Source: Orobanche coerulescens
Taxonomy: Eukaryota; Streptophyta; Magnoliopsida; Lamiales; Orobanchaceae
Assembly (NCBI GenBank): GCA_033398695.1
Contig: CM065802.1
Location: 154,056,096-154,120,095 of the forward strand
Length of the DNA: 64,000 nt
Reading direction: 5' to 3'
Shown here: piece after piece, positions 1-64,000 of the stretch
Layout of the letters: the number at the start of each line of letters is the position of its first letter
How positions within the stretch are numbered: the first letter of the stretch is position 1
Made by a program: the position numbers and the translations under genes
Notes under the pieces: generated by a model
The model's database searches: none
Told to the model about the DNA's origin: nothing
Seen by the model: only the letters and a program-made list of their open reading frames with translations

Positions 1-833
1 ACATGTATTTATACGAATTCATTGGTGTAATTTTCGGAATTTATGAATAATTGAGGAATTGTTCAAGAACCCTTACGGGTTGACTTTGGAATTTGGGGGG
101 GGGGGGGGTTTCGACTAGATGTTGTTGAAATACCGATTTAAGTATTCCTATTGGATTATTGATGGTATTCATGAAGTTTTGTTGGATGGAATCATTCATT
201 GGAGGTTGGTTTTCGATATTATTGGGTTTAGTTGTAAACAATGGGAGATTGTTTATAACGTGTTTGTTTTAATGCCCCAATGAGTTTTAGGTAGTGTTGT
301 ATCGACTTTTGAGTTGGTTATGATCATGTTTGATTCGTATATTAAGCGAATTGTTGGTGCTTGTGTTATTCAAAGTTGTTCGAGCGGCCGGTATTCTCCA
401 CTAAGGACGTTGTTCGTGGAAGGACTTTCTCGCCTTCGGTTTGAGGCAAGTTTTATACTTGTACTAGTCAATGAGATTAATGTCATCATATATGTGTATG
501 AATGTGTTGTATCATTCTGAGACTTAGTCTCTTCATGAATTCATTGATATTAAGAGATCGTTCGATATGATACCTTTCGGCAATTATGCCAAATGTTATT
601 ATTGTTCGTTAACGGCCGATTCAAGGCATTGTGATACTCGTTATTAATGTCATTGTCGATAGCCGGTTCGCGGTATCGATGTATCGATTGTTGTTAATAT
701 TGATGTTAATCTAAAACATCGTTGAAATCATTGTTATTCCTGTTGGGGTTGTCATTAAAACTGTACCGGCCGATTAAAGGCATTGGCTTATTCATTTCTC
801 ACCTTCGTCGTCGGTAACCGATTAAAGGTGCCG

Positions 834-1165
834 AGGCATCCTTCATATCATTGTTATCGAATTGCCGTTCTCAGGCAAATCGAAGTGTTCAATCATTCAT
901 CATATCATTGTCATCGATTGGCCACTCTTAGGCAAATCGAAGTGTTCAATCATTCATCATATCGTTGTCATCGATTGGCCGCTCTCAAGCAAATCGAAAT
1001 GTTCAATCATTCACTATATCATTGTTATCGATTGACCGTTCTAAGGCAATTGAGGTATTCAATCATTCATCGTGTCATTCACATCGATTAGCCATTATAA
1101 GGAAATCGAAGCGCTCAATCATTCATGGAATCATCCGCTGCATCATTGTCATCGGTTGGCCGTTC
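834..1165 (+). repeat. 57-bp tandem repeat inside gypsy LTR
   Basis: About five to six imperfect copies of a 57-bp unit built around GGCAAATCGAAGTGTTCAAT and ATCATTGTCATCGATTGGCC. Successive AATCATTCAT landmarks start at 891, 948 and 1005, giving the period directly. Because 57 is a multiple of three, one frame stays open across the block; I regard that as a by-product of the period. Confidence 0.85.
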
Positions 1166-1235
1166 TAAGGCAATCGAGGTGTTGAGTTGGGACTGTCAAG
1201 GATGGTGTTGGCCGACTCAAGGCAGCATACCATCC

Positions 1236-1465
1236 CTAATTGTGATACGGCTTTCATGCTGTGGCTTCGGCCCTAATTGTGATACGGATTTCATGCCGTG
1301 GCTTCGGCCCTAATGGTGATACGGCTTCGTGCCGTGGCTTCGGCCCTAATGGTGATACGGCTTCGTGCCGTGGCTTCGGCCCTAATTGTGATACGACTTT
1401 CATGCCGTGGCTTCGGCCCTAATGGTGACACGGCTTCGTGCCGTGGCTTCGGCCCTAATCAATAA
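1236..1465 (+). repeat. 36/37-bp tandem repeat inside gypsy LTR
   Basis: Six to seven copies of a 36-37 bp unit, CTTCGGCCCTAATGGTGATA followed by CGGCTTCGTGCCGTGG. Each unit contains a small inverted repeat (CGGCTTCGTGCCG) that could fold as a hairpin. The block lies in the part of the LTR where other gypsy LTRs of the window also carry short GC-rich direct repeats. Confidence 0.85.
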
Positions 1466-1839
1466 CAGCTTCGGGCTGTTTCAGCTTCATGTGATTGTGA
1501 TATTTGACAGCTTCGGCTGAGTGGTTTTTAGGCCTTGTGATTGTATTGTTAATTTCATTGGAGCCTTCGGGCATTGTGATTCATATTTAATTCAGTTCTG
1601 GTTTGGTTCATGTCGTGTAATTCATTGTGGTATTCTGTGATTATGATTCGCCGTTGGGCACTTATGTTCTAACCTGTCGAACAGGTATTAATAGTATGCC
1701 GTGGGCATAGTATTTCACGAATGCTCGGTTCTTACCTTGGTTTGTGAACATCTCGTATTATTATCATCATTGTACCGTTTCATTCTGCCTTTGGATGAAT
1801 ATCATGTTATACATGTATTTGATGTTCATTATCTGGATG

Positions 1840-1878
1840 TCTGACCCCGTGGGGGCGGAACATGTTTTCATGTTTTAG
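1840..1878 (+). promoter_or_regulatory. Putative branch-point box and 3' splice site in gypsy LTR
   Basis: The box CTGACCCCGTGGGGG (1841-1855) is followed by a T-rich stretch and TTTTAG|GT, with the exon starting at 1879. The same order is seen at 9395-9423. The matching donor is outside the window. Splicing is an inference. Confidence 0.45.
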
Positions 1879-2239
1879 GTGCTTGCGAGGAGAGAGTTGA
1901 GGCACAGGGGCATGACGATGGCGAAGAGGCATTCGAGCGATACTAGTACGAGTTGTTCATTGTTGGTCAGTCAGTTGGAGTGTACTCCAGTCTTGTCAGT
2001 TGTTATCATGTTGTATTACCCGAACAGATGTTTGTGGATGCTGTTGTATTTCATTTTGGCCATGTAGGCCACTTTTGTCGTTGAAATTCCTTATCGGAAT
2101 ATTGTGTCGGATGTCATGGTAGGGACTATGATTTTCCCTTGTTGTTAATTTAATGTATTTTGGTCATGTTCGCCTGGTGGATCTCCTGGCGTGGGGTCCA
2201 CGGCACTGTAATAACCCAATGGGATTTGGGGGTGTTACA

Positions 2240-3910
2240 GAATCAGCAGATTGCTTCACTCCAAAACGAGTGAAAATATGATTCAGGATGAGCCCAAATG
2301 ATTTCTTGGCAAAGTATACCAGAGAACTAATCAAAATATTTGGCATGTATTCATCCAAACCAGCAAGAGTACCCATGAGCACATCCCTACACATTGATGC
2401 AGATGACGGAGGCATTTCAGTGAATCCAACCCACTACAGAGGACTAATTGGATCATTTCTATACCTAACTGCAAGTAGACCTGACATCTCATATGTCGTA
2501 GGAGTGTGTGCAAGATTTCAATCCAAGCCAAAGCAGTCTCACCAGGAAGCAGCTAAAAGGATAATCAGATACCTTAAGTCTACAATCAACATTAGATTAT
2601 GGTATCCAAAGGATAACAATTTTGAACTCTCAGGATATTCAAATGCAGATTTTGCAGGATGCAACATTGACGGGAAAAGCACCAGTGGAACGTGTCAATT
2701 CCTTGGAACCAGACTTACATCTTGGTTCAGTAAAAAGCAGGTATCCAACTCAATATCCAAAACCGAGTCAGAATACCTAGCTGCAGGCAGTTGTTGTGCA
2801 CAAATACTATGGATCAGACAACAGCTAAGGAACTACAACATCATAGCAAATTAAGTTCCTATTTGGTGTGACAACAATAGTGCAATTGCAATAACAAACA
2901 ATCACTACAAAAAAAACAGTTTTTACCAATGCCAAACGTCGTTGGTAAAACAGAAAATGGCGTCGGTAAAAAATTTACTGACGGCAATTCGCCATTGGAA
3001 TAATGCTCGACTGTAATTTTTATCGACGCCGCAATTTACCGACGCCATTTTTGGCGTTGTTAAATTAAAAATATAAAAATTTAAAAAAGTCAGGTCAGGA
3101 CTCATGTGGGGCTCAGGCGGGTTAGGTCCGGACTTAGGCGGGTCAGGTTCGGTCAGGTCTAGGCCCGGGCGGGTTGGGTCTGGGTCCGGGCGGGTCAGGT
3201 TCGGGCTCCATTTAATTTCAAATGGTTGAGAAAGATTTTGGTTTATAAACCGCATAAAACACTACTGTTTTCGATGTGGGATAGTGTGAAAAATTTACCA
3301 ACGCCATTTCGGCATCGGTAATGACGTCGGTAGATACCGACGTCGGTAAACGACGTCGTTAATTGAAAACAAAAAAAAAAAATTTACCAACGCCAAAATG
3401 GCGTCGGTAAACGGCGTCGTTAACTGTGAAAAAAGAAAAAAAGATAATAATAAAAATTTACCAACGCCAAAATGGCGTCGGTAAAGGCGTCGTTAATTGT
3501 GAAAAAAGAAAAAAAGATAATAATAAAAATTGTCCAACGCCGAAGTGACGTCGGTAAGGGCGTCGGTAAATGGCGTCGGTAAACGGCGTCGTTAATTGTG
3601 AAAGAAAGAAAAAAAAGTCTGCGAACCGGTCGTCGGCAATGGTGTCGGTAAATTATAAGTTTAACAACAGCGGGTACGGGCGTCGGTAAATGGCGTCAGT
3701 AAAAACTGTTTTTTTGTAGTGAATCCAGTACTGAACTCAAGAACAAAGCACATAGATGTCAAACATCATTTCATTGGGGACCATGTGCTAAACAAAAGAG
3801 TAAGAGTAGAAAGTGTCAGCACAAAGTACCAAATTGTTGACATATTCACAAAACCTCTACCAGAAGAAAGGTTTTCAGAACTTAGCAGGGATCTTGGATT
3901 ACTAGATTAG
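2240..3910 (+). pseudogene. Copia-1 pol 3' end (reverse transcriptase C-terminus and RNase H), interrupted by a CACTA MITE
   Basis: This encodes the end of a Ty1/copia polyprotein. The readable part at 2288-2854 shows the RT tail (HYRGLIGSFLYLTASRPDIS) and the RNase H block with YSNADFAGC, DGKSTSGTCQFLG and KTESEYLAAGSCCAQ. A TAA at 2852-2854 breaks the frame, but the frame continues with VPIWCDNNSAIAITNN up to the MITE. After the MITE, 3722-3910 resumes with SRTKHIDVKHHF and IVDIFTKPLPEERF and ends at TAG. The TKHID/KHHF and IFTKPLP motifs are typical of the copia pol C-terminus. The upstream RT, integrase and gag are absent from the window because the gypsy LTR lies at the left. It is non-functional: one nonsense codon plus an 819-bp insertion. 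Confidence 0.9.
2903..3721. mobile_element. CACTA-type non-autonomous element (MITE-like, 819 bp)
   Basis: The ends are near-perfect inverted repeats of about 24 bp, starting CACTACAAAAAAAACAG and ending CTGTTTTTTTGTAGTG, flanked by the 3-bp duplication AAT (2900-2902 and 3722-3724). CACTA ends with a 3-bp duplication are diagnostic for the En/Spm (CACTA) superfamily. The interior has no transposase. It is filled with repeats of the palindromic motif CCAACGCC...GGCGTCGGTAAA and spacers of A/G-rich sequence, resembling the subterminal repeats that CACTA proteins bind. It splits the Copia-1 RNase H region. A 110-residue minus-strand frame inside it is not convincing as a gene. Confidence 0.88.
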
Positions 3911-4442
3911 GAATCTAGTACTTAGCTGAAAAGTCATCCGACCTGAAGCAGCCAAAAGTCGAAGGAAAGTCACCTGACCAGGAAGCCACCTAATCAGACC
4001 AGACGAGGAAAGTTACCTGATTAAAGCAGACGAGGAACAAATTCCCAGACGAGAAAAGCCAGCTGACATCAACACAGGCGACATACATCACCTGATGCAG
4101 AGCAGACAGGAAGTCAAAGAGTCAACCAGCTAAGTTTTCTATCTTTTTAAACATTTAATTTTATTACACGTGGCTAAAAATACACGATCACACTACTCCC
4201 ACGTCTACCTCCATGATGTCCAATCAGGCACATCAACCGCCATTCTTTATTTTATTATTAACTTAAAAACGTCCTTTTGAATGGCTACTTAAGACGGTCG
4301 AAATCATTTCACAAATCTTTACCGTCTTCAAGCTCTAAGAACCCTAATTTTTTAAAAGCAGAAAAACTCCTTGAATATTCACTACACTCAATCGAAAACC
4401 TTATTTTGCGGCACTTAATTCGTAGGTGTCAATCTCAAGCTG
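3911..4442 (+). promoter_or_regulatory. Copia-1 spacer between pol and the extra ORF; CACCTGA-rich
   Basis: This noncoding stretch follows the pol stop. It holds several CACCTGA/TACCTGA/CACCTAA motifs and CAGACAGG/GACGAGGAA repeats between about 3970 and 4120, then AT-rich sequence with a TATA-like CTACTTAAGA near 4285. Related CAGACAGG and TCAGGCGAG words occur upstream of the TATA box in the Copia-1 LTR. By analogy with Copia-2, where the equivalent spacer carries an LTR-like promoter, this could be an internal promoter. The match is weaker than in Copia-2. Confidence 0.35.
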
Positions 4443-7255
4443 GTGAAGGAGCAAATCATATTTAGCATTGTTGTCGACTTCGAAGGATTGCTGGCAACCA
4501 ACGACACGAATGAAATGGCATATGTAATCCGAATGATGAAGAAGAATGGTATCTACCATTTTCTGTACATCAACCCTTCGCAGCTGTTCAAGGAAGATGT
4601 GATATGTTTCTTAAGGAAGCAGGGGTCACAACGCACCGCATCGTGAGCTCGAATTTTGGAGAAGAAATCACCATCACACCGCAAACCATCGCCGATGCTT
4701 TCAAATTGGAGAATCGGGGCATAGCAGTCGAGCCCTAAAGCAAAGCCCTATTAATATCTGGTATGATATCAAGTTACCAGAGCAGTCCACTAAGGTCAAA
4801 TTGACGGCGAAGAAATGTGACCTTAAGAAAGAATACAAATATGTCTTGGACATCGATAAAAAAATCGTCATGGGGATGGCAGGCAGCGATGATCAACTGT
4901 CGTCCTCCAAGTATGTAGTAATGAGGACTAACTGGCCAGATTATATTTACAGGCAGTTAGTCTGAGAAATCAACAAAGCCAGTTGGGATGATGAGGAGAA
5001 GAAATTTAAAAAAAAGGATGGCATATGGAACTCAGATCAGTTGGATCTTAGGGTTCCTTGGGAAAGGTAGACACCTTTCGCCCCAGCAAAAGACTTGGTC
5101 ATATGAACCAAGAAACCTTGAAGAATATTGGGAAGAAGAAGCAAAAGGCAGGTGAGGCACTCAAGAAAATGACCTCTGGAATGTATGATTACAGAGGACC
5201 CTCAGACTCTGAAGCAGAGCAGTCAGACGCAGTTGCAGCTGAAGTACCACCTGCAAATGACATTATTTCATCTGCACCTGAAACCTTACCTGAACCTGAC
5301 GGAAGTGCAGACAGCGACACCATTCCTCTCTCTAAGTTTCTGCAAAAGAGGAAAGCTCATGAAGAAGAAATTGTTCACGTTTCATCCTCACCTGAACCCT
5401 CCCCCAAACGGCAAAAAGGTCTGGTGGATTATCCCTCAGACAATGAAGAAATGCAGATTGTGATATCACATGGACCTGTCCTTGCTAAAAAAAAACAAAA
5501 ACATCCCTCTAAGCTGATCCCACATGTGCTTCCACTTCTAACACTGCCACATACCACAGAGGATGAAGAAGCAGAAGAAATGATTGTGATCCTATAATCT
5601 AAATAATTGTACAACCTCATAGAGTAAAACCCCCTGAATCTTACCCAAGATCAACTAAAGGAGGTAAGAAAACAAGCTCGGAAACTCTCTTTTATTAATA
5701 TTTATGAAGAATGGAGAGGGTTTAAGCTTCTTAATTTTCCCAAGCTAAGAATATTTGTTGAGAGGTGTACTTGGGATCATCTCATTGCCATGGAGTAGTT
5801 TGTTATGCATTTCTGTCGGGAGACTGACATTAAATTGCTACTGGAAGAGAACTGGTTCATATCCCATTTCAAACCCAATATGGACCACTTTATCTTTGAA
5901 GTTATGGAAGGTGTAGCAAAGTGTTAGGCCCTTAGTCAAGAAACTGGAGAAGAAAAAAGAAATGTAATAGTTGAAGAAGTTGAAAATGTAGTTGAAAAAG
6001 AAAAAGAAAAAGAATCTGAGTAGTTGAAAAAGAGGAGAAAGAGAAAGTTGAAGAAGCTGTTGAAGAAGAGAAGAAGGAAGAAGAAGAAGAAGAAGAAGAA
6101 GAAGAAGAAGAAGAAAAGTAGGAAGAAAAGATGAAAAGGGTGATGTAGATCAACATCATCATTCCCCTGACCAAGCCTCCAGCTCATCAGCTAACTCATC
6201 TGGAACCCCTGATTAAACGCCACCTGATCAGAAAGCATTTGATCGATAAATTCCCTCTGATAAGTCAACTGCCCAAAGGTCACCTGTCATGGAGGACACA
6301 GCTGAAAACACTCAGGCAGAAGCACCTACATATCAGCTTCCCTCAAACTTCACTGATCTGGTCAGAAGCATTGTTGAAGAGACAGTTGCTCAACTTTTGG
6401 CAACTGATATCAAATTTGACCTGAAGATTTATCAATGACAAAATAGACACCCTGATTAACAAGAAGGAACCTTCTCCACCACCCTCAAGTTTAAGAATGC
6501 CTCTTGGCATGTATGATTTCATACAAAGGGTGGAGGAACAGCTAGCACATATTATTGATGCTGTCAAAAGGGAGGAAGAGTTAAAGCAGGGGGAAAGACA
6601 GAGGGAAGATGAAAAGTGAACTGAGGATGAACCCAGATCAAGGAGCAGAAATGAAGTACCATTGATTCAGGCAGGAGGTTCAAGCCTCCAGAGGAAAGAA
6701 CCAGCTGTACCTACTAAAGAACAACCTACAGCCAAGAGAAAAAGAACCAGGCAAGATCATGTTGTACCATTATAATGTGAAGGAAAAGAGCTTTACCTTG
6801 TAGAAGATTTCTTGCCTGTGGAAGCAGTACCCATGTGGGGGGCAGCAAAGAAGCAGTTCATTGAAAAGTACTACCCCTAGGAAATACTTGTAGATAAGGA
6901 TTGTTCCCAACAAGAGATTTTCATAAAATTTATGGAGATGAATTATCCCAATCTATGGGAAACATTGAATAAATATGCAGAAAAGTACTTCAATGCTTAC
7001 CCCATGATTCCCAGCTTCAGACCTAAAGAAGCACCTACTCTCATGAATGGAGAATTGAATGAGATTGCTCTTCAGGAGGAAATTAAAAAGATATGCATTG
7101 AAAACAACTTTTCATCTCAAGAACAACAACAGTTTGCCTCTCTGATTATCAAGAAGAAATATGGGTTAGCCCGAGTTTCAAAGAAGCCCATTAGAGCTAA
7201 GACACTGGAGTCACTCCCTACAGGAAGGATCAGAGGAAGAGGAAAAGGGAGATAA
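4443..7255 (+). pseudogene. Copia-1 extra ORF downstream of pol (envelope-like position), decayed
   Basis: This is a long broken reading frame between pol and the 3' LTR, where Sirevirus-type copia elements carry an additional 'envelope-like' ORF. Readable pieces are about 4448-4646, a short frame-shifted continuation including EITITPQTIADAFKLENRG, then 5058-5597, and a C-terminal piece at 6932-7255. The N-terminal piece resembles the start of the plant-retroelement domain often named 'putative plant transposon protein'. The middle (5058-5597) is acidic, low complexity and has a basic patch SPKRQK. A GAA repeat near 6060 would encode poly-Glu. The C-terminus is basic and ends RIRGRGKGR. Multiple stops and frame changes make it a pseudogene. 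I cannot assign a molecular function; the assignment rests on position and partial domain similarity. Confidence 0.55.
6048..6126 (+). repeat. (GAA)n microsatellite
   Basis: A nearly uninterrupted GAA run, coding for Glu in the frame of the extra ORF. The two Ser-rich or Phe-rich frames on the opposite strand are only shadows of this repeat. Confidence 0.9.
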
Positions 7256-7513
7256 CATCTTGTAACTTCAGTTTAGTTTTAATTTGTAATACCCGGTTGT
7301 AATTCAGTCATTATCATTTAGTATTCATCATTCAGTAATTGTCACTCAGTAATTTTCACTCATTAATGATTGTTCATCATTCATTTCATTCACTGTTTTC
7401 ACCGTTCGGAGTATATTGGTATCGCGTATCAGTTTTATTCATCATTCAACCCGGTTGGATAGTCGGGCCGAGCGTATCATCATTGTCATTTTCATTGTGG
7501 GCTGTGTGTGAGG

Positions 7514-8055
7514 AATAGCGCACGCTACGTACTCTCTTTAGAGCGCGCTAATTGAGTATAGGTAGCGCACGCTACCACTCAGAATTAGCGTACGCTAATG
7601 TTGTCTGTTGCCGCACCGAAGGCACCGACCGCAGTGAGTTAGGCAGCGCACGCTACGAATGGTAAGTAGCGCGCGTTAGTGGTTTGTAGTAGCGCACGCG
7701 AATATTTGGTGTAGCGCGCGCTAAGGTCGGACAAGCAGAGTCCAGTGGATACTAGACTGAATTGGATTAATTCATAGCGTACGCTATGAGTGGTTTTTAG
7801 CGTATGCAAACGGTGTAGTAGCGCACGCTAAATGTTGAATGTAGCGCACGCTACCGAGATCAGATCAGAGAACAGGAGGTTCTGGACTCCAGTACTGGGC
7901 ATCAGATAATTCGTTAACGCACGCTAATTAAAGGGGGTAGCGTACGCTACAAGAGGTACGTAGCGCATGCTACCGTTGCGATCAGAGGGTACTGGACTAC
8001 CCAGTACACCTGTTAGCGCACGCTACGCACAGGAGCTAGCGCACGCTAACTGGGA
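7514..8055 (+). promoter_or_regulatory. Cluster of about 17 TAGCGYRCGCTA palindromes upstream of LTR TATA box
   Basis: Roughly 17 copies (eye count) of a 12-16 bp palindrome, for example GTAGCGCACGCTAC, CATAGCGTACGCTATG and TTAGCGCACGCTAA, are spaced irregularly at about 20-60 bp. Spacers repeatedly contain GTCCAG or CTGGACT and CCAGTACTGG. The cluster stops just before the TATA box. Each copy is self-complementary, which fits a dimeric DNA-binding protein, and is CpG-rich. Confidence 0.85.
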
Positions 8056-8057
8056 TT

Positions 8058-8071
8058 TTCTATATATAGGA
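8058..8071 (+). promoter_or_regulatory. TATA box of solo gypsy LTR
   Basis: TCTATATATAGGAC directly follows the palindrome cluster and precedes CT-rich leader-like sequence. Transcription would therefore start at about 8095. Confidence 0.7.
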
Positions 8072-8233
8072 CAGTCCAGTCCTTTAACGTCATTTATCAT
8101 TTCTCTTCGTTTCTTCGGCGGTTTTGGGCGATTCTGGGCGATTTGGAGAGTGTTCTTCGAGGTGTAATCATCAATCATCATCTTCAAGCTTGGATTAATC
8201 ATCATTTCATCATCCCCATCACATCAAATCAAG

Positions 8234-9423
8234 GTAATAAGCTTCTTAGATCTATAATTTCGGATTTTTGGGTTTTTCCTTCCGATTTCTTCGTGTAAGC
8301 TTGGACTATTGTTGGAATATGGTATATATGATTATATACCTTGGATAAATGTATTCCTATGGATTTAGTGTCATATATTTCGGATTTCATGAATATTGGG
8401 GTTCGATTCAAGAACACTTTAGAGTTGACTTTGATATTTTTGGGGGTTTGCAATTAGATGTTGTCGTTAACTCGAATTGTGGATTCCTATGAGATTATTG
8501 ATATCATTGAAGTTGTTTTGTTGGTTTGAAATACTCATTTTTGGAGTGGGTTTTGATATATTCGAGAATTGGATATTATCGAGGGATGTGTGTTTGCTAA
8601 GTGTTTGTTAGAATACCTCTATGAGTTTGGATATTGTTGTATCGACGTTGAGTCGGTTATAATCGTGTTTGATTCGTATATTTAGCATTGTTGGTAATTG
8701 TCATTCAAGGTTGTTCGAGCGACCGACATCTCATTGTAGGATGTTTGTTCGAGGAAGGACATTTTTCACCAGTTGAGTAAGTTAATTCTTACTTGGTTAA
8801 AAGGATATTCATTCCTTTCATTGTTGTTCATTCATAATTATAGTTCATTCATAATGTATTAACCGTATTGAGACTTGCAATTGTCAATTAATCACTTCAG
8901 TCACAAGGAACGACGGTTCCAATCATTTCATTGAGCTATCATTCATTTCACTGTCATTTCATCTCGGTGATTCATTATTGATTTCGATGTCACTTTTGTT
9001 ATCTCGTGGCATTCCGGGTCATACTGGTGTGCCGGTTGGTATGTGTAGGATTTTCATGTCGGGCACATATTAAGTCGTGTGTTGGTTGTTGGCCTCACAT
9101 TGGACTGTGCACACGAGAAGATCACTTCGTGAGACTGATTAGGTATAAGACCACACGTGTATTCGATCGATACTCGATGGTGGCTTGTGCACGGACACAT
9201 TTCCATCACGGGCGTAGTGTGGCGCCACCCTTTGAGCCGTACTGTTAGTTGATTCATACAGCATGTTTGATTGCGTATGTTTTCAACAAGATTGGGTTAT
9301 AATCTAACCGATTCATTTTTGATCGAACTTGTGGTTTATACAGCATATATATGATTGTGTTTATTCAACTCTTGAGGATTGTTGTTCTGTGTAACTGACC
9401 CCGTTTGGGGATATTGTTTTTAG
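8234..9423 (+). other. Putative intron contained within the gypsy LTR
   Basis: The donor is CAAG|GTAATA at 8233/8234, about 165 bp after the TATA box. The acceptor is TGTTTTTAG|GTC, ending at 9423, with a branch-like CTGAC in the box CTGACCCCGTTTGGGG at 9395-9410. The same donor-box-acceptor order is found in other gypsy LTRs of the window on both strands. Prediction only; no transcript evidence is available here. Confidence 0.45.
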
Positions 9424-9781
9424 GTCATGGCAAGGCAAAAGCACGGGAATAGAACGTTGACGGCGAGGAGTCCCAGTGATACTAGTAGGGGGCCCCAAAT
9501 CCTTTCAGTCATTCATGTTGTTGTCATTTATTTTCCGCTGCAGATTTCCATTTGGATACTCCGTTTCGTTCAGTGTTGTGTATTTTATCTTCATATAAAA
9601 TATACATGTATTCGGTATTATCTTGGGTGTGTTATAATGAAACTCCTCATCGGAGTAGTTGATGAGATAATGTGGTTCGGTACTACATTTACCCTGTGTA
9701 TTTCATTCATTTTCACTCGCCTAGTGGGTCTCAGTCGGGGGTCCACGGCACTGTAATATCCGCCTAGTTTGGGGTGTTACA

Positions 9782-9997
9782 TAATTTCTGTTTTACTTGT
9801 AATTTTTGCTTACACTTTGTTTCATTCAAGAACTGCACTGTAATGTAGCTCTGAAAAATTTATAACAGTCAACTTGAATGACAACCACTAGTTGTCTCAA
9901 AAATACTGAGTTTGATTTGTGTCTTGCACTTTACTTTTGTGCAGACTTATTTACATTTGAATGCTTTAGTTTTGCCATCATCAAAATAGGGGGAGTT
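9782..9997 (+). other. Copia-1 3' untranslated region and polypurine tract
   Basis: This short noncoding stretch between the extra ORF and the 3' LTR resumes after the solo LTR insertion. It ends with the polypurine tract AAAATAGGGGGAGTTT (9983-9998), the primer for plus-strand synthesis, immediately before the LTR. Confidence 0.8.
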
Positions 9998-11607
9998 TGT
10001 TAGGAATATTATTTCAGATTTTGATGATGTCATCCCTGTATTCGTGATTAATTCAAATGTATGCTCTAAGTACTTGGTATTGTAAAGAAGAACCAAATGA
10101 GTATCTTCTATAGGCTTTAAAATTTAGGCTAAGTCTTGATCAAGTGTTGATCAGTTAGAAAATCGGCTAAGTATAGAACTGTCTAAATATCAGATAAGTT
10201 AATTATCATATATAATCATGCGAGATATCTTCACCCGCATTTTGGTCAACTCAAAAGATCAGAGAGGTTTGACCAAAACACTGTAGCAGATGATATATAC
10301 TCAGGCAACATATCAGGCGAGTTCTGGTTAACAAAATACATCAGAGAGGTTTAACCGCAGACAGAGAAGGTCTGGTCAACACAAAATATCAGCTAAGGTT
10401 TGACCATCATATAAGATTTTATCAGGCGAGTTATCAGGCCACCTTCGGTCATCAGCTGAGGTTTGACTACAGACAGGTACATTAACAGACAAGGTTTTTG
10501 GTCAAACAGATCATCAGAGGAGGTTGACCAAACCATATCTGCAGCCAAGTTTGAGAAACTCAGTCCACGTCAGCAAGCGTTGAATTCAACAATAATAGAA
10601 ATCCACATGCATACGTAAGAAGACAAACCGAAAAAATTCCCGGAAAGTTAGGAATAAAATATTCCTTGAGATCTGCGTTATGAAGACTTATGATTATACA
10701 AATCAAGAGAAAGTGGCGCGGACAGAAGAATTCTTTCAAACGGTCGGAATTGAAAAGGGAATCAAGCTGTGCAATGGAATGATGAGATAAACAAAGAAGT
10801 CCACTCTCCAACGGATGGATTTGTTACCGAAGATGCAACGGCTATGAAGGAAACTCAAAGAATTGTACTATAAATATCTGAAGATCAAAACTGAGCAAAG
10901 GACGATGCGAACAACACATTCAAGCGAACAAAGCAATCAAAGTTAGCAAACTATAGCATCATGAAGAGCTAGTTCTAAAGTTCATATACTGAGAAGCTCT
11001 TAAGTTGGAGAAGACAAACACTCTTGTCTATAAGGTTTGAGTACGGGGTACTTCTCTGAACAAGGTTCTCAGAAGTTTTTCAAGGCTGATAAACACCCAC
11101 GAGTTCTTGATTGGAAGGTGATAGATAGCTTGCGAGTTGTTGAGGCATCCACGGGTTTTCAGTCAAGAGGTGTTAGGCAGTCATTGGCGTTGCAATGCCC
11201 ACGGGTTTCCACTAGTCGGAAGTTGTTATAACCGTGTGAATCATTGTAACGTTTAACACTAGTTGAAAGTTATACTGAATTTATCTCCAACCGGTTTGGA
11301 GAAAAGTGGACTAGTATAGGATTACCCACCTCTGAAACCACTATAAGTGCTTGTGTGATTTACTATTTTAATCATCATACATAACTGCTGTATACATATT
11401 TATTGGTCCTTTTAGCAGTCAACTGTCTTCCACATAACTTAGTTTTACAGTCGACATAAGTCACCTGTACTATTACCAGTTGTGCTTCCGCACTACTCAT
11501 CTGCAGCTAAGGTTTATTAGCTGCATATTAAACATCCGAAGTAACTCACCTGAGATTTAGGAAAAGAGTTTAATAAGTCTATTCCCCCCCTAGACTTATT
11601 CCTAACG
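9998..11607 (+). mobile_element. Copia-1 3' LTR (about 1.61 kb)
   Basis: It begins TGTTAGGAAT directly after a polypurine tract and ends ATTCCTAACG at 11607. The expected terminal ATTCCTAACA carries an A-to-G change. The inverted ends TGTTAGGAAT/ATTCCTAAC support the borders. The 5' LTR is beyond the left edge of the window. The upstream half carries many TTGACC/GGTCAA motifs, then a TATA box CTATAAATATC at 10868-10878. Beyond 11607 the sequence is an older copia LTR into which Copia-1 inserted. Confidence 0.85.
10240..10540 (+). promoter_or_regulatory. W-box-like TTGACC/GGTCAA cluster in Copia-1 LTR
   Basis: About ten TTGAC(C)/(G)GTCAA motifs or close variants fall within 300 bp: TTTGGTCAAC, GGTTTGACCA, TCTGGTCAAC, GGTTTGACCATC, GGTTTGACTAC, TTTGGTCAAAC, GGTTGACCAAACC and others. 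They alternate with ATCAGGCGAG/ATCAGCTGAG words. TTGAC is the core of the W-box bound by plant WRKY factors. The cluster takes the place occupied by palindromes in the other LTRs. Confidence 0.65.
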
Positions 11608-12560
11608 ACTTGTGACCTACAACACTGTGAGCCACGGGACTGGCTAAGTGTTCCTCACACTATTTGGTTCTTCCTATTGTCGACTTAGACGGACCTATGG
11701 AGTCACGACACAAGATAGATGACGGAATAAATTTAGAATATTTTCTCTAAATAAATATTGGGCATTAGATTTCTAATTTAATTTGTTGGATAAATGTTAT
11801 TTAATTTATTGGATATATTAAATTGGTCTAGTGAATTAATAAATTACTGGGTAATTAATTTAGTTCATATTATTTCTTAGAGAAATTATATTTAACATAG
11901 TTAATTTGATTAATTAATTAATTGTATTAATATGGAAACATACTAAGTTTTATCTATCGAAATAGATACACGAAGGTTAGTTTCACATATCGAAACGAAC
12001 CAATCCCTTATTAGTATTCATATTGGCCGCCCCCATCATCACCACACATGGTGGCGTTGTCCTTTTTGTCTTTGTAAAGACATTATTATGTTATGGGATT
12101 ATTTATATACTTTTGGTGTATATAATAATATATAACATGGCATTAGGTGAAGGTGTATTTTGTTTATAAGACATAACTCTTCATCCTCCATTTTGAGATG
12201 CATGTTACGGCCAAGAAGGAAAAAGTGAGAAGGAAAAGCGGAAAAATAGAGAAAGAGAAAAGAAAGGTGTTCTTACTCTTTTTCAATTTTGGGATAAGTT
12301 TTGATCTTCATTTTTACTCTTGGAGAGTTAAAATTAATAGAAGAAAAATTGTATCCTACAATCACTTCATATAGATGTTGACCTTGGAGGTCTTGGAGTG
12401 CCGATTATATTTTTCAATCATCTTTCCAGCGTGTGATACGTAAACGCACTGTATTTTTGGTGCTCGGGACGTTGTGAAAGCTTGGATTATTTTCTACAAC
12501 ATTTAATCATAGATATTCATGGGTATGATTTCTAGATTCATACTTTGTACTTTATATTCG
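11608..12560 (+). mobile_element. Older copia LTR fragment (host of Copia-1)
   Basis: The first few hundred bases are recognisably the reverse complement of 55000-55390, within the Copia-3 LTR: ACGGGACTGGCTAAGTG with TGACGGAATAAATTTAG, and an AATTTATTGGAT/CCAATAAATT-rich stretch. This is therefore an LTR of the same Angela-like group in + orientation, truncated at the left by Copia-1. Its right border is not clear; I place it loosely where similarity and AT-rich LTR-like sequence end. Confidence 0.55.
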
Positions 12561-13502
12561 TATATATGATGCTTGATGGATCCTCTTAGGGGTTTGTTTT
12601 TTATTCGGTTTGACCAGTTTAATTTTCCCATTGCGTAACTCGATTTTATTTACCGAATCCCAACACTACGTACTTAGAATAAAGGACCTTTCCATACATT
12701 ACTCGAGCATTCCTAATTTTATCAAAAAAACACACTATCATTTGAAAAAACGAAAGTCATCAAGCTATCGATTTCTTAGTGGTGATCAAGTTCTTTGTAA
12801 AATTAATAGGTGGCTTCACAAAGTGGTGTCCAACATCAACCCATCTAATGGATGATTTGATCTTTATTTTACCCCTAATCACTTGCCCTAAACCCATACA
12901 GTTTCTATGGCTCACTGAACTATCTAAGTTTAAACCGTCAACTCCTATCAGTATGACAATTGTATCTTACCCGACAACCTATATGGCTTCTAGGGGTTCG
13001 ATTTGTCACAAACAAAGGCATCTAATGCACTTTGGGAATTTATAGACCTTGTTCAAAATACTACCCCGACATACTCAGAAGAATAGCATTTCGATTTAGG
13101 TTTCAATCCTCCAAGAGTTTGACGGAGGGTAGAATACCTTGCACCCTTTCCAGCTTAGTGGTTTTTATGTGGGAGTATTTCGCGATTAACGTAACACGTT
13201 GTATCTTAATTCATTTGTAATCGCGGTTTGATATTCATACAATATGAATAAAGTAAATAACAACCTAGTTGCTACCAACATGTAGTTCATGGCCCTTTTC
13301 TAAATATTCGGCCAAGCGAATGACCTATCAAAATAAAAGAAAATAAAACTAGTCTTGAATCGCCATATTCATGATGGATTGCCTCCAGAAGGATTTTGTG
13401 AGTTAGGGCCACCGTCTTGGAAAAACTATCTATTACATTTGAATAATTTGCATTTTATACAAATATTCTAATAAAATAAATAAATAGATTTAAAACTGCC
13501 CT
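12561..13502. other. Degenerate retroelement-like sequence, no gene recognised
   Basis: There is no convincing coding sequence. Positions 12775-12860 (GTGGTGATCAAGTTCTTTGT, then AAGTGGTGTCCAACA and CCATCTAATGGATGAT) match 63806-63925 in the same orientation, so both are copies of one repeat, probably the leader of a copia element. The rest (12900-13500) is unassigned. Confidence 0.4.
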
Positions 13503-14390
13503 TTACAACCCCATCGAATAGTAATGATTCAAAAAACTAAGTCCATGAACTCCATCCCCATCATATAAAACTAAGTATCCTTGACGTCCAGAAAGTGTGC
13601 CGACTTGGTCAGACGATCCACAATCACCCAAACCATATTCATAGCAGACTTCAACCTCGGCAAGCTCGTGACGAAGTCCATCGAAATATCTTCCCATTTT
13701 CATTTCGAAACGGGAAGCGACTGCAACAACCCGGCTGGTCGCTAATGCTAGATTTTGACCTGCTGACAAGTCAAACATCTCGCTACTACTCTGCCTTAAA
13801 TCCAAGTCATTCGGTACATAAAGCCGACTCTGGAATCTCAACACATTATCCTCGTGTATCACAATTCCAGGAGACTTCCCCTTAAGAATATTCTCTCGGA
13901 TTTGAGCAATCATCGGATCCTCCAACTGCTTCAATTTAATTTCATTGATCAGCGACGACAAAATTTCCAAAGCACAAAGTTGCCCGACAACTCCTAGAAA
14001 CAAAATCTCAAAACCCAACTCGGTCAAATCACGTTGAAGCTCAGATTGAGACGTAAGTATCTCAAGCGTCCGTAACGTAACCGGTTTCCGACTCAAGGCA
14101 TCTTCCACGACGTTCGCCCTGCCCATATGATAAAGGATTTTGAGGTCATAATCCTTAATCAGCTCCAACCACCTCCTCTGCCTCATATTCAACTCCCACT
14201 GAGTAAATATGTACTTCAGACTTTTATGATCGGTAGAAATCTGACATGCAGAGCCAAAGAGATAATGAAGCTAAATCTTGAGCACAAAAACAACTGCTGC
14301 TAACTCCAAATAGTAAGTAGGGTAGTTGAGCTCATACGGCCTTAACAGCCTCGATGCATACGCAATAGTCTTGTCTTGCTGAATCAATAC
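13503..14390 (-). pseudogene. Gypsy-A RNase H end and integrase start, internally deleted
   Basis: The minus strand reads the RNase H/integrase junction of a Ty3/gypsy pol. It has [32 protein letters not shown], and the linker [20 protein letters not shown] up to [13 protein letters not shown]. The HHCC zinc-binding segment expected next, present at 47930-48080 in a related fragment, is missing. About 150-200 bp have been lost, and the following frame (from about 13790 downward) is out of register with integrase. The element is truncated here: no DDE core, no chromodomain, no 3' LTR. Confidence 0.8.
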
Positions 14391-15340
14391 TCATCCAAGA
14401 CCCTGACCCGAAGCATCGCTATAAACTATAAAACCCTCGTTACCACACGACAATGCTAGAATCGGGGCTGAAGTCAAACGCCTCTTCAGCTCCTCAAAAC
14501 TCGACTGCCTTTCGTCATTCCAGACGAACATCTCAGATTTCTGAATCAACTGTGTTAGTGGCCGAGCCAGTTTCGAAAACCCCTCGACGAACCTACGATA
14601 GTAGCTAGCCAAACCCAAGAAACTACGGACCTCCTTCACATTCTTAGGCGGTGTCCAATCCAGCACTGCCTCAATCTTCTGTGGATCCACACAGACCCCA
14701 TCGTCTGAAATTACGTGGTCCAGAAACATCATTTCCTTTAGCCAGAAGTCACATTTCGAGAACTTCGCATAGAGTCGCTCGGTCCTCAAAACGTCAAACA
14801 CCATACGCAGATGACGCGCGTGCTCCTCCTCATACTTTGAGTAGATAAGGATGTCATCAATGAAGACAACGACACACATATCCAAATACTCGATGAAAAC
14901 CTTGTTCATAAACTTCATGAACACTGCCGGCATGTTAGTTAGCCCGAAGGGCATAACCACAAACTCATAATGTCCGTATCTCGTCCGAAAGGCTGTTTTC
15001 GGGACATCGGACTCCTCCACCCGAAGCTGATAGTACCCTGATCTCAAGTCGATCTTCGAGAAAACCGCAGCTCCCTACAACTGATCAAAAAATTAATCAA
15101 TCCTTGGAAAGGGATACTTGTTCTTGATGGTCACTTTGTTTAGCTCTTGGTAGTCGATACATAAACGCAGTGAACCATCCTTCTTCTACACAAACAGGAC
15201 CGGTGCGCCCCAAAGCGAAGAGATCGGTCGAATATACCCCGACTCAAAAATCTCACTCAACTGCTTCTTCAACTCAGCCATCTCTGAAGGTTCCATGTGA
15301 TACGGCGCCTTCAAATCCAGAGCCACACCCGGATCTAACT
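14391..15340 (-). pseudogene. Gypsy-A reverse transcriptase and start of RNase H
   Basis: The minus-strand open part at 15047-14391 (218 residues) carries [35 protein letters not shown], the catalytic [11 protein letters not shown] block, [15 protein letters not shown], and the RNase H start [10 protein letters not shown]. These are standard Ty3/gypsy RT landmarks. The N-terminal RT (15048-15340) is readable but contains stops. It lies in the order gag-protease-RT-RNase H-integrase, which defines Ty3/gypsy. Substitutions such as [10 protein letters not shown] and the upstream stops indicate decay. Confidence 0.88.
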
Positions 15341-16224
15341 CAATGGCGAACTCAACCTCACGGTCTGGTGGTAACCCCGCAACTCGTCAGGAAAGACATT
15401 TGGGAACTCACTAATGACTGGGATCGATAAAAACTCGACTCCACCATCCTCTGCCTTAAAGGCGTACCACCAATAATCAAGTTTCGTCCTGCGAAAGAGT
15501 GCTCGGTGCCGTCCTCGGCTAACATGGTGATGACCCTTCTACGGTATTTTAGGATTGCACCATGCCACTCGAGCCAATCATCCCCGAGAATCAAATCCTC
15601 ACCCTCAATACCCACAACAATAAGATTAGAGAGTCAAGCCCTCTCACAAATAACCACAGAACAGTCTCAGATCTCCCGATCACCAACGATTCTATCAGCG
15701 CTAGGAAGTTTAACAATGAACGGCTCACAAGACGACAAATAGTCAAGACTCATACGGCGCACACACTCCAGAGAGATGAACGAATGCGTAGCACCAGAGT
15801 CGAAAAGCACACTGACAGGATGAGAATGAATATGAATGGTACCTGTAGCCACGGTAGCTGCTGGATCATCGGCCCTCCTCATCTCATATACAAGCGGATG
15901 AGCGGAGCCGACACTGGAAGCTCCCCCTCTAGCAGGCTGGCCCATACCTCTTCCTCGGCCGCCACTCTGTGGAAACTGCAAAGCAAACGGCCCCTGGTTC
16001 ACACTCGGCTCCTTAGGCGCTGGAAAAGAAGCCTGGGCACCAAGAGTATGCTCTAAATGATCAAAAAAAGAAGCCTTGTGGCCCACCTGGCCACAAGTAT
16101 GACAAGTCAATGGTGGACGGGGACACTCCCGGTTCCTATGGCCCGATTGGCTACAGTTAAAACATCTGAACCCACGAGTGGGGGCGCTGGCAGTACCTTG
16201 GAAGCCCCCAGAAAAACGAGTCAA
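15341..16224 (-). pseudogene. Gypsy-A gag zinc knuckle and aspartic protease
   Basis: The segment 16224-15667 starts with a CCHC knuckle CFNCSQSGHRNREC (residues 21-34) and a second, degenerate one (CHTCGQVGHKASFF, last Cys lost). A G-rich linker and the protease active site VLFDSGATHSFIS (Asp near residue 142) follow. Then 15615-15358 continues the protease C-terminus with LILGDDWLEWHGA. A stop near 15667 and a frame change separate the two parts. The loss of a knuckle cysteine and the stop argue against activity. Confidence 0.87.
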
Positions 16225-17145
16225 ACCGCCTGCAGGAACGTTAGTAGACTGAGACTTATGCTGAACTCCACCCTTGTGACCCGAAAAGTTACCGACGGAT
16301 TTCTATTTCTTACTCTCTCGAGCTGCCTCACTGGCCGTCAAGGACATATCATAAGAAAGAGCTCTACTCTGATAGTCCTTTAGGGTGGTGCAAGCAAGTC
16401 CAGACATGTAATCACGAATCCTCAATTTCATCCACCTAGAAAAGTGGTAAATCATGTCACTCTCCTCCTTAACATGGGCCTTCACGAAACCCAATTCTCG
16501 GTTGAAATCTGCAATGGCCTGAGAAACCTGAATATCTCGAGGCTGAGCTTCATAAAAAGCATGGACCCGCGCCTGACGAACTGGCCACGGACAGTACTCA
16601 GCTTCCATAAGGTCTCTGAATTCGGACCACGAAGCATCATGATCCTGAGGCCCGACAGCCTCCCACCGATCAGCAGCGTTCCTAGTGAGAAAATACTGGG
16701 CGATAGGGAACTTGCGTTCCTTAGGACAGTTAGTGGCAACAAAGATCTTGGACATTTCTTTGATCCACCCCTCCCAACCAATTGGGTCTGAAGCCCCAGA
16801 AAAATGAGAAGGATGCATCTTGGTGACATCCTAAAGCCAACGATCCACTCTGGACCGAGCAGCACGATCCAAAGCCGGGTTTTGAACCGCCTGGGCTATC
16901 ACAGCCATTTGGTTCACCATTTGTTGCATCAAAGCTGCAACACCAATGTCGGCGCCATTACCGGCTGTGTCATCTTGAGTAGCAGTATGGTCCTGACGAC
17001 CATCATTACTGCCGGCTCCAGAAGTGTGTGACATGGCCGCCCCACTGGCTGCCCCACGTCCCCGGCTGCGTCCACGACCACGACCGCGATCTCTACCTCG
17101 AACTCTCCCAGCATCCATACTGGAGATAAAAGGTAGTAAAAGCAA
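16225..17145 (-). pseudogene. Gypsy-A gag (capsid region)
   Basis: The minus strand begins near 17115 with MDAGRVRGRDRGRGRGRSRG, an Arg/Gly-rich start typical of plant gypsy gag, and runs to a stop at 16831. The capsid core follows at 16818-16303 with FSGASDPIGWEGWIKEMSKI, FPIAQYFLTRNAADRWEAV and FYEAQPRDIQVSQAIADFNR, a Retrotrans_gag-type domain. The same RGRG start is found in Gypsy-C (50760 onward). One in-frame stop (ending the 17145-16831 part) and a second stop at 16303 break it. Confidence 0.85.
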
Positions 17146-17335
17146 CTCGATGATAATTACGAGAGAAAAAATTCACAGTTCCAGAAAAATAAGTATGATA
17201 CGAGAAAACAAAATAATCTAATAAGGAAAACTTACGAACACTGAAAGTACCGAGATGATGGCAGTGTGATGACGATGTGCAAAATAAAGCACAACTCTCA
17301 ATTAACCGACAAGCCTAGGTATCCATAAAGCTAGC

Positions 17336-17347
17336 GCTCTGATACCA
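17336..17347 (-). other. Primer binding site of Gypsy-A
   Basis: The minus strand reads TGGTATCAGAGC, matching the 3' end complement of plant initiator tRNA-Met, five bases from the LTR border at 17353. This fixes the element's orientation and its 5' LTR on the right. Confidence 0.9.
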
Positions 17348-17921
17348 TTTTTTGTAACATCCACAAGATATTCAGGTTATGTTACAGCGTCGTGGACCCC
17401 TATGTGGGACCCACCGGGCAAACCAATATATACCGCTCGTCTAACCATCTCGGTTAGCAAGAAAACACACATCACCAAGACACAAATTAAATAAAACGCC
17501 CAGTACAACCCGTAAACCAAACATCATCAAAAATCACACATAAAATTTAGTATACAATCCATCTTCCAACTTTAAAACGCCTAAGTACTCGCGAGTACTA
17601 TCTATCAGTTTATAAGTTTGAAAACAAATGTTTTAAAATAGACAATTGAAATAAAGGGGCTGATTTGCACATGTCAACAACCCTGGATAGCATCCTTGTA
17701 CTACTCCAGTGCCCGATCGACCGGCTGACCGCAACCTGAAATTCGTAACACGAATTTCCCCAAAAATGGATCCCCAAAGGGGTTAGCAATTACGCTAGTA
17801 CAAGTAATCAAGGCAAACCATACGCTTACACATCTCATAGTACATGCATTAAATTGTTTCAAAATCAAGACATGTCTTCTCCCGGAAAACAAACAGTCAA
17901 TAATCATAGTTGAAAATCGCC

Positions 17922-18145
17922 TAGGACTGGGGCTAAACCACTGGTCTCATCTGAGGCGTCTATGGACCCTCCCAGACTGGCCATAGTTAAAAAAATTACG
18001 CATATGACTCACCTAGGACCGGGGCTAAACCACTGGTCCCATCCGAGGCCTCTACGGACCCTCCCGGACTGGCTATCCAAACAAGCTCGTGAATCAGGAG
18101 CGAAATCACAGATTCCTCCGAGGCCCAGTTGGACCCTCCGGGAGT
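17922..18145 (-). repeat. 90-bp direct repeat in Gypsy-A LTR
   Basis: Two to two-and-a-half copies containing CCTAGGACYGGGGCTAAACC, ACTGGTCYCATCYGAGG, CTCTAYGGACCCTCCC and GACTGGC, at 17922 and 18012. The block sits between the putative donor and acceptor, as do GC-rich direct repeats in the other gypsy LTRs. Confidence 0.75.
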
Positions 18146-18386
18146 GAGCAAATCACACACATATACATTATCATTCCATGTTTATCATAAGGGTTTCACA
18201 AGAATGTTTACCTTGAGAAATTAACGACGAAATGAGCGGAACAATCAACCACGCTCGCTAGGAACCGACAACCATGAACATAATGATCCGAAGAATACAA
18301 TCACAACCAATTCTACACGAGTACGAAAATGTAATACACCCGAAAAACCACCTACAATTCATGCAAATTCGTACAAAAACAACAAC

Positions 18387-19562
18387 TGTTGGAGAATTAT
18401 CGGATATTGCGCCGTTTGTGCGGAAGCGTAAATAAGGTGCGGAAATTAAACGACACATCGATGTATAGAGGTTCGGCCAAACGTGCCTACGTCCTCTCTC
18501 TCAATATCTTTTTCTAAAGGTTTAAGATCAAAATCTCTGCACCTCTCTTCAATCGATTGAGGGATTACCGTTACAAGCTCGTCTTCTATCGGTCCGAGTA
18601 AAACCATTTTTCCTTTTCTATTGGATAAGGAATCAACCTCTCTAGCTTTCTATCGGTACTAGATAAACCTCACTAAGATAGCGATTGCAATTCTAACAAT
18701 GCTGGATCCTTGATCCTAATAACACCGAATCCAATCGTATCTTTTCTTTTGCCTCTCGTGTATGATTTTATGTATAACACTCAATCACTCTAAATTAAGC
18801 TCAAGAACAGCAACTATAATGTTTATAATGATATAATACGTATGTATGCTTTGCTCAATGTTGTTTTTTTAATGATACCAACTCATTTGGTATTTATAGC
18901 CTTCTTCCACAAACTAGTCGTTACTGCCAGTTGTTATTAGCATGCGCTAGACTTCTTTCCTTAGCGTGCGCTATCGCATGTATTTAGCCTAGCGTACGTT
19001 ATGTGCTGTTACGTACGTTAACGTTCTTCCAGTTTCAGTCCAGTGGCTTCTGTCCTTCATAGTTAGCGTGCGTTAACACTTTCTTTGTAGCGTGCGCTAA
19101 TCATGCATCATTGCATGCGTCATATATCCATTAATACCTTTTGACTTGTAGCAGATTCTTCCCAACGGATTGATTGACTTGATTCAAATTGATATTTAGC
19201 ATGTGCTAAATATCATCTCTTGCGTGCGCTAATCTTACTTCAGTGCATACGACATTCTGTGTTTGAATCTCTTCACAATGGTAATATTGGCTCGATAGCG
19301 TTCGCTAATCATCACGTGTAGCGTGCGCTATCCTCATCAGGTGACTTCACTTCAGGTTACTTCGAGCTCGTCTGATCTGCAGCCGGGACCCGTTAACGTG
19401 CGCTAACTTATATATCTAGCGTGCGCTAGCTTTGTATTTTGTCCAGCTTTTTGCGTCTTCGATTCCTTCGTCGTTTTGCTTCGCCTCTAAGTTGTTTTGC
19501 TTTGTTTAGCAACTTAATCATCAAAACATTATTTATTAATATGTAGAATAAATATTCCAACA
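18387..19562 (-). mobile_element. Solo copia LTR (1176 bp) with perfect target duplication
   Basis: It starts TGTTGGAGAATTATC and ends AATATTCCAACA, and is flanked by ACAAC on both sides (18382-18386 and 19563-19567). It is homologous to the LTRs of the gag-only copia at 59631-63717 (shared GAGGTTCGGC, CTACGTCCTC, TTTCTATTGGATAAGGAATC and the segment around the TATA box). It is read on the minus strand, with TATA at 18889-18900 and a palindrome cluster upstream of it. Unlike the relatives, most of its palindromes have the GCGYRCGC core. Confidence 0.93.
18935..19435 (-). promoter_or_regulatory. Mixed TAGCGYRCGCTA / TTACGTACGTTA palindrome cluster upstream of LTR TATA box
   Basis: About a dozen palindromes including TTAGCATGCGCTAG, TTAGCGTGCGCTAT, GTTACGTACGTTAAC, GTTAGCGTGCGTTAAC, TAGCGTGCGCTAA and TAGCATGTGCTA. 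The spacer CCAGTTTCAGTCCAG and the flank GCATGCGTCATATATCC align with the copy at 59890-60000. Individual palindromes can therefore be matched one-to-one between the two LTRs. Confidence 0.8.
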
Positions 19563-19944
19563 ACAACGAGGGCGGGTCGCAACCGAACCCTCTCGATTTC
19601 ACAAATGCCACGAAATTTACCATGAACTCGTAGGAAAACATTAATACCACTAAGATTAATCACATACATCATGGATTAATCAACAAAACGGAATGAATCT
19701 GACATAAAATCGAAAAACCCCCAATTCACCCAAAGATAAGGTTCTAAGAGTTTACCTCGGATCAAAGACGAAGAACAAGTGTTGGTGTTTTTAAAATACA
19801 CCAAGAACTCAAGGTAGATGATAAGTGAGATAATTGGGAGAAGAAATAGCCTCAGATCGCCTCTGGTTCAACAAGTCGAGGGGAATGAGATGAAGTGAGG
19901 AAATAGACGCATCTGGTTCAACTCTCGGGTATATATAACCCAAC

Positions 19945-20395
19945 GGTTTAGCGTGCGCTAACGTATTGTGGTTAGCCTGTGGTTACCAGCCAACCCTGGT
20001 CCAGAACCTTCAGTTCTGACTGTTAGCGTGCGCTACCGATAATTAACATGTGTTATAAGCCCTCCATTAGCGCGCGCTATCGACCTATAGCGTGCGCTAC
20101 CTGTTCGTATTCAGAGTCCAGGAACATTCTGCCTCAACTGGAATACCGAATTAGCGCGTGCTGCCACAAATCTAGCGTGCGCTGAGTCTCAACCATAGTG
20201 TGCGCTAATCTACAGACTTAGCGTGCGCTAAATTGCCCATCCAGAGAGCAGAAACAACCTACTGCCACTTCTGTGCTCGAATCATTATCGCGCGCTACTA
20301 GAGAAGTTAGCGCGCGCTACTAGAGAAGTTAGTGCACGCTACTCAACGACTTCAACATGCTATACATAACAAAATTAGCATGCACTAACGAGCGC
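19945..20395 (-). promoter_or_regulatory. TAGCGYRCGCTA palindrome cluster and TATA box of Gypsy-A LTR
   Basis: About 14 copies or variants such as TTAGCGTGCGCTAAC, ATTAGCGCGCGCTATC, TATAGCGTGCGCTACC and GTTAGCGCGCGCTAC. They lie upstream, on the minus strand, of GGTTATATATACCC (19929-19942). Spacers contain GTCCAG and CTGGACC, as in the solo gypsy LTR cluster. Confidence 0.8.
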
Positions 20396-20754
20396 AGACA
20401 GTAGTACAGACAGCACTGAAAGTTGGAAAAACGACGAATTCTCCCCCTGATGAAAACAACGCGCACCCTACACCAAACAACGGACTGAAGAATACACACG
20501 CACGATCAGTTCGAGTCAGAACTAGAGCACTAAAAGAAAACATGATTCTGACTACCCAAAGGTTCGGAAAACGACAACGATAGTAATTACTCCATAACTT
20601 TAGGAAATTACAAAATAGTCCAAAACATCCAAAGTACACGATACACGATCGAAACACCAACCAGGAGCTCATAACATGCATAATAACATAAGATAGATTT
20701 ACGGAAACCCCGAAACGGCGGTTCCGAACAACAATTACGAGAATCGAACCAAAT

Positions 20755-23427
20755 TGTAACACCCCCAATCCGCTCAGGGATATTACACGCCGTAGACCCT
20801 CTCCTCGAGGATCTACCAGGCTGGTAACAACATTTAACATCTCGACAATGCCTTCAAGGCAAAAGGACTCAGTAGACCGATTTGGTCTTTCAATAAAATA
20901 TACAACTCGATTACAAACACATACCCACGCAGGGGTCAAAATACAATAAACTCCCGTACAACGGGGAAAAGGTACTGCATCGGAAAAGAAAATACAACTA
21001 GACCAATACGACATCAACGGATCCTCGTGTGATTAGTATCGTTCATCTTTCATCATCCTTCGTGCCGACCCTATGCCATGCTCCAAAACCTGAATGCAAA
21101 AATAGACATCCACCCCGAATACTGGGGTTAGCAAACTCCACCGTTTTGCTAGTGCAAGTATAAATTACGAAAACGAGCCATACATATCATACTCCACGGA
21201 ACATGTTAATCACAAACATACTTCCCGAGGTAAATCACTTAATCAAAACGGTTAAATCGAAAGATAGGTAAACCCGATATACATCTTGTGAAAACATTTT
21301 ACGATCTCGGGAGTTTTGAAAACACATTGGGATTTAAGAATTCTCAAACCTTACAAAACGCTAGGGACACAAATTTCAAAAGTCATTTTCCCAAAACTAA
21401 AATCCGATAACAACAAATGGGGTCCACGACCCGATCATACCATAACAACCTGTTTCCACAGATTATTCGCGTCCGTGCTAGCAAGCCACGGACCTCGATG
21501 CTCCCGTAGAACAAACCCGAGTGAATAACCCACAGGGAAACTATATCAAATCACATGTCACCGTAACCGCAGTCACGTGACTACAAGCACATATACGTAC
21601 ATAATCAAACCACAACCATAAGTTATCCCGGCATCGCGCTAACAAGCCACGAACCTCGGAGTCCCCGCAAGACATACCCGATGATACCCCACAAGTTATC
21701 TCGGCATCGGGCTAACAAGCCACGAACCTCGGAGTCCCCGCAAGACATACCCGTATTGGATAACCCTACGGTTTCGCCCGACCCATACTAGCAAGTATGG
21801 ATCCCGGAGATTCAACAATCCTACCCGGAGGCACATCACTTACATCAAGCACACAACAATAATCACTTATCAAGCCAAACAACATTAAGTATCACAACCT
21901 CCTTTCAAGGAGTAACAACTAATATCACACACATTACGTTCTTACCGAACAAGTACACAATAACAATACGTAATCCCCGGCAAAGGATTACGGTCTATCA
22001 ACTCACTCGAAGTGATCATATTATCTTTAAACATACAAAACCAACACACATATTCCGAGAACACATATTCACGAAGTATACGAATTATCGTTGAAAGACA
22101 ACATTTATCGAGAACATACCGATCCCTTTTTACGTTCATTAAACATTGGATTTTGCATAAAATCATTTATAAAGAATTATATCAACGAAACATGAAATGT
22201 ATGGGCAAGATACTTGCCTCAAAATCGGCACGCAAGTATCCCGACGAACACGGCTCAACCGGAAAGCTTCGAAACGCCCAATGCTATCGAAACGGAAGAC
22301 GACGATTTAACGAAAGGGTTCAACACGATTTCTTCACAAGAAACACGACCCTAACATCATACAATCAATAAATCATCGATCATACGAGGAAGAATAATCG
22401 TAGAACGCCCGACAACCCCTCTAAGACATTTTACCGGACACCTTCAAGGCGTCGGTCAAGAACTCGACCCAAGTAACGAATCGATACGATCCAACCATGG
22501 AATAACAAGGGAAAAGATATAATACATCTAAATATTCATCAATACATCATAATCCTAAGTTAAATCGGATTAATCGGACGAAAACAACCAAAACCCCCAA
22601 ATTCCCCAAAACTAGATTTCTAGGAAATCTGACCTGATTCGCTCGATCAAAGGATGTTATAGGACGGATGATTGACGATATGAACCTCCAAACTTCATGG
22701 ATATGTTGCTAAACAACATGGCTTCAAGCTTAGAACACGCCCAGCTTCAGAAGAGGAGAAGAAGAAGGTGAAAAATGGCAAGAAAACGTCTCAGTGGCCT
22801 TTTATAGGGGTTGATCGCTGCCGACACGCCCGTGCCGATCGGCACGGCCGTGTCGCATACCTGGCCGACAGGATATGTGACTCGTCCGACAAGGACTTCA
22901 AGACGACTCGACCGTGTCCGAACACGGTCGGGCGTGTCGGCATCGTCTCGAGCTTATCCTAAGAGTACGCAGCACGGCCGTGTCGGACGACACGGCCGAG
23001 TTCGGTCGGCGTAAACCTCGGCATTTCGGACGAGTACGCACGGCCGTGTCGGACGACACGGTCGGGTTCGGCCGCAATGATCGCCAATAACGAGCGGTGA
23101 GCTAAAACGACCATAACTCTCTCGTACGGACTCCGATTTACTCACCGCTTGAACCATTGGAAAGCTAACTCGATGCTCTATAATATTGCAAGATTTAGAA
23201 TTTTGGAGTTACCAAAAATTAATGGTGACTTTACAAAGTCGAACTCCCACGTGAAAAAGTCGATTAAGGACACGGAACTCAATAAAACGACACCGAAACG
23301 AACTCGGATGACAAAAAGTGCAGAATTAATCATTCTCGAAATGACGATAGGTCATGAGCGAGTCGTCAAAACGGACTTCCGCCGAAAAAAAAGAAAATTA
23401 CCGAAATTCGAAATTGCGGATATTACA
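20755..23427 (-). repeat. Left (3') LTR of the gag-only gypsy element
   Basis: 2673 bp. On the minus strand: palindrome block (23066-22815), TATA CCCCTATAAAAGG (about 22810-22797), donor CAG|GTCAG at 22633, box GCTAACCCC-N7-GGGG (21132-21113), acceptor TGCATTCAG|GT ending at 21090. It also has direct repeats of CGAACCTCGGAGTCCCCGC, with CAAGACATACCCG, at 21650-21755. Confidence 0.92.
22815..23066 (-). promoter_or_regulatory. CACGGCCGTG-type palindrome block upstream of LTR TATA box
   Basis: Several copies of GCACGGCCGTGTCGG and CGACACGGCCG occur, plus GTGCCGATCGGCAC (a perfect palindrome) and GACACGGTCGG. This is a GC-rich counterpart of the TAGCGYRCGCTA and ACGTACGT clusters, at the same place relative to the TATA box. 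Confidence 0.75.
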
Positions 23428-23872
23428 TTCTACCCTCCTTAAAAGAAGTTTCGTCCCGAAACTTAAAACAAGTAGGGAGAAGCAATATCCCGCCAGAAAA
23501 CTCAATGAGATACGCAAGAAACGCGTAACTAATGCCAAACGGCGAAACGTTACATACAACGCAACGGAATATACGGTGTGAAAACACGCTCCACGACGAC
23601 CAACACAACGTCGCCGTTAGGGACATGATAAAATCAACAAGTGACAAACGTCATCAAATAGATAATACAATCAAGTCAATTATCCGAACAATCACAAAAC
23701 ACTAAGCACCGTGCATGGTTGAGAAAACGAAAAATAAACACAAAACGATCCACTTCGAATAAAAGAACTTTATCTCCGAGATTCGAAACAACCGGGTAAG
23801 GAAATAACATAACATACAACTGATAGACCACGCCCCTCAGGGACTCCTCGGAGTTGGTCCTGATTTCAGTGC
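23428..23872 (-). other. 3' internal noncoding part of gag-only gypsy element
   Basis: Starts with the polypurine tract next to the LTR. The remainder shows no recognisable pol sequence and no sustained reading frame. Confidence 0.6.
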
Positions 23873-24868
23873 TCAAATCCGTGCCTCGGAAGGCTCGGTG
23901 ACCAACTCGCAAAACTGAACTCGGTGTCCCTCAAGCCCGCACTTGTAACACGTTACTAGCGGAGAAGGGCAATGTGCACGGACATGCCCTGCCACATTGC
24001 GATTAAAACACCTCCCGGCTTTACCAGAGTCAAAACAAGACTTAGAACTCTCGGTCCCACGCAACGAGCGACAGAGCTTCACACCAAAGACTACGACGTT
24101 GCGAACTAGAAACACCAACTCCCGCACTATCCACAAGGTCATTGGACTTCCTCTGCTTCTTCGACTGGCACACGCTCCGACGATAACGAAGCTAATTCAC
24201 GGCCAATGCTCGATCTTGGTAGTCCTCAACGAAGTGCAAGTGAGTCCCGACATATACACGCGAATCTCTCGCTTCATTCGTCTCTGTCAAAATGAAAGAT
24301 CCTCTCTTCCTCGGTTCTCACCCGATCTCGCACATAACCGAGTTGTTTGCTATAGTCGATGATAGCCTCGTGACATCAAACACCTTGTGGTTCTCGCCGA
24401 ATAAAATTCGTGAATCCTCTCGCTCTCTAATCGGTTTCTGACGTAACTCGGCTTCCATGAATGCCTCGAACTCGCCCACGTGACATCACGATCATGAGGC
24501 TTAACAGCCTCCCACCAATTAGCGGCATCTTTGTCAAGAAGGTATCGCGCAATAGGTACCTTCCGTTCTTCAGACAATCGACAATTTCAAATATCTTTCC
24601 CAACCGAAAAGCCAACCATCCTGCCTCAACGCATCCGCAACACCGCGAATCGAGGGGATTCATACGAATTACCTCCAAGCCACCGGTTTGCACCGGTGTT
24701 ACGAGTCACATCTGTAATACGCTGAACCGCCCGAGTCAACCGAGTCATCTCGTGTAGATACTGTGTAAAATAGTAGCGACACCGATACCGCATCATCACC
24801 GGCAGATGATCTCGACTACGCGTCTGATTGCCACGACTACGACCTCGGCCCCTCGGCATACCGAATAA
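23873..24868 (-). pseudogene. gag of the non-autonomous gypsy element
   Basis: On the minus strand it begins around 24860 with MPRGRGRSRGNQTRSRDH, the Arg/Gly-rich start also seen in Gypsy-A and Gypsy-C. Capsid fragments in shifting frames follow: ANRWLGG, KVPIARYLLDKDAANWWEAV and RIHEFYSA. It ends with two CCHC-like knuckles: CFNRNVAGHVRAHC (second Cys lost) and CYKCGLEGHRVQFC. Several frameshifts and stops break it. The gag might once have served for packaging by proteins of an autonomous relative, but this copy is not intact. Confidence 0.8.
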
Positions 24869-26260
24869 GTAATTACTCAAAGACAATAGAAAAATCATAA
24901 CATATACCACATACAACAATTTCCATCGTAAAGCAACATGCATACTAAAATCATAGCAACGACGGTATCGTTCGGAATCTCAACGGCCCGAACGATAACC
25001 AAAGACATAATCACAAAACATCATGGAACAATCACACATATACACGAACATACCAACCCAAGCTTCAACAGCTCACACTCGCGTGTCAACACGCAAATCA
25101 CCACGAGGCGATAAACAGTAAATACCAGTTCACACCTCTCACAGAGGGCTAGTACAACAAATGCGTGGCAACGCCTCGACGTTCATGCCACCAATTTGAT
25201 CACAATTCGGGGTTAACACCATAACGAAAGTTCGAAAACCATACACGCATTTCCGGTCCGCAAACAGGAATGATAGGTTTTAAAAACAAAAACCACTTTT
25301 TGAAAACAGTTTGGAAACAACAGTTGATCTTGAGTATCATTTTACAAAAAGTAGTACAAACACCATTATCGAGACTTTGAAAATCATCTTGCGTTTGAAC
25401 AAAAATGAGGACACCTTTCCTTTAGTGAAAAACTTTCAAAAATATTCGATCCTTGGGTCTAAGCAACTGCATATGAAAATATCTCAAAATAATTTTGGTC
25501 CTCAACCTGAAAATTTTTGAAATGTATAGCGGCATTAGAAAAAAACTTGAAAAAACCGCAAGAAAAAAATTAGATTTAAAAGTACGTCTCGAATTTTAAT
25601 TTTCTAAGATACTCAAGGTTTTCAAAATAATTCAATGGGCTAGAATGCCCAAAAATTTTCGTAATTACAAGGAACAATATAGCGCCGTGGGTCCCGCTAC
25701 GGAACCCACCAAGCTAAAAACCATTTACAAAAACGCCAAAAGGCCGATGACGGTAATATTTCAAAACTCACGAAGCCATTTAGAAAATAATAAATACCGT
25801 CATAAGAATTTCGCCAAACGATCAAGGCCGTAATGCCAAAAACTCGGTTAAGGAATTGGTTTTCGAAATAAAACTCGGTCGGTAAAATACCGAAAGTCAT
25901 TGCAAAAGAACTCACGCAACGGATAAAAGAAATACGGTTCAACATACACAATCGAGCAACACTACTCCTCATATGAACGAAATATGAGAGTCAAATAACC
26001 ACATATCACAAAATCAAAATCCATAAGATGATTCCGTCACTTAACAAATAATCATAAAAATAGCTCGTGTCACACGAGGCACAACACAAAGAAGGGAGAC
26101 TTACATTCACAGGTCGCACGAAGATGATGATCGCCCACGATACTAATCACGACCAACAAACTCGGGCACGCGTCGCGACACGACTTAGTCAGACAAAATC
26201 CGACGAGACAAAAACTCAATAGACACCACTAACCCGACAGCCTAGGTTTCCGTAACCTAA
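24869..26260 (-). other. Long leader of gag-only gypsy element
   Basis: About 1.4 kb between the primer binding site and gag, with no sustained reading frame or recognisable domain. Such a leader may hold packaging or dimerisation signals; I see no specific motif. Confidence 0.5.
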
Positions 26261-26272
26261 GCTCCGATACCA
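26261..26272 (-). other. Primer binding site of gag-only gypsy element
   Basis: The minus strand reads TGGTATCGGAGC, one mismatch from the initiator tRNA-Met complement, three bases from the LTR start at 26276. Confidence 0.88.
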
Positions 26273-26275
26273 TTC

Positions 26276-28948
26276 TGTAACACCCCCAATCCGCTCAGGG
26301 ATATTACACGCCGTAGACCCTCTCCTCGAGGATCTACCAGGCTGGTAACAACATTTAACATCTCGACAATGCCTTCAAGGCAAAAGGACTCAGTAGACCG
26401 ATTTGGTCTTTCAATAAAATATACAACTCGATTACAAACACATACCCACGCAGGGGTCAAAATACAATAAACTCCCGTACAACGGGGAAAAGGTACTGCA
26501 TCGGAAAAGAAAATACAACTAGACCAATACGACATCAACGGATCCTCGTGTGATTAGTATCGTTCATCTTTCATCATCCTTCGTGCCGACCCTATGCCAT
26601 GCTCCAAAACCTGAATGCAAAAATAGACATCCACCCCGAATACTGGGGTTAGCAAACTCCACCGTTTTGCTAGTGCAAGTATAAATTACGAAAATGAGCC
26701 ATACATATCATACTCCACGGAACATGTTAATCACAAACATACTTCCCGAGGTAAATCACTTAATCAAAACGGTTAAATCGAAAGATAGGGGTAAACCCGA
26801 TATACATCTTGTGAAAACATTTTTCGATCTCGGGAGTTTTGAAAACACATTGGGATTTAAGAATTCTCAAACCTTTCAAAAACGTTTAGGGACACAGCCC
26901 AAAAGTCATTTTCCCAAAACTAAAATCCGATAACAACAAATGAGGTCCACGACCCGATCATACCATAACAACCTGTTTCCACAGATTATTCGCGTCCCGT
27001 GCTAGCAAGCCACGGACCTCAGATGCTCCCGTAGAACAAACCCGAGTGAATAACCCACAGGGAAACTATATCAAATCACATGTCACCGTAACCGCAGTCA
27101 CGTGACTACAAGCACATATACGTACATAATCAAACCACAACCATAAGTTATCCCGGCATCGCGCTAACAAGCCACGAACCTCGGAGTCCCCGCAAGACAT
27201 ACCCGATGATACCCCACAAGTTATCTCGGCATCGGGCTAACAAGCCACGAACCTCGGAGTCCCCGCAAGACATACCCGTATTGGATAACCCTACGGTTTC
27301 GCCCGACCCATACTAGCAAGTATGGATCCGAGATTCAACAATCCTACCCGAGGCACATCACATACATCAAGCACACAACAATAATCACTTATCAAGCCAA
27401 ACAACATTAAGTATCACAACCTCCTTTCAAGGAGTAACAACTAATATCACACACATTACGTTCTTACCGAACAAGTACACAACAATACGTAATCCCGGCA
27501 AAGGATTACGGTCTATCAACTCACTCGAAGTGATCATATTATCTTTAAACATACAAAACCAACACACATATTCCGAGAACACATATTCACGAAGTATACG
27601 AATTATCGTTGAAAGACAACATTTATCGAGAACATACCGATCCCTTTTTACGTTCATTAAACATTGGATTTTGCATAAAATCATTTATCAAGAATTATAT
27701 CAACGAAACATGAAATGTATGGGCAAGATACTTGCCTCAAAATCGGCACGCAAGTATCCCGACGAACACGGCTCAACCGGAAAGCTTCGAAACGCCCAAT
27801 GCTATCGAAACGGAAGACGACGACGAACGAAAGGGTTCAACACGATTTCTTCACAAGAAACACGACCCTAACATCATACAATCAATAAATCATCGATCAT
27901 ACGAGGAAGAATAATCGTAGAACGCCCGACAACCCCTCTAAGACATTTTACCGGACACCTTCAAGGCGTCGGTCAAGAACTCGACCCAAATAACGAATCG
28001 ATATGATCCAACCATGGAATAACAAGGGAAATGATATAATATATCTAAATATTCATCAATACATCATAATCCTAAGTTAAATCGGATTAATCGGACGAAA
28101 ACAACCAAAACCCCCAAATTCCCCAAAACTAGATTTCTAGGAAATCTGACCTGATTCGCTCGATCAAAGGATGTTATAGGACGGATGATTGACGATATGA
28201 ACCTCCAAACTTCATGGATATGTTGCTAAACAACATGGCTTCAAGCTTAGAACACGCCCAGCTTCAGAAGAGGAGAAGAAGAAGGTGAAAAATGGCAAGA
28301 AAAACGTCTGCAGGGCCTTTTATAGGGGTTGGTGCTGCCGGACACGGCCCGTGCCGATCGGGCACGGCCGTCGCATACCCTGGCCGACAGGCGGGACTCG
28401 TCCGACAGCTGACTCGGCACGACTCGGCCGTGTCCTCGAACACGGCCGGGCGTGTCGGCGATGCCTCGAGCTTATCCTAAGAGTACGGCACGGCCGTGTT
28501 TGACGACACGGCCGAGTTCGGTCGGCGAAACCTCGGCATTTCCGGACGAGTACGCACGGGCCGTGTCGGACGACACGGTCGGGTTCGGCCGGCGATGATC
28601 GCCAATAACGAGCGGGTGAGCTAAAACGACCATAACTCTCTCGTACGGACTCCGATTGACTCACCGTTTGAACCATTGGAAAGCTAACTCGATGCTCTAT
28701 AATATTGCAAAGATTTAGAATTTTTGGAGTTACCAAAAATTAATGGTGACTTTACAAAGTCGAACTCCCACGTGAAAAAGTCGATTAAGGACACGGAACT
28801 CAATAAAACGACACCGAAACGAACTCGGATGACAAAAAGTGCAGAATTAATCATTCTCGAAATGACGATAGGTCATGAGCGAGTCGTCAAAACGGACTTC
28901 CGCCGAAAAAAAAGAAAATTACCGAAATTCGAAATTGCGGATATTACA
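26276..28948 (-). repeat. Right (5') LTR of the gag-only gypsy element
   Basis: Near-identical partner of 20755-23427. Small indels are scattered, but a marked excess of substitutions and single-base G/C indels is confined to 28332-28620, the palindrome block upstream of the TATA box. The putative acceptor is at 26611. Confidence 0.92.
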
Positions 28949-29834
28949 CAAATAGCGACGGGAATAACATTAAACGCGGAATTGAGTAAAACAAGTCCGA
29001 AAAAAGCTCGGATGATAAAAAGTCCAGTATTAAATATTCTCACAATATCAATATGGTTACAAGCGAGTCACTAAAAATGAAAAATACACCAAAATGAAAT
29101 ATACCGGAAAAAGGAAAATAAATGCGGATATTACAGTATGTGCCCAATCGGACTTGGTATGTTAGCTACTCAGAGAAGGTCCCATTAAGGCCTCTAGATT
29201 GTTCATGTGCATGCATTCAATAAAAGGGAAGATATTGGGAAGGTCTATCGAAGCATCAAGTAAATATGTGATATGCATTAGCGAATTCTAGAAATTTTAC
29301 ACATTTTGGGAGGGTCCCTTCGAGTCCTCAAGAGGATTCGTGATATGCATTAGCGGGGGCCATGTGTGAGGTGTTATCCTATGCGTAGGATAATTGCTTA
29401 GAAAATTGAGTTCTCATTTTATTGTTATGTCATCTGAATATGTTGATACACGTGATTGGACCGTGAATGTGTATTTTGTACCTATGAGTTGTGTAATACC
29501 ACCAGTATTACATGCTGTTTCACATTGAGCGATCATTTCTATTTCTTCTATGTAATAAATAAATGTACTCTGTCGTGATAAATGTATTTTGAATGATATG
29601 TTCGTACTGTATTATCATGAATAAAGCTTGTCCTCACCTGTTATTCTTGTAATGTGATTGTGTGATGGTTGATGATTTGTCGGTGACATACCTTGATGTC
29701 GTTGGGCAATTATCGGTGCGAATATGATGGTAGCCAATGTCTTGTTCCCCGAGAGATTACTCGACGAGATTGAGAGGGAGTCGCATTATAAGGAATCAAT
29801 GTGATAATAACTTAGTGAACAAATTGAACCTTAC

Positions 29835-30178
29835 GTACGTTATAAGCTATGTATTACGTATGCTAAGAGTGTGTCATTACGTACGCTAAAGATAATACCT
29901 TACGTATGTAATGCGGTCTTCGGTCTTCGGATAGGGAATCTTCGTCGGATGGTGCATTGTCAGACCAACTTTTGGCGCGATAGCGACAGGCAAGTCAACG
30001 GGTTTTACGTACGTTAGCGTACTTTCGTTACGTACGTAACAACGTGTGTGATTTAGTCCAGTTAGTTCTGAGTTTTCCTTACGTACATTAATCTTTCAGC
30101 AATAACGTACATAACATGACTTACGTACGTAAAGCTTCAGGCCTAACGTGCGTAAAGCCCTTCCGAATTTATAAAAAG
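29835..30178 (+). promoter_or_regulatory. ACGTACGT palindrome cluster and TATA box in gypsy LTR
   Basis: About ten copies: CTTACGTACGTTAT, ATTACGTATGCTAA, ATTACGTACGCTAA, TTACGTATGTAA, TTTACGTACGTTAGC, GTTACGTACGTAAC, TTACGTACATTA, TAACGTACATAA, CTTACGTACGTAAAG and TAACGTGCGTAA. They end about 20 bp before TTTATAAAAAG (30169-30179). The spacer TTAGTCCAGTTAG repeats the GTCCAG word of other clusters. Confidence 0.82.
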
Positions 30179-30385
30179 ACACCCTCCCTTTCATTTCTTC
30201 CGACCCAAAACTCACCCCTTTCTCTTGTATACTATCCTCTACCTTCCCTAAGTCGATTTTAGCTTCCCAAATCAAGTGTTATCCTGTTGGAGTGAGTTGA
30301 TCAAGCTCCGGAGGAGGTTTTGAAGGTGCTACCCTCTCATTCTTCGTCGTCTTTCGTCGTTCTTCATCCTCTTTTGTCAATTAAG

Positions 30386-31502
30386 GTAAGTTTATCGACC
30401 TGAACTCATTTCAGTTTTGTTATACGAGTCATACTAAATTTCAGATGCCTTGGGTAGTTTAGAACTTTCGATAATGATCGGAACGGTGAAAACTATCACA
30501 ATTGTTAATCGATGCCTATCTTGCTAGTAATTGGAATGGGTGATGGTAGTACTCGTAGTTGGATGGGAACTCATAGCCGAATTGTTAATCACCAACACCT
30601 TAGAATCATCTTGTTGAAGATTTCAATTATAATCCTATTACCATATTGTAAAAATGTTAATAATTCCTTGATGAACTAACTAACGGCTATCAATTCGGAT
30701 AGGTGTGCAAACATGTTAAGATTTCAAAGAATTAGTGCTTAATTGTTCCATTCTAGTAATTTAAACTAAAGTTAGTGATGTAATTACGGTGGCCTTGAGC
30801 CCTAATAACGACGTAGGGATGTTTTATTAGAACATTGATCAACGAGATGATAAAGTGCAAAATGGCGAATCGAGGAAATTAGTAATATACATTATGGTCA
30901 AAAATAGAGAATTTCGATTTTGGCGACATGAACAACCAAGTTTAGGACCCTAGAGGACGGGGGGAAGATTGTCGTTAATCATCATTGTTACCATAAGATG
31001 TTAATCGACGAACATGTAATAGGTTGAGCTTTCGGGTGTGGTCGTTCGAGCCGTTGTGTTATCAAGGGAGTAACTCTCGTCGGATTTGAGGCAAGTGAAT
31101 CTTGCTCGGACCTTACGTCTTAAAATTTCAGAATATTGCATGTGTTACTGTCTATGGAATGGTGCTCGTCTTATCTAGCTCGTCCAGAGTATTCCTGTGT
31201 AGATACTTCTGTGACCCATGGCTGCGGCCCTGGGAGTTTATATGTTGATATATCTTACGGAATTGTTTTGAGGGATAAAACCTGAATGGTACCCATGTCC
31301 GGAGTATTCCTGTGTAGATGCTTCCGTGACCCTTAGTTGCGACCTTGGGAGTATATGTGCTGATAAAACAAATGACGTTGAATATTCGGTGATGACCTTG
31401 TTTTCTGAATTTATCTGATTCTATGCAATTTCTTCGATTTGTCTGACCTGGGTTGACTGACACGATACGTCGTGTCAGGAAAATTTGTTGAATATGTGCA
31501 GG
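30386..31502 (+). other. Putative LTR intron
   Basis: A strong donor TTAAG|GTAAGTTT at 30385/30386 lies about 205 bp after the TATA box. The acceptor ATGTGCAG|GAC at 31502 follows CTGACCTGGGTTGACTGACA. The CTAACCCC-GGGG box of the other LTRs is not clearly conserved here, so the acceptor is the weak point. Confidence 0.35.
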
Positions 31503-31772
31503 ACATTCCCAAAGATTCCGGTCAGGCCTGAGCAGTGTTGGGAGAAGGCTTATTAATTTCTTAAACTAGATTTGAATAATCCACGTTGTGTAATAACCGT
31601 ATGAACGGACATTATTACCTTTTGTATTTCGGTTGTACGAACGCTTTCATTAGAACATTCCCGCAAACTACTTGTTGAATAAATTGTTTTAAAACCTCTT
31701 TTAAAACTCACCTTGTGGGTCCCACACGGGATTCACGGCACTGTGACGTCCGGTTTATTTTGGGGCGTTACA

Positions 31773-32304
31773 AGTTGTGATGGCATTTTGTGGATTTTGG
31801 TATTATTTGAGATGTAGTATAAATGTTTATGTTTATTTTTCTCATTTGAGAGTACAAGATGTGGAGTATGGTAATGATTGGTTTGATATGGATTAGAATG
31901 AGTTGATAATGCTATAACATTGAGATTGTTATGATAATATTCATCACCTTGTAATTACATTAGTATGTAATTATTTATGTTAATGTGATTATTATCATTG
32001 TTGAGTACTGTGGTTGAACCTGTAATGGACTTTATTTTTAGATACTTGGAGATCGATCTTGTGATCGTGAACAAATGAGCTTCCTGAGAGATACTGGCTA
32101 TGACATGCGACTGGAAAATCGAGTACTTTAACTCACTATTATTTATCACTGTAAATGTAATTTTAATAGTTGATTATATCCGTTGTCTGTGTATTTTAAA
32201 GTAATTTCTGATGGTCTATGAAATAGACTATATTTTGAAAAATTGATTCCCTATACTATTTTATTTATCGGGACGTGTAAGCAGTGGCTTAACACACAAC
32301 TGAT
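31773..32304. other. Unassigned AT-rich sequence
   Basis: No coding sequence. The motif TTTATTTTTAGATACTTGG near 32030 resembles the acceptor region of gypsy LTRs, so it may be an LTR remnant. Nothing firmer can be said. Confidence 0.3.
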
Positions 32305-32719
32305 AACTGTTGCGTTTTGGCAATTGGCCTTATACTCTCAAATGACTTTCTAGGACGGTATTTGGAAAATAGATTTTGAAAAGCCTTCATGTAATGCCCC
32401 GGCCTTTTATATGCATGATTTATTATAACCTCACGTGCAGCATTAGGTCTTTTGCATTCATAAGTAATAAAATTTTGACTAATTGGATAAGCTTAGATCT
32501 TTTAGACAATTTTAATTCAGAAATTATATATTCAGTTATCTAGTTGGGATTCTCTTCCGAGTTTGATTTTTTTGACCGTACATGTCATTGCATCGAACTT
32601 CACCATTTCAAAATCATTTGACGCTTGATCTTCATGCGAATGTCACCCACCCGTTAAATTGCAAAATAACCATGACTAATGGCTATTAAAGGCCATGGTT
32701 AGTGGCCGTTAATGTGCAT
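32305..32719 (+). repeat. Direct duplication, left copy, abutting Copia-2
   Basis: About 415 bp from TTTTGGCAATTGGCCTTATA to CGTTAATGTGCAT, repeated on the other side of Copia-2 at 41471-41880 with scattered differences. It includes an apparent gypsy LTR start TGTAATGCCCCGG at 32390. The unit ends exactly where Copia-2 starts. Confidence 0.85.
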
Positions 32720-33713
32720 TGTTGGATTGGTACCGCCACTAGAAGGGGGGTTGAATAGTGCGGATAAGAGTTTTTGAACTCTTTTTGTGCGGAAGCTAAA
32801 TATCGGAGTAAATAAAATGCGGAAAGGAAAGAACACAAGAAATTGTTCGAGAGGTTAGGCTATTAACGAAGCCTACGTCCCTTACCTAGTTTTATCGACT
32901 AGGACTTTTCTAGAAACTTTGGATGCACTTTCTAGTTTAGTGCCAACTCTTACAATTTCTAGATTTTCGGGCTCAAGAACAACCTCACTAAAACACTCTT
33001 GTTTTTCAGGGTACAAGACAACCTTACAGTAAAATAATTGCGAGTAGGAAACTTGACTTTACAAGATATATCGCTCGTTGATACAAGAATATAGATAAGA
33101 AATGATAGAACAATTCTTCTCGTATCACAATGTGGAATGTGTATATCTCTCGAAATGTATGCTTGATATAGCTTGAGTATGCGTGTAAGCTCGGATAAGT
33201 TGTGTATCTTCCAACTCCTTGAATGGTTGTATTTATAGACTTCATGAGGCAACTTTCCCGTTGGAGTAGTGGCACACCTTACGTACGTTATATGTAAACG
33301 TTTACGTACGTTATAGAGGTTACGTACGTTACACCTCTTGTGTAACGGCCGTAATGAAAGACTAAAAATAGTTCAGTGGCATATGTTGAAACTCGTTACG
33401 TACGTTATGAAGATGTTGATTACGTACGTAATACTATTGTCAAAGAGCCACTGGATGAGTAGACTTGGTGTAACGGCTGATGACTTTTTGTGTTGACTTG
33501 CAACGGGCAAAATTCAAACCTTACGTACGTTATACATGAGGTATTACGTATGTTACCTCCATAAAAATGCTTGCCAATATTGTGAGGATTACGTACATTA
33601 TATATGAATGGTTACGTACGTTAAGTGAAGAAAAATATGTAAAGTAAATTTTTGGTTAAGTAACTCATCATCAAAATGTATAAAATGAATTATGAAAAAA
33701 TATTGTACCAACA
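32720..33713 (-). repeat. Copia-2 left (3') LTR with ACGTACGT palindrome cluster
   Basis: 994 bp. On the minus strand the palindrome cluster occupies about 33625-33275 (GTTACGTACGTTATAG, GTTACGTACGTTACAC, GTTACGTACGTTATG, ATTACGTACGTAATAC, CTTACGTACGTTATAC and others, plus TAACGGCCGTAA). The TATA box GTCTATAAATAC follows at 33240-33229. The cluster contains GTTCAGTGG and CCACTGGAT spacers. Confidence 0.92.
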
Positions 33714-33865
33714 ATCTCCCCCTTTTTAATGATGACAAAATTTATATAGGAGTTTTTGAAAAAGACGAGTTTTGGAGAATCAAAGGATTTTAAGTAAACT
33801 CTCCCCCTGAATAATACTCCCCCTGAAACAAACAAGGGATAACGAAACATATTTTTCTCCCCCTT
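33714..33865 (-). other. Multiple polypurine tracts of Copia-2
   Basis: On the minus strand there are four GGGGGAG-type tracts: AAAAAGGGGGAGAAAA, CAGGGGGAGTATT, CAGGGGGAGAGTT and AAAAAGGGGGAGAT, the last touching the LTR. Repeated polypurine tracts before the 3' LTR are a reported Sirevirus trait. The same set of four is in the gag-only copia at 62287-62675. Confidence 0.8.
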
Positions 33866-34099
33866 TTTGTCATTTACAAAAAGATAAGAGATCATGTAAG
33901 AGAAAGTCATTGAAACACAAATAATAATGAATAGAAATGAAATAGCAACGGATAGCAATGAATAGTAATGAAATCGTCAATACAAAACAAAATCATTCAA
34001 GCAAAATAAGTAGCAAGAGTTTATGACAAAAACATAAGAAAATGCATGAAATATTGGTCTTAACAAAAACAGGATAATCATCGTAGTGAAGGAAATCCA
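33866..34099 (-). other. Copia-2 3' untranslated stretch
   Basis: Between the envelope-like ORF and the polypurine tracts; A-rich with repeated AATAGCAATGAATAG words (33930-33970). No coding sequence seen. Confidence 0.5.
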
Positions 34100-35299
34100 C
34101 TAGTCAAGGTCGTCTTCTGGAGGTGAAGGAGGGACTCCAAAGTGAGTACAGGGACTTTTAACCATGATTTTGATTTCACTCATTTCTTTCTCTAGCTTAT
34201 CCATACGAGCAATCATCTTGGTAGAAGAACTCTCCTGTCTCGGTCGAGAAGGGCCTGTCTGAGTAGTAAGATGAGGCATATCATTAGCAATGCCTCGAGA
34301 TGTGATTCTCTCCTCCGGACGAGGTAAGACACCACCACCGACTAAACGATCTTCGTCCTTTAGGTAGGCGAATTACACCCATCCATGGTTCCAAGTTCGA
34401 AGATATTTCATTGTTCGGATGGTACCCTCGTGGACTAGGCTCCCCCTCAGGATGGTGACCCCATGCAGCCCTGAAAGATCAACTCCTGCACTCTCAAAAA
34501 TCTCTGTCAAAATAGATCCGAAAGGCATTCCTGACTTGCATTGACGATCGACCTTGGCGTAACTTTTCTTGTGGAAAATCATTCCTTTTTCCATGAACCA
34601 TCTCATCACAATCGAAGCAAAATTTACTTTGTGGTCTTTCAAAACATGGTATATGATTTCCATGTCGATATTTACTAGACACTGCTGAGCATTGACTTTA
34701 GGCATAAGGCATCTAGTAATAGCATCATGCAGTAATCGTATATTGATTCCAAAATCATTATTTTTAAACTGACCAGTATTCACTTCAAGTACAGCTTTTG
34801 ACGTCAGGAAATCACGGACTTTAACTTCATGCACACTATAGCTTTCATCATCAGAGAAATTATCATTAACTTCATCGGGAGCGGCGAATTGTCCCTTACA
34901 ACAAAATCCCTCATTAGGGAGACCAAAAATCTCGGATAATTTAACGGCATCAAACATGATTGGTTTACCACGAACAATGGAGTTAACAATGGCTAAACCA
35001 TCAGAGTTATATGTGACAAAGAAATTTGTGTAGAATTCCCGAACGCAATCAACGAAAATAGGGCGAGCAAGACTAACGAAACGAGTTATACCAAGAATAT
35101 CAAAGAATTCCTCAATTCCAATACCCACTGAATGTAAGGATTCGAAGTCGAAATGGTGACTCGGAGTTACCTCTTCATTGTTTAAAACTTCATTGAAGAT
35201 CTTTGCGGCTTGAGCATTTCGGAAAATCGGTTCTCCAGAGGGTGTAGATGAGGTTTGAGAGGTTTCTCCTCTTCGTTTCTTGTTTGTCCTGGTCGCCAT
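34100..35299 (-). CDS. Envelope-like extra ORF of Copia-2 (308 codons, then an in-frame stop and 88 further codons)
   Basis: The start is ATG at 35299-35297 in a good plant context (TCCATGG) after a CT-rich leader. The basic N-terminus ATRTNKKRRGETSQTSSTPS suggests nuclear or nucleic-acid contact. A globular domain of about 260 residues follows, with FYTNFFVTYNSDGLAIV, VRGKPIMFDAVKLSEIFGLP and MRWFMEKGMIFHKKSYAKV, a pattern typical of the 'putative plant transposon protein' domain found in retroelement ORFs. A TAA at 34375-34373 stops the frame. The same frame then stays readable for 88 codons to TAG at 34102-34100, with a Pro/Ser-rich part and a short coiled coil (KMIARMDKLEKEMSEIKI). No signal peptide or transmembrane segment is evident in the first 308 codons, so 'envelope' is only a positional name. 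It is better preserved than gag and pol of the same element. Confidence 0.75.
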
Positions 35300-35399
35300 G
35301 GATGAAATCGACCGGAAAAAGAGAAGTCGGACTGATTTTGTGGGAGGTTTGAGAAGGATTCGGCGAGAGGCGATTAGGGATTTGAGATAGAATGAGGGG

Positions 35400-35605
35400 A
35401 TAACTGCCGATCGGGTTATTTAAGTAACAGGGTAATAGGGCGTTACATACGTTATATACTCTATGTAACATACGTAATGAAAAATCTAAATCTTCCTGTC
35501 CAAAAACCCGGGTTCCATTACGTACGTAGTCAAATTCCACGTTACGTACGTAATGTCTTCTTACGTACGTGATTTTCCTATCGTAACGGCCGTAAGCCTG
35601 ACCAA
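35400..35605 (-). promoter_or_regulatory. Internal promoter candidate upstream of the envelope-like ORF
   Basis: In the spacer between pol and the extra ORF, the minus strand shows TTACGGCCGTTACG, ATCACGTACGTAAG, CATTACGTACGTAACG, CTACGTACGTAATGG, CATTACGTATGTTACATAG, and ATAACGTATGTAACG. TATA candidates are AGTATATAAC (35460-35451) and ACTTAAATAACC (about 35425-35414), then a roughly 115-bp CT-rich leader and ATG. This is the same cluster-TATA-leader order as in the element's own LTR. Confidence 0.7.
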
Positions 35606-35680
35606 ATGAACAGTGTATTCCTTTCGATAATATCCGATTTTTAATGACCATTTAATGTAGATATGATGAATATGCAAAAC

Positions 35681-36376
35681 TTAAAAATGATCAACATGTC
35701 CCATCCCTAAATTTATGCGAATAAAATTGAAAGCATCTTCGGGTAATGGTTTTGTATAAATATCCGCCAATTGTTCATTTATACCAACAAATTGGAGATG
35801 CATATTTCCGTTTTGGACATGGTCACGAATAAAGTGGTGACGAATTTCTATATGCTTTGTCCTACTATGTAATATGGGGTTTTTGCTTAAATTTATAGCA
35901 CTTGTATTGTCACAAAAAATAGGTGTATTTTTAAGCTCGATGCCATAATCTAGTAGTTGATTTTTGATCCATAGGACTTGTGAACATGCACTTCCCGCAG
36001 CCACATATTCTGCTTCAGGTGTGGAAGTAGCGACACTAGTCTGTTTCTTACTTCCCCATGAAATTAAACAAGAACTCATGAAGTGACAAGTTCCAGTGGT
36101 GCTTTTTCTATCAATTTTGCATCCACCGAAATCAGCATCAGTATATGCAAAAAGTTTAAAATCAATGCTCGATGGATACCACAGACCTAAGCCAGCAGTA
36201 CTTTTTAAATAACGAAAAATCCTTTTGCATGCAATGAGATGGGATTCTTTAGGATTTTCTTGAAAACGAGCACATAAGCAAGTAGCAAACATTATATCGG
36301 GTCTAGATGCAGTTAAATAAAGTAAAGAGCCGATCATACCTCGATACTGTTTTTGATCAACAGTGACCTTTTTCAT
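35681..36376 (-). pseudogene. Copia-2 RT C-terminus and RNase H
   Basis: 231 open codons on the minus strand: QYRGMIGSLLYLTASRPDIM, RYLKSTAGLGLWYP, the RNase H motifs YTDADFGGCKIDRKSTTGTC, ATSTPEAEYVAAGSACSQ, FCDNTSAINLSKNPILHSRT and KHIEIRHHF, ending ADIYTKPLPEDAFNFIR. These are typical copia RNase H and pol C-terminal motifs. It overlaps the preceding RT fragment by 20 bp in another frame, showing a frameshift near 36365. Confidence 0.9.
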
Positions 36377-37158
36377 CTTTGTCGAGTTTAAGAGTGGAAG
36401 ACATAGGAGTAGATATTTCTTTGCAATCTTCCATCTTAAATTTCTTTAAGAGCTCATTGACGTATTTTGATTGGTGAATGAATATTCCGTCATTGAGTTG
36501 CTTAATTTGGAGTCTGAGAAAGTTCTTCAACTCTCCCATCATGCTCATTTCGAATTCTCCCTTCACAAGATTTGAAAATTCTTGGGACAGAGATTCGTTA
36601 GTTGCACCAAAAACAATGTCGTCCACATAAATTTGGCAAATAAGCATATCATCACCTAAATTCTTAATAAATAGGGTATTATCAACATTACCTCTTTTAT
36701 ACCCATTTGATATAAGAAAAGTGCTTAAATGATCATACCATGCTCTCGGAGCTTGTTTTAATCCATAGAGAGCTTTATGGAGTTTGTACACATGATCTGG
36801 ATGATCATAGTCTTCAAAACCCGGTGGTTGCTTGACATACACCTCCTCCTGGATGATTCCATTTAGGAACGCACTCTTTACATCCATTTGATGGAGTTTG
36901 ATTTCTTGTACGCAGCAAAGGCACAGTGAAGACGAATTACCTCAAGACGAGCAACAGGAGCAAATGTTTCCTCATAATCCAAGCCTTCTTCTTGATTATA
37001 TCCTTGGGCGACCAATCTCGATTTATTCTTAATTGGAAGACCATCATCATCGGTTTAATTTTATGAACCCATTTAGTACCAATGATTGATTTGTCTACCG
37101 GTGCCGGAACCAATTCCCAAACATTATTTCTTTCAAATTGATTTAGCTCTTCTTGCAT
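36357..37158 (-). pseudogene. Copia-2 reverse transcriptase
   Basis: The N-terminal part (37158-36937) has MQEELNQFERNNVWELVPAP and [12 protein letters not shown] and then goes out of frame. The main part (36887-36357) carries [51 protein letters not shown], the catalytic [13 protein letters not shown] and [15 protein letters not shown]. The YVDD box is intact. At least two frameshifts separate the fragments, so no continuous enzyme is made. Confidence 0.9.
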
Positions 37159-38426
37159 AGCAATAGCCGAATTCTCGTCATTGATGGCTTCATCGATATT
37201 CTTTGGTTCTGTAAGAAATAAAATGCAATATTGTTAAGACAATCATTTATATTTCTCCTAGTTCGTACACCTTCATCGATTTTCCCGAGAATTTGTTCCA
37301 TCGGATGGTCTTTCACATTTGCCCAATCTTTAGGAAGGTTGTAAAAATTCTCCTCCTGTTTCTCCGAGTTTAAGTCGAGCTTCTCCAATTCCTTTGACGT
37401 TTCTGACACTTCTTTAGCTGGAACCATACTTGCATCATCATCAAAAACAACCTTTCTCGGGGGTAAAACTGTATCATCGAATTTTACATGAATTGACTCT
37501 TCTACCAAGCCTGTTCTACAATTAAATGCACGATAAGCTTTATTGTTAGTCGAATAACCAAGAAATATTCCAATATCCGATTTAGAGTCAAATTTTCCCA
37601 AATTATCCTTACCATTATTATGAATAAATACATTACAACCAAATGGATGAAAATAAGATAAATTGGGCTTTTTACCTTTATATATCTCGTATGGAGTCAT
37701 CATTTTGTTTCTCCGGAGATGGACTCGATTAATAACATAGCAAGCGGTGTTAACGGCTTCGGCCCAGAAATATTTAGGAAGCCCATATTCATTGAGCATT
37801 GTTCGGCTCATTTCTTCTAGTGAGCGATTCTTCCTCTCGACAACTCCATTTTGTTGAGGAGTCTGAGGTGCCGAAAAATTGTGCCCAATACCATAATTAT
37901 CGCATAAATCTTCAAAACTATTTGAATCAAATTGTCCACCATGATCGGTTTGGATGGCGACAATTGGTAACTCTTTTTCCTTCTGGGTAACCTTACACCA
38001 CTTAACAAACTCGTTAAATGCATCATTTTTATTTTTTAGGAATTTTACCCTAGTAAATCTCGAAAAATCATCAACAAGAACTAAAGTATATAGTTTACCT
38101 GTTAAGCTAGCATGCCGAGATGGACCAATCAAATCCATATGAATTAATTCAATAATGCGACTAGTGGAAATTTCCATTTTTGGTTTAAACGATCCTCTGG
38201 CATGTTTACATTTAATACAGGCCTCACAAATGTGGTCTTTTCTGAAATTTAATTTTGGTAGACCACGGACAATATCGTTTTTGGCCAATTTTGAAAGAAG
38301 TGGTAAAGCGGCATGACCCAATTTTTGGTGCCAAATAACGACATTTTCATCGTATGAAAGTAAACATTTTTCATTGAAAGAAGATTCATCTTGAAGATCA
38401 ACAATATAAATATTTCCATATCGCAA
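37143..38426 (-). pseudogene. Copia-2 integrase
   Basis: 427 open codons on the minus strand. The zinc-binding HHCC module is HQKLGHAALP...CEACIKCK. The DDE core shows Asp in LIHMDLIGPSRH, Asp in IQTDHGGQFDSNSFEDLC (RSDHGGE in most relatives) and Glu in QQNGVVERKNRSLEEM. The C-terminal part has MTPYEIYKGKKPNLSYFHPF and GIFLGYSTNNKAYRAFN. It lies before RT, as in all Ty1/copia elements. The catalytic residues are present, but it is embedded in a broken polyprotein. Confidence 0.9.
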
Positions 38427-38890
38427 TCATAAAAATAACTTGGTCTTTTCTCATTGCAGTGCAATGCGTACTTTCAAAAATTATTTTAAAACCAGTGTCA
38501 CAGAGTTGGGAAACACTTAGAAAATTATGGCAAAGACCATCAACAAATAGAACATTTTCAATAATAGGTAAAGGTTTCTTACCTATCTTACGTGTCCCTT
38601 TTATTTGGCTCTTTTTATTATCGTCAAATGTTACACAATCACGATCTTCCTTTTTCAGCTCCGTGAAGAGATGTTCATTCCCACTCATGTGATTTGAACA
38701 TCTACTATCAACATACCATTTATTTGATAATGTTGTCTTCCTTGCTTGTACCTACAAAAACAATTTTCTTCCGTTTTATAGGTACCTAGGCTAATTTGGG
38801 TCCTGTGGAGTTAGACATAGAAACTTGGTTTTGAACAATGGTCCCTTTAGGTACCCAAATTTGTTTGACTTTTATAGTTCGTATAGAACT
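38398..38890 (-). pseudogene. Copia-2 protease and pre-integrase segment
   Basis: The minus strand reads the protease active site region as WYVDSRCSNHMSGNEHLF near 38720-38680. The catalytic Asp-Ser-Gly has become Asp-Ser-Arg (codon at 38703-38701, AGA). The segment continues with FDDNKKSQIKGTRKIGKKPL and FVDGLCHNFLSVSQLCDTGF. A frameshift near 38420 joins it to integrase. The Gly-to-Arg change would be expected to inactivate the protease. Confidence 0.8.
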
Positions 38891-38891
38891 T

Positions 38892-40416
38892 CTACAGTAA
38901 GTTTCGGTATGTCCTGGTTTTAAACATTTTGGACATGATGGAATTACCGTTTTTAAAGTGTCCGAATCTCGTTGTAATTTCTAAGGACTTTTTCATTGGA
39001 AATGAATTATACCCGAGTCCTTGTTTTGAAAGAGAAAATTTTTGACCAAATAAGAGTTGATCAAATTTATCATTACCACACGAGAATTTTCTTACGTAAA
39101 GTTTCAATTCTTTGTGAGGTTTGTGTAAATCGTCTCTCAGAATTTTCTCGTTTTCCAGACAATTTGTATGATCAATCGACACATCCTTGTTTTTCAATAA
39201 TTTTGAATTTTCATTTTCAAGAGACTTTATTTTCTTTTTCAAATCTTTATTAATATTGCAAAAATTTTTGTATTCATTATTTAAAGATTCGAAAGCATCA
39301 AGAAGTTCTTCATGAGAAGAATCACTAACCTCGACTTCTTCATCGCTATATTCAGATGCGCGGGCCATTAGATCAAGATTGGTTTGAACTTGAGGTTCAT
39401 CATCCTCATCATCATCGCTACATGTAGCGACATAGACTTCCTTCTTTTTGAACTTTTCGTGAGGTGGTTTTGATGAACTCATTGGAGCAGCAACACGACA
39501 ATCTTTAGCAAAATGGCCTGGAACGCCGCACCTTCGACAAGTATTGTCGAACCTTTTTTTTTGTGGGAAGTGAGTCTTTTTGGATTCATCCCTCGGTTCT
39601 TGTTTGATGTCTCTCCGGCGCCTTTGTAAAAGATTTTTGAATTTCTTTATGTTTTTGGCATTAAAGGCTGTTTCTTCATCCTCTTCTTCGATAGGTTCAT
39701 CTTCTAGATCGCTATCTTCTTTGGCTTTGAAGGCGATCGTCGTTTTTCTCTCCTTGGGCTTCGGTTTCGAACTTTAAGATTTAATGACAATCTCGTAATT
39801 GATGAGAGATCCAATGAGAGCACTGAATTCCATGGTGTTGAGATTTCGACTCCATGATAGCCTTAACAGTAGCATCCCATTCTCTTGGTATAGATCGAAG
39901 GATATTCTTGGCTTTATCACTACTTGATATCGGTTTCCCGAAGGAAGCTAGTCCATTTGTGATAGCCGATAAGTGGTCAAGCATAGTAGTAATGTTTTCT
40001 TCTTCTTTCATAGTGAAGAGTTCATAATCGTGAAGAAGCATATTGATTTTTGTTTCTTTAAATTGACTCGTACCTTCGTGGGTAATCTCGAGCATTTTTC
40101 AGATCTCTTTAGCCATCTCGCAAGAAAAGATTCTGTTGTGATCTTCTGGGTTGAGAGCATAGTAAAGCAGTTGAGTAGCTTTACTATTGAAGTAATCGTT
40201 CTTCCAGTCGGCATCGTCGTACTATTCAAATCTTTTGATCGAGATATCTGTCTTCTTAGGAATGGTAGGTCCAAGAGCAATGACCTTCCAAATTTCAATA
40301 TCGTGAGCTCGGATGAAGATAGACATTTTCTTCTTCCATGTCATAAAGTTTGAACCATCGAAGAAAGGAGGGCGATTGAGAGCGTTGCCTTCAAGAGAAG
40401 AGTGGATAAAGGCCAT
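38892..40416 (-). pseudogene. Copia-2 gag
   Basis: The start codon at 40416 gives MAFIHSSLEGNALNRPPFFD, followed by NFMTWKKKMSIFIRAHDIEI, the copia gag (UBN2/DUF4219-type) start. Further pieces read INMLLHDYELFTMKEEENIT and SSSDKAKNILRSIPREWDAT. The CCHC knuckle CRRCGVPGHFAKDC is at about 39541-39500. An acidic region with a coiled coil (LKKKIKSLENENSKLLKNKD) follows. A second knuckle-like CPKCLKPGHTETYC occurs near 38935-38895. Stops after RFE (about 40222), at 40100 and at 39781, plus frame changes, break it. It is closely related to the gag at 60733-62272. Confidence 0.88.
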
Positions 40417-40463
40417 TTCTGGATCTTTTCTCTAGCGGGTGTTAATCCGGTGAAGAAGATACT

Positions 40464-40475
40464 GCTCCGATACCA
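40464..40475 (-). other. Primer binding site of Copia-2
   Basis: Minus strand TGGTATCGGAGC next to the right LTR, close to the initiator tRNA-Met complement. Confidence 0.85.
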
Positions 40476-40477
40476 AT

Positions 40478-41468
40478 TATTGGATTGGTACCGATACTAG
40501 AAGGGGGGTTGAATAGTGAGAATAAGGGTTTTGAACTCTTTTTGTGCGGAAGCTAAATATCGGAGTAAATAAAATGCGGAAAAGAAAGAACACAAGAAAT
40601 TGTTCGAGAGGTTCGGCTATTAACGAAGCCTACGTCCCCTACCTAGTTTTATCGACTAGGACTTTTCTAGAAACTTTGAATGTACTTTCTAGTTTAGTGC
40701 CAACTCTTACAATTTCTTGATTTCCGGGCCAAGAACAACCTCACTAAAACACTCTTATTTTTCAGGGTACAAGACAACCTTACAGTAAAATAATTGCGAG
40801 TAGGAAACTCGACTTTACAAGATATATCGCTCGTTGATACAAGAATATAGATAAGAAATGATAGAACAATTCTTCTCGTATCAGAATGTGGAATGTGTAT
40901 ATCTCTCAAAATGTATGCTTGATATAGCTTGAGTATGCGTGTAAGCTCGGATAAGTTGTGTATCTTCCAACTCCTTGAATGGTTCTATCTATAGCCTTCA
41001 TGAGGCAACTTTCCCGTTGGAGCAGTGGCACACCTTACGTACGTTATATATAAACGTTTACGTACGTTATAGAGGTTACGTACGTTACACCTCTTGTGTA
41101 ACGGCCGTAATGAAAGACTAAAAATAGTTCAGTGGCATATGTTGAAACTCGTTACGTACGTTATGAAAATGTTGATTACGTACGTAATACTATTGTCAAA
41201 GAGCCGTTGGATGAGTAGACTTGGTGTAACGGCTGATGACTTTTTGTGTTGACTTGCAACGGGCAAAATTCAAACCTTACGTACGTTATACATGAGATAT
41301 TACGTATGTTACCTTCAGAATAGCGCTTGCCAAAATTGTGAGGATTACGTACGTTATATATGAATGGTTATGTACGTTAAGTGAAGAAAAATATGTAAAG
41401 TAAATTTTTAGTTAAGTAACTCATCATCAAAATGTATAAATGAATTATGAAAAAATATTGTACCAACA
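40478..41468 (-). repeat. Copia-2 right (5') LTR with ACGTACGT palindrome cluster
   Basis: 991 bp, near-identical to 32720-33713. The palindrome cluster is at about 41365-41035, and TATA-like GGCTATAGATAG at about 40998-40985. Differences between the two LTRs inside palindromes are often C-to-T or G-to-A at CpG, for example TTACGTACATTA against TTACGTACGTTA. Confidence 0.92.
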
Positions 41469-41470
41469 AT

Positions 41471-41880
41471 TGCATTTTGGCAATTGGCCTTATACTCTTA
41501 AATGGTTCTAGGACGGTATTTGGAAAATAGATTTTGAAAAGCCTTCATTTAATGCCCCGGCCTTCTATATGCATGATTTATTATAACCTCACGTGCAGCA
41601 TTAGGTCTTTTGCATTGATAAGTAATAAAATTTTGACTAATTGGATAAGCTTAGATCTTTTACACATTTTTAATTCGGAAATTATATATTCAGTTATCTG
41701 GTTGGGATTCCCTTCCGAGTTTGATTTTTTTCACCGTACAGGTCATTGCATCGAACTTCACCATTTCAAAATCATTTGACGCATGATCTTCGTGTGAAGG
41801 TCATCCACCAGTTAAATTGCAAACTAACCATGACTAATGGCTGTTAAAGGCTATGGTTAGCGGTCGTTAACGTGCATAAG
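41471..41880 (+). repeat. Direct duplication, right copy, abutting Copia-2
   Basis: Second copy of the 415-bp unit at 32305-32719, starting TGCATTTTGGCAATTGG and passing CGTTAACGTGCAT near 41878, after which sequence unique to this side follows. Confidence 0.85.
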
Positions 41881-41937
41881 TTGGTACCGACCATCCTATC
41901 GACCTAATGTTCAAAAAGTCTCTGGCAATCCACTGCC

Positions 41938-42056
41938 GTGCTAGCGGGCGCTAATGGCCACACATAGCGGCCACAATGTTTGACCAAATTCCAGATGGAT
42001 AATTTCCTCCTTAGTGGCCGCTAGGAAAGGTGTGTAGCGGCCAACGACCGCCGACT
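41938..42056 (+). promoter_or_regulatory. TAGCGGSCGCTA / AGTGGCCGCT palindrome-like cluster upstream of TATA
   Basis: Words GCTAGCGGGCGCTAATGGCC, ATAGCGGCCACAA, TTAGTGGCCGCTAGG and GTAGCGGCCAACGACCGCC occur, with TATA at 42070. This is a looser, GGCC-centred variant of the same promoter pattern. Confidence 0.5.
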
Positions 42057-42982
42057 TTAGGTGCCCCTCAAGTATAAATAGAGGTGTCTTGAGGTTTCAA
42101 CCTCACTTCCTATGCTTTTTTTCGTCCAGCCTCAAGTATAGGTATATAAAGTAGTGTTCGATCTTGTTTGTGTGATACTAAAACAGATCTAACTTTCAGG
42201 GATCTAAGTAGCAAGTCAGTTGCAGTCAATTTCAGAATTTTTCGTCAGATTTGAGGTAAGTATAGCCCTAAACCCCTAATATTGTTCTTCTAGATCTATG
42301 ATTAACGGTTGTTTAGATGTTGAAAAGGATTATATATTGGGTATCATGCTGTTATGGACAAAAATCAAATCTTTCATTTAACTCACCCTATTTATGAATG
42401 ACCGCTAGGTGTCCGATAAAATGTCCCAACCAGTCTCGAGTAAGATTTTCCATATTATTTTGATTCGAATTGCTTGCCCTACATTGATCAGATCCTAGTT
42501 CTGAATCCCCGATGTTTTTAATCCTAATCGCAACTTGATTAAAGCTTCCTAAATCTAAAGTTACCAGGCAAGTATCTTGATAGTGCGACGTACTATCTTG
42601 CATTTTAATGTTATAATATTATTTTTTTAAGAGAAATGACAATGATTTCATAAGATTTTTGAAAACCGATGATTTTTTAAAATGAATGTGGTCGTTCGAG
42701 CTGTGTGGGCCGAGTAAAATCGGGGAGTGCCCTGACGAGGGCTCTGGGGTACGTTATGCTGAGCCAGTGTATCACTCGGTGGGTTATCCAACCTTAGAGC
42801 GCTCTAATAAGGGCTTCGGGGTATGAAGCTGAGTAATACTGGTATAACCGTGTGGTTTCTATTGATTGATGATTTATATATTGTTCTGGACTAATGACGT
42901 AATATGAATGGACCACTGTTATGTTCTATCTTTTATGCATGTTATACATACTCATGTTATCAGTGTACTTGCATCGGCTAAT

Positions 42983-43059
42983 TTAGGAATGGGTTCGGGG
43001 CGGGGCAGGCTATGCCCATCCCCAAACCCGAAATCTCAAATTTGTCCCGTCCCCACTAT
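42983..43059. mobile_element. Possible 77-bp hAT-type MITE
   Basis: TTAGGAATGGGTTCGGGGCG ... CCCGTCCCCACTAT is flanked by CGGCTAAT (42975-42982) and GGGCTAAT (43060-43067), a 7-of-8 match for an 8-bp target duplication. The ends are roughly inverted (TAGGAATGGG and TAGTGGGGAC). GC-rich inside an AT-rich region. Confidence 0.4.
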
Positions 43060-43285
43060 GGGCTAATATTGATTATGGTGAGAGTTGTAGAAAGGTTGAC
43101 GGTTGCTCCTACGTCTAGGAGTAATGATAGTATTCTTGCGTAATTTTTCTTGTAATGTAGAGTTTGTGTATTTATACTTTAACTTCTAGGTTAGGGTTAA
43201 AAGGTAGGTCTAGGAGTAGATGAGGTGTATAATTTTACTGGGCCTATTATTATAATCAATATTTATTAGACTTTACATAAAGGAT

Positions 43286-43990
43286 AAAGATATTTAACAA
43301 TAATACTACAACTATTAATATTTATTATTGTCTTTAATAATAAATAATACTACTATTATTATCAATAACAATACTATCAATAATAATAATATAATATTAA
43401 TATTAATATTAATAATTAATTTTATATATCTTTTAAAATTTATTGATAAGCTGATTCAGGCTTACAAAATATACGCTGTCATGAAAATACCCATGATCGT
43501 ATTAAATGAGATTAAATGAATTTGACTTGTACGTGAAGTGACAATAATTGCAGAATAATTACTCACTCGGTAGTGATAAACATAATCCAATGAGACTAAA
43601 TGAAGTGAAAATGCATTTACTAATATTATTAAATGATAAAGATATTTAACAATAATACTACAACTATTAGCATCTATTATTGTCTTCAATAATAAATAAT
43701 ACCACTATTATTATCAATAATAATACTATCAATAATAATATAATATTAATATTAATAATTAATTTTAAATATCTTTTAAAATTTATTGATAAGCTGATTC
43801 GGGCTTAGAATATATACGATGTCATGAAAATATCCATGATCATATTAAATGATATTAAATGAATTTGACTCGTACATGAAGTGAAAATAGTTGTACAACA
43901 TTACTCACTCGTTAGTGGTAAATGTAATGCAATGAGACTAAATAAAATGAAAATGTATTTATTAATATTATTATAAATAATAGTATTATA
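43286..43990. repeat. Tandem duplication of about 352 bp, AT-rich
   Basis: Landmark AAAGATATTTAACAATAATA starts at 43286 and 43638. Both units contain ATTATTATCAATAA/TAATATTAAT runs, TTGATAAGCTGATTC and ATGAATTTGACTYGTAC. No coding sequence. Confidence 0.85.
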
Positions 43991-44205
43991 TTATGAAAAT
44001 GACGGATATTAAATCCTACCCCTCTTAGAAAAATTTTCTTCCTTGAAAATAAATAAGATACCTCGATTGCAGAAATTTAGATAACGAGCTTGAAGTTCAT
44101 CTGTGCGCTCCCAAGTGGTCTCATCTTTAGTGTGGTTACGCTATTGGATTTTGACAAACATCTTCTCTTTGTTCCTCAACTGTCGGACTGATCGGTCGAG
44201 AATAC

Positions 44206-44463
44206 TTATGGTCGTTCTTCATAAGTAAGATCTTTGTTCACCTCCACAGCGGTATAGTTGATAATGTGGCCTGGATCATGCACATAATTCCTCAACAACG
44301 ATACATGAAAAACGCTGTGCACGGCCGAAAGTTCTGGGGGTAATGCCAAACGGTAAGCTAACTCTCCATTTCGTTCAAGAATTTCAAATGGTCCAATATA
44401 TCTCGGCGTCAACTTGCTTCTCAGACCAAAATGAATAATTCCATTGGTAGGGGATACCTTCAA
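44206..44463 (-). pseudogene. Gypsy-B integrase C-terminus
   Basis: The minus strand reads GLRSKLTPRYIGPFEILERN, AYRLALPPELSAVHSVFHVS and LLRNYVHDPGHIIN, the conserved region after the integrase core of plant gypsy elements just before a possible chromodomain. I see no complete chromodomain downstream. Adjacent 44011-44205 leads to the polypurine tract and LTR edge. Confidence 0.85.
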
Positions 44464-44635
44464 GAATACCTTGTCTCCAACACCGAATACGAGATATTTC
44501 CTACACTTGTCGGCGTAAGACTTCTGACGATTATGTGCTATCTTGATCCTCTATCGAATCTTATCAACCACACATACTGTCTATTAACTGATAACTATTG
44601 TTGTAAGCAAATTCTACCAAAGGCAAAAGTAGTTC

Positions 44636-45340
44636 TCAGTTATTGCCCATGTTTAACATGCATGCTCGCAACATGTTCTCAAGAATCTGAATAGTCCCCT
44701 GAGACTGACCATCAATATGAGGATAATAAGTCATACTGAAATTTAATTTTGCTCCCAAAGCTTCTTGCAAATTTTCCCAAAAAGGCAATGTGAAACGAGT
44801 ATCCCTGTCCGATACTATAGAATCTGGCACTCCATGCAACTTTATAATCTCACTCATGTAAAGTTGATCATACTGATCCATAGAAAAATTCATCTTAACT
44901 GGGATAAAATGCGCTGACTTTGTGAGTCGGTCCAGGACAACCCATATATCGTGGTTACCTCTTTCCGTTCGAGTCAAACACACCACAAAGTCTACCATAA
45001 TATGTTTGCATTTCCATTCCGAAATATGAAGCGATTTAAGTAATCCAAAGGGGCGTTGGTATTTTGCCTTCACTTGTTGACAAACTATACACTTTCTCAC
45101 AAAGTCTACCACATCTCTCTTCAAACCTTCCCACCAAAATGTCCCCTTAAGGTCTTGGTACATTTTCATACTTCCAGGGTGTGCTGTATATAGAGTATTA
45201 TGTGCCCCTTTTAATATTACTTCTTTCAGCTTAACAACATTGGGCACACAAATCCTCCCTCCAAAGTACATCATTCCATCATCAGACACACTGAATCCCT
45301 TATCCTCTCCTGAAAGAGTATGTTCCTTCATTTTGACCAA
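44636..45340 (-). pseudogene. Gypsy-B integrase zinc module and core
   Basis: The minus strand has the zinc module HNTLYTAHPGSMKMYQDLKG with CIVCQQVKAKYQRPFGLL. The core then shows Asp in HIMVDFVVCLTR, Asp in PDSIVSDRDTRFTLPFWENL, and HIDGQSQGTIQILENMLRAC. In relatives the residue after GQS is the catalytic Glu; here the codon at 44701-44699 is CAG (Gln). The enzyme would lack its third catalytic residue. A stop at 44636 ends this part. Confidence 0.88.
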
Positions 45341-45387
45341 AAATTCATCTTGCCCTTGATCTCCTTTGATCTTCTTCCCAGGGTTGG

Positions 45388-45603
45388 TTATGCCACCAAA
45401 CTAGCCAATAATGACTCAACGGGCATCGAGGGTGTAACTATTTCAAGGTTCATTCTTGCAAACTCCTTGGCTAAGTTTTTCTCTTTGGTCAATGTACGGG
45501 CTAGGTCTCCTCTCGCCTTACGGATCAGTGCATCGGGAACTACGTTTGCTTTACCAGGTGGTAACGAATTGTACAATTGTAGTCCTTGATCAACTCTGGC
45601 CAT
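45388..45603 (-). pseudogene. Gypsy-B RNase H end and linker
   Basis: Minus strand LPPGKANVVPDALIRKARG matches the '[13 protein letters not shown]' hallmark at the end of gypsy RNase H. The segment 45604-45869 continues RNase H with stops and frame changes. Confidence 0.75.
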
Positions 45604-45869
45604 CTAAGTTGCCTCATATTAAGTTTTTTGGTGTGAAAATATATTTCAGACTTTCGTGGTCTGTATAAATTTCACACTTACCTCCATACAGGTAATGCAC
45701 CAAACCTTCAAGGCATGAACTACCAATGCTAATTCCAAATCATGAGTAGGGTAGTTTAGCTCATGTGGTTTTAGTTGCCTTGAAGCATAGGCAACTACTT
45801 TGCCCTGCTGTATCAATACACATCCTAAGCCTTGCTTGGATGCGTCGCTCGAGATGACGAATTCTCTCT

Positions 45870-46718
45870 TCAGATCAGGATGGTCAAAACTAGTGCTGCA
45901 GTCAATCTTCGCTTAAGTTTTTGGAAACTCTCTTCGCATTTTTCATTCCACAAGAATGCTTCTCCTTTCCTTGTCAATCGAGTCATTAGTGCAGCTACCT
46001 TCGAATATCCCTCAATAAATCTTCGATAATAACTGGCTAAACCCAAGAAACTGTGGACTTCATTTGCATTACTCGGTACCTTCCTATCATTGATTGCCTC
46101 TACCTTAACTGGGTCAACCTCGATTCTTCTAGAAATAACCACATGTCCTAAAAATGCAACTCGGTTAAGCCAAAATTCACACTTGTTGAACTTTACATAC
46201 AACTTCTCCTTGCGCAGTACTCCCAGTATTGTTCTAAGATGCTGCTCATGTTCAACCTTGCTCTTTGAATACACAAGTATGTCATCTATGAACATGATGA
46301 CAAACTTATCCAAATAATGTTGAAATACACGGTTCATAGGGTCCATGAATACTGCATTAGTCAAATAAAATGGCATTACCATAAAATCATAGTATCTATA
46401 TCGGATTCGAAATGTTGTCTTCGGGATATCATGGTCCTTAATCCTCAGTTGGTGATATCCGAATCTCAAATCTATTTTCTAGAACACTCCTGATTCCCCA
46501 AGTTGATTAAATAATTCCTCTATTTTATGAAGTGGATTTTTATTCTTTATCATGAGTCGATTAAGCTCACGATAGTCTATGCACATTTTCAAACTTCGGT
46601 CCTTCTTCTTCACAAAGTGTACTGGCGCACCCCATGGCAGTACACTCGGCCGGATAAATCCAGGGTCAAGCAGTTCATGAAGTTTCACTTTCAGCTCTTG
46701 TAATTCCTTAAGCGCCAT
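45870..46718 (-). pseudogene. Gypsy-B reverse transcriptase
   Basis: The first part (46718-46479) has [40 protein letters not shown] and [10 protein letters not shown]. The second part (46469-45870) has [20 protein letters not shown], the catalytic [14 protein letters not shown] box and [18 protein letters not shown] stop near 46480 and deletion of residues in [15 protein letters not shown] interrupt it. Order and motifs identify Ty3/gypsy. Confidence 0.88.
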
Positions 46719-47170
46719 TCTATAGAGGCTTTCAATATTGGTGCCACTCCTAGCACTAAATTGATCGATAACTCTACTTTACGACTCGGTGGAACTCCCG
46801 GTAAGTCTTCGGGAAAAACATCTGGATACTCCTTGACGACAGGAACATCGGCTACCATCTTTTCCGAAGTTGTCTTCCATATCACATTCACCACGAATCC
46901 TTGGTACCTGCGCTTCTTTATCATCTTCACAACTTTCATTGCTGTAATCACCTTGGGGATACTACAGTGTCTTACTCACTCGAATATGGTCTTGGTATCA
47001 TCAGATGGACATAAGGTTACCCTCCTTTCGGAACATTCAACTACGGCTCTATGTTTGTCTAACCAACCCATTCCCAAAATAACATCAAAATCACTGAGTT
47101 CAATTATGTGCAAGTCAGCTAAGATCCCATGTTCATTAATCTCTATCTTCACATTGTTAGATATGGAGTC
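46691..47170 (-). pseudogene. Gypsy-B protease end and RT start
   Basis: Minus-strand pieces read ELSDFDVILGMGWLDKHRAV with CSERRVTLCPSDDTK (protease C-terminus), then VVKEYPDVFPEDLPGVPPSR and [15 protein letters not shown] (start of RT). The element is truncated upstream at 47171, where a copia LTR begins, so its gag and protease active site are missing from the window. Confidence 0.85.
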
Positions 47171-47819
47171 TGTTGGATCAAGATTGGAATATGCGCCGTG
47201 TTGCGGAAGCATAAAAAATAAGTTGCGAAAATTAAATGATGCACGAATTTATAGAGGTTCGGCTATAAACGAGCCTACGTCCTCTTTCGGTATCTTTTTC
47301 AATAGGTTCAAGATAAAAACCTCTGCACCTCTCTTCTATCGGTCGAGGGATAACCGTTTACAATCACGTCTTCTATTGGTCCGTGATGAACCACTCGTAC
47401 TTGTCTTTGTGTCAGTCCAAGTTAAACCGTTTTCCTTTTCTATTGGATAAGGAATCAACCTCTCTAGCTTTTTACGGGTACTAGATAAACCTCACTAGAT
47501 AGCGATTGTGATTCTAATAATGCCGGATTCTTGCTCCTAATAACACAGAATCCAATCGTATCTTTTCTTTTACCTCTCGTGTATAATGTTGACTGTATAA
47601 ACACTCAAACTAACAATGTAATCTCAATATCACAACAACAATAATATCAATATGAATATCTGATCATTGAGATGTTTGCTTGAAGTTGTTGTAGGGAATA
47701 ATACCAAAGATATGGTATTTATAGGCTTCATCAACCAAACTAGCCGTTGGCTCTTCATGCTGCATTACGTATGCTATCTCTGCAATATTACGTACGTAAG
47801 CTTGTTTACGTACGCTAAT
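47171..47819 (-). mobile_element. Truncated copia LTR (palindrome-bearing family)
   Basis: It starts TGTTGGATCAAGATTGG and is homologous to the LTRs at 18387 and 59631 (GAGGTTCGGC, CCTACGTCCTC, TCTATTGGATAAGGAATC). The minus-strand TATA GCCTATAAATACC is at 47729-47717. Only the first palindromes (ATTACGTATGCTAT, ATTACGTACGTAAG, TTTACGTACGCTAA) remain before an abrupt switch to gypsy pol sequence at about 47820. Confidence 0.85.
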
Positions 47820-48592
47820 CAAGTCCATCGAAATATCTCCCCATTTCCATTCCGGGATGGGAAGTGACTATAATAACCCGGCCGGTTGCTGATGCTCGAT
47901 CTTGACCTGCTGACAAGTCAAATATCTCGCTACAAACCGTGCGACCTCCTCCTTCATATCATTCCACCAGAAATTCCTCCTTAGGTCCTTGTACATCTTA
48001 CTCGATCCAGGATGAACGGAGTAAGGTGTAGCATGGGCCTCACGCAAAATACCCTGTCTCAATTCCGAGTCATTCGGTACGCACAGACGACTCTGGAATC
48101 TCAATACCCCATCTTCATGAATCACAAACCCAGGAAACTTTCCCTTAAGAACATTCTCTCGGATTTGAATAATTATCGGATCCTCCAGCTGCTTCAATTT
48201 AATTTCATCGACCAGAGATGACGAAATCTCTAAAGCACAAAGTTGCCCTACGGCTCCAGGCAACAAAATCTCAACACTCAACTCAATCTAATCCCGCTAA
48301 AGCTCAGATTGAGAGGTAAGGATCTCAAGCATCCGCAATGCAACCGGTTTCCGACTCAAGGCGTCGGCCACGACGTTCGCCTTGCCCGGATGATAAAGGA
48401 TTTCGAGGTCATAATCCTTAATCAACTCTAACCACCTCATCTGCCTCATATTCAACTCCCGTTGAGTAAATATATACTTCAGACTTTTATGATCGGTAAA
48501 AATCTGACATGCAGAGCCAAAAAGATAGTGATGCCAAATCTTGAGCGCAAAACAACTGCCGCTAACTCCAAATCGTGAGTAGGTTAGTTAAG
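47820..48592 (-). pseudogene. Gypsy pol fragment (RNase H to integrase zinc module), Gypsy-A family
   Basis: The minus-strand frame at 48281-47868 has [60 protein letters not shown] and FWWNDMKEEVARFVARYLTC. The integrase HHCC module is thus present with its first Cys replaced by Tyr (ARYLTCQQ). 48300-48592 continues RNase H upstream with stops. It is clearly the same family as 13503-14340 and retains the segment deleted there. Cut at both ends: by the copia LTR junction on one side and the Gypsy-C LTR on the other. Confidence 0.85.
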
Positions 48593-49109
48593 TGTAATAT
48601 CCGTACCATTCCTTTTTTAGCAGTTTCTATTTTTGGTGTGTCTATTTTTATCGACTCGCTTGTAACCGTTTCGACATTTTGAACCTACTTTATTCTTGGA
48701 GTTTTTCCATTTGGACGAGTTTTGGAGATAATTTTACGTAATTCCATTTTATGTTGTGTTTACCGTATGTACGTTCGATTCTCGTAAAACTCGTTCGTTT
48801 TTGTTGTTTCCTTGTTTACACAAGTCTGTATGGTTGAGTTATTCGTTTTGTGACTTTCGGTTTGTTAATCCGACGCCGTATCGTGATTTTCGGACACTTG
48901 GGCCATTTTTGTAATTTCCTATAAATTTAGGGAATTTCATCTTCCTTGTTGTATTTCGGATTCCCCGGTAGTCAGAATTGTATTTTCTTTTAACGATTAG
49001 ATTCGTCATCGAGAATACTTCGTAACCATATTTTTGATTCGATAGCAGGTCCGAGTTTCGGAGTCGTCCGGGACAGTTCGGACAACAGCTTCTTAGACTG
49101 CTATCCAGT

Positions 49110-49200
49110 AGGGTGTTATGGCCGTAACACCCCATGCATTACGTCCGTAATGTTGGCCTTGTTACAGCCATAAGTTAGCCCCTGTTACGGCCGTAATAGC
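49110..49200 (+). promoter_or_regulatory. TTACGGCCGTAA palindrome cluster in Gypsy-C LTR
   Basis: Four to five copies or variants in 90 bp: GTTATGGCCGTAAC, ATTACGTCCGTAAT, GTTACAGCCATAAG and GTTACGGCCGTAAT. No strong TATA box directly follows. Single TAACGGCCGTAA copies also occur inside the ACGTACGT clusters of Copia-2. Confidence 0.65.
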
Positions 49201-49398
49201 CTGCTGTTTTAAGAACAGCGGGCAGAGGTCAGAAACCTCATTTCACATCTTTCTTTCGTTTTTCCTCGTCGGGCGATCAGAGAACCTCCAAGGCGATTTC
49301 TTCCACTTCTCATCCGTGTATTCTTCATTTTCCATCACCGTAGAGTCGGCCTATCATATCATCATCAACGTAATCATCTCCCTTCGTCCGAATTCAAG

Positions 49399-50171
49399 GT
49401 ATTTTCGTCTAGAACCCTAACTTGTCAATTTTGGGGGTTTTTCCGGGTTTTGCTTGTTAGACTCGAATTGTTCAAGTATGTTGTGATGTTCCTTATCGAT
49501 TGTTGTTATTGGGTGACTCCCAATCCGATTTTGTCGAGTTTATTCCGTGAATTGTCGATTCAGGGAGGTTTTGCATAAACCCTCACCCGTATCGATTGAT
49601 CGTATTGTGACATAGCTTGTAATCGGGGTTGTGGGCGTTTTCCATTCAATTAATGTTATCTTACTGGACTGAGTTATGTTAATCCTTCGTTTAGGAATGG
49701 CCATTTTTCCTTCGGATCATTCGTAGTCGTTGTTCTTTCCCGTTTCATCAAGAATGTCTCAAAGGCAAGTACTTTACATTTATTTACGCGTTCTAGTTGA
49801 ATTGTGGCTTTTCGTGGTTGTATGGATAGATATATGTATGTTCACCTAGGGACGGTCCGACGGGGCCTCTAGGGATACGTATTGCCATGAGTGTGCGTAT
49901 CACGAACTATTGTTAACCACCCAGGGATGTCCGACGGGGCTCTACGGGGTACGGGGGCCGTGAGTCTCGTACCAACGGTTAACTTTGAATTTTTTTGTTG
50001 GAGAAATGTGTTTTGTGCTTGTGCACCGTAAATATTCTGGAATATAAATGATTTCTAAAATGATTTCTGGCGCATATTTTCATCTGATTAGAATGGTAGT
50101 TCAACTGGTTTGTACTTGCACTAGCAGTTGTCGCTAACCCCTTAAATGGGGGAAATACTTTTGTATTTCAG
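49399..50171 (+). other. Putative LTR intron of Gypsy-C
   Basis: Donor CAAG|GTATTT and acceptor TTTGTATTTCAG|GTACAGG. The acceptor is preceded by GTACTTGCACTAGC-N9-GCTAACCCCTTAAATGGGGG, a stretch also present with few changes in the gag-only gypsy LTRs and in Gypsy-A. Confidence 0.45.
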
Positions 50172-50542
50172 GTACAGGTCATGGAAGAAAACGAGCATGC
50201 GAGCCGTAGGAGGATGATGGGCAGGCGTGATTCTGTTCAGTGGTTGTCTATTGGTGTCTTGTTTTGGGATTTCTTTATTATGTTTTTTGCTTAAGTACTC
50301 GAGTACTTCTTTCTTGAATTTATTAATGTTGTGTACCCGTTTTGGGGAGTAGATTTGATGTCAAATTGTATTGTTGAATTTCAATCTTTGGTGTTGAATG
50401 TCGTGGATTGTGAAATTGTCGTTTTGTTGATGATGTATGTCTTTGTCGAATGTCATTTCGGTATGTTAGCCTGGTAGATTCCACAGTGTGGGGTCCACGG
50501 CGCTGTAATATGCCTTGATCATCTTGGGGGTGTTACAGAATG

Positions 50543-50554
50543 TGGTATCGGAGC
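50543..50554 (+). other. Primer binding site of Gypsy-C
   Basis: TGGTATCGGAGC five bases after the LTR end. Confidence 0.88.
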
Positions 50555-50758
50555 TTAGATTTATGGATACCTAGGCTGTCGGTTATTTGGGTCTAGTTGA
50601 GTGTCATTTTTGAACAGTATCCCTGCTACGCCATCATCTCAGTACGTCGTGCTCGTAAGTTTCTCCTAACTTGACTGGTTACGTTGTTCTGTTCTATTCC
50701 CTTCTTGCTATTTTGTTGTGTTTTGCGTTGAACTGTACTTACTCGTTACTTCTTCAGA

Positions 50759-50997
50759 ATACCTGCTGGTAGAGGATGCGGACGCGATCATGGACGCAGT
50801 AGGGGACGTGGCGCAGCCGGTGGGGCGGCCATGTCTGATAACTCGGGAACTGATTCGGCAATGCCTTCCTTGTCGAACAGTGTTCCACCCAGTTTCGGAG
50901 GCCAGCAGAATCAGTCTGCTAGCTCCGGCAATGCTCATGAGAATATCGGGGTGGCTAATATTTTACAGCAAGTAGCAAACCAGATGACGCTACTAAC
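50759..50997 (+). pseudogene. Gypsy-C gag, 5' end only
   Basis: The + strand reads IPAGRGCGRDHGRSRGRGAA, GGAAMSDNSGTDSAMP and NIGVANILQQVANQMTLL, matching the Arg/Gly-rich start and the GVAALMQQMVNQM stretch of Gypsy-A gag. The likely start ATG appears changed to ATA (RIPAGRG). The frame is then cut by the Copia-3 LTR at 50998. Confidence 0.8.
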
Positions 50998-51129
50998 TGT
51001 TGGGATTCAGTGCTTAAAACGAAGGCCCAGCGGAAGCGGTGAAACGAAAATTAATTCGATCCGAATACCTACGAGGATCGATCGAGCTACGTATATACAA
51101 ATAGGGGTGTACAAATCGGGTATTTTTCC

Positions 51130-51315
51130 AAACCGGTTCGGGTCGTAAAACCAAACCGGTTTTTGGTCGTATTCTCAAAACCGGTTTTTTGACCAAACCG
51201 GTTCGGGTCGGGTTTGGGTTGGGGACTGTAAAAACTCGACCCTATACTAACCGGTTTGGGTCGGTTTGTGACCGGTTCGGTTACGAAAAACCGGTTATAA
51301 CCGGGTTTTTTTAAA
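51130..51315. repeat. Left subterminal AACCGGTT repeats of the hAT element
   Basis: About nine AACCGGTT/ACCGGTTCGGGTCG words in under 200 bp, mirrored at 54185-54345 near the other end. Subterminal repeats of this kind are the usual transposase-binding sites of hAT elements. Confidence 0.75.
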
Positions 51316-51330
51316 AAAAAAAAGAAATTA

Positions 51331-51903
51331 AAAAAATAATATATTCTTATTAAATAAACCCATTATACATTAAATATAAACTTTTATTAAAGAAATTCAT
51401 TAGAACATTAACTTTTATTCAAACATTTAGAATTTAAAATATAAACTTTTATTAAATAAACTCATTACAACATCAACTATTATTCAAACATTTAGAATTT
51501 AAAATATAAACTTTTATTAAATAAACTCATTACAACATCAACTTTTATTCAGACATTTATAATTTAAAACATAAACTTTTATTAAATAAACTCATTACAA
51601 CATCAACTTTTATTCAAACATTTAGAATTTAAAACATAAACTTTTATTAAATAAACTCATTACAACATCAACTTTTATTCAAACATTTAGAATTTAAAAC
51701 ATAAACTTTTATTAAATAAACTCATTACAACATCAACTATTATTCAAACATTTAGAATTTAAAACATAAATTTTTATTAAATAAACTCATTACAACATCA
51801 ACTATTATTCAAACATTTAGAATTTAAAACATAAACTTTTATTAAATAAACTCATTACATCATCAACTATTATTCAAACATTTAGAATTTAAAACATAAA
51901 CTT
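51331..51903. repeat. 65-bp tandem array next to the transposase stop codon
   Basis: About eight to nine copies of a 65-bp unit with AAACTCATTACAACATCAAC, TTTTATTCAAACATTTAGAA and TTTAAAACATAAACTTTTAT. CTCATTACAA landmarks fall at 51461, 51526 and 51591. The last unit runs into the transposase stop (51904), so the array forms the whole 3' noncoding part of the transcript. Confidence 0.9.
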
Positions 51904-54002
51904 TTATTCATCGAGAGTGATATCTTCTTCGGAGCTAGCCTCGTGCGAAGCTTCATCGAGAGCAATTTCTTCATCGGAGAGTGAAATTGCAAAACCTTCT
52001 TCCACCTCGATATCGTGTATTTCTTGTTCAATGTCTAGTTCTCCTTCAAGACTTTGAGTGTGTTGTATACGCTCGGATGCGTCCAAGTGATCCTTCAAGC
52101 AAATACACATCTCCAATGATGCCGGTGTGAGTCTTGTTCTTCGTATAGATAATACCCTACCACTAAGAGAAAAGGCGGATTCCGAAGCTACCGTAGAAGC
52201 TTGGACGGTTAGTAAATCTCGGGCCATAGCGGTTAGAACGGGAAATTGAGTTTCCCTTCCTTTCCACCAAGCCAAAATACCAAAATTTGCGAATTCATGG
52301 GGTCCCATAGTCGATAAAAAATCGGTTCTAATATATCTCCCATATTCGCTAGTCGATGATTGATCACCCTCACCCCTAGCCCGTTTAGTGTTTTCTTCTC
52401 TTAAACTATTATATAAGTTAAGCATGGGATCCGCGCTAGTAGAAGTAGAAAATGATGATGAAAACGAACTTGAAGAATCATTTCTTGAACCATACTTTTT
52501 AAAATAAACCCCGAATAAGTCTTTGAAATTTTTGTTAAAAATGGCTTTTGCATCTCTTGAATAGAAAACATTTTCGTTATGCAACTCTAAATCAATAGAG
52601 ATTTTGTCGATAAGTAGTTTCACCCCGCTAATATTCATACATGGGTTCAAGGCGGCGGAACAAGTAATTACCGGTGGCATTGCTTTAAAATATTTTCTTA
52701 GTTTTTCTTTCATGGGCGAAACCATTTTTTCATATAAATCACCACTTAATTCGTAGTCGCTTAATTTTGAACACATCAAATAAATTTGATTAAGTACCAA
52801 ATGACTCGTGGGATAATAAACACCCGATAATAAAGTTGTTGCGTTTTTAAAAACATTGTGCAATTCGCTTATTTTTCTAACTATATCCCATTGTTCCGAC
52901 GTAAATGGTGTAACCCTACTCGTCCTATTCGCAAGTTCATCATGAAAAAGTTGTAAAGTATCACGTTGGCGTAAACCACAACAAAACATTTTATAAGTCG
53001 AATTCCATCTTGTAGGAACATCCCAATTAGGGGTTAAAAAAATAGAATTCGTGTCCTTACACAATTTCATATATTGTTTATATCTAGCTTTACTTGAACA
53101 AAATATATCTTGTAACATTTTTTTAAAAGCGTCTTTTACCAAACTTATTTCGGGTACCGCTAATCCGTCTTGAACAACCAAGTTTATAATGTGTGCAACA
53201 CATCGACTATGATAAAAAATACCCTTCGAAGGCGGTTTATATGTTAATATTAATTTTTTACCGCGTTTGTATTATTAGACGCGTTATCAAATGAGATCGA
53301 AAAAACTTTTTCTTGTAAGTTAAAGTTATTTATTACATTTTGTAATATATGAAATAAATTTTGACCCGTGTGAGGGTACTCAAAATTTTCAAAAGCAATC
53401 GTACGCTTCATCATTAGCCATGTATCGGGATCAATCCAATGTGCGGTAACACAAAGGTATGAACCGGGCAAACCATGAGGTGCCGACCAAACATCGGTTG
53501 TTAAGTTTACATTTGTATTTAAGTTTGCAAAACCGTTTACTAGTTCCATTTTAGCCCTTTTCCATAATTTAATACAATCACGTCTAAGAGTAGCACGACT
53601 TACTTTTTTATATCGCGGTTGAAGAGTATTTTGAATCACCTTAGTCAATCGAGGGTTATCGAAGTGGTTGAACGGCAAACCTTCTTGAATCACGTAGCTT
53701 GCAAATTATTGTCGGCACCGCTCCGCCTCGTATGCAAAAAGACCGCCCTCTCGTGACATAGATGCTTGACCGGCTTCCGGAACGGATTTGAGTCCTTCGC
53801 AATACTTGTCGGTATGCATCTTCAACGTCGTGTTGGATTCATGTTTCAAAAACTTACCGCAATGTTTACAATGAGCCTTAAGTTGCCCATCCGACAACCT
53901 CACGAGGTTGAAATTACACCAAATTTTTTGGTTTCGAGTTGTTTCTATAACTTCAACAATCTCGGGTGCATTCGTGGAAGCGGAAGAAGATTGAGTTGCC
54001 AT
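51904..54002 (-). pseudogene. hAT transposase (BED finger, RNase H-like core, hAT dimerisation domain)
   Basis: The likely start is ATG at 54002-54000. The N-terminal BED zinc finger reads IWCNFNLVRLSDGQLKAHCK with CGKFLKHESNTTLKMHTDKY. A TAA interrupts the frame at about 53708. The core follows with LTTDVWSAPHGLPGSYLCVT (first catalytic Asp region) and FSISFDNASNNTNAV (second Asp region). A one-base frameshift lies in an A run near 53255. The frame then continues through the CVAHIINLVVQDGL motif to the C-terminal dimerisation domain (FPVLTAMARDLLTVQASTVA, SESAFSLSGRVLS, RTRLTPASLEMCICLKDHL) and an acidic tail. Total length is near 700 codons, as usual for Ac/RICESLEEPER-type proteins. With only two lesions this is a recently silenced copy, or the lesions are sequencing errors. 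Confidence 0.9.
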
Positions 54003-54184
54003 TTGAATTGAGAGAAACGAGAATTTTGTAATTTTTTTAGTACTTGAAGAGTGTTTGAGTATTGTGACTAAACCAAAACTCAAATAGGGTATTTATAGTT
54101 GATTTAGGGATGGCAAAATGGTAAAAAAGGGGCAAAAAACGATCACATTTTTGAAAAAAACGGACACATAACTGATACATGCAA

Positions 54185-54345
54185 AAACCGGTTTCAAACC
54201 GGTCTTTTCAACCCGGTTTCAGAAACCGGTTACCTTAAAAACCGGTTTGGACCGGTTTCTAACGGAAAAATGCAAAACCGGGTAGAAACCGCCGGTTTTG
54301 CGACAACCCGAACCGGTTTTGGTTTCAGTTTTTTTTTCGGTTTTG
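54185..54345. repeat. Right subterminal AACCGGTT repeats of the hAT element
   Basis: AAACCGGTTTCAAACCGG, AGAAACCGGTTACC, AAAACCGGTTTGGACCGG and GAACCGGTTTTGG occur within 160 bp of the right end, matching the left cluster. Confidence 0.75.
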
Positions 54346-56238
54346 GTTTTGGTTTCGATTTTTTTGCCCACCTCTATATACAAATATAATATGAAACACA
54401 AGAGATACGAGAAAACATACCCTTGTAGTCCGTTAATTAAATGGTATCCTTCTCTTGAGCTATTCCCCGAGCTTTGCTTGATCTCTACGAATCCAATCCG
54501 CTCCAAGCTCTTGGATGATCCAACGCCGAAAGGACCGCGTCTCTACTTCCCACGCGCCAGAAAAATGGCCGGAATGACTAAACCTCGTTATCCTTCAAGG
54601 ATACGGCTAGAACAAGGTCATAGAAGCTTTGCTATTCAAGATTAAAACACTCTAAGTGTTTAATCTATATCTCTCAATATATCCTTACAATCATTCTCTA
54701 AGAAAATTATGAAGAATATGAATGAAGAAGAAAATGGTGATGAAGACCAAGAAAATTAATTCTCTCTCACTTGCAAAAGGAGCCGTGAGTTTCTCTCACC
54801 AAAAGCAAGTGTGGAAGTCTTCATTTATTCCTTTATCAACATCTCCCCAAATCATATTTCACATTATAATAAGAGATACCATATCTCATAAGTATTTTGT
54901 CTTCGATTTATAAAATGGAGACAAAGACTAAGTGGATGGTTGGTGGAAGGGGCTGGCCATCTAGAAGAACCGGGATGAGTTTGGTTCGTTTCGGACTCCT
55001 GTGAGTCCAAACAGATAAACTCCAATTCCGTTCTGATGTATTTATATCAATCAATTAATCTAATTAATTAATTATATCAAATACAAAATAATATAATTAA
55101 TTTCTCCAAGAAATAATTATATCTATGAATTAAATTAATCACCCAGTAATTTATTTAATTCATTAGGCCGTAAATTAATTTATCCAATAAATCAATTTAG
55201 ACATCCAATGTACCAATAAATTAGATATCCAATATCTAATATTTATAAAGAGAGAATTAGCTCGATTCATTCCGTCGTCAATACTATTGCGCGACTCGGT
55301 AGGTCCATCTCAGTCAGCAATGGGAGGAACCAAATCGTAGTAGCACCACCTAGCCAGCCTGGCGGCCTACACCGTACCCCAACTGAGAACGAATGATGGG
55401 GATCATTCAAGAACTATTCTGTCGTGAATACCAGTATACGTATAAACCCTTCTTTCAAATGTCCCGTGTACTTGACGCTATCTGTACTTGACGCTATGCA
55501 TGCATTAATGCAAATCGAGATCATCGAGCTCTTGTGTATCCAATACAACTAGATCCAATGCTTTGGCCAAACACTTATGATCTCATCTGCCAATAACCGC
55601 ATAGGAACGGGAGAAAGAATTCTATCTTGGTATTCAGTAGGACCTGCTACTTGCCCGTCAAGACGCACGTCGAGGTTGACCCCCACCTCCCGGTTTACAA
55701 GGTCGAACTACTCTAATGAAAATCTTGACGTCACAAGCACATCCATACTAAATCCTCAAGTCGAAGGTTCACGAATACCTATCACAACCTTTCGATTCCG
55801 TCATTGACTGTCCCGGAGTGAAATCCGTGTGACGAATCGAGGGTGAGTCGGTTCGAGTATACTAATCCAATTAGCATACCTATAACATGTGCTCCCACTA
55901 ACCATTAGTGTTCGACATGCACTCTCCATGTTAAAGAACACGTCATACAAGTCTTCACATAAACTTAACGCCCAGTCAAGTTTCATCGACTTGAGAACGA
56001 TTGAGTATTTGAGCTATAAACCTTTCCAGTGCCGACCCCCTTATCCAATAAGGAGTAGAACGTTGTGCTCTCAAATACACGGACTAGTTTATATATGTAT
56101 ATTTACGAGTTAGGAATGCTAGTAACTACCACTAAATAAAGAAACATCCATTGCCTTATATTAATGATTTACATAATAACAAGTACAATGCCCTCACTCA
56201 ACAACCTCTGAGTGGCATTCGAGGGCATACTCCTAACA

Positions 56239-57178
56239 ATCTCCCACTTGCACTCAATGCTACATACTATGGTATCTAATACCCATGTTCTCCAGATGAC
56301 GCTCTAAGCTAATCTGAGAAAGTGGCTAGGTCAGTGGATCAGCGACGTATTCGGCTGACTCTACTCTATGTAGCATAATGTATCTCTATGAGAACAAATT
56401 CTCTTACGAGATGATACTCTCTCTCAGTATGTTTGGTACTATTATGAAATCTCGACTCCTAGGCATGTGCTACCGCTCTGGCAGCGCAGCACAAGGTGTC
56501 ACGTGAAGTTTACCCAGTAACTTCTTAACATACATAAGAACCATATTTCTAGTCATTCTAAAGTACTTGAGAACATTCTTTTACGGAAGTCTAATGTTCC
56601 CTAACTGGGTTAGCCAAAAACCTACTTACCACGCTCCCAGCATGCGCAATGTCAGGTCTCGTACATAATAAAATATATTTTAGGCTACCCAATTTCCGAA
56701 GCATATGGTATATTACTCATTTCCTTTCATTGTTCCTCACTATGAGGACACGTCTTCAAGGTGAGTTTTATTCCATGTCGCATCGATAGGAACCCTTTTT
56801 TTAGAATAATCCATCTTAAATCACTTTAAGATTTTATCTATATAGAGGGCTTGGGAAAAACTTATCATTCTCTTCGATCTATCCCATTAGAGTTGAATCT
56901 CAATAATATAGGTTTCTTCTCCCAAGTCTTTCATGAAGAAATTACTCGAAAGCGAAGCTTTCACAGAACTGAGCATTTGCCACATCATTTCCTATTAGTA
57001 GAATGTCATCTACATATAGTACTAAGAATGTGATCTAGCTCCCACTAACCCTCTTGTATACAAAAGATTCCTCTTCATTTTGCACGAAGTCAAACTCTTT
57101 GACTGCCTCATCAAAACAAAGGTCTGAACTACATGAAGACTGCTACAGTCTATTTCATGGAGTCTACATCCACCATTG
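56239..57178 (-). pseudogene. Copia-3 RT/RNase H remnant
   Basis: No long frame survives. Minus-strand words such as YVDDILLIGND (around 57030-56985) and flanking copia RT motifs identify it as reverse transcriptase with many lesions and probable deletions. It starts beside the polypurine tract at 56239, so RNase H is mostly gone. Confidence 0.65.
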
Positions 57179-58137
57179 CTAGGTCATTAGTCGCAGGTCG
57201 GTCTCTTGTTTATCACCTGGAACCTCGTGGAAACCCAATTCCTCCAAGTGCATAAAACTATACCTCTTAGGTAATTGAGACACCCTAATAGACCTACGAG
57301 GTGGTTGTACTCGTGTTACAGAAGGTTCGGTTCTAATTTCTTGCACAGGTGTCTCCTCAGGAGTTTCATTGTATTCTTCTAAAGAAATATTTCTACCTGC
57401 TTCGCTTTCCTGAATGAACTCATCTTCCAGGAAGTGTGCATGCAAAGCAATAACGATCTTTCGATCATTGGGCATGTAGAATTGATAACCCATCGCCTCA
57501 GATGGGAATCCAATGAAATGTCTCCTCATGGACCTCGCTTCTATTTTGTCCACCTTAGTCTTCTTGACATAGGCGGGACATCCCCAAATCCTAATATGAT
57601 TAAGACTTGGTTTCCTGCCCTCCCACATCTCATGTGGATTTTTAGGAACGGTTTTGGAAGGACATCTGTTCAAGATATATGCAGCAGTCAGGAGTGCATA
57701 CCCCACAGGTAAATCGGTAAGTCAGTATAGCCTAGCATGGAACGGACTATGTCCAACAAGGTCTGGTTCCTTCTTTCTGACACACCATTTAACTGAGGAG
57801 TGCTTGGAGGTGTAAGTTGTGATACTATTCCATGTTTCTTAAGGAACTTGTCAAACTCCGTACTCATATACTCGCCACCTCGGTCCGACCGAAGTGCTTT
57901 GATATGATTTCCAATTTGTTTCTCGACTAGGGCCTTGAATTCCTGGAATTTCTCAAAGGCCTCGGATTTATGTTTCATTAAGTATACATAACCATACCTA
58001 GTATGATCATCTGTAAACGTAATGAAATATTGATATCCATCACGTGCTGCTTCCAAAGCACCATATACGTCGGTATGGATTAATCCCAGTTTATCAGCGG
58101 CTCTTTCAAAAGTCCCCGTGAAGGGGGACTTAGTCAT
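57179..58137 (-). pseudogene. Copia-3 integrase
   Basis: The core (58137-57688) has LGLIHTDVYGALEAARDGYQ (first Asp), IKALRSDRGGEYMSTEFDKF (second Asp) and PQLNGVSERRNQTLLDIVRS (Glu), so all three catalytic residues are present. A frameshift near 57700 leads to the C-terminal part (57706-57179): AAYILNRCPSKTVPKNPHEM, WEGRKPSLNHIRIWGCPAYV and RRHFIGFPSEAMGYQFYMP. The sequence resembles the Angela/BARE-type plant copia lineage. Confidence 0.88.
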
Positions 58138-58609
58138 TTTGCCTTTAATGCAAGATTCACAAGTAGGAAAGGGATCCGAGCCCTATAGACCCATAAGTCC
58201 ATCCTTTTCCATTTTGTAAACTTTGGTCTGACCAACATGACCAACTCTAAGATGCCATTTCAAAACTTGATTGGTTTCATCCTACCACGCTTCCTAGTCA
58301 TAGTATTCGCAACGACTTTGTTACTGAGGTTTAGATGATACAATCCATTTAACAATGTAGCAGTGCCCACTAGTTTATTACTGAAATAAATTTTGCAGGA
58401 ACCATCACCAATGAAAAATGAAAAGCCTTTCCGATCCATGACCGAAATGGATACAATGTTTTTATGCCCCTTGGGCAAAACAAGTACATCTTCTAAAAAA
58501 CAAAGCCGGATTCTATTTCCAAAAGAAGTGATCCTATGTCGGTTGCCTCGATGCTATGCCTGCTTCCGGCAGTGACTATCACTTCCCCAGCTCCAAGCTT
58601 CCTACTTTG
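58138..58609 (-). pseudogene. Copia-3 pre-integrase segment
   Basis: The minus-strand frame at 58478-58260 reads MPKGHKNIVSISVMDRKGFS and YFSNKLVGTATLLNGLYHLN, the gag-pre-integrase region. A zinc-binding remnant (HVGQTKVYKMEKDGLMGL) with stops follows down to 58138. Confidence 0.75.
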
Positions 58610-59545
58610 TTATAGATCCTGATTCACGGTACAAATATGAGAACTAGCACCAGAATCCAGTATCCAAGAAGTAGAAAATATAGTAGAAGAACAATTTATT
58701 TCCAAAACTAAAAGTTTTGTACCTGAAGCGCCATGAAGAATCGGACAGTCTCTTGCCCAGTGGCCTAGCTCACCGCACTTGAGACATGCGTCCATTTTCT
58801 TCTTGTTCTTCGGAACCATCGGGGCCTTTCCCTTACCCTTAAGGTCCTCGACTTGTGGTCTCATCCGCTTCTTGGTCTTTTTCTTCTTGTTCTTAGACCT
58901 CCGAGATCCAGAAGAAATCACAAGGGCAGACTCCTTCATCAGCGAAGTCTTCATCTGAGACTGAGCGGTCACTAGTTTGTTCATTAGCCCAACTAAGTTA
59001 CATCCAATCTCATTGAAGGTGTAGTTCATAACAAATTGTGAGAAGGAATCAGGGAGAGACTGTAGGATAAGGTCGGTTTGAAGAGATGTATCCATCTTAA
59101 AATCAAGAGCCTCCAATCTCTCGATCATGGATATCATTTTGAGGATGTGGTCCCCAACCTTCTCATCTTCCTTCATCCTTGCACCGAACAGTTGCTTGGA
59201 TATCTCATATCTAGCAGTTGGACTGTGCTCGCCATAAAGCTCGGTTAAGTGAGATAGAATCTGCCTAGCAGAAGCCATTTTCTCATGAGCTCTCTGAAGC
59301 TCATTAGACATGGAATCCATCATATATGCATGGACTTTCACGTCATCCTTAACCCACTTTTTGTGGTTTTCAATCTCTTCCTGATTGGCTCTTGTCCGCA
59401 CTGGAGGTGCCGGAATGTCCGTCTCCAAGACGTATCCCAGTGCCTCTATACTGAGGACTATCATCAGATTGCGGAGCCAATCCACAAAGTTAGGTCCGAT
59501 TAAGGTGTTCTTTTTGAGTAGAATTGTGAGTGGGTTCATTGTCAT
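58610..59545 (-). CDS. Copia-3 gag and start of protease (311 codons, open)
   Basis: The start at 59545 gives MTMNPLTILLKKNTLIGPNF. A UBN2-type copia gag domain follows (MDSMSNELQRAHEKMASARQ, FVMNYTFNEIGCNLVGLMNK). A basic linker (SGSRRSKNKKKKTKKRMRP), a CCHC knuckle CLKCGELGHWARDC and the protease active site TSWILDSGASSHICTV follow near the end. A stop at 58610 then truncates the polyprotein shortly after the catalytic Asp-Ser-Gly. gag itself looks intact and could in principle be translated, but pol behind it is decayed. The family is the same as the integrase downstream. Confidence 0.88.
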   Translation of the reverse strand: MTMNPLTILLKKNTLIGPNFVDWLRNLMIVLSIEALGYVLETDIPAPPVRTRANQEEIENHKKWVKDDVKVHAYMMDSMSNELQRAHEKMASARQILSHLTELYGEHSPTARYEISKQLFGARMKEDEKVGDHILKMISMIERLEALDFKMDTSLQTDLILQSLPDSFSQFVMNYTFNEIGCNLVGLMNKLVTAQSQMKTSLMKESALVISSGSRRSKNKKKKTKKRMRPQVEDLKGKGKAPMVPKNKKKMDACLKCGELGHWARDCPILHGASGTKLLVLEINCSSTIFSTSWILDSGASSHICTVNQDL

Positions 59546-59630
59546 ATAGAGAGTTATGTCTGTATTTAAGTATGACAGAATAATTAGCGACTCGTTTAAT
59601 TATGTTCTGAGTTTAGAATTAAGGTCTTTT
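59546..59630 (-). other. Copia-3 leader, cut by the gag-only copia insertion
   Basis: Short sequence upstream of the Copia-3 gag start. It continues at 63718 on the far side of the inserted element. Confidence 0.7.
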
Positions 59631-60673
59631 CTGTTGGAACATTTTGTTCCATGCATAAATTAAAAGTGTTTTGATGATTAATGTTGATAAGCAAAACAAA
59701 ACAACGAAAAGACGAAGCCAAGCATCGAAGGAAACGAAGTGCAAAATGCTGAAGAAAACAAAGCTAACGTACATAACAGGAACATGTTAACGTACGTAAT
59801 AGGATGAAGCTAACGTACGTAATACAAAAAAGATAACGTACGTAACACAGTTCAAACAAGTGAACGTTGGAGGAGTCAAAGTCAGAAAAGCATGCAACGG
59901 ATATATGACGTCATCGGTGATGTAATGTTAACGTACGTAATGGGTAGATGGCTAACGTACGTAACTCAAATGACGAAGCTCCCTGGACTGAAACTGGAAG
60001 AGGCTTACGTACGTAACCCGTGGTGGCTAACGTACGTAACGAGGCTTGCGTACGTAATAAGGAGATGATAGCGTACGAAATGAGCAGTCTGGCAGCTAAC
60101 GGCTAGTTTGATGATGGAGCCTATAAATACCATCCCTATGGTATTGTTTGAGCACAACAACTTTGAGCAAATTGTCTATACTTGTGATATTATTATACAC
60201 ATTCTTGCTGTTGATATTGAGCTTAATTGTAAGTGTTTGAGTGAGAATTCACGAAAACATACACGAGTGGTAAAAGAAAAGATACGATTGGATTCGGTGT
60301 TATTAGGATCAAGGATCCGGCATTATTAGAATCGCAATCGATATCTAAGTGAGGTTTATCTAGTACCCATAGAAAGATAGAGCGGTTGATTCCTTGTCCG
60401 ATAGAAAAGAAAAACGGTTTAACTTGGACCGACGCAAAGACAAGTACGAGTGGTTTATCACAGACCAATAGAAGACGTGATTGTAACGGTTATACCTCGA
60501 CCGATAGAAGAGAGGCGTAAAGGTTTTTATCTTGATCCTATAGAAAAAGATACCGAGAGAGGACGTAGGCTCGTTTATAGCCGAACCTCTATAAACCATC
60601 GCGCGTCATTTAATTTCCGCAATTTTATTTACGCTTCCGCAACAAGGCGCAATATCCGGCCCCGTACCCAACA
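59631..60673 (+). repeat. Left (5') LTR of the gag-only copia, with ACGTACGT palindrome cluster
   Basis: 1043 bp. About ten palindromes lie between 59763 and 60080 (GCTAACGTACGTAAT, GATAACGTACGTAACAC, GTTAACGTACGTAATG, GCTAACGTACGTAACTC, CTTACGTACGTAACC and others) ahead of TATA CCTATAAATACC at 60120-60131. The spacer CTGGACTGAAACTGG at 59983-59997 is the reverse complement of the spacer in the solo LTR at 18387. Confidence 0.93.
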
Positions 60674-60732
60674 ATTGGTATCGGAGCGGTACTCCAATAC
60701 ACGGCTTAACATCCGAGGAGAAAAAGATCCAA

Positions 60733-62272
60733 TGGCGTTTCAATTTGCTCCTGTCGAAGGCCTTGCTCTCAACCGACCACCTTTCTTTGATGGCTCAAAT
60801 TATTTGACATGGAAGAAAAAGATGTCGATCTTTATTCGTGCCTACGATATAGAGATTTGGAAGATTATTTGTCTCGGCCCAAAAGTTCCTATCAAATCCG
60901 ACGGTACGCTCAAATCTTTCGAAGAATACGACGATACCGATTGGAAAAATGACCATCTAAATTGTAAGGCTACTCAACTCTTATTTTGTGCCTTAAATCT
61001 GGAAGAGGTCAATCGATCTCATCGTGTGAGAGTGCGAAAGAAATATGGAAAATTCTAGAAATCACACACGAAGGGACGACTCAAGTCAAGGAGACGAAAA
61101 TCAATATGCTTCTCCATGACTACGAGTTATTTATGATGAAGGGTGACGAGTCCATCACCAATATGCTCGATCGATTTTCGGTCATCACCAATGGACTTGC
61201 TTCATTCGGAAAACCATTATCTAGTAGTGAAAAAGTTAAGAAAATTTTACGATCACTACCTAGCGAATGGGACGACCGATAAATGGCGATTATGGAATCT
61301 AAAGATCTCGATGCGCTCGATTTTAGTGCCCTTGTTGGTTCACTAATCAATTATGAGATCGTGTTAAAATCACGAAGTGTCAAGCCGAAGCCGAAGGAAC
61401 GATCGTTAGCCATGAAGGCTAAGATATCGAGGAAGAAAGAAGAAATCCCGGTGGAGGAAAGCGACGAAGAAGCGGCATACTATGCCAAGAATATTAATAA
61501 ATTCCAAACTTTATTAAACCGGAGGAAGAAGGATATCTCGAGCGAAACGAAGAAATTCGACAACTCTTGTCGACAATGTGGAAAACCAGGCCACTTCGCT
61601 AAGCATTGCCGAGCTAAACCCAAGAAAGAGGTTCTCGTGGCAACATGGAGCGATGAGGACGAAGACGACGATTTTATCGAACAAAATAATCTCGCTCTCA
61701 TGGCTCGAAGTTCGTTCGACGACAGTGACGTTGAAAGCCAAGTAAGTACATCCTCTCGTGACGAATTATTTGATGCATTTGAGTTATTACATACGGATTT
61801 TCAAAATGCTTTATCGGAAATAAAATCCCTTAAGTCTAAAATTAAATCTTTGGAAATTGAAATTTCCAAAATTATCGAGAAGGGAAAATTTGTTGAAATC
61901 GATCATTCAAAGTGTATTGAAAATGAAAATATTTTGAAAAATGATCTCGCTAAAATCCAAACCGAGCTTAAATCTTTGACAAAGAAATTCTCGTGTGGAA
62001 ACGAGAAATTTGAACAAATGCTTGGTATTCAAAAATTTACTTTGAATAAAGAGGGGCTAGGATTCAAAACTTGTTTGAAAAACGAATCCGTTAATCTCAA
62101 GATACCTCATTGCGAAAAATGTTTAAAAATCGGGCATCATATTTCAAGTTGCGAAAGCCCGAGACGGACGATAAAAATTAAGAAAATTTGGGTTCCTAAA
62201 GGAACAATCATTTCAAATATCGTCTACATTTCTAAACAAAAACCAACTATAGGTTGGATCCCCAAACATTGA
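60733..62272 (+). pseudogene. gag of the gag-only copia
   Basis: The start ATG at 60733 (MAFQFAPVEGLALNRPPFFD) opens a UBN2-type gag with NYLTWKKKMSIFIRAYDIEI. A frameshift near 61020-61040 moves reading to the frame of EIWKILEITHEGTTQVKETK. A stop TAA at 61280-61282 interrupts it next. From 61283 the same frame is open for 329 codons: CCHC knuckle CRQCGKPGHFAKHC (residues 96-109), acidic region SDEDEDDDF, coiled coils rich in Lys/Glu, a second knuckle-like CEKCLKIGHHISSC, and a terminal IKKIWVPKG stretch where pol would begin in Copia-2. Gag alone would act in particle assembly; other enzymes would have to be supplied in trans. Two lesions make this copy inactive. Confidence 0.88.
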
Positions 62273-62675
62273 TTTTTGGTATTTTACTCAGGGGGAGTAA
62301 TTTTTTTAAACGGATAATATTTTCAGGGGGAGTTAATACCCTTGTATTTATTTTTGCATATTCATTATTTATTGAATTTTTTTATTGGTATTTTATTGCA
62401 CTTTTTGATGAATACAAAAAGGGGGAGAGATAGGAAAATGGAGAAATAAGTCAAAAATGTGATTAACCGTGAAATGGGGAGAAAAATCGAAGAAAATCGA
62501 TAGCATACAAAAAGAATTAAAAAAAAAAGAAAAGGAGTCGAAGAAATGGGAGAAGATTCTAACGAAACGGACAAAGTCGAAAACTTTGGTCTGTAAAGAT
62601 ATACATATATTTGTATTTTTGCAGGTAAATCCCATTGACGAAATGTTGTTTTGTAATCATCAAAAAGGGGGAGAT
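62273..62675 (+). other. Multiple polypurine tracts of the gag-only copia
   Basis: TCAGGGGGAGTAAT (62288), TCAGGGGGAGTTAAT (62325), AAAAAGGGGGAGAGAT (about 62416) and AAAAAGGGGGAGAT (62662) occur in the same order as in Copia-2. Intervening sequence is A-rich and noncoding. Confidence 0.78.
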
Positions 62676-63717
62676 TGTTGGAACATTTTGTTCCATGCAT
62701 AAATTAAAAGTGTTTTGATGATTAATGTTGATAAGCAAAACAAAACAACGAAAAGACGAAGCCAAACATCGAAGGAAACGAAGTGCAAAATGCTGAAGAA
62801 AACAAAGCTAACGTACGTAACATGAACATGTTAACGTACGTAATATGATGAAGCTAACGTACGTAATACAAGAAAGATAACGTACGTAACACAGTTCAAA
62901 CAAGTGAACATTGGAGGAGTCAAAGTCAGAAAAGCATGCAACGGATATATGACGTCATCAGTGATGTAATGTTAACGTACGTAATGGGTAGATGGCTAAC
63001 GTACGTAACTCAAATGACGAAGCTCCCTGGACTGAAACTGGAAGAGGCTTACGTACGTAACCCGTGGTGGCTAACGTACGTAACGAGGCTTGCGTACGTA
63101 ATAAGGAGATGATAGCGTACGTAATGAGCAGTCTGGCAGCTAACGGCTAGTTTGATGATGGAGCCTATAAATACCATCCCTATGGTATTGTTTGAGCACA
63201 ACAACCTTGAGCAAATTGTCTATACTTGTGATATTATTATACACATTCTTGTTGTTGATATTGAGCTTAATTGTAAGTGTTCGAGTGAGAATTCACGAAA
63301 ACATACACGAGTGGTAAAAGAAAAGATACGATTGGATTCGGTGTTATTAGGATCAAGGATCCGGCATTATTAGAATCACAATCGATATCTAAGTGAGGTT
63401 TATCTAGTACCCACAGAAAGCTAGAGCAGTTCATTCCTTGTCCGATAGAAAAGAAAAACGGTTTAACTTGGACCGACGCAAAGACAAGTACGAGTGGTTT
63501 ATCACGGACCAATAGAAGACGTGATTGTAACGGTTATACCTCGACCGATAGAAGAGAGGCGTAAAGGTTTTTATCTTGATCCTATAGAAAAAGATACCGA
63601 GAGAGGACGTAGGCTCGTTTATAGCCGAACCTCTATAAACCATCGTGCGTCATTTAATTTCCGCAATTTTATTTACGCTTCCGCAACACGGCGCAATATC
63701 CGGCCCCGTACCCAACA
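62676..63717 (+). repeat. Right (3') LTR of the gag-only copia
   Basis: 1042 bp, near-identical to the left LTR. Palindrome cluster at about 62807-63125, TATA at 63165-63176. Palindromes at two places are more perfect here (ACGTACGTAAC, AGCGTACGTAATG) than in the left LTR. Confidence 0.93.
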
Positions 63718-64000
63718 TTTTCTATTCTTGTTACCCAGCTCCCACTATTTTTATCGGAATAACACACTCCCATGTGAAATCCGGAAGTATCGTCGCTCTA
63801 CTTCATAGTGGTGATCAAGTTCTTTATAAATCTTAATAGAGAGCAACCGAACAGGTTTCTAGTCTATTAATTTTCATAAAGTGGTGTCCAAAAGCAACCC
63901 ATCTAATGGATGATTCGATCTTCTTTTTCCCCTTATGTAGCTTGTTCACTTTTTGTGTAAATATTACTTGAAATAGGACCGATACTATAAGCTCATTGAG
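63718..64000. other. Continuation of Copia-3 leader or flanking repeat
   Basis: Resumes after the target duplication TTTTC. Positions 63806-63925 match 12775-12860 (GTGGTGATCAAGTTCTTT, AAGTGGTGTCCAA, CCATCTAATGGATGAT). No coding sequence and no primer binding site were recognised before the window ends. Confidence 0.45.

Follow-up and report, generated by a model that had tools for sequence, protein, structure and literature searches.

Array-bearing retrotransposons at the locus

The 64-kb window, by which we mean the whole stretch of DNA analysed, carries arrays of short palindromes in four insertions of Sirevirus (Ty1/copia) type and in four LTRs of Ty3/gypsy elements, and a fifth gypsy-type element (20755-28948) carries an array of a different palindrome (Table 1). 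Copies of the Sirevirus PPT, AGGGGGAG, lie at 33864, 33824, 33808 and 33723 in S1, with the junction AGGGGGAG-AT-TG, and at 62290, 62325, 62420 and 62666 in S2, with the same junction. Compared with the Sirevirus PBS junction CA/ATTGG TATCAGAGC, S2 reads CA-ATTGGTATCGGAGC and S1 reads ATA-ATTGGTATCGGAGC, one base off in the PBS. The insertions s18k and s47k are Sireviruses by LTR homology to S2. No pol was recognised in S2, and the two of its ORFs that were scanned gave no Pfam match.

Assignment to gypsy follows from LTR ends, target-site duplications (TSDs), PBS and adjoining gag/pol, and for the solo LTRs g7k and u30k from LTR-end homology. The g19k LTR starts at 29139 and is split by s18k and by the element at 20755-28948, in which no coding domain was recognised. 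In the g19k element RVT_1 and RVP_2 scored above cut-off and Retrotrans_gag below (20.5 bits; cut-off 24.1), and the g49k LTR shares 69% identity over 408 bp with the g19k LTR end. The idea that all arrays belong to Sireviruses, the gypsy label being an artefact of nesting, was overturned by the LTR ends, the TSDs and the common 3' ends. A protein search with the ORF at 6881-7252 gave two candidates, none of which was scored.

Table 1. Array-bearing elements of the window, their arrays and associated features
Feature	Position	Strand	Basis
g7k, solo LTR, Ty3/gypsy type, TSD TAATT	7285-9781	+	TG..CA ends, TSD; 3' end shows homology with g19k and g49k (gypsy LTRs)
g7k array, 17 palindromes of TAGCGCACGCTA type, 12 bp to TATA at 8061	7516-8048	+	
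g19k, Ty3/gypsy 5' LTR, main part	17356-20754	-	PBS at 17347; gag/protease/RT domains beyond PBS
s18k, Sirevirus solo LTR, TSD ACAAC	18387-19562	-	73-77% identity to S2 LTRs; TSD
s18k array, 13 sites with sense TAGCGCACGCTA predominating, 39 bp to TATA at 18898	18938-19428	-	
g19k array, 13 counted sites of the TAGCG class, 11 bp to TATA at 19937	19949-20387	-	
Gypsy-type element, LTRs 20755-23427 and 26276-28948, TSD CAAAT	20755-28948	-	
CACGGCCGTG and CCGTGCCGATCGGCACGG palindrome array ahead of TATA at 22806; mate 28332-28620	22815-23075	-	
u30k, solo LTR, Ty3/gypsy type, TSD AGTTG	29492-31772	+	LTR-end homology, TSD
u30k array, 10 TTACG-class sites, 14 bp to TATA at 30170	29831-30155	+	
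S1, Sirevirus carrying an env-like ORF, TSD TGCAT, LTRs about 32720-33715 and 40478-41470	32720-41470	-	PPT, PBS, TSD, domains
s33k array (S1 LTR), 10 TAACGTACGTAA-type sites, 41 bp to TATA at 33237; mate s41k, 41035-41379	33279-33623	-	
env-like ORF (stop-to-stop stretch)	34376-35419	-	PF20167, E 3.9e-12, 46.9 bits (cut-off 45)
env array (S1), six TTACG-class palindromes upstream of env-like ORF	35443-35595	-	
s47k, truncated Sirevirus LTR, three remaining palindromes (47765, 47788, 47806), 41 bp to TATA at 47723	47192-47818	-	
g49k, gypsy 5' LTR, PBS next at 50543	48593-50537	+	PBS, leader, homology to g19k
g49k array, four units resembling TTACGGCCGTAA, at 49116, 49139, 49162 and 49185 (23-23-23 bp; third degenerate)	49116-49196	+	
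S2, Sirevirus, LTRs 59632-60676 and 62676-63717, TSD TTTTC	59632-63717	+	PBS, PPT copies, TSD
s60k array (S2 LTR), 10 sites, 41 bp to TATA at 60122; mate s63k, 62809-63124	59765-60080	+	

Motif classes and relation to Sirevirus boxes

Exact matches to the motif TWRCGYRCGYWA number 68 in the window, compared to a mean of 0.07 and a largest count of 1 in 100 dinucleotide shuffles. An unbiased scan for 12-bp palindromes with at least 5/6 pairs and at least two CpG was run on 14 stretches against 200 Markov simulations each, and nine stretches exceeded every simulation (count, with simulation maximum in brackets: g7k 15 (6), s18k 8 (4), g19k 7 (6), l22k 9 (8), s33k 8 (3), s41k 8 (3), env 4 (3), s60k 8 (5) and s63k 9 (5)), whereas five did not (u30k 5 (5), l28k 7 (9), s47k 1 (3), g49k 2 (4) and w0 1 (6)). 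For u30k, s47k and g49k the case for an array depends on the specific motif.

Palindromes of the TAGCG class occur in two gypsy LTRs (g7k and g19k) and one copia LTR (s18k), and those of the TTACG class in the copia LTRs s33k, s60k and s47k, the env array and one gypsy LTR (u30k). The sense centre of the TAGCG sites is CA in 28 and TG in one of 43; in the Sirevirus arrays the centre is mostly TA or CA, with GC in 1/10 s33k sites and 1/6 env sites. The sequence-only reading had claimed that palindrome arrays precede LTR TATA boxes and that unrelated gypsy and copia LTRs have the same ones, and both statements hold, the first with corrections. Two of the clusters it listed (22815-23066 and 28332-28620) contain another palindrome, CACGGCCGTG, and the one at 47770-47819 belongs to a truncated LTR with about 84% identity to the S2 LTRs at 59.6 and 62.7 kb and does not form a class of its own. 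The 23-bp spacing rule, the array upstream of env (35443-35595) and the g49k array (49116-49196) were absent from it.

Its statement that palindromes near the LTR promoter are known from Sireviruses agrees with Bousios et al. (2010; PMC2829016), whose available text describes repeated motif (RM) boxes as palindromic, multi-copy elements (at least eight copies) in the upper LTR upstream of the TATA box, with extra copies upstream of ENV. Here, S1, S2 and s18k have 10 to 13 sites each and the truncated s47k has three, and six further sites precede the PF20167 ORF. In contrast, the RM core CGG-CCG, found in 12 of 13 listed elements (Tnd-1 excepted), is rare here as CGGCCG, and CGTACG or CGCACG dominate. 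RM boxes were called Sirevirus-specific in a comparison of Ty1/copia elements, whereas the same motif classes are present in the gypsy LTRs g7k, g19k and u30k and the TTACGGCCGTAA form in g49k. The parts of that study covered contain no spacing rule, as opposed to the 23-bp rule seen here, and state that no common binding factor was found. In maize Sireviruses, too, palindromes cluster within the cis-regulatory portion of the LTR, the palindrome there being CACCGGACNNNGTCCGGTG (Bousios et al., 2016, as cited in the available parts of PMC5311732 and PMC10760457). In the literature covered, where Bousios et al. (2016) was represented by citing papers alone, we found no report of sharing with gypsy elements or of a 23-bp rule. 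The Sirevirus half of the claim was already published.

Spacing and layout of the arrays

Neighbouring palindromes were exactly 23 bp apart in 32 of 74 spacings, while in 2000 random placements any single value occurred at most 10 times. This cleaned set, as well as the gap-list, centre and layout/NAC sets, lacks two distal g19k hits and an overlapping u30k hit; before cleaning, 23 bp accounted for 31/78 spacings (15/41 in gypsy and 16/37 in Sirevirus arrays). The LTR mates s41k and s63k were left out of the spacing counts, and g49k out of the cleaned count and the long-gap list. Identity between gypsy and Sirevirus spacers, for 11-bp spacers only, was near-random (0.279 in 225 pairs; shuffled 0.264). 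Within LTRs it exceeded the shuffled values (0.25-0.27) in S2 (0.427), S1 (0.409) and slightly in g7k (0.295), so that local duplication had a part in these arrays, and g19k has two identical 10-bp spacers. Between the S1 and S2 LTRs, six palindromes lie at TATA distances equal to within one base, with an identity of 0.635 inside the palindromes and 0.317 outside them (shuffled 0.239).

The spacings of the gypsy u30k array (23,23,23,105,23,51,24,18,23) resemble those of the S2 array s60k (23,23,23,95,24,52,23,18,23), with spacings of 18, roughly 52 and roughly 100 bp found again in corresponding slots. The u30k layout matched S2 in 8/9 spacings (p 0.0022) and S1 in 7/9 (p 0.0040), in a set of 21 uncorrected tests with three small p-values and series as short as nine spacings. 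The match to s18k, a relative of S2 with TAGCG motifs, was 3/9 (p 0.73), and no common layout was found among the TAGCG arrays. The last palindrome lies 41 bp before the TATA box in s33k, s47k, s60k and s63k, 41 bp before the decayed TATA position in s41k and 39 bp before the TATA box in s18k, compared to 12, 11 and 14 bp in g7k, g19k and u30k; no TATAWAW was found next to the g49k array. The word GTCCAG/CTGGAC, earlier proposed as common to the spacers, is not enriched window-wide (21 occurrences, 19.05 expected) but does occur in 8 of the 20 array gaps of at least 40 bp and in none of the other 12 (best shuffled 6-mer, 7).

A putative dimeric host factor and its alternatives

For this small sample from one 64-kb window, we put at roughly 0.5 the probability that the arrays are sites for a putative dimeric host factor, reached convergently by both superfamilies. 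The arrays would then be upstream activating, rather than repressing, regions of the LTR promoters, bound by a host-encoded, sequence-specific dimeric protein or by a related pair of such proteins, one for each class (TTACG and TAGCG). One dimer would occupy each 12-bp palindrome, and two dimers on palindromes 23 bp apart (11-bp spacer) would be in contact. CTGGACT in some longer gaps may be a second site for another factor, and the proximal module of the TTACG class would consist of a pair, about 52 bp, a quartet at 23-18-23 and then the TATA box. Sirevirus and gypsy LTRs may have adopted the same factor independently, with the array of one LTR turning over as a set. Somewhat more tentatively, a single dimeric host factor family may impose this promoter grammar (23-bp pairs, gap CTGGACT, fixed TATA offset), met independently by Ty1/copia Sireviruses and Ty3/gypsy elements, so that layout would track motif class and not ancestry.

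We counted in favour of a host factor the motif excess, the 23-bp spacing, the near-random gypsy-Sirevirus spacers, the S1/S2 palindrome placement, the TATA distances, the u30k layout match, CTGGAC in gaps and the CA centre of the TAGCG class. Against it we counted the within-LTR spacer likeness, the uncorrected layout p-values, the lack of a common TAGCG layout, the 12/20 gaps without CTGGAC, the dependence of TATA distance on superfamily, the g49k array without recognised TATA, and the lack, among published sites, of one that suits both classes. For NAC factors, the core TTNCGT[G/A] is present in 33/39 TTACG-class sites (u30k, s33k, s60k, s47k and env) but in only 2/43 TAGCG sites (g7k, s18k and g19k) and 0/2 in g49k, and the palindromic NAC form CGT-N7/8-ACG differs in geometry from the arrays, as far as PMC4081100 was covered.

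The sequence-only reading had left open whether arrays for a dimeric factor arose by convergence or exchange. Dimeric sites fit best, since spacing is constrained and spacer sequence is not, while exchange gained no support from BLASTN. Movement of an array between Sirevirus and gypsy LTRs through recombination or template switching, with spacers decayed since, could explain why nearly the whole nine-spacing layout of u30k matches S2 and S1; we nevertheless regard it as unlikely. A sensitive BLASTN of LTR stretches (g7k, u30k and g19k in part) gave only two gypsy-Sirevirus matches, u30k against each S1 LTR, and although these could be remnants of an exchange, both are inverted, 39 bp long and cover palindromes. 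Near-random spacers, the reversed orientation of CTGGACT in u30k and the unequal TATA distances of the superfamilies also argue against exchange.

Rather unlikely, too, is that the arrays are anti-silencing targets, at which a TE-encoded protein would bind and remove methylation, as VANC does in VANDAL elements, with other elements exploiting it. The likeness to VANC targets lies in short, dense, one-direction arrays of one motif that change as a set in a non-coding part of the TE (PMC5735166 and PMC10398659, in the parts available), and the observed/expected ratio of CpG ranges from 1.18 to 1.96 across seven of eight arrays measured, compared to 1.03 for the whole window. However, VANC targets belong to DNA transposons and are family-specific, whereas the motif here is common to two LTR superfamilies; the CpG ratio of the g49k array is 0.86, and the S1 and S2 ORFs scanned, a part of the total, contained no DNA-binding candidate.

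The U3 region is present in the 3' end of retrotransposon genomic RNA, and palindromes in the transcript could pair for packaging or feed small-RNA silencing, as reported in maize Sireviruses. We judge this improbable, and comparing self- with neighbour-complementarity did not separate hairpins from DNA sites. Folding of the g7k array surpassed its shuffles (z -6.18), whereas the S2 array was barely above them (z -1.78, 3/100 as good). A small-RNA excess over the maize Sirevirus palindrome clusters, cited in the part of PMC10760457 covered, would suit such a role, but neighbouring TAGCG sites keep the same off-centre CA, giving mismatches between neighbours, and hairpins do not require a fixed TATA distance. 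Least probable, and very unlikely, is a functionless, degenerate 23-bp tandem repeat drifting by slippage, which would account for the spacer likeness within S2, S1 and slightly g7k and the identical g19k spacers, but not for palindromes kept between near-random inter-family spacers, the return of 18-bp, roughly 52-bp and roughly 100-bp spacings in corresponding slots, or a constant TATA offset in divergent LTRs.

A motif and spacing rule common to two superfamilies makes the question of what triggers abundant plant retrotransposons directly testable. Were a single host factor to drive both superfamilies, it would couple the bursts of these two large lineages.

Look-alike sequences

One motif scan of viral contigs gave no match. 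Outside plants, two viral contigs hold look-alikes, namely two TAGCG palindromes at a distance of 23 bp in L001 (GC 0.72) and an array of TTACGTACGTAA in L002. Both were judged unrelated, as were seven look-alike stretches (L003-L009) in contigs titled as bacterial MAGs, the latter from their titles. An MSA-like box is mentioned here and no more, since near-matches to the full MSA consensus number 12 in the window. The core of the MSA box is AACGG, according to the part of PMC10905365 available.

Elements carrying the palindrome arrays

From its domains and LTR pairs, the window appears to be plant DNA composed of nested LTR retrotransposons. Two Sireviruses (Ty1/copia), S1 and S2, each show the Sirevirus polypurine tract with AT-TG (four tract copies close to the 3′ LTR) and a primer binding site (PBS) one base off the published Sirevirus PBS; no Pfam match was found in the two ORFs scanned in S2. 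The solo LTR s18k and the truncated LTR s47k were assigned to Sirevirus because they are 73–84% identical to the S2 LTRs.

Elements with palindromes in the window
Element	Position	Strand	Assignment	TSD	Remark
S1	32720-41470	minus	Sirevirus	TGCAT	env-like ORF with PF20167
S2	59632-63717	plus	Sirevirus	TTTTC	
s18k	18387-19562		Sirevirus, solo LTR	ACAAC	
s47k	47192-47818		Sirevirus, truncated LTR		
g7k	7285-9781		gypsy group, solo LTR	TAATT	
u30k	29492-31772		gypsy group, solo LTR	AGTTG	
20755 element	20755-28948		gypsy-group element	CAAAT	

Among the Ty3/gypsy LTRs, g19k has next to it a PBS together with domains for gag (match below its cut-off), protease and RT, and g49k is 69% identical to g19k across the LTR end, PBS and leader. 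A search for coding domains in the 20755 element found none, and this element, g7k and u30k were assigned to gypsy on the basis of a common LTR 3′ end, with a mean column identity of 70% over seven sequences, two of which are LTR mates. That the gypsy label is an artefact of nesting is wrong, given the LTR ends, the TSDs and the common LTR 3′ ends.

Direct copies of 408–410 bp (93% identical; 32310-32719 and 41470-41877) flank S1 on both sides, despite its ordinary 5-bp TSD (TGCAT), and S1 seems to have inserted precisely where the two copies of a tandem duplication meet. At 9988-10020 we observed a Sirevirus-like polypurine tract junction, AGGGGGAG-TT-TG, where a 3′ LTR seems to begin; the motif scans list no array in this putative LTR.

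Palindrome classes and position relative to TATA

The palindromes sit where the sequence-only reading had placed them, before the LTR TATA boxes, with 68 matches to TWRCGYRCGYWA vs. 0.07 expected, and its proposal that both superfamilies use the same palindromes was borne out for the two main motif classes, TAACGTACGTAA / TTACGTACGTTA and TAGCGCACGCTA. Other forms are TTACGGCCGTAA in g49k and CACGGCCGTG in the 20755 element. In 9 of 14 stretches the count of any CpG-bearing palindrome was above that of every one of 200 Markov simulations; it equalled the simulation maximum in u30k and was not above the simulations in s47k, g49k, w0 and l28k (the array mate in the 20755 element). In the TAGCG-class arrays (g7k, s18k and g19k) the centre read in the direction of transcription is CA at 28 of 43 sites and TG at one, indicating that the units point one way within an array and across the three LTRs.

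From the proximal palindrome end to the TATA box we measured 41 bp in the LTRs of S1, S2 and s47k and 39 bp in s18k; the gypsy LTRs g19k, g7k and u30k gave 11, 12 and 14 bp. The TATA box of the S1 5′ LTR has decayed, and none was recognised in g49k. At 60095, 63139, 47751 and 19939 (LTRs of S2, s47k and g19k), a YAACGG box follows the last palindrome and precedes TATA; it resembles the MSA (MYB3R) element and may be due to chance, given 12 near-matches in the window.

Palindromes ahead of TATA and ENV are already known in Sireviruses (PMC2829016). Among the matches listed, no report described such arrays in gypsy LTRs or a 23-bp rule, and a 2016 maize paper may describe the spacing. S1 also carries six units at 35443-35595 upstream of its env-like ORF (the env array), the arrangement published for env-bearing Sireviruses (PMC2829016); compared with the LTR module of S1 and S2, the order of quartet and pair is reversed.

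Spacing and layout

Neighbouring palindromes were 23 bp apart in 31 of 78 spacings over nine arrays, in gypsy (15/41) as in Sirevirus arrays (16/37, env array included), the sample being one 64-kb window with nine insertions. After removal of three doubtful hits, and with g49k left out, the value was 32 of 74, whereas random placement gave at most 10 for any one value (2000 runs). As background, TTACGTACGTWA-N4..13-TWACGTACGTWA had 7 matching stretches in genome_contigs, a collection of a stated 257 billion bases.

Between superfamilies the 11-bp spacers were near-random, with an identity of 0.279 over 225 pairs (shuffled, 0.264); the same held between Sirevirus arrays (0.293; shuffled, 0.273). 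They were more alike within S2 (0.427), S1 (0.409) and, slightly, g7k (0.295), suggesting that local duplication contributed.

The nine spacings of S2 (23,23,23,95,24,52,23,18,23) and of the gypsy LTR u30k (23,23,23,105,23,51,24,18,23) agree within 2 bp at eight positions (p 0.0022), and seven of nine agree for S1 vs. u30k (p 0.0040) and S1 vs. S2 (p 0.0026); these uncorrected values are the three below 0.01 among 21 pairwise tests. Six palindromes are placed alike (to within one base) in the S1 and S2 LTRs across ~190 bp, where identity is 0.635 inside palindromes vs. 0.317 outside (shuffled 0.239, z 2.1). For s18k, an S2 relative of the other motif class, agreement was at 3/9 (p 0.73), and pairwise tests found no common layout among TAGCG arrays. 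Motif class and layout thus go together in the small set of arrays compared here.

The claim that spacers share GTCCAG/CTGGAC held for long gaps, CTGGAC being present in 8 of the 20 gaps ≥40 bp (best 6-mer of 300 shuffled sets, 7, reached twice) and AGTCCAG in seven (shuffled, at most five); across the window as a whole there is no enrichment of the word. Gaps of 51–55 bp had CTGGAC in four of six; S1 is one base off, and the env array has only TGGAC.

Candidate binding proteins

That the distance is constrained and the spacer sequence free favours proteins touching across 23 bp; the presence of the arrays in two superfamilies favours a host protein as binder. The published NAC core was present at 33 of 39 TTACG-class sites (u30k, S1, S2, s47k and the env array) vs. 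2 of 43 TAGCG-class sites, so that NAC factors would fit as candidate binders of the former, not the latter. Of the two arrays folded as RNA, g7k was strong (z -6.18) and S2 weak (z -1.78). Neither the spacers nor BLAST pointed to recent exchange between superfamilies, except for two inverted, palindrome-bearing 39-bp matches between u30k and the S1 LTRs.

Additional observations

Look-alike palindromes were seen in two viral contigs. In L002:5761-5900 (IMGVR_UViG_3300033463_001428), TTACGTACGTAA-like units recur every ~22–23 bp as an array that resembles iterons or operators; it combines the palindrome seen here with almost the same period in an unrelated context. At L001:12696-12730, on a contig of GC 0.72, the distance between TAGCGTGCGCTA and TAGCGCACGCTA is exactly 23 bp, and the two resemble a paired operator.

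Between two copia RNase H-like reading-frame pieces (2282-2851 and 3665-3910), the stretch 2854-3665 has palindromes of its own, TACCGACGTCGGTA, AACGACGTCGTT and AACGGCGTCGTT, together with a direct repeat whose copies are at 3289-3382 and 3525-3616. Pieces of a hAT transposase (Dimer_Tnp_hAT, hAT-like RNase-H) lie on the minus strand at 51904-54092, adjoined by a direct repeat of 65-bp period at about 51372-51908.
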